Below are positions 1-42,277 of a stretch of 42,277 nt of DNA, one piece after another (the first letter of the stretch is position 1; each line of letters starts with the position of its first letter). The DNA is from Allokutzneria sp. A3M-2-11 16 (GTDB lineage: Bacteria; Actinomycetota; Actinomycetes; Mycobacteriales; Pseudonocardiaceae), in the NCBI RefSeq assembly GCF_024213555.1, contig NZ_JANAVO010000026.1:1-42277 (forward strand), read 5' to 3'. The notes under the pieces were generated by a model. The model saw only the letters and a list, made by a program, of their open reading frames with translations, was not told where the DNA came from and did no database searches. Both the position numbers and the translations under genes were made by a program.

Positions 1-249
1 CCCAGGTGCACCGCGGTCGGCTGCCAGCAGCCCGCACACCGCTGCGACCTCGACCACTGCTGCCGCTACGACGGCACGAACACCACGGTGAAGAACCTGC
101 GGCCGAAGTGCAGGCACCACCACCGGATGAAGCACGAGTCCACCTGGCGCTGCGAGAACCTGCCGGACGGGCGCCATATGTGGACCACACCGAGCGGGGA
201 CGGCTACGAGACGGAACTGGAGCCGATCGCTGAACCCGCGCCGTTCTAA
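1..249 (+). CDS. DUF222/HNH endonuclease (13E12 repeat type), 3' end only
   Basis: Partial gene running in from the left edge; the visible 82 codons are the C-terminal HNH nuclease domain. The zinc/metal-binding part reads CTAVGC, then CDLDHC, then RPKCRHHHRMKH, the layout of HNH domains fused to DUF222 (the 13E12 repeat family of actinobacteria, often multicopy). The protein ends EPIAEPAPF and is very similar to the complete copy at 14424-15548 and to the partial copy at the right edge, about 95% identical in DNA to the latter by hand alignment (13 mismatches in 249). Its role is unknown; the family has been suspected of mobility. Not part of the biosynthetic cluster. Confidence 0.9.
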   Translation, partial: PRCTAVGCQQPAHRCDLDHCCRYDGTNTTVKNLRPKCRHHHRMKHESTWRCENLPDGRHMWTTPSGDGYETELEPIAEPAPF

Positions 250-268
250 GGCGCGGACAATCGGTGGC

Positions 269-811
269 GTGAGCATCAGGACGGTGTCATCCAGAGTCGT
301 GTACGAGAACCCGTGGCTGTCGCTGCGCGAAGACCGCATCGAACACCTCGACGGGTCGGACGGCCTCTACTCGGTGGTCGACAAGCCGGACTTCGCGGTG
401 GTCATCCCGTTGGAAGACAACGGGTTTCACCTCGTGGAGCAGTATCGGTACCCGGTTCGGAGGCGGTCGTGGGAGTTTCCCTCCGGGTCCTTCCCGCCGG
501 GGATCACCGGCGCACCGGAGGACATGGCGGTGGCGGAGCTGGCCGAGGAGACGGGGCTGGTGGCGGGGCGGATGGAGGAACTGGGCTACCTCCACTGCGC
601 GAACGGGATGTCCGGGGTCGGCGCCCACGTGTTCCTGGCGACGGACCTGACCGGGGGAGAGCCGAACCGGGAAGCCACCGAACAGGACATGCGCCAGCAG
701 TGGTTCCCCCGCGCGGAAGTGGAGCGCATGGTGCGCGGCGGGGTGATCACCGACGGGCCGACGCTCGCCGCCTACTTGATGTGGACCCTGCACGGCAGGG
801 GCGCGGAGTGA
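269..811 (+). CDS. Nudix hydrolase, ADP-ribose pyrophosphatase-like
   Basis: Protein of 180 aa with GTG start. Nudix enzymes hydrolyse nucleoside diphosphates linked to another moiety; the N-terminal layout (YENPWLSLRED, then a VVIPL strand and EQYRYPV) is that of ADP-sugar pyrophosphatases such as NudF. The Nudix box spans about residues 72-97 and keeps the core AELAEETGL with its metal-binding glutamates (E90, E93, E94). The usual upstream Glu is replaced by Gly and the usual Arg of REL by Ala, so activity is likely but the box is degenerate. It stands alone after the HNH fragment with a weak ribosome site; probably a housekeeping enzyme. Substrate not assignable. Confidence 0.8.
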   Translation: MSIRTVSSRVVYENPWLSLREDRIEHLDGSDGLYSVVDKPDFAVVIPLEDNGFHLVEQYRYPVRRRSWEFPSGSFPPGITGAPEDMAVAELAEETGLVAGRMEELGYLHCANGMSGVGAHVFLATDLTGGEPNREATEQDMRQQWFPRAEVERMVRGGVITDGPTLAAYLMWTLHGRGAE

Positions 812-880
812 GACGGCGGGACGGTGCGGTTCAATCTGCCGCACACCTGACGAACCGGGCTAGCTCAAGGAGATCGCGCC

Positions 881-1153
881 GTGAACGTGCCGGAGCTGGT
901 GCGTCGCCTCCCCGAGCTGGGGCTGGCCGAGGACGCCATCGGGGCGGGGACGCTGGTCCACGACCGGCTGTGCATCGCCCAGGACCCGGAGTCGGGGACG
1001 TGGGCGGTCGGCTTCATCGACCTCAACGGGCGGCCGGGGCGGTGGCGGGCCTTCACCGAGGAGGCGACGGCCTGCTGGTACCTCTACGGGGAACTGGCGG
1101 CGGACCAGGTGTGGCGCGGGGAACTGGGGCGCGGGACGGGAGCGGGCCGGTGA
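881..1153 (+). CDS. Small hypothetical protein, paralogue of the next gene
   Basis: 90 aa, GTG start with a good AAGGAG ribosome site about 9 nt upstream. No family recognised. It is soluble, with no signal peptide or membrane segment. The pattern (LxxLGL near the N-terminus, W-x-V about residue 41, then G-R-x-x-x-W-x-x-F and a Tyr/Cys-containing helix ACWYLYGEL) is repeated in the downstream gene, suggesting tandem duplication and divergence. Its stop overlaps the next start (GTGA), so the two are translationally coupled. Small coupled paralogues of this kind are often orphan immunity proteins, but nothing here proves that. Confidence 0.6.
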   Translation: MNVPELVRRLPELGLAEDAIGAGTLVHDRLCIAQDPESGTWAVGFIDLNGRPGRWRAFTEEATACWYLYGELAADQVWRGELGRGTGAGR

Positions 1154-1380
1154 AGGCGGTGCTGTTCGAGCGGAACCTGGTCCGGCTGGGCATCGAGCCG
1201 TTCGACCCCACCCAGAAGGCGGCGAACCGCTGGCACGTCGAGCAGGCGGGATCGCGGTGGCTGGTCCGCTACCTGGACGCCAGTGGCGCGCCCGCCTTCT
1301 CCGCCGACCTCCCGGACAAGGACGCCGCGTGCACGTACGTGCTGGGCAGGCTGGTCGCGGAGCGGCTCAGCCGAGGGTGA
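1150..1380 (+). CDS. Small hypothetical protein, paralogue of the previous gene
   Basis: 76 aa starting at GTG 1150, inside the GTGA overlap with the preceding stop. It shares with that protein the order LVRLGIEPF, then R-W-H-V, S-R-W-L-V, D-x-S-G-x-P-A-F and a C-terminal ACTYVLGRL helix. No known domain recognised. The 3' end overlaps the convergent lipoprotein gene by 14 bp, which is unremarkable for compact actinobacterial DNA. The same start family (GTG), size and spacing support it as a real gene rather than a chance frame. Confidence 0.6.
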   Translation: MKAVLFERNLVRLGIEPFDPTQKAANRWHVEQAGSRWLVRYLDASGAPAFSADLPDKDAACTYVLGRLVAERLSRG

Positions 1381-1831
1381 CGGTGGCATCGGCGTCCGCG
1401 CCGGGGGCCCCGCGCGCGAGGAGCGCGAAACCGGCGGTTCCGGCGCTGTGAGCGACAGGGATCTCGAAGACGGCGAGGCCGGAGGCGGTGGCGCCGGGCT
1501 GGATCGGGCCGTCCGGGGTGTCGGGGCGGTGCCCGCTGAGCGGGGTCGGCGGGTGGGTCCGGCCGGAGGGATCGCGCAGCTCCAGCTGGAGCAGGGCGGA
1601 GAACTGCTCGGTGGTGCTCGCCCGGTTCGCGATCTCCACCCGCACCCCGACGTAGTGCTTCCCGTCGTCGGGCGGGAGCCCGTCCTCCGACGGGGCCAGA
1701 TCGGTGAACCCGGCGGTCTTGATGGTGAAGTGCTCGTCGAACGGCGTGCCATGGCCGGTCCCGGACGGGGCGGGCTCCGCGCAGGCGACGACGAGCAACA
1801 GCAACAGGAAAACGGCGCCCCTGAACAACAT
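1367..1831 (-). CDS. Putative lipoprotein, DUF4352-like
   Basis: 154 aa. I chose ATG 1831 because it overlaps the upstream stop (TGATG) and has AGGAG just upstream; an in-frame GTG lies 36 nt further up. The N-terminus is a lipoprotein signal: hydrophobic residues 6-16 followed by the lipobox LVVAC with Cys17. The mature part carries an immunoglobulin-like pattern (KHYVGVRVEIANR, then a Ser/Thr-rich strand and LQLELRDPSGR) typical of DUF4352 or telokin-like extracellular domains. It should be anchored on the outer face of the membrane. Coupled to the membrane-protein gene upstream. Function unknown. Confidence 0.7.
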   Translation of the reverse strand: MLFRGAVFLLLLLVVACAEPAPSGTGHGTPFDEHFTIKTAGFTDLAPSEDGLPPDDGKHYVGVRVEIANRASTTEQFSALLQLELRDPSGRTHPPTPLSGHRPDTPDGPIQPGATASGLAVFEIPVAHSAGTAGFALLARGAPGADADATVTLG

Positions 1832-2277
1832 CAGGCGTCTCCTACTCTGTCCATAGTAGACGTCCACTGTGGACGATCAGTGCCGCTCGGCAGCCAGAGC
1901 AGCACGACCGAGGTGACGGCGAAACCGATGTTGAGCAGGTGGAGCACCTGGAAGAGCGGCACGGCGGAGCCGATCACGTCGAGGACGAGCAGGGTGCCCG
2001 CGGCGAGCACGCACAGCGGGAACACGATCCTGGCCCAGGGCCGCGCGGTGCGCAGGGACGGCACGAGCGCGAGGTAGACCGCGGCGATGACGAGCCAGTG
2101 CACCGCCCGGTCCCACAGGGCCGGGTAGTCGGCGGAGGTCACCAGGCGCCTGCCGATCGTCAGGATCATCAGGGCGGTGACGATGCCGGTCAGCGCGGAG
2201 ACGGCGGCGAGCGCCGCACCGCCCGGCGCGGTGCGCGGGCGGTGCGGCGCTGCCGTCCGGAGCGCGTTGGAACTCAC
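1831..2277 (-). CDS. Small integral membrane protein, four TM segments
   Basis: 148 aa, GTG start, with a GGAAAGG-like ribosome site upstream. Hydrophobic segments lie at about residues 20-41, 56-73, 84-104 and 108-129, with short basic loops, so it is very probably a four-helix membrane protein. No recognised family or catalytic motif. It is coupled to the downstream lipoprotein gene by a one-base stop/start overlap (TGATG), so the two probably act together at the cell envelope. Confidence 0.7.
   Translation of the reverse strand: MSSNALRTAAPHRPRTAPGGAALAAVSALTGIVTALMILTIGRRLVTSADYPALWDRAVHWLVIAAVYLALVPSLRTARPWARIVFPLCVLAAGTLLVLDVIGSAVPLFQVLHLLNIGFAVTSVVLLWLPSGTDRPQWTSTMDRVGDA
1862..1874. 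repeat. 13-bp palindrome GTCCACTGTGGAC
   Basis: Exact copy over the last codons of the 1831-2277 membrane-protein gene. Confidence 0.8.
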
Positions 2278-2367
2278 GAGGACGCCTTTCCCGAACTTGG
2301 CAGGCTGCGGAAGCTAGCCAAGCCAACGGGATTCGTCACCCGTGGTGCGCGCGGTCGAACGCCGCGG

Positions 2368-2769
2368 TCAGCTGCCGCGGTAGGTGCCGAACGACCAGAG
2401 GTTGCCGTCGCGGTCGCGGAGGTCGAAGGTGTGCGAGCCGTAGTCGGTGTCGTAGGGCTTGCGCAGCACCTCGACGCCCTCGGTGGCCTCGGCCCGCTCC
2501 CACACCCGGTCGATGGTGGCGGCCTCGGCGGCGACCACGTACACGCCCTGCGGGCCGAGCGAGCCCCAGTCCCCGCTCTTGCCGCGGCTGCCGAACATGA
2601 CGCCGCCGCCGTCGGGCCAGCGGGCCTCGGCGTGCACGACCACACCGGAGTCGTCGCGGTGCAGCACGGTCACGGTGAAGCCGAAGACCTCGGTGAGCAG
2701 GTGGACACCGGCGTCCACGTCGGTGAAGCCGACGCTGGGCCAGACGGTGGGAGGGTTGGGAGTACTCAT
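2368..2769 (-). CDS. VOC-fold (glyoxalase/bleomycin-resistance-like) protein
   Basis: 133 aa starting at ATG 2769, which overlaps the stop of the AraC gene (ATGA). The sequence has the VOC pattern: VGFTDVDAGVHLLTEVFGF at the start, a central GGGVMFGSRG strand and the C-terminal DYGSHTFDLRDRDGNLWSFG, which normally supplies a metal ligand. VOC proteins include glyoxalases, dioxygenases and drug-binding resistance proteins. The coupling to an AraC-type regulator suggests the regulator controls this gene or shares its ligand. Substrate not assignable. Confidence 0.8.
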   Translation of the reverse strand: MSTPNPPTVWPSVGFTDVDAGVHLLTEVFGFTVTVLHRDDSGVVVHAEARWPDGGGVMFGSRGKSGDWGSLGPQGVYVVAAEAATIDRVWERAEATEGVEVLRKPYDTDYGSHTFDLRDRDGNLWSFGTYRGS

Positions 2770-3593
2770 GCCGGTGATCCTGCCGCGCTCCGGGCGGGCT
2801 CGTCTTGAAGGAATGGGAACTCGTCGAGCATCCACTGCCCGACGCTGCACCCCGCTAGCGCGCGCCACTCCCTGGCCAGGTGGGACTGGTCGGCGAAACC
2901 GCACCGGAAGGCGATGTCGGCGAGCTGGGGCGGGCTCGGGGAGGTGAGCAGCCCCCGCGCGGCCTCGAACCGGGCGATGCGCGCGGCCTGCTTCGGGGTG
3001 AGCCCGGTGGCGACGCGGAACCGCCCGGCGAGGTGGCGGCGGCTCCACCCCACGTGCTCGGCCAGCGAGTCCACCCGGACCCGCCCGCCGCCGCCGAAGA
3101 TCACCCGCCACGCCTCGGTCACCTCGGGCGGCAGCGCCCCGCCCCGGTCGCCGAGCCTGCGCAGCAGCGCCTCGTCGAGCAGGGCGAAGCGGTCGGCCCA
3201 CGCGGGGGTCTCGCGCAGCCTTTCGACGAGCAGCATCGCGCCGGGGCCGAACACCTGGCCGAGATCGATGATCCGGTCGAACAGCTCACCGGCGGGCAGA
3301 CCGAGTAGCGTGCTGGAACCCAACGGTGTGAGCCCGTACTGCAAGCCCTCCTGCGGGCGGGACGCGTCGATCAGCGCCGGTCTGGTGTGCAGGCCGCCGA
3401 CGAGGCCGTGCGCCGCCGCCGGGCTGACCAGTCCGTCCACTCGCAACGGTTCGTGCAGATCCACCACCAGCGTCAGGTGCCGCGACGGCAGGCCGCGGTG
3501 CAACCCGGTCGGGTTGGCGGGCACGTGGTAGCCGTGCGCGGACGAGACGAACGGCCGCAGCGGTTCGGGTGGGAGGTGGACGAGCACCGGCAC
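2766..3593 (-). CDS. AraC-family transcriptional regulator
   Basis: 275 aa. The N-terminal two thirds resemble the ligand-binding part of actinobacterial AraC proteins of the DUF6597 kind (FVSSAHGYH, then HLTLVVDL). The C-terminal AraC DNA-binding domain shows two helix-turn-helix units, about residues 174-192 (VDSLAEHVGWSRRHLAGRF) and 224-248 (LADIAFRCGFADQSHLARE). It sits upstream of and overlaps the VOC gene on the same strand, so the pair is one transcription unit. It is divergent from the StrR-like gene across 121 bp. Probably not a cluster regulator. Confidence 0.85.
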   Translation of the reverse strand: MPVLVHLPPEPLRPFVSSAHGYHVPANPTGLHRGLPSRHLTLVVDLHEPLRVDGLVSPAAAHGLVGGLHTRPALIDASRPQEGLQYGLTPLGSSTLLGLPAGELFDRIIDLGQVFGPGAMLLVERLRETPAWADRFALLDEALLRRLGDRGGALPPEVTEAWRVIFGGGGRVRVDSLAEHVGWSRRHLAGRFRVATGLTPKQAARIARFEAARGLLTSPSPPQLADIAFRCGFADQSHLAREWRALAGCSVGQWMLDEFPFLQDEPARSAAGSPA

Positions 3594-3714
3594 CCCCCGA
3601 TCATCCCCCCGGCCGCAGGCCCGCGCAGCCGTGCAAGTCAGGTGTGAGTCGCGTGCAAGCCCGGGGTCCTAGTTTCTCGCCCAGCAGGACAACCGCAAGG
3701 GTGAGGAACGTTTG

Positions 3715-4674
3715 ATGGAGCGCGAGTTCGGTTCCCGGAAGGCCGTCGTGTCGCTGGTCGCGGTCGACGAGCTGCGTCCGTGCGTGGAGTCGCCCCGGGC
3801 GGCCGGGGAGAACCTGGACCATGTCCGTGCCCTCGCCGAGTCGGGGGCCGCGCTGCCGCCGATCCTGGTGCACCGGCAGACCAAGCGCGTCATCGATGGC
3901 ATGCACAGGTTACGGGCGACCAAGGCCCGCGGCCAGGACCACATCGCCGTCACCTACTTCGACGGCAGCGACCACGACGCGTTCGTGCTCGCCGTCCGCG
4001 CGAACATCGCGCACGGCCTGCCGTTGACCGTCGCGGAGCGCTCGGGCGCCGCCGCGCGGATCATCGCCTCGCATCCGCAGTGGTCGGACCGGCGGATCGC
4101 CGCCGTGGTCGGCGTGGCCCCGGGAACGGTGTCCTCTCTGAGGAAGCGCACGGAGTCGGGGTCGGCGCGCGCCGAGGCGCGCGTCGGGCGCGACGGGCGG
4201 ATCCGGCCGATCAACAGCTCCGAGGGGCGGTTGCTGGCGCGGGAACTGCTCACCGAGCGGCCGGAGGCCAGCCTGCGCGAGATCGCCAAGGCGGCCGGGA
4301 TCGCCCCGTCCACCGTGCTGGACGTGCGCGAGCGGATGCGGGCCGGGCAGGACGTGCTGCCGGACCGGCTGCAGAACCGGGCCCGCCGCCCGGAACCGGT
4401 CGAGGCCGCGCCCCCCGTCGTGGACTGGGAGCCGGTGCTGCAGAACCTGCGCCGGGACCCGTCGCTGCGCTTCAGCGAGGTCGGGCGGCTGCTGCTGCGC
4501 TGGCTGGACTCCGGGCCGCAGCGGCAGGGCGAGCTCGCCAGGGTGATCGACAACGTGCCGCCGCACTGCGCCGTCGCCGTCGCCGGCCTCGCCCGCGCGG
4601 CCGCCTCCTCCTGGCGGGAGTTCGCCGACCGCCTCGACCGCAGGGCGGCCACCGCCACCAGGCACTCCTCCTGA
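3715..4674 (+). CDS. StrR/ParB-like pathway regulator
   Basis: 319 aa from ATG 3715, with GAGGA about 7 nt upstream; a TTG one codon earlier is less likely. Residues about 12-100 form a ParB/Srx-type N-terminal domain (PPILVHRQTKRVIDGMHRL). Two helix-turn-helix segments follow, about 124-145 (RRIAAVVGVAPGTVSSLRKR) and 185-208 (LREIAKAAGIAPSTVLDVRE). This is the architecture of StrR, NovG and related activators of antibiotic clusters, which bind GTTCG-type inverted repeats; one such dyad lies just downstream at 4711-4740. The gene has a TTA codon (3910-3912), so its translation may depend on the bldA tRNA. Likely a cluster-specific activator. Confidence 0.8.
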   Translation: MEREFGSRKAVVSLVAVDELRPCVESPRAAGENLDHVRALAESGAALPPILVHRQTKRVIDGMHRLRATKARGQDHIAVTYFDGSDHDAFVLAVRANIAHGLPLTVAERSGAAARIIASHPQWSDRRIAAVVGVAPGTVSSLRKRTESGSARAEARVGRDGRIRPINSSEGRLLARELLTERPEASLREIAKAAGIAPSTVLDVRERMRAGQDVLPDRLQNRARRPEPVEAAPPVVDWEPVLQNLRRDPSLRFSEVGRLLLRWLDSGPQRQGELARVIDNVPPHCAVAVAGLARAAASSWREFADRLDRRAATATRHSS

Positions 4675-4677
4675 GCT

Positions 4678-4700
4678 GAGCCCTCCGGCGCAGCCGGCTC
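4678..4700. terminator. GC-rich dyad after the StrR-like gene
   Basis: Just 3 bp after the stop codon, GAGCC (4678-4682) can pair with GGCTC (4696-4700), and inside it CCGGC (4685-4689) can pair with GCCGG (4693-4697) around a GCA loop. No T-run follows, so if it is a terminator it is of the T-less type common in high-GC actinobacteria. Confidence 0.35.
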
Positions 4701-4710
4701 GTCCGGCTTC

Positions 4711-4740
4711 GTTCGACCGTTCGGCCGAAGTTCTCCGAAC
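4711..4740. promoter_or_regulatory. StrR-like inverted repeat GTTCG-N20-CGAAC
   Basis: GTTCG (4711-4715) and CGAAC (4736-4740) face each other over 30 bp with a second palindrome, TTCGGCCGAA, at 4720-4729. The StrR consensus as I recall it is GTTCGActG-N11-CagTcGAAC, 29 bp long; this site matches the outer half-sites with one extra base in the spacer. It lies between the StrR-like gene and the start of the NAD(P)-binding gene, where an activator site would be expected. Binding is inferred only. Confidence 0.4.
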
Positions 4741-4862
4741 GCTCCCCGTTCGCCTGTCCCACCGGTATGTGCGACACATTCCTCCTGGTCCGGTATGAGA
4801 AGGTCCCGGAGTCGGTGCGCGTCATTGGGACGAATCGCGGGCACCGGGAACAGGAGCGTGGA

Positions 4863-5474
4863 ATGAGGCTGGTCGTTCTGGGGGCGAGCGGCGGGCTCGG
4901 CCGGGCGGTCGTCGAACTCGCCCTGCTCGACGGGCACTCGGTCACGGCCTTCGTCCGGGACGGCGCCGCCTTGGGGCCGCCGAGCGCCGGACTGTCGGTC
5001 GTCGTCGGTGACGTCCTGGACCCGGCGTCCCTGGAAGGCCTGTTCATCGAGGTGGACGCGGTCGTATCGGCGCTCGGGTCGCCGGGCAACGGGCCGAGCG
5101 TGGTGCGCTCCCTCGGCTGCCGCAACGTGGTCGACGCGATGGAGCGGCAGGGGGCGGGCATGCTCGCCGCCGCCTCGGTCGCCGCGGTGGAGCCCGGCGT
5201 GAACCCGATGGCGCTGACCTCCGCCATGGCCCACCGCCAGGTCCTCAAGGACGTCCGGGGGATGGAGGAGGCCATCACCGAGAGCACCCTCGACTGGGTG
5301 ATTGTTCGCGCTCCCAAGCTCACCGACGGCCCGGCGACGGGCAACTACCGCTTCGCCAAGCGCAGGCCGCCGCTGGGCGGGGTGATGATCTCGCGCGCCG
5401 ACATGGCCGAGGCGATGCTGTCCTGTGTGCACGGTCCCGGGCGCCGGTACGGCACGGTCGCGGTGGCCTACTAG
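4863..5474 (+). CDS. NAD(P)-binding Rossmann protein, NmrA/atypical-SDR type
   Basis: 203 aa, ATG start with an AGGAG ribosome site. The N-terminus has the nucleotide-binding loop LGASGGLGRAV (G-x-x-G-x-x-G), followed by the DVLDPASL acidic stretch and a VVSALGSPG segment, as in NmrA-like and NAD(P)H-binding atypical short-chain reductases. There is no classical Y-x-x-x-K catalytic pair visible, so it may be a redox sensor or an isomerase-like enzyme rather than an ordinary reductase. It follows the StrR-like regulator and its possible target site, so it could be co-regulated with the cluster, but this is not proven. Confidence 0.75.
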   Translation: MRLVVLGASGGLGRAVVELALLDGHSVTAFVRDGAALGPPSAGLSVVVGDVLDPASLEGLFIEVDAVVSALGSPGNGPSVVRSLGCRNVVDAMERQGAGMLAAASVAAVEPGVNPMALTSAMAHRQVLKDVRGMEEAITESTLDWVIVRAPKLTDGPATGNYRFAKRRPPLGGVMISRADMAEAMLSCVHGPGRRYGTVAVAY

Positions 5475-5909
5475 CCCTCCACTGTGGATGGTCCGGCGGA
5501 AGGTCGGGGTCCGAACGGCCCGCAAACGTCGGCACGGATCACTTTCTCGATCCTGCACCGCGCATCAGCTTCTTCATTTCACTACGACCTCCGTTCGGCC
5601 CAGTGCCGCGAGCGCCGTCACCGGCGTGGTCCCCGCGCGGGGTCGGACCTGGTGATGGTGCTTCCCAACGCCTGTGTGGTCCACTGTGGACGGACAGGGT
5701 CGCGGCGGGCCGCCGGCCCGCTGCCTGCAGACGGCCGAGGGAAAGTTCTCCTCCGGACTTGACTGACACTTGTCCTCATTTGATCGTTTTCTGCTGTGCG
5801 GCAATACTTGTATGTGGATGTTTGATTTGCATTCAACGGATCGGATTTTCGACATAGGATTCCGTCAAGCACGTTGTCGCCCCTTGCGAGCCGCCCACGG
5901 GAGCAGACC
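5475..5909. other. Intergenic region with AT-rich stretch and two 13-bp-type palindromes
   Basis: About 435 bp without a convincing gene. It carries two copies of the TCCACTGTGGA core (5478-5488 and within 5679-5691). From about 5765 to 5870 the base composition drops well below the surroundings, which fits a regulatory region ahead of the AraC-type gene. A TTGACT hexamer at 5759-5764 could be a -35 element but has no good -10 at the right distance. The short open frames here have no codon bias or similarity that I can recognise. Confidence 0.5.
5679..5691. repeat. 13-bp palindrome GTCCACTGTGGAC
   Basis: Exact intergenic copy ahead of the AraC-type gene at 5910, about 200 bp after an 11-bp core copy at 5478-5488. 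Confidence 0.8.
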
Positions 5910-6758
5910 TTGCAGACCATTGGCTACGGCGAGTTGGGACCGGTCAAGCCCTATCACGCCGTGGTCGTCGACTCTCCAGGATTCCGTTCCACCAGGCACG
6001 ACCGCGAAGGTTTCGTGGAAATCATGTACGTGCTGGCCGGCAGCGGCCGGCACTATTTCGCCGACCAGCGCGATCCGCTCACGCCCGGGCTGCTCTACCT
6101 GCTGCTGCCCGGTATCCCGCACGCGATCGAGTCCAGCGGGCGGGAGCCGGTGCGCTTCGTCAACATCGCGCTGCCCTCGGCGACCTGGGAGTCCCTGCTC
6201 GACGCCGCGGGCGTGGCCGCGGCGATGCGCCACCCCGCGGGCTGGGCGCGGCGCCGGGTCCCGCCGGACCAGGCGGGCGCGGTCGAGGGCGAGTGCCTGC
6301 GCCTGGCGCAGGCCTACGAACGCACCCCCAGCGGCGTCGACCTGCTGCGTTTCGCCGCGACGATCTTCCCGCTGCTGGCGAGCAATCGGTTGGCCGCGAC
6401 GGTGCCGGACTGGCTCACCGCGGCCTGCGCGGAGTTCGACCGGCGCCGGGACTGCTGGAACCAGGGCGTCGGCCTGCTGGTCGAGCTGTCCTCGGTCAGC
6501 CACGAGCACCTGGACCGGAGCATGCGCCGGTTCTTCGGCGTCACCCCCTCGCAGTGGGTGGAGCAGCGGCGCATGCGGCGGGCCAGGCTGCTGCTGCTCA
6601 CCAGCGACCTGGCCATTGCCTCCATCGCCGTCGAGTGCGGCTTCGGAAACATCTCTTACTTTTCCCGCCGGTTTTCCGGCACCCACGCCATGTCGCCCCG
6701 CGAGTATCGGAACAGGAATCGTCCGCTGCTCGGTGACCCGGGAATTTTCACCGCCTGA
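5910..6758 (+). CDS. AraC-family regulator with cupin-like sensor domain
   Basis: 282 aa if it starts at TTG 5910, preceded by GGGAG 7 nt upstream; an in-frame TTG at 5874 would add 12 residues, so the start is uncertain. The N-terminal part has a cupin-like pattern (RHDREGFVEIMYVLAGSGRH, then LTPGLLYLLLPGIPHAIE), the usual ligand-sensing fold of AraC proteins. The C-terminal AraC domain contains the second helix-turn-helix LAIASIAVECGFGNISYFSRRF, then SPREYR at the end. It lies between the StrR-like and MmyB-like regulators, a regulatory block before the first biosynthetic operon, which suggests a role in controlling the cluster. Confidence 0.85.
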   Translation: MQTIGYGELGPVKPYHAVVVDSPGFRSTRHDREGFVEIMYVLAGSGRHYFADQRDPLTPGLLYLLLPGIPHAIESSGREPVRFVNIALPSATWESLLDAAGVAAAMRHPAGWARRRVPPDQAGAVEGECLRLAQAYERTPSGVDLLRFAATIFPLLASNRLAATVPDWLTAACAEFDRRRDCWNQGVGLLVELSSVSHEHLDRSMRRFFGVTPSQWVEQRRMRRARLLLLTSDLAIASIAVECGFGNISYFSRRFSGTHAMSPREYRNRNRPLLGDPGIFTA

Positions 6759-6923
6759 CTACAATCATGAGGCGATTATTAACCGCGCGTGAGCGCGGTT
6801 CGTTGGCGTTTCCGGGTCTGGTTGGCGGTGCAACTACTGATCAATCCAGTGCTTGTTCGGATCTCCGCTGTGAAGTTGTCTACAGATGCCTTGTGGCACA
6901 TTCGGCGAGGGTTGGTGGAATCG

Positions 6924-7739
6924 ATGTCACCGAGCACGGAGCAGCGCCGCAGCGAGCTCGGAGCTTTCCTGCGGATGGCCAGACGACGGGTGAGCCCGGC
7001 CGCCGAGACCGCCTCGGGCAGGCGCCGCCGCACGCCCGGGTTGCGCCGGGAGGAGGTCTCCGCCCTCGCCCGGGTCTCGCTCACCTGGTACACGTGGCTG
7101 GAGCAAGGGCGGGACGTGCGCGCCTCGGAGAAGGTGCTCGCCTCGGTCAGCGAGGCGCTGCGGCTGAGCCCGGCCGAGCGGGACTACGTGTTCCAGCTGG
7201 GGCGCCCGGCGGTGGCCGGGGCGGGCGCGCCCAGCGGGGTGGCGGCCGTCGCCGAGCTGGAGGCACTGGGCGCCGGCATCGGGGTGCCCGCCTGCGTGAC
7301 CGACCTGAGGTGGAACGTGCTCACCTCCAACGCGGCCGCCGACTGGCTCACCGGAAGCGGCGGAACCGAGCGAAATGTAATGAGGTTACTATTCCTGAAT
7401 GCCAGCGTGAGGTCCCAGATGTTGAATTGGCGAGAGGTTTCACGGGGGTTGGTGGCACGGTTCCGCTCCTCCTACGCGCTGTGTCCCCATGACGGTGAGT
7501 TCGTGGAGTTGGTCGCTCAGTTACGGGCGTCGTCGGAAGAATTCGATCACTGGTGGGGAGAGTGCGTCGTGGACGGCCGTTCGGCGTCGGTGATGCGTTT
7601 CCGGCACTCGGCGGTCGGCCGGCTGGATTTTCACTTCAACCTGTTGCGCAGCTTCGGCGGTGACGCGTACGTGCTGTTCTACGTCCCGGCCGACGCCCGG
7701 ACGCGTGCGGTGGTCGAGTCGGTCGCCTCGGTGCGCTGA
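6924..7739 (+). CDS. XRE-family regulator with MmyB-like ligand-binding domain
   Basis: 271 aa from ATG 6924; a longer frame from 6789 exists but the residues before M46 look non-coding and AT-rich, and GGTGGA precedes 6924. Residues about 10-85 are the helix-turn-helix (LGAFLRMARRRVSP, then TPGLRREEVSALARVSLTWY, the hallmark of MmyB-like proteins). The rest is the MmyB-like domain, a PAS-like fold reported to bind fatty-acid-type ligands. Two TTA codons (7386-7388 and 7521-7523) suggest bldA-dependent translation. It lies directly upstream of the ligase-reductase operon, so an acyl-responsive cluster regulator is plausible. Confidence 0.85.
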   Translation: MSPSTEQRRSELGAFLRMARRRVSPAAETASGRRRRTPGLRREEVSALARVSLTWYTWLEQGRDVRASEKVLASVSEALRLSPAERDYVFQLGRPAVAGAGAPSGVAAVAELEALGAGIGVPACVTDLRWNVLTSNAAADWLTGSGGTERNVMRLLFLNASVRSQMLNWREVSRGLVARFRSSYALCPHDGEFVELVAQLRASSEEFDHWWGECVVDGRSASVMRFRHSAVGRLDFHFNLLRSFGGDAYVLFYVPADARTRAVVESVASVR

Positions 7740-7821
7740 CGGGTCATTCCCCGTACTAGTACCTTTTCCAACAGTAATCATTATCGAAATGTGACCGCTG
7801 GTAGATCCTTCGTATTCGACA

Positions 7822-7851
7822 TTGACACCCGCTTCCGGTGGTGCTTACTCT
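7822..7851 (+). promoter_or_regulatory. Candidate sigma-70 type promoter of the first biosynthetic operon
   Basis: TTGACA (7822-7827), 18 bp spacer, TACTCT (7846-7851), in a locally AT-rich intergenic stretch. This is an unusually good HrdB-type match for this DNA. It would start transcription near 7858, leaving a leader of roughly 85-90 nt before ATG 7945, and it argues against the longer reading frame that opens at 7822. Confidence 0.5.
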
Positions 7852-7944
7852 CCCCGGTGCTCGGCCACATTGTGTGACCACCTTCTTCTTGTGCTCATCT
7901 CGGAAAGTGTCCTTCCATTTTCACGGAGAGTGGGGCCGGTAAAC

Positions 7945-10638
7945 ATGCTTGTCGACGAACACGACCGGAAGAGCTCCCGCGCCGAGGTCGGCGGACACTG
8001 CCGCGCGCTCGCCGAGGCGCTGCGCGGGCAGGGTGTGTCGGAAAAGGACCGGGTCGTGCTGTCGGCGCGCAATTCCGGCGACCTGGTGCACGCGCTGCTC
8101 GCCCTGATCGACATGGGCGTCTCGATCGCCCTGGTCGACCGGAGGCTCCCGCAGGCCGCCTGCGCGGAACTGGTCGCGGAGTCCGGGGCCCGCTGGTTCC
8201 TCTCCGACCACGAGGAGCTCGACGACTGCTTCGACCGGGTCCGGGTCGGCTGGATCCGGCTCGGCGACCTCACCGCGACGGCCGCGACCGCGGCGCACGA
8301 GGACGCGGAGCTGGACTTCGGCCGCTGGGCGGCCCGCAAGGACGGGCTGATCGTCTGGAGCTCCGGCAGCACCGGGGCGCCCAAGGGGATCGTCCGGTCC
8401 GGGGCGTCGGTGCTGGACAACGTCGAGCGCAGCCAGGAACGCATGCGCTACACCGAGTCCAGCCGCCTGCTGCCGCTGCTGCCGTTCACCCACCAGTACG
8501 GGCTGTCCATGCTGCTGCTGTGGTGGCGGGCGCGGGCGGACCTGGTGATCGCGCCGAGCAGGCGCATCGACCTGGCCGTCGAGCTGATCGCCCGGCACGC
8601 GGTCACCGTGGTCGACGCGGTGCCCGCGCTCTACTACACGCTGCTGCGGATCGTCGACAGCCGCCCGTCGACCCTCGCGCGCCTGGACTCGGTGCGGATG
8701 TGGTGCGTCGGCGGCGAACCGCTGAGCGAGCAGCTGCGGCAGCAGTTCGCCGAGCGGGTCGGCAAACCGCTGCTGGACGGCTACGGCAGCAGCGAGGTCG
8801 GCAACATCGCCCTGGCCTCGCCGGAGAACCCGGTCCACTGTGGACAGCCGCTGGCCGGGGTCGGGATCGAGGTCCTCGGCGAGGACGGCAGCCCGGTCCC
8901 GCCGGGCGTGATCGGCGAGATCGTGGTCAGGACGCCGGACATGATGGCGGGCGTGCTCGAACCGGGCGGGCGGGTCCGGCCGCTCGGGCGGACCGTGCAC
9001 CACACCCAGGACGTCGGCACCCTCGACGAGCACGGCAACCTGCGGGTGCTCGGCCGCAAGTGGGCGGTGCACCGCTTCGGCCACACCCTCTACCCGGACG
9101 CCATCGCCGAGAAGGCGGGCGCCTGCGGCGTCCCGGTCCAGGTGTTCCCGGTGGCCGACGGCGTGCGCAGCACCCAGCTGGTCTTCGTCGTCGCCGACCC
9201 CGGCGGCCGTCCCTCGGCGCACTGGCGGCGGGTCATCAACAAGTACGTCGCGGAGTACGAGCAGCCCAACCGGGTGGTCGTGCTCGACGGGTTCCCGCTC
9301 ACCAGCAACGGAAAAGTCGACCGGCGCGCGCTGCAGGACGTGGCCGCCGCGGCGGTCGCGCTGGAGGGCGTGAAGGGTGTGCTGCCGGTCAGCGGCGGGC
9401 ACGCCCAGTCCGCCGTCGACACCTCGGCCATCCCGTTCCCCGAGCGCCTCGAACAGCTCTCGCTCGTGGTGAACCTGTTGCGGGAACGGCGTTCCGAGGT
9501 CATGGAGCTGCTCACGGAGGTGAGCAACTACAAGACCGCCTACTCCGAGATCGACGCGTCGATCGCCGCACTGGAGGGGGCCGCCGCCGAGGTCTCCCAG
9601 CACGCGCCGCCCCAGGTGGAGCAGATCAGCGTGCTCATGCCGTCGAACATCCCGCTCTACGGCTACGTGCTCTACCTGGTCGTGCCCAGCCTCTACTGCA
9701 GGCGCCTGGTCTTCCGGCCGTCGCGGCGGATCGCTGACCTGACCCGCAAGCTGCACGAGCTGCTCGGCGGCGTGCACGACCTGCCGATCGTGCTCAACGA
9801 CCTGGACCAGCGCGAGTTCCTGGACGGCGACGGCGCCAAGTCCGACGTGCTGGTGTTCACCGGCGCCTACGAGAACGCCGAGAAGATCCGCACCGGGCTG
9901 CGCTCCGACCAGCTGTTCCTCTACTTCGGACAGGGCGTCAACCCGTTCGTCGTCGGGCCCGGCGTCGACATCCCGAAGGCGGTCGACGGCCTGCTGCGGG
10001 TGCGGATGCTCAACTCCGGCCAGGACTGCTTCGGCCCGGACGTGGTGTTCGTGCACGCCTCGGTCAGCGCGCAGTTCTGCAACCTGCTGTGCCGCCGCGT
10101 GGACGCGTTGCGCTTCGGCCAGTTCGACGACCCGACCGCCGACTACGGCCGCATGTTCTACCTGGACGCGCTCGACGCCTCCCTGGAGTACCTGCGCCGC
10201 AACCGCGAGTACCTCGCGGCGGGCGGGGAGGTGAACCTCGTCGACGACTGCCTGCGGCCCACCGTGCTGATCCACCCGGCCGACACCAGGATCGTGCCGC
10301 CCGAGCTGTTCGCGCCGATCTTCAACGTGGTGCCGTTCACCACGCAGGAATGGCTGCACTCGATGATCGAGCACCCGTACTACGCCGAGCGCGCCCTCGC
10401 GGCGACGGTCTTCGGCGCACTGCCCGAGACGGTGGAACTGTTGCGGCGCAGGCACGCGGTGAGCGTCGACGAGACCCTGATCGAGATCGAGAACGGCAAC
10501 GCGCCCTTCGGCGGGCTGGGGATGCGGGCGAACTACGCCGCGCTCGGCAAGCGGCGCTACGCGGAGCCGCTGCTGCTCAGCAAGGCGGTCGCGGACCACC
10601 TGTCGGCGCCGGTGACCACCACCGGGCGGACGGCGTGA
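7945..10638 (+). CDS. Acyl-adenylating enzyme fused to an aldehyde-dehydrogenase-fold reductase
   Basis: 897 aa from ATG 7945 (GGAGAG upstream). Residues 1 to about 470 are an ANL-family adenylation enzyme: SSGSTGAPKGI near 138, GYGSSEVGN, a D of the TGD motif (HTQDVG) and the C-terminal Lys in PLTSNGKVDRR. A predicted coiled coil of about 60 residues links it to a C-terminal aldehyde-dehydrogenase fold: PSNIPLYGYV (the PWNFP loop), VLVFTGAYENAEKI, catalytic Cys695 in NSGQDCFG, and PELFAPIFNVVPF. The usual general-base Glu of the LELGG motif is Tyr660 here, as expected for an enzyme that reduces an acyl group instead of oxidising an aldehyde. Likely reaction: acid to acyl-AMP to thioester or acyl-enzyme to aldehyde. 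The thioester carrier is unknown; no ACP is present in the protein. Confidence 0.8.
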   Translation: MLVDEHDRKSSRAEVGGHCRALAEALRGQGVSEKDRVVLSARNSGDLVHALLALIDMGVSIALVDRRLPQAACAELVAESGARWFLSDHEELDDCFDRVRVGWIRLGDLTATAATAAHEDAELDFGRWAARKDGLIVWSSGSTGAPKGIVRSGASVLDNVERSQERMRYTESSRLLPLLPFTHQYGLSMLLLWWRARADLVIAPSRRIDLAVELIARHAVTVVDAVPALYYTLLRIVDSRPSTLARLDSVRMWCVGGEPLSEQLRQQFAERVGKPLLDGYGSSEVGNIALASPENPVHCGQPLAGVGIEVLGEDGSPVPPGVIGEIVVRTPDMMAGVLEPGGRVRPLGRTVHHTQDVGTLDEHGNLRVLGRKWAVHRFGHTLYPDAIAEKAGACGVPVQVFPVADGVRSTQLVFVVADPGGRPSAHWRRVINKYVAEYEQPNRVVVLDGFPLTSNGKVDRRALQDVAAAAVALEGVKGVLPVSGGHAQSAVDTSAIPFPERLEQLSLVVNLLRERRSEVMELLTEVSNYKTAYSEIDASIAALEGAAAEVSQHAPPQVEQISVLMPSNIPLYGYVLYLVVPSLYCRRLVFRPSRRIADLTRKLHELLGGVHDLPIVLNDLDQREFLDGDGAKSDVLVFTGAYENAEKIRTGLRSDQLFLYFGQGVNPFVVGPGVDIPKAVDGLLRVRMLNSGQDCFGPDVVFVHASVSAQFCNLLCRRVDALRFGQFDDPTADYGRMFYLDALDASLEYLRRNREYLAAGGEVNLVDDCLRPTVLIHPADTRIVPPELFAPIFNVVPFTTQEWLHSMIEHPYYAERALAATVFGALPETVELLRRRHAVSVDETLIEIENGNAPFGGLGMRANYAALGKRRYAEPLLLSKAVADHLSAPVTTTGRTA
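8833..8845. repeat. 13-bp palindrome GTCCACTGTGGAC
   Basis: Exact copy inside the adenylation domain, read as codons for VHCG. One of five exact copies in the window (also 1862, 5679, 21412, 30525). Confidence 0.8.
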
Positions 10639-12335
10639 CGGCTTCGATGACGGGTTCGGTGAAGGGCTCCTGGCGGGCCGCGGTCGCGGTGCTCGGCGAG
10701 GCCGGGGTGAGCGAGATCTTCGGGCTCCCCGGGGACGACCTCGCCGCCCTGGAGGCGATCGCGGAGTCGGAGATCCGGTTCCTGCTGTGCCGCGACCAGC
10801 GCAACGCCGTGTTCATGGCGACCGGCTACGCGATGCAGTCCGGCGGGCTCGGGGTCGCGTTGGTGGGCAAGGGGCCCGCGGTCACCAACACGATCACCGG
10901 CCTGCTGGAGGCCGCGTGCTCGGCCGCCCCGGTGCTGCTGCTCTCCGGTGGCACGCCCGTCGAACACCGGGGCAGCGGCGCGTTCCAGGAGCTCGACCAG
11001 CTCTCGATCGTCCGGCCGATGGTGAAGTGGGCGGCCAGGGTCGACCACCCCGCGCGGCTGGTCCCGATGCTGCGGCGGGCGATCCTGGTCGCCCGCACGG
11101 GTGCGCCGGTCTACCTCGAACTGCCGGATCACCTGCTGGCCGAGGACATCCCGGTGCGGCCGGAGGAGATCTCGGGGGTCGAACACCCCGACTCCGTCAC
11201 CGTCGCCGAGGATTCCCCCGCGCTGCGAGCGCTTCGCGCGGCCACCAAGCCGATCGTCCTTGTGGGCGGGGGAATGCGGCACCGCAACCGGGGTGCGCTC
11301 GTGGAGCGGTTCGCGCAGACCTTCGGTGCCGCGGTGCTGTGCACGGCCAGCGGACGCGGCGCGGTGGACGAGTCCTTCCCGCTGTTCTGCGGGCTGTCCG
11401 GGCTGTACCTGCCGACGGAAGCCACGTCGCTGCTCGCCGACGCCGACTGCGTGATCACGCTCGGCAGCAGGCTTGAGGAGACCGCGGTTTTCCAGTGGCC
11501 GCACCGCATCGGTGCCGAGGTTCCGGTCATCCAGGTCAACACCGACGCCGCCGAGTTCGCGACCGGCTACGGGGGTCCGAAGGTGCTCGCGGACGGCCGC
11601 GAGGTGCTGCGCGCCTTCCTCGCCCACGGGCCCGTCGAGCCGCGCGCCTCGGACTGGCTGGGGCGGGTTCTTCAAGTGCACCAAGACATCCTCGGCGCGC
11701 ACCAGGCGTTGCTGCGGACACAGCGCGCGCTGCCGGAGCTGCACATCGCGGAGGTGCTCGACGCACTCGACGCGGTGCTGCCCGCTGAGCGAATCCTGGT
11801 GCAGGAGAACGGTTTGCAGGACATGTGGTCCTACCGGTTCCCGATGTACCGCTGCTCGGGGGGAGCCGGTTCGATCGTCCCCTCGGAGCAGACCAGTCTG
11901 GGCTTCGGCGCCGCGGCGGCGCTCGGGGTGCGCAGGGCGGCGATGGACCGTCCGGTGGTCGCGTTCGTCGGAGACGGTGCCTTCGACATGGTCGACTCCG
12001 ACCTGACGACCGCGATCGCCCACGGGGGTGGGCTGTTGTACGTGGTGCTGCGCAACGGCGGCTACGGCTGGCTCCAGGCACAGCTGGACCAGAAGACGCC
12101 CGCGCTGCCCGGGTTCACCTTCGCCGAACCGGCGTCGGCCGGGAGCGCCGCGCCGGATCTGCCGGGGCTGCACCAGATCACCGTGACGGACAAGACGGAG
12201 TTGATCGCCGATGTGACCGAGGCGTGGAAGCAGTGCGAGGCGGGCCGCGTCGTCGTGCTCAACGTCCCGGTGCGCAGGGAGGACGCGCTGTTCGGCGCGG
12301 GTGGTGACTTCCCCGATCAGCCAGGACCGGCCTGA
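10635..12335 (+). CDS. ThDP-dependent enzyme, acetolactate-synthase-like
   Basis: 566 aa; GTG 10635 overlaps the previous stop (GTGA), and ATG 10647 in the same frame is an alternative. Three ThDP-enzyme domains are visible: an N-terminal PYR domain (EIFGLPGDDLAALEA), a central domain (KPIVLVGGGMRHRNRG) and a C-terminal PP domain with the ThDP-binding GDG at 446-448 followed by RNGG about 27 residues on. In acetolactate synthases a conserved Glu (HEQ) activates the cofactor; here the equivalent is Asp54 in CRDQRNA, so the chemistry may differ. Encoded right after an aldehyde-forming enzyme, it could join a two-carbon unit from a keto acid to that aldehyde, in the manner of PigD. This role is inference. 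Confidence 0.8.
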   Translation: MTASMTGSVKGSWRAAVAVLGEAGVSEIFGLPGDDLAALEAIAESEIRFLLCRDQRNAVFMATGYAMQSGGLGVALVGKGPAVTNTITGLLEAACSAAPVLLLSGGTPVEHRGSGAFQELDQLSIVRPMVKWAARVDHPARLVPMLRRAILVARTGAPVYLELPDHLLAEDIPVRPEEISGVEHPDSVTVAEDSPALRALRAATKPIVLVGGGMRHRNRGALVERFAQTFGAAVLCTASGRGAVDESFPLFCGLSGLYLPTEATSLLADADCVITLGSRLEETAVFQWPHRIGAEVPVIQVNTDAAEFATGYGGPKVLADGREVLRAFLAHGPVEPRASDWLGRVLQVHQDILGAHQALLRTQRALPELHIAEVLDALDAVLPAERILVQENGLQDMWSYRFPMYRCSGGAGSIVPSEQTSLGFGAAAALGVRRAAMDRPVVAFVGDGAFDMVDSDLTTAIAHGGGLLYVVLRNGGYGWLQAQLDQKTPALPGFTFAEPASAGSAAPDLPGLHQITVTDKTELIADVTEAWKQCEAGRVVVLNVPVRREDALFGAGGDFPDQPGPA

Positions 12336-12360
12336 GACCGGTCCGGAAGAGGAGCCGACG

Positions 12361-13608
12361 ATGTCAACACAGGACACGCGGGCCGTGATCACCGGGTGGG
12401 GCGCGGTGACGCCGGTCGGGCTCACCGTGGACGAGACCTGGCAGGCGCTGCTCGCCGGGACCAGCGGGATCGGCCGGATCGACCGCATCGACACCACCGG
12501 CCTGCCCACCGACCTCGCTGGGGAGGTCAAGGGCTTCGAACCGAAGAAGTACCTGGAGCACAAGCAGATCCGCCGGATGGACCCGTTCGCGCAGTACGGT
12601 TTCGCCGCCGCCACCGAGGCGTTGCGGATGGCGAAGCTGGACATCGACGACGCGAACTCCGAACGCGTCGGGGTGCTGCTCGGCAGCGGTTACGGGCCGA
12701 TGGCGTCGATGTCCGCGCACACCCTGATGCTGCACGAGCAGGGCGCGCGCAAGGTGAGCCCGCTCGTCCCGGTCATGTGCGCGATCGACAGCGCCCCGGG
12801 CGAGATCAGCCTCGCCTACGGGGTTCGCGGCCCGACGAGGGCGATGAGCAGCGCGTGCGCGTCGGGAACGGACGCGCTCGGCGAGGCGCTGCGGTGGATC
12901 CGCGCGGGCGTGGTCGACGTGGTGATCACCGGTGGCGCCGAGCACATCCTCACCAGGATGGACATGGCGGCCAGCGGGAACGCGAAGGCGTTGTCCAGCA
13001 GGATGGACGCGCCCACCGAGGCGTGCAGGCCGTTCGACGAGGACCGCGACGGCTTCGTGATGAGCGCGGGCGCCGGGGTGATGGTGCTGGAGTCCGAGCG
13101 GCACGCGCTGGCCAGGGGAGCGGTGGTGCTGGCCGAGGTGGCCGGTTACGCGTCCACTTCGGACGCCTACCACTGGACCGCTCCGCACCCGGAGGGCCGG
13201 GGCACCCGCGCGGCGATGCGGGGCGCGCTGGCCGACGCGCGGGTGGAACCGTCCGATGTGGACTACATCAACGCGCACGGCACCAGCACCGTGTTCAACG
13301 ACCGCGCCGAGCTCGACTCGATCTGGGCCGTCTTCGGCGATCGGACCGCGGAGATCCCGATCAGCTCGACCAAGTCGATGACCGGCCACATGATCGGCGC
13401 GGCCGGTGCCGTTGAGGCGATGGTCGGCGGCCTGGTGATCAACCACGGTGTCGTCCCGCCCACCATCAACTGCCACCGGCCGATCGACCCCAGGGTGAAC
13501 TTCGTCGCGCACCAGGCCCAGGAGCACGCCGTGGACGTGGTGATGAGCAACTCCTTCGGCTTCGGCGGCCACAACGCGGTGGTCGTGCTGCGGCGCTGGC
13601 AGTCGTGA
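12361..13608 (+). CDS. FabF-type beta-ketoacyl-ACP synthase
   Basis: 415 aa, ATG start with GAGGAG upstream, 25 bp after the ThDP gene. A discrete type II ketosynthase of the FabF (KAS II) class with a full Cys-His-His triad: Cys166 in SSACASGTD, His306 in NAHGTST and His343 in KSMTGHMIGAAG. It should condense malonyl-ACP with an acyl-ACP in the cytosol. No partner chain-length factor is encoded next to it. Grouped with a HadA/HadB-like pair, it can extend and dehydrate an acyl chain using host ketoreductase, perhaps preparing the unsaturated or chain-length-specific starter used by the ligases of this cluster. Confidence 0.85.
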   Translation: MSTQDTRAVITGWGAVTPVGLTVDETWQALLAGTSGIGRIDRIDTTGLPTDLAGEVKGFEPKKYLEHKQIRRMDPFAQYGFAAATEALRMAKLDIDDANSERVGVLLGSGYGPMASMSAHTLMLHEQGARKVSPLVPVMCAIDSAPGEISLAYGVRGPTRAMSSACASGTDALGEALRWIRAGVVDVVITGGAEHILTRMDMAASGNAKALSSRMDAPTEACRPFDEDRDGFVMSAGAGVMVLESERHALARGAVVLAEVAGYASTSDAYHWTAPHPEGRGTRAAMRGALADARVEPSDVDYINAHGTSTVFNDRAELDSIWAVFGDRTAEIPISSTKSMTGHMIGAAGAVEAMVGGLVINHGVVPPTINCHRPIDPRVNFVAHQAQEHAVDVVMSNSFGFGGHNAVVVLRRWQS

Positions 13609-14030
13609 AAGGCTTGCGGCTGGCCCCGTTCACCACCCGGGTGGGGCGGGACCGGGTGCGGCGCTTCGCGTTGGCCGTCGGGGAGCAGCGGCCCAGCCAC
13701 GTCGACGTCGCCGCCGCCCGCGCCGCCGGTTACCCCGACCTGCCGCTGCCGCCGACGATGCTGTTCGGCATCGAGGTGGAGCACCGGGGTGATGAGGTGC
13801 TGGAGGCGATGGGGTACGACCCCAATCGGGCGCTGCACACCGAGCAGCGGTTCACCTACCACGCCGACGTGTTCGCGGAGGAGGAGCTCGTCTTCTCCTC
13901 CGTGATCACCGACGTGTACAACCGGAAGGCGGTCTCGATGGACTTCGTCGTGCAGGACACCTCGGTCGCCCGGGACGGCGTTGTCGTGGTGGAATTCCGC
14001 CACGTGCTGGCGATCGGGGACGCTTCTTGA
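13605..14030 (+). CDS. MaoC-like hot-dog dehydratase subunit, HadA-like
   Basis: 141 aa, GTG start overlapping the ketosynthase stop (GTGA). The sequence matches the N-terminal MaoC/FAS1-type dehydratase fold (FALAVGEQRPSHVD, AARAAGYPDLPLPPT). In the mycobacterial HadAB dehydratase the first subunit of this type stabilises and shapes the chain pocket while the second supplies the catalytic residues; this protein lacks the D-x4-H motif, in agreement with that. It is coupled to the next gene by a TTGA overlap, so a heterodimer is expected. Confidence 0.75.
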   Translation: MKGLRLAPFTTRVGRDRVRRFALAVGEQRPSHVDVAAARAAGYPDLPLPPTMLFGIEVEHRGDEVLEAMGYDPNRALHTEQRFTYHADVFAEEELVFSSVITDVYNRKAVSMDFVVQDTSVARDGVVVVEFRHVLAIGDAS

Positions 14031-14422
14031 CCACCACGGACACCATCCCCTCGCTGACCGTCGCGCCCATCTCCCGGGAGACCCTGGCGTTGTACGCGGC
14101 GGCTTCCGGGGACGACAACCCCATCCACCTCGACCCGCACGTCGCCGTGGCGGCCGGGCTGGACGACGTCATCGCGCACGGGATGCTGTCGATGGCTTAT
14201 CTGGCAAGGGTCGTCACCACGTGGATGCCCCAGCACCGCCTGCGGTCCCTGCGCGCCCGCTTCGTCGCCCCCACGCCGATCGGTGCTCAACCCACGTGCA
14301 CCGGCCGGATCGCCGATGTGTCCGATGTGGACGGAGAGCGGCGGGCTCGTGTGGTGCTGACCGTGCGCTTGTCCGATGGGACCACCACTGTTCGCGGCGA
14401 GGCCGTCATCGCCCTGGAGTGA
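14027..14422 (+). CDS. MaoC-like (R)-hydroxyacyl dehydratase subunit, HadB-like
   Basis: 131 aa, TTG start overlapping the HadA-like stop (TTGA). The hydratase-2 motif is present: G28-D29-D30-N31-P32-I33-H34 and AHGML around residues 50-53, giving the Asp/His catalytic pair. With its partner it should dehydrate (3R)-hydroxyacyl-ACP (or -CoA) to the trans-2-enoyl form. Last gene of the first biosynthetic operon; the stop is followed after one base by the stop of the convergent HNH gene. Confidence 0.8.
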   Translation: MTTTDTIPSLTVAPISRETLALYAAASGDDNPIHLDPHVAVAAGLDDVIAHGMLSMAYLARVVTTWMPQHRLRSLRARFVAPTPIGAQPTCTGRIADVSDVDGERRARVVLTVRLSDGTTTVRGEAVIALE

Positions 14423-14423
14423 C

Positions 14424-15548
14424 TTAGAAGGGTGCGGGTTCGGCGATGGGTTGGATCTCGGTTTCGTAGGTCTTGCCCCTGGGTGTGGTCCACCTGTGTC
14501 GTCCGTCGTCCAGGTTTTCGCACTTCCAGTTGGATTCGTGCTTCATCCTGTGGTGGTGGCGGCACTTCGGGCGGAGGTTGTCGACCGTGGTGTTGGTCCC
14601 ATCGAAGGGACAACAGTGGTCGATGTCGCAACGGTGTGACGGCTGGTTGCAGCCGACTGCGGTGCAGGTGGGGTAGCGGGCCTGGAGGAGTTCACGCATC
14701 TGTGCGGTGGGCCTGTAGGTGGTCTTGCCGATCTGTTCGGCGATGCCGGTCATCGGGTCGGTCTTGATCCATTTCCAGACACCGTTGGCGGCAGCCGTGC
14801 GTGCGACTTCGGCGGGGATGGGTCCGTATCCGGCGAGTTCAGCGGGGTCGTCGGTGAGGCCGAGTGCGGTGGTGAGGGGCATGGTGATGTGCACACGCAC
14901 CTCACCTTGCGGTGTAGCGGTTTCGTTGCCCAGTACGAGGTCTGTGGCGACGTCGGCGCGTTTCTGGTCCAGGGTGCGATCGTCTTTGGGCAACGCCCGC
15001 GCGATCCGGTCGATACGGTCGAAGGCCAACGCCGCGTCAACAGCGGACATGACCAGGCGCAAACTCGCCATGCCGTCGTCGAGGACGAATTTCTCCACCA
15101 ACCGCTGCTTGCGCTTCTCCTGGTGGCGGCGGAGGGCGGCTTCGGCGTCGAGTTTGTGGATGTAGCGCTTGGCATACCGTTGGGTGGCGGGGTGGTTGTT
15201 GACGGCGGCGTGCGCGATCAGGGCGGGTTCGGCAGTGGTCACGTCGACTGCCGAGAGGACGCTGAGTTGGTCGACGATCATCAATGCTTTGCCTTCGTCG
15301 AGGCGACCATCGGCCAACGCTTCCAACACACCGGGCCGCGCGACCAGGTCGAGGGCTCGGCCGAGGAGTCGGTTGCCTTTCACCTGCGTGATGTGCAGCA
15401 GGGGCATCAGAATGTCGGCCGCGTACTGCTGATCATGCGGACTGAGCTGTTGGAAGAAGGCGGCCACGAGTTCGTCGAACTTCGCGATCGCAGCACCGAT
15501 TCCGATGTAGGAGTCGAGGATTTGGTCTTCGATATCGACAGGGGGCAT
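14424..15548 (-). CDS. Complete DUF222/HNH endonuclease, 13E12 repeat family
   Basis: 374 aa, ATG start. Residues to about 290 are DUF222 (helical, ending in YRPTAQMRELLQARYPTC); the C-terminal 80 residues are the HNH domain (CTAVGC, CDIDHCCPFDG, RPKCRHHHRMKH). It is the only full-length copy of three in the window. Its DNA is visibly richer in A and T than the genes around it, and it splits the two biosynthetic operons, lying tail to tail 1 bp from the HadB-like stop. Both points fit a later arrival, although no terminal repeats or target duplication are visible. Nuclease function follows from the family only. Confidence 0.9.
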   Translation of the reverse strand: MPPVDIEDQILDSYIGIGAAIAKFDELVAAFFQQLSPHDQQYAADILMPLLHITQVKGNRLLGRALDLVARPGVLEALADGRLDEGKALMIVDQLSVLSAVDVTTAEPALIAHAAVNNHPATQRYAKRYIHKLDAEAALRRHQEKRKQRLVEKFVLDDGMASLRLVMSAVDAALAFDRIDRIARALPKDDRTLDQKRADVATDLVLGNETATPQGEVRVHITMPLTTALGLTDDPAELAGYGPIPAEVARTAAANGVWKWIKTDPMTGIAEQIGKTTYRPTAQMRELLQARYPTCTAVGCNQPSHRCDIDHCCPFDGTNTTVDNLRPKCRHHHRMKHESNWKCENLDDGRHRWTTPRGKTYETEIQPIAEPAPF

Positions 15549-15827
15549 ACTCCCATTTTAGCTGGTCAGGATGGGTGATCATGGCTCTAAGGAGTGAACT
15601 TCCCAAGCCCCCCAACGATTCCAGCGAAAGCCAGGCGCCGAGCAAAGCCAATTCCCAGCTACCGCAAGGTAAAGCTGGAACGGTCGGCTTTACCTGGGGT
15701 GCGCGTGCCATACGCTCATCGCGAGGGCCGGGGTTTCATCCCGTGCCCCTGAGAGGCCCAAGGGCACGCGCAAGGGGTCCCCAGGTCAAGCCGACCCCAC
15801 GCTGGAAGCCCAGCAGCCCAGAAACCC
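15549..15827. other. Intergenic region between HNH and MFS genes
   Basis: 279 bp with no gene that I can support. It is less GC-rich than its surroundings next to the HNH start and contains one clear hairpin (15667-15695). Otherwise nothing recognised. Confidence 0.5.
15667..15695. terminator. Perfect 9-bp stem hairpin downstream of the MFS gene
   Basis: AGGTAAAGC (15667-15675) pairs exactly with GCTTTACCT (15687-15695) around an 11-nt loop. It lies about 130 bp beyond the MFS stop in that gene's direction. There is no T-run, so a terminator role is only likely, and a regulatory dyad for the HNH gene is the alternative. Confidence 0.45.
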
Positions 15828-17111
15828 CTACTTCACGTTACGCACGAAGAAGATCAGCGCCGCCCCAACAGCCGCACTGACCGCGGCGGCGACGAACAAC
15901 GCCGTGTAGTTCTGGTACCCGTCCGACCCGATCCCCAACGCGAGCGGCGCCACCGCGGGCGCGAGTGAGTTCGGCACGGCGGTCGAGAGGTTCAGTATTC
16001 CCATCCCGTGCCCGGCTTCGCGCCGTTCGTCGGGCATCGTCTCGATCGCGAGCGCCACGTCCGTCGGGATGAAGATGCCGCCGGAGATGCCGATGACCGT
16101 GGCACCGATGAGGAACTGCGCGTAGTCCCCGCTGAAGGCGATCATCAGCAGGCCGCAGACGATGCCGAATCCCGATGCCAGCACGAAGACGCGGCGTTTG
16201 CCGACGCGGTCGGAGATGTAGCCGAAGACGTTGCCGAAGACGATCAGCCCGCCGCTGAGCACGAGCATGGTCTCGAAGACGGCGTCGGCGAGCTCCTCGT
16301 CGGCCATGCCGAGGCGGTCGGAGAGGAAGTACGGCTGGTAGGACATGGCGCTGGCGATGGCCATCCAGATCAGGAAGCGGCACAGCCACACCCACGCGAA
16401 GTTGGGGTGGGCGCGCACGTCGAACCAGTAGCTGCCGATGACCTCGCGGAAGGTCAGCGGTTGGACATCGGCGCGGTCCAGTCGCCGGTCCGGCAGGATG
16501 AGCACGAAGACGACCACGGTCGCCAGCGCCACCAGGGCGGGCACCATGAACATCCAGAACGAGGATTCGCCGACCCCCTGGACGAAGAACGCGCCGACGG
16601 CGGGGCTGGCCTGTTGCAGCGCGCCGACGAAACCGGAGATCCGCGCGCGCTGGCGGTCGGGGAACTGGTCGGGCACGACCGCGGCGAGCGGGGAGCCCGC
16701 GGCGTTGAGCGCCAGTTTCGTCGCGGCCCAGCTGATCGTGATGAGCAGCAGGGATGTCGCCGAGGCCATCACGACGGTGGTCACGGTGGCGACGGCGAGG
16801 CCGGCGAGCAGCCACGGCTTGCGCATGCCCCACCGGCCGGTGGTGCGGTCGCTGAGCCTGCCGAAGAGGGGGTTGGCGGCGAAGCCGAAGAGGGAGCCGA
16901 TCGCCAGCACGGTGGCCAGCGAGGTGACCTTGCCCTCCGGGTCGATCTCGGCGATCCGCAGCGCGAGGGTCACGCTGGCCGGGGTGGTGAGCGCCATGTG
17001 CAGGCCGAGGTTGGCCGCGCCGAACCAGACGACGAACACCCACCGGGGCCACTTCAGCCTGCCTGGAACGATCTCCGGTGCGCCGGGCGGTTCCGGACGT
17101 GTGGTCGCCAT
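15828..17111 (-). CDS. MFS transporter, probable exporter
   Basis: 427 aa, ATG start with a strong GGGGAGGAG ribosome site. About twelve membrane segments are visible in two halves of six. The cytoplasmic loop 2-3 motif GRLSDRTTGRWGMRKPW and the second-half GYISDRVGKRR are typical of the major facilitator superfamily, closest in pattern to the SLC45/GPH-like subgroup. Co-transcribed with the response regulator upstream, whose 3' end overlaps this gene by 58 bp, and placed between the two biosynthetic operons. It is the only transporter in the window, so product export or self-resistance is the natural guess. Confidence 0.8.
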   Translation of the reverse strand: MATTRPEPPGAPEIVPGRLKWPRWVFVVWFGAANLGLHMALTTPASVTLALRIAEIDPEGKVTSLATVLAIGSLFGFAANPLFGRLSDRTTGRWGMRKPWLLAGLAVATVTTVVMASATSLLLITISWAATKLALNAAGSPLAAVVPDQFPDRQRARISGFVGALQQASPAVGAFFVQGVGESSFWMFMVPALVALATVVVFVLILPDRRLDRADVQPLTFREVIGSYWFDVRAHPNFAWVWLCRFLIWMAIASAMSYQPYFLSDRLGMADEELADAVFETMLVLSGGLIVFGNVFGYISDRVGKRRVFVLASGFGIVCGLLMIAFSGDYAQFLIGATVIGISGGIFIPTDVALAIETMPDERREAGHGMGILNLSTAVPNSLAPAVAPLALGIGSDGYQNYTALFVAAAVSAAVGAALIFFVRNVK

Positions 17112-17818
17112 GAGGTGGGCTCCTCCCCTGGGGGTCTGCCCCAGAACGCCTCCGGCTCGCGGAGTCGGACCAGGCCGATCTGGTGGGCCAGCAGCGCCGC
17201 CTGCACCCGGTCCCGCAGCCGCAGCTTCGCGAGCACCCGCGACACGTGCGACTTCACGGTGGCCGGGGTCAGGTGGAGCGCGTTCGCGATTTCCTGGTTG
17301 GAACCGCCCTGGGCTATTTTGCGCAACACCTCGATCTCGCGCGCGCTGAGCGCGGAGAGGACCTGCTCGTACAGTGCGGTGCTGGCCAGCGGGACGAGTT
17401 CGAATGAGTCCAGCAGGCTTCTCGTCATCGCCGGGCTGATGACCGCATTACCGGCCGCGACGCTGGTGACCGCGCCGATCAGCTCAATCCTGCCGACGTC
17501 CTTGAGCAGGTATCCGCTGACCCCGGCTTTGAGCGCCCGGAACAGGTGTTCGGACGAGTCGGAGTTCGTCAGGACGATCACGTGCGGCACCCGGCGCAGG
17601 AACAGCCGCAGCGCCTCGATCCCGTCCATCCCCGGTAGCCGCACATCGGTGATCACCAGGTCCAGCTCGTGCTGATCGAGCAGCTCAAGGGCCTGCTGGG
17701 CGGTACCGGCCTCGGCGGCGAGGTGGACCTCCGGCGCCCCGCCGAGCGCGAGCGCGAAGCCCTGCCGGACCAGCTCCTCTCCGTCGACGAGCATCGTGGA
17801 GATCTTGCGTGGCGCCAT
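17054..17818 (-). CDS. NarL/LuxR-type response regulator
   Basis: 254 aa from ATG 17818, which has AAGGAG 8 nt upstream; the GTG at 17827 overlaps that site. Residues about 5-120 are a receiver domain with phospho-acceptor Asp58 in VITDVRLPGMDG and a Lys in GYLLKD; the usual acidic pair near the start reads DGE, not DD. Residues 156-212 are the LuxR-type helix-turn-helix (LSAREIEVL, then SNQEIANALHLTPATVKSHV). A C-terminal tail of about 40 residues runs into the MFS gene. No sensor kinase is encoded in the window. Divergent from the FAAL operon, which it may control. Confidence 0.85.
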   Translation of the reverse strand: MAPRKISTMLVDGEELVRQGFALALGGAPEVHLAAEAGTAQQALELLDQHELDLVITDVRLPGMDGIEALRLFLRRVPHVIVLTNSDSSEHLFRALKAGVSGYLLKDVGRIELIGAVTSVAAGNAVISPAMTRSLLDSFELVPLASTALYEQVLSALSAREIEVLRKIAQGGSNQEIANALHLTPATVKSHVSRVLAKLRLRDRVQAALLAHQIGLVRLREPEAFWGRPPGEEPTSWRPHVRNRPAHRRSFQAG

Positions 17819-18077
17819 AATTTCCACTCCTTCCGCTCGCCCGGACCCGAAATAGGGGTGTTTTTTCTACCCCGCAACCGCGCTGGCCGAATGACATGCA
17901 GGCTATCCGAATGTGGAAATCGTCGGATCATCCTCGGGTGTCAGGGGCCGGTCCTACTTTGGTCGCAGTCGTCCGGGCTGATCGGGGCAACCGCCACGGT
18001 ACCGGTGGCCGATGGTCTTGCGCATTCTTTCCTCCCTAATCTTCCGGCACATTCGTGACCCGCATCGGGGAGTGTGT
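17819..18077. promoter_or_regulatory. Divergent control region between response regulator and FAAL operon
   Basis: 259 bp between head-to-head genes. It contains the inverted repeat ATCCGA (17905-17910) / TCGGAT (17923-17928) with a 12-bp spacer, and a small hairpin GGGGT (17855-17859) / ACCCC (17869-17873) whose loop is T-rich. NarL-type regulators often bind spaced inverted repeats, so the first is a candidate operator. I see no clear -35/-10 pair for the FAAL operon. Confidence 0.4.
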
Positions 18078-19853
18078 ATGAAGAGCGCAGAAAGCGCGGA
18101 TCCCTCGGCATGGCACACGTTGTCCGACATGTTCCGCTCGCGCGCCGACGCCGAGCCGGACCGCCTCGCGTTCACCTTCCTGGACTCCACGCTCGTCGAG
18201 ACGGGCGCGCTGACGCTGCGCGAACTGGACCGGAGGGCCCGTGCGATCGCGGTGCGGCTGCGCGCGGACGTCCCGGTCGGCGGGCGCGCGCTGCTGACCT
18301 ACCAGGCGGGGCTGGACTTCGTGACCGCTTTCGTCGGCTGCCTGCACGCGGGGGTGGTCGCGGTGCCGGTTCCGGCGCTGGAGTCCGGTCGTGGTGAGAC
18401 CAGGAACCGCCGCGTCTCGGCGATCGCGCGCAGCAGCGGGGCCGAGGCGGTGCTGTGCGCGGCCTCCGGGCACGAGCGCGCCGTGGAGTGGTTGCGCGAG
18501 AGCGGGATCGACGCGCCGGCGATCGCCACCGACGAGGTGGGCACCGATCTCGCCGAGTCCTGGCTGCCGCCGGAGATCGACGCGGACTCCCTCGCCTACC
18601 TCCAGTACTCCTCCGGGTCGACGGGGGAGCCGAAGGGGGTGGAGCTGACCCACTCCAACGTGATCACCAATCTCGCGCTGATCCGGTCCAACGGCACGAT
18701 CGAGGGCGACGACCACGTGCCGCCGTCGGTGCAGTGGCTGCCGCTGTTCCACGACATGGGCCTGGTCAACGGCGTGCTCCAGCCGACCTACGAGGGCTAC
18801 GACGTGGTCCTGATGTCGCCGTTCGGGTTCGTGCAGCGGCCGGTGAGCTGGCTGCGGGTGATCACCAAGCTGGGCGAGGCGATCAGCGCGGCGCCGAACT
18901 TCGCGCTCGACCTGTGCGTGCGGCGGGTCACCGACCGGCAGCGCGAGGAGCTGGACCTGAGCGGGCTGCGGATGGTCGCGCTGGGCGCGGAGCCGATCCG
19001 CGCCGAGACCCTGGACCGCTTCTGCGCCGCCTTCGAACCGTGCGGTTTCCAGCGCAAGGCGCTGTTCCCCTGCTACGGCCTGGCCGAGTCCACCGTGATG
19101 GTCAGCGGTGGACCCGCGTGGCGCGAGCCGGTGATCCTGAGCGCGGACGCGCAGGCGCTGGAGCTGGGCCGGGTCAAGGAGGCCGAGCCGGGGGCGCGGG
19201 CGCGGCGGCTGGTCGGCTGCGGGCAGGTGCACTCCTCGATCCGGTTGGTCGTTGCGGACCCGGCGACCGGGGAGCCCGCCGAGCCCGACGCGGTCGGCGA
19301 GATCCTGGTCTCCGGGCCGAGCATCGGCAGGGGCTACTGGAACGCGCCCGAGCAGACCGGCCGGACCTTCGGCGCGAAGGTCCCCGGCGAGGGCGATCGG
19401 GAGTTCCTGCGCACCGGCGACCTCGGGTTCGTCCACAATGGACAGCTGTTCATCACGGGCAGGCTCAAGGACGTCATCATCCTCGACGGCCACAACCACT
19501 ACCCGCACGACATCGAGTCCACCGCCACCACGGCGCACCCCGCCCTGCGGCCGGAGTTCTGCTGCGCGTTCTCCGTCGACGACGGCGAGCAGGAGCGCCT
19601 GGTGGTGCTGGCCGAACTGGCGAGCGGGCACCGGGTGAACGAGACCGGCGAAGGCGGCGATCGGATGCACGCGGTCGAGGACGTCCGCGGCGTCGTGCGC
19701 AAGGCGATCACCGCCGAGCACGGCGTCGCGGTGCACGAGGTGGTGCTGCTGCCGACCGGATCGCTGCCGTTCACCAGCAGCGGCAAGCTCCAGCGGCGGG
19801 AGTGCGTGCAGCGCTACGAACGCGGCGACCTGCCTTCGGCGGTGTGGTCATGA
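18078..19853 (+). CDS. Fatty acyl-AMP ligase (FAAL), PKS starter loading
   Basis: 591 aa from ATG 18078 (GGGGAG upstream); a longer frame from 18012 is unlikely. FAALs activate a fatty acid as acyl-AMP and pass it to an ACP rather than to CoA. Seen here: the AMP-binding loop YSSGSTGEPKGVELTHSN near residue 173, and the FAAL-type run PLFHDMGLVNGVLQP, SPFGFVQRPVSWLR, APNFALDLC and CYGLAEST. The C-terminal Lys lies in TSSGKLQRR. The stop overlaps the PKS1 start (ATGA), and PKS1 begins with an ACP, the expected acceptor. The acid used is unknown; the FabF/HadAB-like genes may supply it. Confidence 0.9.
   Translation: MKSAESADPSAWHTLSDMFRSRADAEPDRLAFTFLDSTLVETGALTLRELDRRARAIAVRLRADVPVGGRALLTYQAGLDFVTAFVGCLHAGVVAVPVPALESGRGETRNRRVSAIARSSGAEAVLCAASGHERAVEWLRESGIDAPAIATDEVGTDLAESWLPPEIDADSLAYLQYSSGSTGEPKGVELTHSNVITNLALIRSNGTIEGDDHVPPSVQWLPLFHDMGLVNGVLQPTYEGYDVVLMSPFGFVQRPVSWLRVITKLGEAISAAPNFALDLCVRRVTDRQREELDLSGLRMVALGAEPIRAETLDRFCAAFEPCGFQRKALFPCYGLAESTVMVSGGPAWREPVILSADAQALELGRVKEAEPGARARRLVGCGQVHSSIRLVVADPATGEPAEPDAVGEILVSGPSIGRGYWNAPEQTGRTFGAKVPGEGDREFLRTGDLGFVHNGQLFITGRLKDVIILDGHNHYPHDIESTATTAHPALRPEFCCAFSVDDGEQERLVVLAELASGHRVNETGEGGDRMHAVEDVRGVVRKAITAEHGVAVHEVVLLPTGSLPFTSSGKLQRRECVQRYERGDLPSAVWS
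19431..19443. repeat. Variant of the 13-bp palindrome: GTCCACAATGGAC
   Basis: One of the non-identical relatives of GTCCACTGTGGAC. Others are at 13251 and 14320 (GTCCGATGTGGAC), 27972 and 37822 (GTCCGAAGTGGAC), and 5478 and 32217 (11-bp core). Confidence 0.6.
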
Positions 19854-22800
19854 CGAGCACTCCCGAGATCGGCGCCTGGCTGACGCAGCGGGTGGCGGTG
19901 GCCGCGGGCATCGACCCGGACTCCGTCGACCCGGCCGTCGCCTTCGACGCTTACGGGCTGACCTCCACCGAGGCGGTCAGCGTGGCGGGCGAGCTGGAGG
20001 AGTGGCTGGAGGTGGAGCTGGCGCCGACGCTGCTCTACCGGTACCCCACGATCGCCAAGCTCGCCGCTTTCCTTGGCGGACAAGAGGATTCGGCGCCAGA
20101 GGCCCTCGTCGCGGGCGATGACGAGAACGACCCGGTGTGCGTGGTCGGGATGGGCTGCCGGTTCCCCGGTGGCTCGAACTCGCCGGAGTCGTTCTGGCGC
20201 AACCTCCTCGACGGCCGGGACGCGGTCTCGGAGGTCCCTGCTGACCGGTGGGACGCGGACGCGCACTACTCGGCCGATCCCGGCGCGCCCGGCAAGTCCT
20301 ACACCAAGCTCGGCGGCTTCGTGGACGACCTCGCCGGTTTCGACGCCTCGTTCTTCGACATCCCGCCGCGCGAGGCGCTGCGGATGGACCCCGAGCACCG
20401 GCTGCTGATCGAGGTCGCATGGGAGGCGATCGAGGACGCGGGTATCCCGGTGGACCGCTTGCGCGGCAAGCAGGTCGGTGTCTACGTGGGCAAGCTGGCG
20501 AGCAGCCAGTACGAGAGCGTGCAGCTGGACGCGGAGGGCGCGGACTGCCTTGACGATCCGTATCTGGGCCTCGGTTCCGCGGCCAGCGTCGCGGCGGGGC
20601 GGCTGGCCTATCTGCTTGACCTGCGCGGCCCGGCTGTGGTGGTGGACACCGCATGTTCCTCTTCGCTGGTTGCCGTGCACATGGCGGTGCGCGGCGTGCT
20701 GGCGGGTGAGTGCGAGCTCGCTGTTGTCGGTGGGGTCAGTGCCACGGTGCACCCGGAAAGCGTTCGACAGGCATGCAAAATGCACATGCTCGCCAGGGAT
20801 GGACGGTGCAAGACCTTCGACGCGGCGGCCGACGGCTTCCGGATGGGCGAGGGCTGTGGGGTCGTGGTTCTGGAACGACTGAGCCGGGCGCGGGCGAACG
20901 GGCACCGGGTGCTCGCGGTGCTGCGCGGGTCGGCGGTCAACCAGGACGGCGCCAGCAACGGGCTCACCGCCCCCAACGGCGGCGCGCAGGTCGCGGTGAT
21001 CGGCGAGGCGCTGAGCCGGGCCGGGGTGGCGCCGGACAGCGTCGGCTACGTGGAGGCGCACGGTTCGGGCACGCTGCTCGGCGACTCCATTGAGATGCAG
21101 AGCATCCAGAGCGTGTTCGGCTCGCGCGCGCAGTCCCTGGTGGTCGGCGCGGTGAAGACCAACATCGGTCATCTCCTCGGCGCGGCGGGGATCGCGGGGT
21201 TGATCAAGGCGGTGTTCGCGGTGCACGAAGGCGTTGTGCCGCCCAACCTGCACCTGGCCGAGCGCAACCCGACGATCAGCTGGGACCGGTGCCCGGTCGA
21301 GCTGCCCGAGGCACCGATGTACTGGCCGGAGATCGAGGGGCCCCGCAGAGCGGGTGTCAGCTCCTTCGGCTGGTCGGGAACCAATGCTCACGTCGTCGTC
21401 GAACAGCCGCCGTCCACTGTGGACACGTCGGAAGACGCCGGGCCGCACCTGCTGTTGCTGTCCGCGGCCACGCCCAGCGCGCTCGGCGAGGCGGCCGACC
21501 GGATGCGCGAGCACCTGCACGAGCGCAAGGAACTCGACCTTTCCGATGTCGCGTTCACGACGCAGACCGGGCGCCAGGCGATGGACTGCCGGGCCGCGGT
21601 GGTCAGCCCGGATCGCGCGCACGCGCTCGGGGAGCTGCGGCGGATCGCCGCCCGGCCGCCCGCCGACCGCGTGCGGCGCGGAGGCGCGACCCCGGTGTCG
21701 TTCCTGCTGCCGGGAACCGGGGATCACTACCCGGGCATGGGTTTCGGGTTGTACGAGAGCGAACCGGCCTTCCGCGACGCGGTCGACGAATGCGTCGGCC
21801 TGCTGGAGGGACCCCTGCGCGAGCAGGTCCGGTCGATGGTGACGGCTCCGGCGCAGCGGTCGGGCTTCTTCGGTGCCTCGCGCCAGCCGACCGAGTCGCT
21901 GGACGTGGCGCACGCCGCTGTGTTCACAGTGGACTACGCCTGCGCGAAACTGTGGCAGCACTGGGGTGTCACGCCCACCGCGCTGCTCGGGTACAGCCTC
22001 GGCGAGTACGTGGCCGCGTGCCTGGCCGGGGTGTTCTCGCTGGCGGACGCGCTGCGGTTGGTGGTGTGCCGGGCGAAGATCATCCAGGCGGCACCGACCG
22101 GCGTGATGCTGGCCGTCGCGCTGCCGGAGGACCAGGTGCGGCCCCGGCTCGGCGGGCTCTCGCTCGCCGCGGTCAACGGCCCGCACACGTCCGTGGTGTC
22201 CGGCCCCGCCGACCTCGTCGCGGCCCTGGAGGAGCGGCTGGCGCGGGAGGACGTGGCCTGCCGCCGCGTGCCGACCAGCCACGCGATGCACTCGGCGATG
22301 CTCGAACCGCTGCGCGACAAGGTGATCGAGCTGCTGGCGTCCGTGAAGCCCGGAGCACTGCGGATTCCCTTCATCTCCAACGTGACCGGCACGTGGATCA
22401 CCGAGGAGCAGGCGGGTGATCCGCGCTACTGGGCGAACCACATGTGCCAGACGGTGCGCTTCGCGCCGGGCCTTGAGGAACTGCGCGAGGGCGTGCTGCT
22501 CGAGGCCGGTCCAGGTCAGCTGTCCAGCCTGGCGACGCAGATCCTCGGCGCGAACCGGGGCGCGCGCATGCTCTGCGTGCCGACGCTGCGGCCCGCCTTC
22601 GACGACGGGTCCGATCGCGAGTTCCTGCTGCGGACCGCCGGGCGGATGTGGAGCAGGGGCGTCGAGATCGACTGGCGCGCCGTCCACCGGGGCACCCGCG
22701 CTCTGGTGCCGCTGCCGACGTATCCCTTCGAGCACGTCAGGTTCTGGCCGGAAGGCACCGGCAAGGTGGTCCGGGCGAGCCAGCCCGACAAGCTGCCGAG

Positions 22801-24463
22801 CCGGGACGACTGGTGCCACGTGCCGGTGTGGACGCAGATCCCGGCGCTGCCCGGTGGACGGCAGCACACGTGGCTCGTCCTCGCTGACGAAAGCGGCCCC
22901 GCGGCGGAGCTCGCGGAGCGGCTTCGCACGGACGGAGCGGCTGTCACCGTTGTGCGGCAAGGAGAACAGCTCGATTCGACGGGGTGTACGCGTGTTGTCT
23001 ACGGCTGGAACACGGGTTTCCGGGGACTGCTCGACGTCGTGCGCGCCCTTGGCCGGACCGTTTCCGAGCCGGTCGGTGTCTTCGCGCTGACGTCGGGTGC
23101 CTTCGAGGTGGTCGGCGGAGACGGCACCACGCCGGAGGAGGCTGTGCTGGCCGGTGTGTGCCGCACGGTCGAGCCGGAGTTCCCCGCGCTCACCTGCCGC
23201 GTGATCGACTTGCCCGAGACCGGTGCGCTGGAGTCGCTGCTGGCCGAGCTGCACGCGAGCAACCCGGCCGACTGCGTGGCCTACCGCAACGGAACGCGGT
23301 GGGTTCGCGACTGGTCCAAGCTGCCCATCGGCCCGGCGGACGGTCCGTGGCGCCAAGGCGGCAGCTACCTGATCACCGGTGGTCTCGGTGGGCTCGGCTT
23401 CGGCCTCGCGCGCCAGCTCGCGCCGTACAAGCCCCGCCTGACCCTGCTCGGCAGGTCTGCGCGTCCTGATGACGAGCGCGTGCGGGAGCTGGAGTCTCTG
23501 GGTGCCGAAGTGCTTGTCCTGCAATGCGATGTGGCCGATGTCGCGGCGCTGGAGGCAGCGGTCGGCCAGGTGCGGGAACGATTCGGCGAGCTGCACGGTG
23601 TCGTGCACACGGCGGGTGTTCCGGCCAGCGGGCTGATCCAGCTCACGGAGTGGTCGGACGCGGAGCGGGTGCTGCGCCCCAAGGTCGCGGGAACCCTTGC
23701 GCTGCACGAGGTTCTGCGTGACGCGCCGTTGGACTTCCTGGTGTTGTACTCGTCGTCGGTCGTGGCGATGGGCGGACTGGGGGAGAGCGACTACAGCGCG
23801 GCGAACTCCTTCCTCGGCTCCTTCGCCCAGCAGGCGCGGCGCCGTGGTTTCCCCGCCACAGCGGTGGATTGGGGTCCGTGGCGGCACGACAGCTGGCAAT
23901 CCGAACGGCTGGCCTCGGCACCCGATCTGCGGCTGCACATGCGGGAGCTGCGCGACCGGCACGGCATCACCGAGGAGGAGGGCTTCGACCTGCTGACCCG
24001 CGTGCTGGCCAGCGGTCTGCCCGAGGTGATGGTGGTGCCGCGGGATCTGGCCGAGCTGACCGAGGAGTGGGCGACGGTCACCGGCTCGGGCGAGGCGGCC
24101 CCGGTGCTCCAGAGCTTCCCCCGGCCCGCCCTGCGCAGCCCGTTCGTCGCGCCGAGGACCCCGCTGGAGCGGCAGATCACCGAGGTGTGGCAACGGTATC
24201 TGGGGGTGGACGAGGTGGGGGTGGACGACGCCTTCTTCGACCTCGGCGGGAACTCGTTGATCGGCCTGACCATCGTCGGCGCGATCAAGAAGGAGGTCGG
24301 CGCCCCCCTCACTGCGGCCGATCTGTTCGAGGCACCGACCCCGGCCACCCTCGCGGCCCTGCTCGCGCGGCGCCTGGAGGGCGAGGCCGAGCCCGAGGTG
24401 GACGCCTCGCGCGGGGAACGCCGCCGTCAGATGGCAGCGGCCGGGCGAAGGAGGCGTCGGTGA
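19850..24463 (+). CDS. Type I polyketide synthase 1: ACP-KS-AT-KR-ACP
   Basis: 1537 aa, ATG overlapping the FAAL stop. Domains: N-terminal ACP (1-77, Ser39 in YGLTST), KS (about 95-520; Cys269, His404, His441, all intact), AT (about 615-920; Ser716 in GYSLGEY, HAMH at 811-814), KR (about 1165-1345; GGLGGLG loop, Ser-Ser-Ser and Tyr near 1313) and ACP (Ser in GGNSL near 1467). The first ACP should receive the FAAL product; one round of condensation and ketoreduction gives a 3-hydroxyacyl chain. HAMH is close to the HAFH of malonyl-specific ATs, but the Q motif is the unusual GTGDHY and the active-site His of GHS is Tyr, so the extender is not certain. The KR lacks the LDD motif of B-type KRs. 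Confidence 0.92.
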   Translation: MTSTPEIGAWLTQRVAVAAGIDPDSVDPAVAFDAYGLTSTEAVSVAGELEEWLEVELAPTLLYRYPTIAKLAAFLGGQEDSAPEALVAGDDENDPVCVVGMGCRFPGGSNSPESFWRNLLDGRDAVSEVPADRWDADAHYSADPGAPGKSYTKLGGFVDDLAGFDASFFDIPPREALRMDPEHRLLIEVAWEAIEDAGIPVDRLRGKQVGVYVGKLASSQYESVQLDAEGADCLDDPYLGLGSAASVAAGRLAYLLDLRGPAVVVDTACSSSLVAVHMAVRGVLAGECELAVVGGVSATVHPESVRQACKMHMLARDGRCKTFDAAADGFRMGEGCGVVVLERLSRARANGHRVLAVLRGSAVNQDGASNGLTAPNGGAQVAVIGEALSRAGVAPDSVGYVEAHGSGTLLGDSIEMQSIQSVFGSRAQSLVVGAVKTNIGHLLGAAGIAGLIKAVFAVHEGVVPPNLHLAERNPTISWDRCPVELPEAPMYWPEIEGPRRAGVSSFGWSGTNAHVVVEQPPSTVDTSEDAGPHLLLLSAATPSALGEAADRMREHLHERKELDLSDVAFTTQTGRQAMDCRAAVVSPDRAHALGELRRIAARPPADRVRRGGATPVSFLLPGTGDHYPGMGFGLYESEPAFRDAVDECVGLLEGPLREQVRSMVTAPAQRSGFFGASRQPTESLDVAHAAVFTVDYACAKLWQHWGVTPTALLGYSLGEYVAACLAGVFSLADALRLVVCRAKIIQAAPTGVMLAVALPEDQVRPRLGGLSLAAVNGPHTSVVSGPADLVAALEERLAREDVACRRVPTSHAMHSAMLEPLRDKVIELLASVKPGALRIPFISNVTGTWITEEQAGDPRYWANHMCQTVRFAPGLEELREGVLLEAGPGQLSSLATQILGANRGARMLCVPTLRPAFDDGSDREFLLRTAGRMWSRGVEIDWRAVHRGTRALVPLPTYPFEHVRFWPEGTGKVVRASQPDKLPSRDDWCHVPVWTQIPALPGGRQHTWLVLADESGPAAELAERLRTDGAAVTVVRQGEQLDSTGCTRVVYGWNTGFRGLLDVVRALGRTVSEPVGVFALTSGAFEVVGGDGTTPEEAVLAGVCRTVEPEFPALTCRVIDLPETGALESLLAELHASNPADCVAYRNGTRWVRDWSKLPIGPADGPWRQGGSYLITGGLGGLGFGLARQLAPYKPRLTLLGRSARPDDERVRELESLGAEVLVLQCDVADVAALEAAVGQVRERFGELHGVVHTAGVPASGLIQLTEWSDAERVLRPKVAGTLALHEVLRDAPLDFLVLYSSSVVAMGGLGESDYSAANSFLGSFAQQARRRGFPATAVDWGPWRHDSWQSERLASAPDLRLHMRELRDRHGITEEEGFDLLTRVLASGLPEVMVVPRDLAELTEEWATVTGSGEAAPVLQSFPRPALRSPFVAPRTPLERQITEVWQRYLGVDEVGVDDAFFDLGGNSLIGLTIVGAIKKEVGAPLTAADLFEAPTPATLAALLARRLEGEAEPEVDASRGERRRQMAAAGRRRRR
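21412..21424. repeat. 13-bp palindrome GTCCACTGTGGAC
   Basis: Exact copy in the KS-AT linker of PKS1, encoding part of STVD. Confidence 0.8.
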
Positions 24464-27400
24464 CTGAACACGCGGGGAACGAACAGCTCGATGACGGCAT
24501 CGCGATCGTCGGCATGGCGGGGCGGTTCCCCGGCGCACGCGACGTCGGGCAGCTGTGGCGCAACCTCTGCGACGGCGTGGAGTCGATCACGCGGTTCACC
24601 GATGAGGAGCTGCTGGCCGCCGGGGTGACGCCGCAGGAACTGGCCGATCCGGGTTATGTCAAGGCCAATCCGGTGCTCGACGACATCGAGCTGTTCGACG
24701 CGGGCTTCTTCGGGATCGCGCCGACCGAGGCCAAGCTGATGGACCCGCAGCAACGGGTGTTCCTGGAGGTCGCGTGGTCCGCGCTGGAGGCGGCGGGCTG
24801 CGATCCCGGGCGGTTCCCGGGCGCCATCGGGGTTTTCGCGGGCGCGGCGATGAGCACCTACCTGATCGACCGGCTGCTCACCGATCCCGACCTGGAGCGG
24901 TGGGCCAGCCTCACCCAGGTCGTGCTGGCCAACGACAAGGACTCGCTGAGCACGAGGGTGGCGCACGCCTTCGACCTGCGCGGCCCGAGCTACTCGGTGC
25001 AGAGCTACTGCTCGACCTCGCTGGTCGCGGTGTCCCAGGCGGCTTCGAGCCTGCTCGGCGGGGAGTGCGATGTGGCGCTGGCGGGCGGCGTCGCGATCTC
25101 CGTGCCGCACCGCGTCGGTTACCAGTTCCAGGAAGGCGGGATCTCCTCGCCGGACGGCAGTTGCCGCGCGTTCGACCGCACCGCCGAGGGCACGCCGACC
25201 GGCAACGGCGCGGCCGTCGTGGTGCTGAAGCGGCTGGCCGACGCGCTCGCCGACGGTGATCACGTGCACGCGGTGATCCGGGGCTGGGCGGTCAACAACG
25301 ACGGCGCGCTCAAGGCGGGCTACACGGCTCCGGGCGTGCGCGGCCAGGCCGCCGTGATCGCCGAGGCGATCGCCAACGCCGGGGTGGACCCCGCGACGAT
25401 CGGCTACGTCGAGGCGCACGGCACCGGGACCGCGCTCGGCGACGCGGCCGAGATCGCCGCTCTCACCAAGGCTTTCGGCCCGATCGAGCGTTGCGCGATC
25501 GGGTCCGCGAAGACCAACCTCGGCCACCTCGACCGGGCCGCGGGCGTGACCGGGCTGATCAAGGCGGCGCTCGCCGTCGAGCACGGGGTGATCCCGCCGA
25601 GCCTGCACTTCACCGAGTCGCGGGTCGATCTCGGTCCGTTCGAGGTCCAGCGGGAGCTGGGGACGTGGCAGGCGCAGCCGCGCCGCGCCGGGGTCAGCGC
25701 GTTCGGCATCGGTGGCACCAACGCCCACGTCGTGCTGGAGCAGGCGCCGTCGCGCCCGGTGCTGCCGCCGCGGCCGGGCCCGCACGTGCTGCTGCTGTCG
25801 GCGCGTTCCGAGGCCGCCGTGGACGAGCGGGCGGCACAACTGGCTTCGTACCTGCGAAACTCGCCCGGAGTGGACCTGGCCGACGTCGCCAGGACGCTGC
25901 GCGATGGGCGGGCGGAGTTCGAGCACCGCCGGGCCGTTGTCGCCACCGATGTTGCTGATGCCGTTGCCGCGCTTGAAGATCCGGACCGCGTTCGCGGTGC
26001 CGGAGGCTCGGGGCTCGTCAAGTCGTGGCTGGCGGGCGAACAGGTTGAGTACAGTGTGGACGGTTCGCTGATCCCGCTGCCCACGTATCCGTTCCAGCGC
26101 GAGCGGCACTGGGTCGACTCGCCTGGTAGTGCGCGGAACCCGGCCGACTGGCTGCGTGTGCCCCGCTTCGATCCCGCGCCGGTCCGCAACCCCGCGGCTC
26201 CCGAGGGCCCGTTCCTGATCTTCTGCGATCGGACCGGTCTGGGCGAGGAGCTGGCCGATGCCCTCGCGCCGCACGGAGACGTGCTCAAGGTGTGGCCGGA
26301 CGGGCACTGCACGAACCGCGGCGAAGACGAGTGCAGCCTGCGACCCGACGAGCTCGACGACTACGTCCGGCTGCTCGATTCGCTGCCCGCCATGCCGCGG
26401 ACCATCGTGCACCTGTGGGGCGTCACGGGCGTCGAGGACACCGTCGACCAGCAGCTGCGCTACGGCTTCCACAGCGTGATCACGCTGGCCAAGGCGTTGT
26501 CCGGTCGGGGCAGCGCGCGGCTGGCCGTCGTCGCGGACGGTCTGCACCGCGTGGACCCCGCGGACCCGGTGAGCCCCGGCAAAGCGGCTGTGCTCGGTCC
26601 GGCCCTGGTTGTGCCGCAGGAGTATCCCGGGTTGAGCTGCCGGACGATCGACGTGCGGTGTTCGGTGGAGGACCTGGTCGCGGAGCTGGGGTGGGCGGGC
26701 ACCGACACCCGCATCGCGCTGCGGCACGGTCGGCGGCTGGTGCAGCGGTTCGTGGCAGCGCCCGTGCTGAACAACCCGATTCCCTTGAAGGACAACGGTG
26801 TCTACATCCTCACCGGTGGCCTCGGGAAGGTCGGCAGGCGGATCGCGGCGGACTTCGCGCGTCGGCTGAGCTCGCCGAAGCTGGTGCTCACCGGGCGGCG
26901 CGGGGTGGCCGACGACCTCCGGGAGCTGGAGGACGCGGGTGCCGAGGTCCTGGTGCTCGCGGCCGACGCCGCCGATCCGGACGCGATGGCGAACGTCGTG
27001 CGCGCCACGCGGGAGCGGTTCGGCGCGATCAACGGTGTGGTGCACGGGATCGGCCTGACCGCGCCCGAGGAGTTCCACCCCATCGAGACGATGACGCGGG
27101 AGAACGCCGAGGCGCACTTCACCGCGAAGATCCACAGCCTGCTCGCGCTCGATCGGGCGCTCGACGGGGAAGAGCTGGACTTCTGCGTGCTCCAGTCGTC
27201 GATCTCGGCGGTGCTGGGCGGCCTGGGCTTCGCCGCTTACGCGGGGGCCAACGCGTTCCTCGACTCCTTCGCGCAGTCGCGGCGCGGGTGGATCAGCGTC
27301 AACTGGGACAGCTGGCGGGAAACGCTGGCCGACAGCGGCATCGGTGACTCGATGCGCGAGCTGTCGATGTCCTCGGACGAGGGTCTGCGCGCCCTGGAGT

Positions 27401-30400
27401 CGGTGCTCGCCAACCCCGCGCCGCAGGTCCTGATCGCCCTTGGCGCGCTTGAGGAACGTCTGGACCAGTGGGTCCGGGACCTCGGCACGGTCGCTGGGCC
27501 GGTACAGGGCCTGCCCAGCGACCGTGCCGAGCTGGAACGGCGGATGAGCGCGCTGTGGCGGCAGGTGCTCGGCGTCGACGAACTCGGCCTGGAGGACAAC
27601 TTCTTCGACTCCGGCGGCAACTCGCTCATGGGATTGCAGCTGGTCAAGCGGATCGGCACGGAGTTCGGCCGGATGCTGCCCGCCGCCGCGCTGTTCGAGG
27701 CGCCCACGGTGCGGGCGATGGTGCGCTACCTCGAACCGTCGATGGAGTCGGAGTCAGTGCCAGAACGACCGCGGGTCGCTGCGGGCGGGGAGATCGCGAT
27801 CATCGGGCTGGCCGGGCGTTTCCCCGGCGCCGACGACGTGGACGGCTTCTGGCGCAACCTGTGCGACGGCGTCGAGTCGATCAGCTTCTTCTCCCGCGAG
27901 GAACTGATCGCCTCCGGAGTTCCCGCGGCCGTCGCGGATTCCCCGGACTACGTGCCCGCTCGCGCCGTTCTGTCCGAAGTGGACACTTTTGACGCGGCGT
28001 TCTTCGGTTTCAGCCCGCGCGAGGCGGAGCTGACCGATCCCCAGCACCGGCTGTTCCTGGAGACGTCCTGGACCGCGTTGGAGCGCGCGGGCTACGCCAC
28101 CCCCGACTACAGCGGCCGGGTCGGCGTCTTCGGCGGCTGCAACCTGAGCACCTACCTGATGCGGCTCGCCGAGCTGTGGGACGGCGAGATCAACGACTAC
28201 GAGGCGGTGATCGGCAACGACAAGGACTCGTTGACCACGACCGTCTCCTACAAGCTGAACCTGCGCGGGCCGAGCATGGCGGTGCAGACGTTCTGCTCGA
28301 CCTCCCTGGTGGCGACGCACATGGCCGTGCGGAGCCTGCGGGACGGCGAGTGCGACATCGCGCTGGCGGGCGGCGTGTCCGTGCGCGTGCCGGACCGGGT
28401 CGGCCACCGCCACCAGGAGGGCGGCATGGAGTCGCCGGACGGGCACGTGCGCACCTTCGACGCGGCGGCGCGGGGCTCGATGTTCGGTGACGGGGTCGGT
28501 GTCGTCGCGCTGAAGCGGCTGGCCGACGCGCTCGCCGACGGGGACCACGTGCACGCGGTGATCAAGGGCTCCGCGGTGAACAACGACGGCTCCGGCAAGG
28601 TCGGCTTCACCGCGCCGAGCGTGAGCGGTCAGGCCGAGGTGGTCCGTGCCGCGCTGCGCGATGCCGGGGTGGCGCCGGAGACGATCTCCTACGTCGAGGC
28701 GCACGGTACCGGGACCTCGCTCGGCGACCCGATCGAAGTGGCCTCGCTGACCAAGGCGTTCGGCGACGCGCCCGCGCGCGGCTCCTGCGCGATCGGCTCG
28801 GTCAAGACCAACGTGGGCCACCTGGACCGCGCCGCGGGTACCTCGGGGCTGATCAAGGTCGCGCTGGCGTTGGAGCACAAGCGAATCCCGCCGAGCCTGA
28901 ACTTCACCGAACCGAACCCGGAGATCGACTTCGAGCACAGCCCGTTCACCGTGATCACCGAGCTGCGCGAGTGGGCCGCGAGCCCGCGCCGGGCCGGGCT
29001 GAACTCGCTGGGCATGGGCGGTACCAACGCGCACGTGGTCCTGGAGGAGGCGCCCGAGCCCCGTCCGACCACCCCGGGCCGGGAACACCAGCTGATCACG
29101 TTGTCCGCGCGGACCGAGACCGCGCTGGCCAAGGCCGCCGCGAACCTGGCCGAGCACCTGCGCGCCTACCCGGGCGCCGACCTCGCCGACGCCGCCCACA
29201 CGTTGCAGGTCGGCCGCCGCACCTTCGAGCACCGGATGCTGGTACCCGCGGTGGACCGGGACCAGACGATCGCGGCGCTGGAGGGGCGGGACCCGGGGCG
29301 GGTGCTCGGCCACACCACCGCGCACACGGAGCGGCCGATCGGGCTGATCTTCGGCGGCGTTGGGGAGCAGTACCCGGGGCTCGCCGCCGATCTCTACCGC
29401 GAGGAGCGGGTCTTCCGCGAGGTCGTCGACGAGTGCTGTTCGGTGCTGGAACCCTTGCTGGGAACGGACTTGCGGACTGTCCTGTTCGCGGAGGACAGCA
29501 CGCCGGACCTGGACCTGGCAGTGCTCATGGGCCGCGCTCCCGCGGCGGAGCAACAGGCGCTGAGCGCGACCGTGCTCGCCCAGCCGGGCGTGTTCGTGAT
29601 CGGCTACGCCGTGGCGGAGCTGCTGCGGTCGTGGGGAGTCCAGCCGGATGCCATGGCCGGGCACAGCATCGGCGAGTACGTGGCGGCCACCGTCGCCGGA
29701 GTCCTGTCGCTGCCGGACGCCCTGCGCCTCGTCGCGCACCGCGCCCGGTTGATCGACGGTCTGGAAAAGGGCGCGATGGTCGGCGTGTCGGCCTCCGCGG
29801 AGACGCTGACGCCGTTGCTGGGCAAGGATGTCAGCCTCGCCGCGATCAATGCCCCTGAGCTGACTGTCGCAAGTGGACCGGTCGAGGCGGTGGCCGAGCT
29901 GGAGCGCGTCCTCGCCGACGTGGGGATCGCGCACCGCAGGCTCGACACCACGCACGCCTTCCACTCCACGATGCTGGAGGGCATCGCCGCCGAGCTGACC
30001 GAGTGGGTCCGCTCGGAGATCACCCTGTCGCCGCCGAGGTTGCGCTACGTCTCCGGTGTCACCGGCACGTGGGCCAGGGCGGGGGACGTCACTGATCCCG
30101 GGTACTGGGCGCGGCACATGTGCGGCACGGTGCGCTTCGCCGATGCCGTCGAGAAACTGCTCGACGAGCCGGATCGGCTGCTCGTGGAGGTCGCCCCCGG
30201 TCGTTCGCTCGGAACGTTTGTGCGGCAGTACAAGGACTGCCCGGTGCTGGCCACGTTGCCCGCCCGGTACGACAAGACGACGGCTTCGGCGACCGTGCAC
30301 GAGGCGGTCGGCAGGATGTGGCTGCTCGGCGCGCGGGTGGACTGGGCGGCCTACCACCAGGACGAGACCCGTCGCCGGATTCCCCTGCCCACCTATCCTT

Positions 30401-32106
30401 TTGAGCGGCAGCGGTACTGGATCAACACCGACGCGCGGTCGACCCTCGCCGCGCTGCCCCGGCTCGATCCCGCCGACTGGTTCTGCCTGCCGACGTGGCG
30501 GCAGACCGCGCCTTCCCCGCTCCCGTCCACTGTGGACAAGTGGATGGTGCTCGGTGACGGCGGCATCGGTGAGGCCGTGCGGCGCAGGCTGACGGAGCTG
30601 GGCGCGGAGATCGTCGAAGCATCGCCGCGGTACGTGCTCGATCTGCGCGGACTGGACGGTCCGTCGCTGGAGAACAGCTACTACGAGCCGATCCGGCTGG
30701 CGAAGACGCTGACCAACGCGCGGCTGGTTCTGGCTACTACCAAGGCGTTCGACGTCACCGGCACCGATCCGGTCGAGCCAGGCCGTGCGACGGCGGTCGG
30801 GCCCGCCAAGCTCCTCCCGATCGAGCTGGGGATTCGCTGCACCTTGGTGGACCTGGCCGACCCGGCGCGCGGCGTGGACCAGCTGATCGGTGAAGCCCTC
30901 GCGGAGGACGGCGAGGACATCGTCGCCTGGCGCGGCGGACGGCGGTGGGTGCCCGCGTTCGAGCCGGTGAAGCTCGCGGAGTCGAACCCGTTGCGCGACG
31001 GCGGTGTGTACGTGATCACCGGCGGTCTCGGCGGGATCGGCCTGGCCATGGCGCAGCGGCTGGCGGAGACGGTGTCCGCCCGCCTGGTGCTGCTCGGCCG
31101 GACCCCCGCGGAGCCCGACAGCCTCCAGGACCTGCGCGCGAAGGCGACCGCTGTGGTGACCCACGCGGTGGACGTCGCCGATCGCGAGGCGCTTCGCGGT
31201 GTGATCGCGGATGCGCACGAGCGGTTCGGCCGCATCGACGGCGTGATCCACGCCGCCGGTGTCCCGGGCATCGGGTTGCTCCAGATGCGCACCGACGAGG
31301 CGCTGGGAACCGCGCTGCGGCCCAAGGTCGACGGCACGGAGGCGTTGCTGGCCTGCCTCGACGAGCACGAGCAGCGACCGGACTTCGTCGCCCTGTTCTC
31401 CTCGATCGCCTCGGTCACCGGCGGCGGGCCCGGCCAGGTCGACTACTGCGCGGCCAACGCCTACCTGGACGCGTTCGTGCGCTCCGGGCGGGATCAGCGG
31501 ATCGTCGCGATCAACTGGGGCGAATGGCAGTGGAACGCCTGGAGCGAAGGGCTTTCCGGCTACGACGGGGCCACCCGCGAGTACTTCGTCCGGCACCGCG
31601 AGCGGTTCGGCATCACCGAGGACGAGGGCTGGCAGGCATTCCTGAAGGTCCTGGGATCGCAGCACGACCAGGTGGTGGTGTCCACACAGGACTTCCGCGA
31701 GATCGCCAAGCTGGCCAAGGACTTCACCGTTGACACGGTGCTCGGCGGCGACGAAGGCGCGCGGCACCCCCGTCCGGCGCTGGTGACCTCCTACGAGGCG
31801 CCGCGGACGCCGACCGAGAAGCGGGTCGCCGAGCTGTGGGGGCGGGCGCTGGGCGTCAACGAGGTCGGTGTGCACGACAACTTCTTCGAGCTGGGCGGCA
31901 ACTCCCTGCTCGGCGTTGACCTGGTCGGCCGGATTCGCGCGGAACTGGATGTGGCCTCGCTCTCGCCTCAGGTCCTCTACCTCGCGCCCACCGTCGCACA
32001 GCTCGCCGGGCTGATCGACGGCGAGGACGTCGGGGACGCCGATGGCAGGCGGGACCGGGGTGCGCGCAGGCGCAAGAGCGTCCTGAAGCGGGGGAAGAAG
32101 TCATGA
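24460..32106 (+). CDS. Type I polyketide synthase 2: KS-(no AT)-KR-ACP-KS-AT-KR-ACP
   Basis: 2548 aa, GTG overlapping the PKS1 stop (GTGA). Module A: KS with Cys184 and both His, then the linker that normally precedes an AT (LLLLSARSEAAVDERAAQ to RRAVVATD, about 430-490) running straight into the post-AT linker (SWLAGEQVEYS, LPTYPFQRERHW, about 525-550): the AT has been lost between them. KR about 775-960 (Tyr927) and ACP Ser1055. Module B: KS with Cys1279, AT with Ser1736 in GHSIGEY and HAFH at 1832-1835 (malonyl-like), KR with Tyr2329, ACP Ser2482. Each KR keeps Lys, Ser and Tyr. No DH or ER. Module A needs an extender in trans; the hydroxymalonyl-ACP made by the genes downstream is a candidate. 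Confidence 0.92.
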   Translation: MTEHAGNEQLDDGIAIVGMAGRFPGARDVGQLWRNLCDGVESITRFTDEELLAAGVTPQELADPGYVKANPVLDDIELFDAGFFGIAPTEAKLMDPQQRVFLEVAWSALEAAGCDPGRFPGAIGVFAGAAMSTYLIDRLLTDPDLERWASLTQVVLANDKDSLSTRVAHAFDLRGPSYSVQSYCSTSLVAVSQAASSLLGGECDVALAGGVAISVPHRVGYQFQEGGISSPDGSCRAFDRTAEGTPTGNGAAVVVLKRLADALADGDHVHAVIRGWAVNNDGALKAGYTAPGVRGQAAVIAEAIANAGVDPATIGYVEAHGTGTALGDAAEIAALTKAFGPIERCAIGSAKTNLGHLDRAAGVTGLIKAALAVEHGVIPPSLHFTESRVDLGPFEVQRELGTWQAQPRRAGVSAFGIGGTNAHVVLEQAPSRPVLPPRPGPHVLLLSARSEAAVDERAAQLASYLRNSPGVDLADVARTLRDGRAEFEHRRAVVATDVADAVAALEDPDRVRGAGGSGLVKSWLAGEQVEYSVDGSLIPLPTYPFQRERHWVDSPGSARNPADWLRVPRFDPAPVRNPAAPEGPFLIFCDRTGLGEELADALAPHGDVLKVWPDGHCTNRGEDECSLRPDELDDYVRLLDSLPAMPRTIVHLWGVTGVEDTVDQQLRYGFHSVITLAKALSGRGSARLAVVADGLHRVDPADPVSPGKAAVLGPALVVPQEYPGLSCRTIDVRCSVEDLVAELGWAGTDTRIALRHGRRLVQRFVAAPVLNNPIPLKDNGVYILTGGLGKVGRRIAADFARRLSSPKLVLTGRRGVADDLRELEDAGAEVLVLAADAADPDAMANVVRATRERFGAINGVVHGIGLTAPEEFHPIETMTRENAEAHFTAKIHSLLALDRALDGEELDFCVLQSSISAVLGGLGFAAYAGANAFLDSFAQSRRGWISVNWDSWRETLADSGIGDSMRELSMSSDEGLRALESVLANPAPQVLIALGALEERLDQWVRDLGTVAGPVQGLPSDRAELERRMSALWRQVLGVDELGLEDNFFDSGGNSLMGLQLVKRIGTEFGRMLPAAALFEAPTVRAMVRYLEPSMESESVPERPRVAAGGEIAIIGLAGRFPGADDVDGFWRNLCDGVESISFFSREELIASGVPAAVADSPDYVPARAVLSEVDTFDAAFFGFSPREAELTDPQHRLFLETSWTALERAGYATPDYSGRVGVFGGCNLSTYLMRLAELWDGEINDYEAVIGNDKDSLTTTVSYKLNLRGPSMAVQTFCSTSLVATHMAVRSLRDGECDIALAGGVSVRVPDRVGHRHQEGGMESPDGHVRTFDAAARGSMFGDGVGVVALKRLADALADGDHVHAVIKGSAVNNDGSGKVGFTAPSVSGQAEVVRAALRDAGVAPETISYVEAHGTGTSLGDPIEVASLTKAFGDAPARGSCAIGSVKTNVGHLDRAAGTSGLIKVALALEHKRIPPSLNFTEPNPEIDFEHSPFTVITELREWAASPRRAGLNSLGMGGTNAHVVLEEAPEPRPTTPGREHQLITLSARTETALAKAAANLAEHLRAYPGADLADAAHTLQVGRRTFEHRMLVPAVDRDQTIAALEGRDPGRVLGHTTAHTERPIGLIFGGVGEQYPGLAADLYREERVFREVVDECCSVLEPLLGTDLRTVLFAEDSTPDLDLAVLMGRAPAAEQQALSATVLAQPGVFVIGYAVAELLRSWGVQPDAMAGHSIGEYVAATVAGVLSLPDALRLVAHRARLIDGLEKGAMVGVSASAETLTPLLGKDVSLAAINAPELTVASGPVEAVAELERVLADVGIAHRRLDTTHAFHSTMLEGIAAELTEWVRSEITLSPPRLRYVSGVTGTWARAGDVTDPGYWARHMCGTVRFADAVEKLLDEPDRLLVEVAPGRSLGTFVRQYKDCPVLATLPARYDKTTASATVHEAVGRMWLLGARVDWAAYHQDETRRRIPLPTYPFERQRYWINTDARSTLAALPRLDPADWFCLPTWRQTAPSPLPSTVDKWMVLGDGGIGEAVRRRLTELGAEIVEASPRYVLDLRGLDGPSLENSYYEPIRLAKTLTNARLVLATTKAFDVTGTDPVEPGRATAVGPAKLLPIELGIRCTLVDLADPARGVDQLIGEALAEDGEDIVAWRGGRRWVPAFEPVKLAESNPLRDGGVYVITGGLGGIGLAMAQRLAETVSARLVLLGRTPAEPDSLQDLRAKATAVVTHAVDVADREALRGVIADAHERFGRIDGVIHAAGVPGIGLLQMRTDEALGTALRPKVDGTEALLACLDEHEQRPDFVALFSSIASVTGGGPGQVDYCAANAYLDAFVRSGRDQRIVAINWGEWQWNAWSEGLSGYDGATREYFVRHRERFGITEDEGWQAFLKVLGSQHDQVVVSTQDFREIAKLAKDFTVDTVLGGDEGARHPRPALVTSYEAPRTPTEKRVAELWGRALGVNEVGVHDNFFELGGNSLLGVDLVGRIRAELDVASLSPQVLYLAPTVAQLAGLIDGEDVGDADGRRDRGARRRKSVLKRGKKS
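30525..30537. repeat. 13-bp palindrome GTCCACTGTGGAC
   Basis: Exact copy in the AT-KR linker of PKS2, again read as STVD. Confidence 0.8.
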
Positions 32107-33674
32107 GCGAACTGGACGGGGCGATCGCGGTCGTCGGGATGGCCGGCCGCTGGCCGGGCGCGAACGAGCCCGCGCGGCTGTGGGCGAACCTCGCCGCGGG
32201 GGAGCGGACCATCGCGTCCACTGTGGAGGGTGTAACCGACTGGGACGCGGAGTTCTTCGGGATCTCCGAGGAGGAAGCGCGGATCATCGACCCGCAGCAC
32301 CGGCTGTTGCTGGAGTGCGCCTGGGAGGCGATGGAGTCGGCGGGGCACCCGCCCGGCACCGACTCCGGTGTGACGAGCGTGTTCGCGGGCTGTTCGTTCC
32401 CCTCCTACCTGGTGAACAACCTCGCCACCGACCCGGAAGTGCTTGCCGCGCATGACGAACTGGAGCTGGTGCTGGCGAACGAGCGGGACGCGCTGACCTC
32501 GCGGTTGGCCTACCAGCTCGACCTGCGCGGTCCCAGCGTCACCGTGCAGACCTTCTCGTCGACGTCTTTGGTCGCAGTGCACCTGGCATGTCAGAGCCTG
32601 CTCACCGAGGAGTCGGACTTCGCCTTGGCGGGCGCCGCCGCGATCCGGGTTCCGCTGGAGCCCAGGCCCGGGATCTGCCGGAGCTTCGACGCGGCAGCCG
32701 ATGGACGGGTGATCGGTGACGGTGTCGCCGTGGTGGCACTGAAGCGACTCGCCGACGCGGTCGCTGACGGAGATCACGTGTGGTGCGTCATCCGCGGCAC
32801 GGCGGTCAACAACGCGGGCTCGGCGCGGCCCGGTTATGCGGCGCCGGGAATGGCGGCCCAGGCCGAGGTGATGATCGAGGCGCTGGCCGCGGCGGAGCTG
32901 TCTGCCGAAGATGTGTCCTATGTGGAGGCTCATGCCACCGGCACACCCCAGGGCGATGCGGTGGAGCTGGGCGCGCTCGAACGTGCTTACTGCCCAAGGG
33001 AAGACACGTTGCTCCTTGGCTCCTGCACGGCGAACCTCGGGCACCTCGAAGGCGCCTCCGGGGTGACCGGCCTGATCAAGGTCGCGTCGATGCTGCACAA
33101 CGCGTTCCTGCCGCCGCAGATCGACTTCGACACGCCGAGCCCGGCGTTGGTGGCCGCGCCGAGCCTCCGCGTGAACACCGAGGCGACGAAGTGGACGCGC
33201 GGCGACGGGCCTCTGCGAGCCGGTGTCAGTTCCGTCGGGCTAGGCGGGGTGAACGCGCATGTCGTGCTGGAGGAGCCACCGCAGCGCCCCGTGCGGTCAG
33301 CTGAGGAGCTGGCGGGCCCGCACCTGATCCTCTTGTCCGCCAAGACTCCTGCCGCACTGGAAGAAGCGGCTGTCCGGCTGCGGGACCACCTCGTGGCTGA
33401 GCCCGAGGTCGAGCTGTGCGATGTGGCGTACACCCTCCAAATAGGACGAAACGCTTTCAAGTGCCGGCGTGCGCTGCTCTGTACCGACCGCGCGCACGCC
33501 ATCGAGCTATTGACCACGCCCGGACCGGCTCCGGACGTGGCTGAGTCGTGGCTGGCTGGCGAGGCCGTGGACTGGCGTGCCTCGCACGACGGCCGCACGC
33601 GGCTGCGCGTGCCGCTGCCGACTTACCCGTTCCAGCGGCGCCAGTGCTGGGTCGGCCCAACCGAGGAAAGGTGA
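32103..33674 (+). CDS. Terminal degenerate ketosynthase protein (Cys to Ser, no AT, no ACP)
   Basis: 523 aa, ATG overlapping the PKS2 stop. The fold is a modular KS, but the catalytic Cys is Ser152 (TFSSTSL where the others have FCSTSL), the active-site Lys of KTNxGH is Ala310 (CTANLGH), and the QEGG-SPDG loop present in the PKS2 ketosynthases is missing. His277 and His314 remain. After the KS come a pre-AT linker and a post-AT linker (SWLAGEAVDWR, LPTYPFQRRQCW) with no AT between, then the protein stops. It cannot form the normal acyl-Cys intermediate. It may act as a docking or gatekeeping domain, as an acyltransferase or releasing domain through the Ser, or be decaying; its intact frame and coupling favour a function. 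Confidence 0.88.
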   Translation: MSELDGAIAVVGMAGRWPGANEPARLWANLAAGERTIASTVEGVTDWDAEFFGISEEEARIIDPQHRLLLECAWEAMESAGHPPGTDSGVTSVFAGCSFPSYLVNNLATDPEVLAAHDELELVLANERDALTSRLAYQLDLRGPSVTVQTFSSTSLVAVHLACQSLLTEESDFALAGAAAIRVPLEPRPGICRSFDAAADGRVIGDGVAVVALKRLADAVADGDHVWCVIRGTAVNNAGSARPGYAAPGMAAQAEVMIEALAAAELSAEDVSYVEAHATGTPQGDAVELGALERAYCPREDTLLLGSCTANLGHLEGASGVTGLIKVASMLHNAFLPPQIDFDTPSPALVAAPSLRVNTEATKWTRGDGPLRAGVSSVGLGGVNAHVVLEEPPQRPVRSAEELAGPHLILLSAKTPAALEEAAVRLRDHLVAEPEVELCDVAYTLQIGRNAFKCRRALLCTDRAHAIELLTTPGPAPDVAESWLAGEAVDWRASHDGRTRLRVPLPTYPFQRRQCWVGPTEER

Positions 33675-33679
33675 CCTGG

Positions 33680-34513
33680 ATGAGCAGGGTCGGAGTGATT
33701 GGCGCCGGTGTGATGGGCACCGGCATGACGCAGAGCCTCGTCGAGCACGGCCACGACGTGGTGCTGGTCGACCGCACCGACGAGGCGCTGGAACGCGCGC
33801 TCGCGGAGGCGGAGAACTACCGGCGGTTCGGTTCGCTGCTGGGCCGGGTGGCACCGGAGATCGAGGGCAAGGTGACCTCGGGCACCGACTTCGAGCTGCT
33901 CTCCGATGTGGACTTCGTGATCGAGAACGTGACCGAGGACTGGGCGGTGAAGCAGGAGGTCTACCGGACGCTGGACCAGGTCTGCCCGCCCCGGTGCGCC
34001 TTCGCCGCCAACACCTCGGCGATCCCGATCACCCGCATCGCCGGGGCCACCTCGCGGCCGGACCGGGTGCTGGGCATGCACTTCATGAACCCGGTGCCGA
34101 TGAAGCGCAGCGTCGAGGTGATCAAGGGCTGGCACACCTCGGAGGAGACGATCACCGAGGCGATGGAGCTGCTGAGCAGCTTCGGCAAGGAAGGCATCCT
34201 GGTCAAGGACTCGCCCGGCTTCGTGTCCAACCGGGTGCTGATGCTGACGGTGAACGAGGCCGTGTACCTGGTGCACGACGGCGTGGCCTCGGCCGAGGAC
34301 GTCGACAAGCTGTTCCGGTCCTGCTTCGGCCACCCGATGGGGCCGCTGGAGACCGCCGACCTGATCGGCCTGGACACGATCCTGCTCAGCGTCGAGGTGC
34401 TGCACGAGAGCTTCGCCGACAGCAAGTACCGCCCGTGCCCGCTGCTCAAGCAGATGGTCGACGCGGGTCTGCACGGCCGCAAATCCGGCCAGGGCTTCTA
34501 CACCTACCGATAG
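33680..34513 (+). CDS. 3-hydroxyacyl-CoA dehydrogenase-like (FkbK-like), hydroxymalonyl-ACP pathway
   Basis: 277 aa; ATG 33680 preceded by GAGGAAAGG. The N-terminal NAD loop is VGVIGAGVMGTGM (residues 4-16), followed by the family signature DFVIENVTED and MHFMNPVPMKR. In methoxymalonyl- and hydroxymalonyl-ACP pathways (FkbK, ZmaG, AsmD type) this enzyme oxidises the primary hydroxyl of glyceryl-ACP towards the aldehyde. First of four adjacent genes matching that set (dehydrogenase, ACP, acyl-CoA dehydrogenase, FkbH). It sits 5 bp after the degenerate KS gene in the same operon. Confidence 0.85.
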   Translation: MSRVGVIGAGVMGTGMTQSLVEHGHDVVLVDRTDEALERALAEAENYRRFGSLLGRVAPEIEGKVTSGTDFELLSDVDFVIENVTEDWAVKQEVYRTLDQVCPPRCAFAANTSAIPITRIAGATSRPDRVLGMHFMNPVPMKRSVEVIKGWHTSEETITEAMELLSSFGKEGILVKDSPGFVSNRVLMLTVNEAVYLVHDGVASAEDVDKLFRSCFGHPMGPLETADLIGLDTILLSVEVLHESFADSKYRPCPLLKQMVDAGLHGRKSGQGFYTYR

Positions 34514-34538
34514 CACCTACCGACAGATGGAGGACGAC

Positions 34539-34793
34539 ATGGCGACCACTGCGGCCCGGGAGAGCATCCGGGGATTCGTCTGCCCGCGTTTCCCCGGTGT
34601 CGAGCTCGACGACGACCAGGACATCTTCGCGCTGGGCTTCGTGAACTCGCTGTTCGCGATGGAGCTGGTGATGTTCGTGGAGCGCGAGTTCGACGTGCGG
34701 GTGCCGAACGAGGAGCTGGACCTGGCGAACTTCCGCACGGTGCGGGCGATGTGCGATCTGGTGGGGCGCTTGGCCAAGGTGAGCGCCCCGTGA
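34539..34793 (+). CDS. Discrete acyl carrier protein (FkbJ-like)
   Basis: 84 aa from ATG 34539, with GGAGG 5 nt upstream; the ATG at 34527 is less well placed. Small acidic protein with the phosphopantetheine site GFVNSL (Ser37) at the start of helix 2. In this gene context it should carry the glyceryl, then hydroxymalonyl unit. The stop overlaps the start of the acyl-CoA dehydrogenase gene (GTGA). Confidence 0.88.
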   Translation: MATTAARESIRGFVCPRFPGVELDDDQDIFALGFVNSLFAMELVMFVEREFDVRVPNEELDLANFRTVRAMCDLVGRLAKVSAP

Positions 34794-35863
34794 CCGAGTT
34801 CCGGTCCTTTGTGGACCGTGTGGTCCGGCCGAACGCCGAGGACTTCGACCGCGCCGGGGAGATCCCGGCGTGGGTGCTGGAGGAGGTCTCCGCCGCGGGC
34901 TACTGGGGCGCGGTCCTCGACGGCGACATGGTCCGGTTCGGCGCGCTGCACGAGGAGATCGGCCGCGGCTGCTCCTCCCTGCGGAGCCTGCTCACCGTGC
35001 ACAGCATGGTGTCCTACGCGGTCGACCGCTGGGGCACGGCGGCGGCCCGGGAGAAGTGGTTGCCACAGCTGGCTTCCGGTCGCGTCCTCGGCGGCTTCTG
35101 CCTGACCGAGGCCGAAGCGGGCAGCGACTGCGCGGCACTGGTCGCGACGGCCGTTCCGCACGAAGGCGGCTACCGGATCAACGCGCGGAAGAAGTGGACG
35201 ACCGGCGGGCAGATCGCCGGGCTGCTGCTGGTGTTCGCGCGCACCGAACGCGGGCTGTCGGCGTTCGTGGTGCCAGGAGACGCGCCGGGTGTCAAGCGCA
35301 CGCCGATCGGTGACGTGCTCGGCACCCGGGCCAGCATGATGGCCGACATCGAGCTGGTCGACTGCGAGGTCGGCGCCGACTCCCTTGTGGGAGCGGAGGG
35401 AATGGGCCTCGCGGTGATCACCGGCGCGCTCGACATCGGCCGCTACAGCGTCGCCTGCGGCTCCGTCGGGATCACCCAGGCGTGCCTGGAGGCGGTGACC
35501 GCGCACTGCACCGAGCGGGTCCAGGGCGGCTCCGTGCTCGCCGAGCACCAGCTCGTGCAGAAGATGATCACCGAGATGGCGGTGAACGTGCGGGCCGCGC
35601 GGCTGCTCTGCGTCGAGGCGGGGGAGTCCAAGGACCGCGGCGACCCGGAGACGATCATCGCCACCTGCGTCGCCAAGTACTTCGCCTCCACCACGGCGAT
35701 GCGCGCGGCGGGCGACGCGGTCCAGCTGCACGGCGCGGTCGGCTGCGCGGACGGGCACCCGGTGTCGCGGTACTTCCGCGACGCGAAGGTCATGGAGATC
35801 ATCGAGGGCAGCACGCAGATCCAGGAGCTGCTCATCGCGCGTGACGCCCTGAGAGGGAGGTGA
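34790..35863 (+). CDS. Acyl-CoA dehydrogenase-like (FkbI-like), hydroxymalonyl-ACP pathway
   Basis: 357 aa, GTG overlapping the ACP stop. FAD-dependent acyl-CoA dehydrogenase fold: FCLTEAEAGSDCAAL (flavin contact), KKWTTGG, and the C-terminal MEIIEGSTQIQ with the catalytic Glu. In FkbI/ZmaE-type proteins the enzyme completes oxidation of the ACP-bound three-carbon unit to hydroxymalonyl-ACP. Slightly shorter than the usual 380 residues but no motif is lost. Confidence 0.88.
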   Translation: MTEFRSFVDRVVRPNAEDFDRAGEIPAWVLEEVSAAGYWGAVLDGDMVRFGALHEEIGRGCSSLRSLLTVHSMVSYAVDRWGTAAAREKWLPQLASGRVLGGFCLTEAEAGSDCAALVATAVPHEGGYRINARKKWTTGGQIAGLLLVFARTERGLSAFVVPGDAPGVKRTPIGDVLGTRASMMADIELVDCEVGADSLVGAEGMGLAVITGALDIGRYSVACGSVGITQACLEAVTAHCTERVQGGSVLAEHQLVQKMITEMAVNVRAARLLCVEAGESKDRGDPETIIATCVAKYFASTTAMRAAGDAVQLHGAVGCADGHPVSRYFRDAKVMEIIEGSTQIQELLIARDALRGR

Positions 35864-35867
35864 ACCG

Positions 35868-36893
35868 GTGCGCGGCAAGGTGAAGTGTGTCATCTGGGAC
35901 CTGGACAACACGGTCTGGGACGGCGTGCTGCTGGAAGGCGACGAGCTGGTCCCGCGGCCGGTCGTCGTCGAGACGATCAAGGCGCTGGACGAGCGCGGCG
36001 TGCTCAACTCCGTCGCCAGCCGCAACGATCCCGAGGTCGCGATGGCGCGGCTGGAGCGGTTCGGGCTGGCGGAGTACTTCCTGCACCCGCAGATCGGCTG
36101 GAACTCCAAGTCGCTGTCGATCAAGAAGGTCGCCGAGGCGCTCAACCTGGGCGTCGACGCCATGGCCTTCGTCGACGACCAGCCGTTCGAGCGCGAGGAG
36201 GTCGGCTTCGTCTGCCCGGAGGTGCTGTGCGTGGACGCCGCCGACGTGGCGGGCATCCTCGACCGGGAGGAGTTCACGCCGAAGTTCATCACCGACGAGT
36301 CCAAGCTGCGGCGCGAGATGTACCGCAGCGCCATCGAGCGGACCGCGGTCGAGGAGTCCTTCACCGGCAACAACGAGGACTTCCTCGCCACGCTCGGGAT
36401 GGTGTTCACCATCAGCGAGGCCGGGGAGGAGGACCTGCAGCGCGCCGAGGAGCTGACAGTCCGGACCAACCAGCTCAACTCCACCGGCGTGACCTACTCC
36501 TACTCGGAGCTCGCGGAGTTCGTCAGCTCGCCGGACCACCTGCTGCTCACCGCGCGGCTGGAGGACCGCTACGGCAGCTACGGCCAGATCGGCCTCGCGC
36601 TCGCCGAACGGGGGACCGACGTGTGGCAGCTGAAACTGCTGCTCATGTCCTGCCGGGTGATGTCGCGCGGGGTCGGGACGGTGCTGCTCAACCACGTGAT
36701 GCGGCTGGCGCAGGAGGCCGGTGCGCGGCTGGAGGCGGAGTTCGTGCCGACCGACCGCAACCGGGTGATGTACGTGACCTACCGCTTCGCCGGATTCACC
36801 GAGATCAGACGTGGGGAAGGAGATGTGGTCGTGCTGGGTGCCCCGGAGACACCGGTGCAGGAACCCCCGGCGTACCTGACCGTAAAAGTATGA
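35868..36893 (+). CDS. FkbH-like glyceryl transferase/phosphatase
   Basis: 341 aa, GTG 35868 with GAGGGAGG 8 nt upstream. HAD-superfamily motif DLDNT (Asp11, Asp13) near the start, and the C-terminal LLMSCRVMSRGVGTVLLNHV characteristic of FkbH. FkbH-type enzymes take 1,3-bisphosphoglycerate, remove phosphate and load glycerate onto an ACP. Followed by the oxidising enzymes above this yields hydroxymalonyl-ACP; no FkbG-type O-methyltransferase is encoded in the window, so the unit is predicted to stay unmethylated. Confidence 0.9.
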   Translation: MRGKVKCVIWDLDNTVWDGVLLEGDELVPRPVVVETIKALDERGVLNSVASRNDPEVAMARLERFGLAEYFLHPQIGWNSKSLSIKKVAEALNLGVDAMAFVDDQPFEREEVGFVCPEVLCVDAADVAGILDREEFTPKFITDESKLRREMYRSAIERTAVEESFTGNNEDFLATLGMVFTISEAGEEDLQRAEELTVRTNQLNSTGVTYSYSELAEFVSSPDHLLLTARLEDRYGSYGQIGLALAERGTDVWQLKLLLMSCRVMSRGVGTVLLNHVMRLAQEAGARLEAEFVPTDRNRVMYVTYRFAGFTEIRRGEGDVVVLGAPETPVQEPPAYLTVKV

Positions 36894-37615
36894 CCGGATT
36901 CGAACACCTGACCGGCTCCGCGCGGGCCAGTCCCGTGTCGGTGGCGGTGTGGCGGGTGGAGCTGGACCAGCCCGCCGAGGTCACCGGGGCCGCGCGGGCC
37001 TGGCTGAGCCCGGACGAGCTGGAACGCGCGGAGCTGTTCGCCACGCCCCAGGGCCGGGACCGCTACGTCGTCGCGCACGGGGCGCTGCGGGACATCCTCG
37101 CCCGGTACCTCATCCGGGCTCCGGGCGAGTTGCGGTTCCGGCGGGGAATGCACGGGAAACCCATGTTGGAGGGGGAAGAGCTGGCGTTCAGCCTCGCGCA
37201 CTCGGGGCCGTACGCACTGGTGGCCGTCAGCAGGCGCGCGGAGGTCGGAGTGGACGTGGAGGTCGTGACAGATCGCCCGGAGCCGTTGTTCTTCGCGGGC
37301 CGGTTCTTCACCCCGGCGGAGTTCGAGGACCTGCGCTCCAGCCCGCTGGAGGAGCGCTCCCGGGTGTTCTTCGAGTACTGGACCCGCAAGGAGAGCTACC
37401 TCAAGGCCATCGGCATGGGGCTCGACCAGCCGCTGGAGACCTTCCAGGTGCTGGCCGGGAGCGGGGACCGGCCCGTGTGCGACCAGGGCGGGAACCCGCT
37501 CGGCTGGACCGCCCGCGACCTGCGGCCGTGGGCCGGGGTGGCGGGCGCGGTGGCGGTGCGGGGATTATCAGTGGTGGCGCGATGCCCGACGTGGCGGCCG
37601 GAGGAACGTACATGA
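36890..37615 (+). CDS. Sfp-type 4'-phosphopantetheinyl transferase
   Basis: 241 aa, ATG overlapping the FkbH-like stop (ATGA). The family signatures are the metal-binding GVDVE (residues 120-124) and the WTRKESYLKA block (164-173). It should convert the apo-ACPs of the PKSs and the discrete ACP to holo form using CoA. A TTA codon at 37565-37567, near the 3' end, makes activation of the whole line potentially bldA-dependent. Coupled to the ATP-grasp gene by another ATGA overlap. Confidence 0.92.
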   Translation: MTGFEHLTGSARASPVSVAVWRVELDQPAEVTGAARAWLSPDELERAELFATPQGRDRYVVAHGALRDILARYLIRAPGELRFRRGMHGKPMLEGEELAFSLAHSGPYALVAVSRRAEVGVDVEVVTDRPEPLFFAGRFFTPAEFEDLRSSPLEERSRVFFEYWTRKESYLKAIGMGLDQPLETFQVLAGSGDRPVCDQGGNPLGWTARDLRPWAGVAGAVAVRGLSVVARCPTWRPEERT

Positions 37616-38823
37616 GACGGCTGCGAGTCCTGCTCTCCGACGGTTCCGGGGTGACCTCACGACAGGTCGCCACCGCGCTCGGGCGGGCGGGGCACGAGGT
37701 GGAGGCGGTGAACCCGCCCGGTCCGACCCTGATGGCCGAGACCCGGTGGGTGAACAAGCTGCACCCGGTTCCCTTTCCCGGCGACGATCCGCTCGGCTGG
37801 TGCGACGCGGTGGCCGAGATCGTCCGAAGTGGACGGTTCGACGTGCTGCTCGCCACCCAGGAGCAGGTCGCCGTGCTCACCGTGGAGGCTTCGCGGTTCC
37901 GCTCCCTGGGCGTCGGTCTCGCGGTCCCGGAGTTCGCTTCCCTGCAACGGGTCCAGGACAAGATCTCCGCCGTGTCCACGTTGCGGGCCGCCGGGTTGCC
38001 GCAGCCGCCGAGCCAGGTGGTGCGCAGCGCTTCGGAGCTGCTCGCGGTCGAGCCGCCGGTGTACGTCAAGGCCGCGGTGAGCACCGCGAGCAGGGGAGTG
38101 CACTTCGCCGATTCCGCCGCCGCGCTCGAAGCTCTCGCCCCGAAACTGTCCTTTGAGGACGGTGCGCTCGTCCAGCAGCCCGTCGACGGCAGGCTGGTGA
38201 TGGTGCAGTCGGTGTTCGATCGTGGGCGGCTCGTGGCGTGGCACGCGGCGGAGCGCGTTCGGTCGGACCGCAACGGCGGGGGCACGCACAAGCTCGGGCT
38301 GTGCCTGCCGGAGGTCCGCGACCACCTCGTCCAGCTCGGTGATCACCTGAAGTGGCACGGCGCGCTGTCCATGGACGCCGTGTACACATCGGACGGTCCG
38401 TTCTACATCGACATCAACCCCCGCATCGTGGAGCCGATCAACGCGTCACTGTCCGGAGTGGACCTCGTGGGCGCGCTGCTGCGGATATCGCTCGGCGAAC
38501 ACCCTGAGGTGCAAGAAGATCCCGTGCCCGGCACCGCCACCCACCAGCTTCTGCTCGCCGTGCTCAGCTCGGCCGCCGAGGGGCGCCTGGCGATCGCCCG
38601 GGAGCTGTGGCAGGCGATCACGCACACCGGCTCGTACCGGGGCAGCGTCGAGGAACTGCTGCCGCCACGGGGTGATCTGCGGACGGTCGTGCCCCTCGTC
38701 TTCGTCGCGGGCAAGCTGCTCTACTCTCCGGGCAAGGCGCGCAAGACAGTGAGCGGGGCGGTCGGGAACTATGCGCTGACCGCTCAGGGCTGGCGCGATC
38801 TTCAGGCGCGGTACCGGTCATGA
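37612..38823 (+). CDS. ATP-grasp carboxylate ligase-like protein
   Basis: 403 aa; ATG 37612 with GAGGAAC upstream, within the ATGA overlap. The first 110 residues look like a pre-ATP-grasp domain (LRVLLSDGSGVTSRQVATAL); the ATP-grasp core follows (PVYVKAAVSTASRGV as ATP-binding lysine strand, and DGPFYIDINPRIVEP with the metal-binding Asp/Asn). ATP-grasp ligases activate a carboxylate as acyl phosphate and couple it to an amine or other nucleophile. With no thioesterase in the cluster, it may take part in tailoring or release of the product, or attach an amino acid. Substrates cannot be told from sequence. Confidence 0.8.
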   Translation: MRRLRVLLSDGSGVTSRQVATALGRAGHEVEAVNPPGPTLMAETRWVNKLHPVPFPGDDPLGWCDAVAEIVRSGRFDVLLATQEQVAVLTVEASRFRSLGVGLAVPEFASLQRVQDKISAVSTLRAAGLPQPPSQVVRSASELLAVEPPVYVKAAVSTASRGVHFADSAAALEALAPKLSFEDGALVQQPVDGRLVMVQSVFDRGRLVAWHAAERVRSDRNGGGTHKLGLCLPEVRDHLVQLGDHLKWHGALSMDAVYTSDGPFYIDINPRIVEPINASLSGVDLVGALLRISLGEHPEVQEDPVPGTATHQLLLAVLSSAAEGRLAIARELWQAITHTGSYRGSVEELLPPRGDLRTVVPLVFVAGKLLYSPGKARKTVSGAVGNYALTAQGWRDLQARYRS

Positions 38824-40367
38824 CAGCCGTCCTGGTCGTCCTTGAGGGTCCGACAGAATCGTTGGACTGGCTGACAAGCGCGGCGGCCGAGCGGGGAATG
38901 CGCGTGCACTTCCCGGACGCGCGGTTGTCCCGCGGCGATTCGCCCCCGTCACCTGTGCGGCAGGCGCTGCTCGACGCGTCCCTCGGTCGCAGTGCCCTGG
39001 CATACGATCCGCCGCTCGCGGTCTCGCGGCTTCGTTCCGCGCTCCCCGGGCTGCGTTCACCTGCCGCACGCCGGTGGGCCGCGGGGCATTTGGCGTTGGC
39101 ACACCTCGGTTCCGGTGCGATATCGGAGGGCCTGGAGGTGCTGCGCGCCTTCGACGACGACCCGGTTCTGTTGCGGTGTCAGCAGATGCTGGCTTCGATG
39201 CCGGGCATGCCGGGGTGTGATCTTCCCTCTTCGCTCGATCCCGGTTTGCACGCCGTCGCCGCGTTCCGGTCGCCGTTGTCTGCTGTCGAGCACGCTTCGC
39301 AGGCGTTGAGTTGCAGCTCGCTGTTGCCGGTCGCCCCGGCTGTCTACGCCTGTGCTCTCTTGGCTCTGGTGCACGCCGATGAGGTTTCGTTGGCGCGCTG
39401 CCACATCGACGATGCTCTTGAGGAGGCTTCGCGGCACGGGTGGGAGACCGCCCGCGTGGAGCTGCTCGCGGTGCGCGCGCAGTTGGCTCTGCGTATGGGA
39501 GATCTCGACGCCGCCGAGCGGGACGCCACGGCTTCGCTCTCCGGGGAACCCGTGCTCTCCCACGGGCTCGGTGTCCTGGTCGACGTGCTGGTCGCGCGTG
39601 GTCAGCTCGCCGAGGCCGCGAAGCTCCTCGTCCGCGCCGACCTCCGCGGTCCGCTTCCTGTGGAGTGGCGGTACAACCACCTCCTGGAGGCGCGCGGCAG
39701 GCTTCGCGTCGCCCGCGGCGATGTGCGCGCCGGGCTGGACGACTTCCTCGAATGCGGTCGTCGGCTCGCGGAGTCGCCGACGTTGAGCACGTGGCGCTCG
39801 TCCGCCGCTCTCGCCTTGGCTTCGCCTGATCTCGCTTTGGAGGAACTGGAACTCGCCCGCGCCAGCGGCTCTCCCCGTGCTGTTGGCATCGCACTGCGCA
39901 CCGCCGCCCTGCTGTCCGTCGACCCGCTGCCGCTGCTGGCCGAGTCCGCTTCGCTGTTGGAGTTGTCTCCCGCTGTCCTGGAGTACGGCCACACCCTCGT
40001 GGAGTACGGGATCGCGTTGCGGGAGAAGGGAATGCTCGGTGAGGCCCGGGAGACGCTGCGCCGCGCCCTTGACGTGGTCCAACGCTGCGGTGCCACCGTG
40101 CTCGCCGAGCGCGCGCACGCCGAGCTGCTGCGCAGTGGTGCCCGCCCGCGCCGCTTGGCCCAGTCCGGCCGCGAGGCGCTCACCCCCGCCGAGCGCCGCA
40201 CCGCCGAGCTCGCCGCCGCCGGTCGCACCAACCGCGAGATCGCCGAGGCGCTCTTCGTCACCCGCCGCGTCATCGAGGGCCATCTGACCAGCGTCTACCG
40301 CAAGCTCGCCGTCACCGGCCGCACCGCCCTCGCCGATGCGCTTCGCCTAGAGTGCCGGAGTGGATGA
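38820..40367 (+). CDS. LuxR-family regulator, LAL-like without ATPase domain
   Basis: 515 aa, ATG overlapping the ATP-grasp stop. The C-terminus is a LuxR helix-turn-helix (LTPAERRTAELAAAGRTNREIAEALFVTRRVIEGHL). Upstream is a helical, TPR-like array (repeated Ala/Leu-rich pairs such as AAERDATASL, AVEYGIALREKGMLGEARETL-like). This is the C-terminal half of a large LAL regulator; no Walker A or B motif is visible, so the ATPase module is absent. Probably an autoregulating activator at the end of the operon. Confidence 0.85.
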   Translation: MTAVLVVLEGPTESLDWLTSAAAERGMRVHFPDARLSRGDSPPSPVRQALLDASLGRSALAYDPPLAVSRLRSALPGLRSPAARRWAAGHLALAHLGSGAISEGLEVLRAFDDDPVLLRCQQMLASMPGMPGCDLPSSLDPGLHAVAAFRSPLSAVEHASQALSCSSLLPVAPAVYACALLALVHADEVSLARCHIDDALEEASRHGWETARVELLAVRAQLALRMGDLDAAERDATASLSGEPVLSHGLGVLVDVLVARGQLAEAAKLLVRADLRGPLPVEWRYNHLLEARGRLRVARGDVRAGLDDFLECGRRLAESPTLSTWRSSAALALASPDLALEELELARASGSPRAVGIALRTAALLSVDPLPLLAESASLLELSPAVLEYGHTLVEYGIALREKGMLGEARETLRRALDVVQRCGATVLAERAHAELLRSGARPRRLAQSGREALTPAERRTAELAAAGRTNREIAEALFVTRRVIEGHLTSVYRKLAVTGRTALADALRLECRSG

Positions 40368-40800
40368 GTTGCCCCAGGAGTACGCGTCGCTGCCGATCGG
40401 TGAGTTCGCTTTCCCCGGCCCGCTGCGCGATCGGCTCGTCGCGGCGATCGTGGCCGGGGAGAAGACCACCACCAGCTGCCTGCACCTTGAGTTCACCGAC
40501 GACGAGCTACCCCAGGTCGGGCAGCGCGAGGTCGTGATCGACTCCGACGCCCGCCCCGTCGCGGTGATCGAGACCACCGAGATCCGCGTACTGCCGCTCG
40601 GCGAGGTCGATGCCCAGCACGCGATCGACGAGGGCGAGGGTTTCCTCGGCGTCGAGGACTGGCGTGTCGGCCACGAGGAGTTCTGGCACAGCTCGGAGTA
40701 CCGCTCGGCGATCAGCCAGCCCCAGTTCACCGTCACCGACGCGACTCTCGTGGTAGCGCAACGCTTCCGCCTCGTCGAGGACCTGCGGCACGCGCTTTAG
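40360..40800 (+). CDS. ASCH-domain protein
   Basis: 146 aa, GTG start overlapping the regulator gene by 8 bp. ASCH proteins have a PUA-like fold that may bind RNA; the pattern FPGPLRDRLVAAIVAGEKTTT, REVVIDSDARPVAVIETTE and DEGEGFLGVEDWRVGHEEFW matches the family. Probably unconnected to the biosynthesis although co-transcribed. Confidence 0.8.
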   Translation: MDELPQEYASLPIGEFAFPGPLRDRLVAAIVAGEKTTTSCLHLEFTDDELPQVGQREVVIDSDARPVAVIETTEIRVLPLGEVDAQHAIDEGEGFLGVEDWRVGHEEFWHSSEYRSAISQPQFTVTDATLVVAQRFRLVEDLRHAL

Positions 40801-40820
40801 CGAGCGTCTGGAAACCGGCG

Positions 40821-40856
40821 CGTTACGCCCACGGCAAGATTTTGAACGTTACGCCC
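40821..40856. repeat. Pair of direct repeats CGTTACGCCC
   Basis: Exact 10-bp direct repeats at 40821-40830 and 40847-40856, 26 bp start to start, in the 187-bp gap before the protease gene. Possible regulator binding sites. Confidence 0.5.
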
Positions 40857-40987
40857 CGAAGCGGAAATCATATGAGTGATACCCGCAGATCGTAGGAGTG
40901 TTCAAGCCGTGTTGGCGACGCTACCGTACTGCTCCCGCAATGACCCCTGTCTGTCGTTGTGCACGCCGATCTGAGAGATGGTGAACT

Positions 40988-41974
40988 GTGAAGCGGAAGC
41001 TTCGATTAGTCGGTGCAGCTTTACTTGGTGGAGTTCTCGCGGCTGCCGTACCAGGTATTTCGGCCAACGCCGACACGGAGCCTCGTATCGCAACGCATTC
41101 GGCCGCGACCACTGCGGCCGAGGAGCGGCGAGTTCTTGATTACTGGACCGACGAGAGAATGCGGACCGCTGTCCCGATGGAGCAGCTCGTCAAGCCGCAA
41201 CACCTTTCGGGGAAGGGCCAGTCGCCTGGTGTCGGACTCGACAACGGTGGCCCGGCCGAGTCCGTTCCGGAAACCCTGCCGGTTCCCATGGCCGACCAGC
41301 TCGGTGCTCCATGGGGTGGTAGCGGCGCAATCGTGAAGACCACCGGCCGGGTGTTCTTCACCATGGGCGACCGCAACGGTGCTTGCTCCGGTTCTGCTGT
41401 CACCAGCGCGAACAAGGACGTTGTCATCACCGCTGGGCACTGCGTGAAGTACCAGGGTGCGTTCCACACCAACTGGGTCTTCGTGCCCGGCTACACCAAT
41501 GGCAGCCGTCCCCATGGAACGTTCGCCGCGCGGAAGCTCGTCACGACCCCTCAGTGGCAGAGCAACGAGGACATCAACTACGACGTCGCAGCTGCCGCTG
41601 TGAATCCCGTGGATGGTCGCCATCTCACCGACGTCGTCGGTGGGCAGGGTGTTCTCTTTAACCAGCCGCGCAACCAGAAGATGCATGCTTTCGGATACCC
41701 CGCGGCCGATCCGTACGACGGTGAACGCTTGATCTACTGTAGTGGGACTACGTTCCCGGACCCGTTCAAGCTGACGAACGACCTGGGTATGAACTGCAAC
41801 ATGACTCCGGGCTCCAGTGGAGGACCTTGGTTCCTCGGTTTCAATGAGGGAACAGGTCTCGGTAAGGTGAACTCGGTCAACAGCGTCAAGATGATCCTTC
41901 TTCCCTGGGTGATGTTCGGCCCGTACTTCGGCAATGACGCCAAGAACGTCTACAACACCGCGGTAAGGTCCTGA
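40988..41974 (+). CDS. Secreted trypsin-like serine protease
   Basis: 328 aa, GTG start. Signal peptide: basic KRKLR, hydrophobic segment to about residue 22, then a likely cleavage after ANA (residue 28). A propeptide-like stretch follows to about 100. The catalytic triad is visible: His151 in TAGHC, Asp199 in NYDVA and Ser277 in GSSGGPW. Cysteines 133 and 152 could form the usual disulfide. Two TTA codons near the start (41006, 41021) and milder codon bias set it apart from the cluster genes. Extracellular, not part of the biosynthesis. Confidence 0.9.
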   Translation: MKRKLRLVGAALLGGVLAAAVPGISANADTEPRIATHSAATTAAEERRVLDYWTDERMRTAVPMEQLVKPQHLSGKGQSPGVGLDNGGPAESVPETLPVPMADQLGAPWGGSGAIVKTTGRVFFTMGDRNGACSGSAVTSANKDVVITAGHCVKYQGAFHTNWVFVPGYTNGSRPHGTFAARKLVTTPQWQSNEDINYDVAAAAVNPVDGRHLTDVVGGQGVLFNQPRNQKMHAFGYPAADPYDGERLIYCSGTTFPDPFKLTNDLGMNCNMTPGSSGGPWFLGFNEGTGLGKVNSVNSVKMILLPWVMFGPYFGNDAKNVYNTAVRS

Positions 41975-42028
41975 TTTCGATCGACCACGTGTCGGCCTGG
42001 GAAGCATGACGCGCTTCCCGGGCCGCAC

Positions 42029-42277
42029 TTAGAACGGTGCGGGTTCGGCGATCGGCTCCAGTTCGGTTTCGTAGATGTCCCCGCTGGGTGTGGTCCACAC
42101 GTGGCGCCCGTCCGGCAGGTTCTCGCAGCGCCAGGTGGACTCGTGCTTCATGCGGTGGTGGTGCCTGCACTTCGGCCGGAGGTTCTTCACGGTGGTGTTG
42201 GTGCCGTCGTAGCGGCAGCAGTGGTCGAGGTCGCAGCGGTGTGCGGGCTGCTGGCAGCCGACCGCGGTGCACCTGGG
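42029..42277 (-). CDS. DUF222/HNH endonuclease, 3' end only
   Basis: Partial gene entering from the right edge; 82 codons of the C-terminal HNH domain, ending EPIAEPAPF like the other two copies. By hand alignment it differs from the left-edge copy at 13 of 249 positions, and the 77 bases nearest the window edge are identical in inverted orientation. Family and role as for the other copies. Confidence 0.9.
   Translation of the reverse strand, partial: PRCTAVGCQQPAHRCDLDHCCRYDGTNTTVKNLRPKCRHHHRMKHESTWRCENLPDGRHVWTTPSGDIYETELEPIAEPAPF

Follow-up and report, generated by a model that had tools for sequence, protein, structure and literature searches.

A FAAL-primed polyketide cluster predicted to set a butyrolactol-type polyol on a fatty acid

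The cluster at positions 18078-38823 of the window (the whole 42,277-base stretch analyzed here, which is the entire contig C18) may make a lipid with a run of neighboring alcohols, using machinery of the kind that builds the head of butyrolactol A. KS trees make the line an ortholog of the four modules that end butyrolactol-type lines; a FAAL and an ACP take the place of the upstream PKS. It appears to be a variant of known chemistry, in which a butyrolactol-type polyol head would be set on a FAAL-loaded fatty acid. In the preferred reading, which is given a probability of about 0.68, a fatty acyl starter and three hydroxymalonyl units would yield a 2,3,4,5,6,7-hexahydroxy acid or lactone.

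The FAAL, three PKS genes, FkbK-J-I-H, PPTase and ATP-grasp gene listed in the earlier note were all found in this interval on the + strand. They are closely packed, and ATGA/GTGA overlaps join several of them, as the description "overlapping or tightly packed" had it. The features of the region are as follows.

7822-14422: upstream operon with an AMP-ligase/aldehyde dehydrogenase-like fusion, ThDP gene, FabF-like KS and two HadA/B-like genes
15828..17111, - strand (divergent): MFS transporter (PF07690), possible exporter, membership judged by position alone
17054..17818, - strand (divergent): response regulator (PF00072/PF00196), possible cluster regulator, membership likewise judged by position alone
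18078..19853, + strand: FAAL (Pfam PF00501 and a DIP2-like C domain)
19850-24463, + strand: PKS1, ACP-KS-AT-KR-ACP; KS VDTACSSSL, AT GYSLGE/HAMHS
24460-32106, + strand: PKS2, module a (KS-KR-ACP) and module b (KS-AT-KR-ACP)
about 24490-27735, + strand: PKS2 module a, KS-KR-ACP, without AT
about 27780-32000, + strand: PKS2 module b, KS-AT-KR-ACP; AT GHSIGE/HAFHS
32103-33674, + strand: PKS3, a lone, shortened KS with no AT, KR or ACP; post-AT linker retained
33680-34513, + strand: FkbK-like 3-hydroxyacyl dehydrogenase (PF02737/PF00725), 58-67% to relatives
34527-34793, + strand: FkbJ-like discrete acyl carrier protein (PF00550)
34790-35863, + strand: FkbI-like acyl dehydrogenase (PDB FkbI 1R2J in the tenth listed row, E=4.3e-49)
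35868-36893, + strand: FkbH-family HAD glyceryl transferase/phosphatase (TIGR01686, 272.1 bits, cut-off 146.65)
36890-37615, + strand: Sfp-type 4'-phosphopantetheinyl transferase (PPTase; PF01648; best NCBIfam row HetI, below its cut-off)
37612-38823, + strand: ATP-grasp ligase-like protein (PF02655), relative of a butyrolactol-type cluster gene
38820..40367, + strand: LuxR-type regulator (PF00196), probably of the cluster; overlaps the ATP-grasp gene
40360..40800, + strand: ASCH-domain protein (PF04266), doubtful cluster member

About 18 kb of contig precede the cluster and about 3.4 kb follow it; the two contig ends carry the same sequence in opposite orientation (235/248 bases). Contig C40 was rejected as a continuation, since the window ends do not overlap its first 300 bases. 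A 624-aa ORF at 36949 was likewise rejected as a single gene; its first ~220 codons run out of frame over the PPTase. Pfam finds KS, AT, KR and ACP domains in the PKS genes, with KR as the sole reductive domain and no DH or ER. Among the window ORFs covered by the Pfam scans, none showed an NRPS domain or a methyltransferase, FkbG-like or other. PF00975 has no match anywhere on the contig, and relatives of two cluster TEs are absent from the window. The earlier claims of KR-level reduction only, no O-methyltransferase and no thioesterase hold to this extent.

The FAAL stands directly upstream of PKS1, whose N-terminal domain is an ACP, which by sequence family is the arrangement of a FAAL-primed PKS. 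FAAL models fill most of the NCBIfam top list for this protein; none reaches its curated cut-off, and the first row is NRPS/PKS. Its 15 PDB matches include FadD23, FadD28 and FadD32, the first rows being a polyketide synthase and a saframycin synthetase, and relatives at 48-55% occur in three other FkbKJIH clusters. The FAAL would adenylate a fatty acid and load it on the N-terminal ACP of PKS1, and the FAAL priming proposed in the earlier note agrees with these families. The upstream operon is unsupported as a starter maker, as it occurs without this cluster. Of 294 same-family genomes, the present one among them, 24 carry its fusion gene, and the ThDP gene adjoins the fusion gene in seven of the nine other loci compared; no copy of either gene was seen around the other three FAAL clusters. 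The ThDP gene, which the earlier note would look for in related clusters, sits in this operon. The FabF-like KS at 12301-13608 may still matter, because in S. tuirus and G1027 the FAAL has a FabF-like KS gene (39-40% to the window's) as its divergently transcribed neighbor.

The FkbH, ACP, 3HCDH and ACAD genes stand together without FkbG, which is the supply feature of a hydroxymalonyl-ACP-dependent type I PKS line. Judging from these families and from the zwittermicin and butyrolactol precedents, FkbH, FkbJ, FkbK and FkbI would build glyceryl-ACP and oxidize it to hydroxymalonyl-ACP, the FkbK-like protein presumably oxidizing glyceryl-ACP and the FkbI-like one forming hydroxymalonyl-ACP. Since FkbG is lacking, the hydroxyl would stay free. 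The proposal that the line has its own hydroxymalonyl-ACP supply without O-methylation is consistent with this gene content.

The butyrolactol A cluster of S. ardesiacus NBRC 15402 (L118) carries counterparts of FkbK-J-I-H and the ATP-grasp gene in its tail, where PKS, FkbK-J-I-H, TE and ATP-grasp gene follow in the same relative order; the butyrolactol producer is assigned to this species in the available text of PMC5932044. Orthology with butyrolactol-type lines has KS-tree support of 100/97 for PKS1, 98/99 for module a and 99/99 for module b, and the PKS3 KS groups with terminal AT-less KSs (96/98); the sample includes the butyrolactol species itself for the terminal KS only, with G131 and G147 standing in for the other three. 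A second KS tree gave similar groupings. The PKS1 KS groups with the KS of the module preceding module a in butyrolactol-type lines, and the KSs of modules a and b match their G031 counterparts at 72% and 75%. Hydroxymalonyl use by the relatives' modules is itself assigned by orthology. With this tail, these KSs and three FAAL-primed relatives, the gene set that the earlier note did not recognize can be placed.

KS and AT motifs are intact in PKS1 and PKS2. PKS3 has its active-site Cys replaced by Ser (codon 32556-32558) and the conserved Lys by Thr (codon 33027-33029), and it has lost ~26 aa and a conserved 11-residue stretch; both His motifs and the open frame are retained. In the KS tree its branch measures 0.78, where the median of the end branches is 0.18, and its third-position GC (0.849) is the lowest of the PKS pieces (others 0.891-0.918). 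A predicted model of middling pLDDT (75.8) was set aside. PKS3 is most likely condensation-dead, which leaves three working modules: the three PKS genes described earlier are present, and the third as a working module is not. A second terminal KS with Cys changed to Ser occurs in the same genome, on contig C7, directly before FkbK. A common origin of the two was rejected (AU p = 0.021), in a test of two long branches paired after an earlier tree had been seen.

In the AT tree, both ATs of the window belong to a polyol clade (100/99) that is separate from the malonyl- and methylmalonyl-type ATs. The best of 43 PDB matches of the PKS1 AT is ZmaA-AT (4QBU), the hydroxymalonyl-ACP transferase; CurL is the best match of the PKS2 AT, with ZmaA fifth. 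ZmaA comes eighth for a malonyl-type AT (by motif) used for comparison and third for the polyol AT of G131, so that PDB rank is a weak test. The first RXR position is Ala or Pro in all 14 intact polyol ATs and Lys or Arg in all six malonyl/methylmalonyl-type ATs, in agreement with a description of ATs for ACP-linked extenders as having lost the basic residue (PMC4207774, available text). The second basic residue is often retained in polyol ATs, unlike in ZmaA. The GYS motif is found in 13 of 14 polyol ATs, and the PKS2 AT has GHSIG; of the two marks of ACP-linked extenders (GYS and a non-basic first RXR position), the PKS1 AT has both and the PKS2 AT the latter. PKS1-type ATs form a sister group of their own, which makes their extender less sure. 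As both intact ATs belong to the polyol clade, three hydroxymalonyl units are more likely than one on this sequence evidence, with some doubt for the PKS2 AT. The unmethylated hydroxymalonyl-derived carbon foreseen in the earlier note stands, and a single such unit is probably too few. A missing or dead AT was found in a module of all 11 related lines, which suggests that ATs are shared; discrete ATs lie elsewhere in the genome (C17:20613 and C11:3612013).

In the hexahydroxy reading, PKS1 and both PKS2 modules would each extend the chain by one hydroxymalonyl unit and carry out a keto reduction, with module a charged by the AT of PKS1, that of module b, or a discrete AT elsewhere in the genome. 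PKS3 would be what is left of the terminal module, no longer able to condense. The expected chain would be a 2,3,4,5,6,7-hexahydroxy fatty acyl thioester, released as acid or gamma-lactone, e.g., by a stray thioesterase or by self-lactonization; the ATP-grasp protein may join an amine to the carboxylate or have a part in self-protection. The domain families support polyol chemistry at the KR level, as proposed earlier.

Somewhat unlikely is a mixed extender line, in which PKS1 and module a (loaded by the PKS1 AT) take hydroxymalonyl and module b takes malonyl-CoA; the contiguous polyol would then be shorter and the chain would contain one CH2. Its GHSIG and its best match CurL suggest that module b may take malonyl, and GHSIG and HAFH equal the motifs given for the malonyl-CoA-specific ZmaK-AT in the available text of PMC4207774; the AT tree, however, puts the PKS2 AT with the GYSVG ATs of G031 (100/98, and 94/93 in a second tree), and its first RXR residue is Ala, not Lys or Arg. 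That the cluster is decaying and non-functional, the AT loss of module a and the active-site losses of PKS3 being steps of decay, is improbable. The lost residues and stretches, long branch and low GC of PKS3 would fit, but the reading frames are uninterrupted, have coding composition and overlap at their starts, the PKS1 and PKS2 motifs are intact, and AT-less modules are a normal part of the butyrolactol line, whose product is known (PMC5932044, as far as available).

PKS3 could instead act as an off-loader in place of a thioesterase, its Ser taking the chain as an oxyester and polyol attack giving a gamma-lactone. The contig has no TE, whereas in L118, G131, G147 and the genome's own C7 a TE follows FkbH; both His motifs and the open frame persist in PKS3, and C7 offers a second such KS before FkbK. 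The Lys change and the loss of the conserved 11 residues speak against this role, the C7 example has a TE of its own and has lost a His motif, and G031, with a Cys terminal KS, likewise shows no TE homologue across the 50.5 kb examined, which together make it very improbable. Conserved residues of ATP-grasp carboxylate-amine ligases follow the pattern D/E-x-N-x-R. The predicted ATP-grasp protein matches both their fold and this feature: its AF2 model (pLDDT 91.8) has Foldseek matches among biotin carboxylases, L-amino acid ligases and PylC, and N269 and R271 are invariant, with D267 nearly so, in 30 aligned sequences. This, and the presence of the gene in butyrolactol-type clusters, would suit a key tailoring enzyme that makes an amide of the polyol acid. 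Such a role is nevertheless unlikely, as ATP-grasp enzymes activate carboxylates, not thioesters, and butyrolactol A is not known to contain an amide. It is a lactone (PMC5355916, available text), and 75 of the 80 ATP-grasp loci retained lack FkbKJIH within the available flanks (some contigs being short), and of five such loci inspected three adjoin an MFS gene. Among relatives found by profile search or Foldseek, no characterized member of this branch was seen; a genome-contig search with the single sequence gave no relative, and an alignment-based one did. A long shot is a new class of lipid-tailed contiguous hexaols, in which a shared GYS-type AT fed by FkbJ charges several AT-less or dead-AT modules, and the terminal module has twice in this genome turned into a Cys-to-Ser KS that, instead of performing a terminal condensation, off-loads the polyol (or docks FkbJ).

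The FAAL-FkbKJIH combination recurs in three further clusters, in S. tuirus PHM034 (L130-132), G1027 (L151) and G031 (L157/L160). FAAL-match contexts were read for three of five genomes of one search and four of 11 non-own genomes of another, and five of these seven were other contexts. All three clusters share the order FAAL, ACP-KS-AT-KR-ACP, further module(s) and FkbK-J-I-H, and two of them the PPTase. S. tuirus and G1027 differ by having two modules, an R2-type ferritin-like protein, a TE and a GMC oxidoreductase, and G031 by four modules, a terminal KS-KR-ACP module with intact Cys and ABC transporter genes (by eye). Literature searches, with subscription journals mostly outside their reach, returned no report on hydroxymalonyl-ACP with FAAL clusters and none linking hydroxymalonyl polyketides or butyrolactol A with ATP-grasp. 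This small group would put butyrolactol polyol chemistry on a fatty acid, and the amphiphilic polyols predicted for it could serve as a compact model of the butyrolactol head group. As ATs are missing or dead in every related line examined, this short line of three modules makes it possible to test how hydroxymalonyl is delivered to AT-less modules.

FK520-type methoxymalonyl-ACP lines carry FkbG-H-I-J-K. The window shares relatives of FkbH, I, J and K with them and differs in that no FkbG-like methyltransferase was found on its contig. Zwittermicin A (ZmaN/D/G/E, ZmaA-AT) has the same kind of hydroxymalonyl-ACP supply, and ZmaA-AT is nearest to the PKS1 AT in the PDB; zwittermicin A is an NRPS-PKS hybrid, whereas the window ORFs scanned have no NRPS domain. 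Butyrolactol A is an antifungal from Streptomyces sp. TP-A0882 with a published gene table, its C1-C8 labeled by glucose and not acetate, which traces these carbons to hydroxymalonyl units, and as of 2017 it had no structural relatives besides its congener, according to the available text of PMC5355916. Its starter is a PKS chain with a tert-butyl end, whereas the window would use a FAAL-loaded fatty acid, the FAAL standing directly upstream of PKS1 with no upstream PKS for such a tail. Its cluster has TE and MFS genes between FkbH and ATP-grasp (PMC5355916, Table 2), where the window has only the PPTase, and the window's terminal module has shrunk to a KS that is most likely dead. The two are alike in the related KSs of hydroxymalonyl-type modules, in the FkbK-J-I-H order without FkbG nearby, in the downstream ATP-grasp relative and in the AT-less modules (PMC5355916; PMC5932044, both as available).

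ORF and domain scans recovered all the genes named in the earlier note, from the FAAL to the ATP-grasp gene, packed and at the positions assigned to them, on what is a complete contig (C18) of an 8.81 Mb genome in 43 contigs:

18078-19853, FAAL
19850-24463, PKS1
24460-32106, PKS2
32103-33674, PKS3
33680-36893, FkbK-, FkbJ-, FkbI- and FkbH-like genes
36890-37615, Sfp-type PPTase
37612-38823, ATP-grasp gene
38820-40367, LuxR regulator

The genes are predicted to encode a FAAL-primed hydroxymalonyl polyol line that adds three units to a fatty acyl starter (probability roughly 0.68). KR is the sole kind of reductive domain in the PKS genes, as had been proposed. A Pfam model search found no PF00975 thioesterase on the contig, and no methyltransferase occurs among the window ORFs scanned. 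The LuxR gene is followed by genes for an ASCH protein and, with a weak score, a trypsin-like protein, so the right border of the cluster probably lies within the contig. The contig ends (1-248 and 42030-42277) are inverted copies identical at 235/248 bases, each about 81% like positions 7359-7606 of contig C40 of the same genome, where a DUF222 gene ends. A break of the assembly at this repeat is probable. An interspersed repeat of about 110-127 bp (window 15679-15805) is 94-97% identical to three C40 copies (1-111, 6246-6370, 22614-22739). An operon at 7822-14422 encodes an AMP-ligase/aldehyde dehydrogenase-like fusion, a ThDP enzyme, a FabF-like KS and two HadA/HadB-like dehydratases. Within the family, 24/294 genomes contain the fusion, and the ThDP gene adjoins it in 7/9 other loci compared.

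PKS1 has the domain order ACP-KS-AT-KR-ACP and PKS2 KS-KR-ACP-KS-AT-KR-ACP, its first module (a) having no AT but keeping the linkers flanking the AT position. All three PKS proteins of the earlier note are present, but PKS3, ending 5 bases before FkbK, is a single KS devoid of AT, KR and ACP. At the active site it reads VQTFSSTSL (Cys to Ser), SCTANLGH replaces the conserved SxKTNxGH (Lys to Thr), and by alignment about 26 residues near the N-terminus and 11 more downstream are missing. Judged by its sequence, PKS3 could hardly condense, and three working modules would therefore be left in the line.

Scanning an ATP-grasp alignment against genome contigs of 84,980 species gave 120 relatives. 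Among the best 80, FkbK-J-I-H lay within available flanks in five, four of which had the co-directional order PKS-FkbK-J-I-H-...-ATP-grasp, including that of Streptomyces ardesiacus NBRC 15402 (L118); the butyrolactol producer TP-A0882 has been placed in this species (PMC5932044). The terminal PKS (1170 codons) and PF00975 thioesterase (262 codons) of L118 agree in size with the 1,169-aa PKS and 261-aa thioesterase of the butyrolactol gene table (PMC5355916, in excerpt), whose 408-aa "hypothetical protein" is, by position, the ATP-grasp relative. Two further butyrolactol-type genomes, G131 and G147, carry the same tail, thioesterase included. Excerpts of the butyrolactol papers describe C1-C8 of butyrolactol A as derived from hydroxymalonyl, with label from glucose and not acetate (PMC5355916), and its last modules as KS/KR/ACP, KS/AT/KR/ACP twice and KS/DH/KR/ACP (PMC5932044).

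In two KS trees the window KSs fall at four positions of butyrolactol-type lines. The PKS1 KS groups with that of the module preceding module a in G131 and G147 (100/97), those of module a (98/99) and the second PKS2 module, b (99/99), with the next two modules, and that of PKS3 with terminal AT-less modules, the butyrolactol species among them (96/98). Because of these placements the FAAL line is read as equivalent to the final four modules of a butyrolactol-type line, FAAL and ACP standing in place of the upstream PKS.

A module without working AT was found in 11/11 lines for which domains were assigned (window, G031, G1027, S. tuirus PHM034, G131, G147, the C7 and C40 lines of the same genome, and terminal parts of L118, L055 and L058, the last three being close relatives and so not independent). 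The AT is absent from window module a, from terminal modules and from the last full module of C7, whose KS is closest to that of PKS1. In G131 and G147 the AT of the module preceding module a is inactivated (catalytic Ser to Gly, His segment lost), as is that of module b in S. tuirus and G1027; in the latter two lines, both modules would depend on a single intact AT if no discrete AT contributes. We infer that ATs are shared among modules.

Intact polyol-module ATs form one clade (13 rows, 100/99), separate from six malonyl-/methylmalonyl-type ATs of G131 and G147. When 14 intact polyol ATs, that of C7 included, were compared with these six controls, the first RXR position was Ala or Pro in 14/14 against Lys/Arg in 6/6, and GYS occurred in 13/14 against GHS in 6/6; the last RXR position is basic in many polyol ATs. 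Hydroxymalonyl-specific ZmaA-AT has GYSFG, ZmaF GYSLG, and hydrophobic RXR positions are described (PMC4207774, in excerpt). The sole non-GYS polyol AT is that of PKS2 (GHSIG), and module b might thus take malonyl-CoA in a mixed-extender line, which we consider unlikely. ZmaA-AT ranks first of 43 PDB matches of the PKS1 AT; for the PKS2 AT, CurL is first and ZmaA fifth. ZmaA is eighth for a malonyl-type AT of G131 but only third for a polyol AT of that genome, which weakens the PDB-rank argument; for this reason the hydroxymalonyl reading was rated slightly lower and the mixed extender slightly higher. Given motifs and ranks, hydroxymalonyl use appears fairly well supported for PKS1 and less so for module b.

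A second hydroxymalonyl-type line of the same genome (C7:79244-90000) has a terminal KS-AT protein that stops before KR/ACP and immediately precedes FkbK-J-I-H-TE-PPTase. Its KS has VQAHSATSL (Cys to Ser) and ETNASGT for EAHGTGT (His motif lost), and sits in the module-a clade; shared origin with PKS3 was rejected (p = 0.021, both branches being long). The presence of two Cys-to-Ser KSs at the same position could mean that a terminal module has decayed by chance, or it could point to a function; for PKS3 decay is favoured because of its further losses. A third polyol-type line (C40:10031-22515) has two GYS-AT modules and an AT-less KS-KR-ACP; no FkbH was found on C40, and the line may be supplied with hydroxymalonyl-ACP by the cluster on C18 or that on C7.

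The window FAAL (E <= 1e-150) matched 5/392 genomes of the genus of G424, 12/297 of the window's family (own included) and 2/306 of its class (own and G1027). Among seven matching genomes with context read, FAAL accompanied FkbK-J-I-H in two (G1027, G031) and other genes in five; the ATP-grasp scan yielded a third cluster of this kind, that of S. tuirus PHM034. In both S. tuirus and G1027 two modules precede FkbK-J-I-H. After FkbH the two clusters share an R2-type ferritin-like protein (88% identity), TE, PPTase and GMC oxidoreductase (L131:15100-16865 and L132:27-2249 in S. tuirus; L151 in G1027), and these shared genes suggest a further oxidised polyol lipid. The G031 line comprises four modules and ends in an AT-less KS-KR-ACP whose Cys is intact; within the 50.5 kb read, nothing related to the S. 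tuirus TE was found. The S. tuirus paper, in excerpt, deals with other lipopeptides and lists its 27 predicted clusters in a supplement (PMC10609185).

The AF2 model of the ATP-grasp protein (pLDDT 91.8) matches biotin carboxylases (TM query about 0.6), L-amino acid ligases and PylC in Foldseek. Since the best 80 of the 120 loci are mostly from Bradyrhizobium and relatives, and an MFS gene adjoins in 3/5 loci inspected that have no FkbK-J-I-H, a role in transport or self-protection is no less possible than one in tailoring. An ATG22-like MFS gene lies beside the ATP-grasp gene in L053, L020, L016 and L022, with a PKS in the latter two and none within the flanks read in the former two; the pair may act together in resistance or uptake.

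The earlier note had not recognised the gene set; its butyrolactol-type tail and KS orthologues have now been found, while the FAAL-primed three-module form is new. Hydroxymalonyl-ACP PKSs of butyrolactol type are already known, and what the window would add to them is FAAL priming, a line of three modules and a predicted dead terminal KS.
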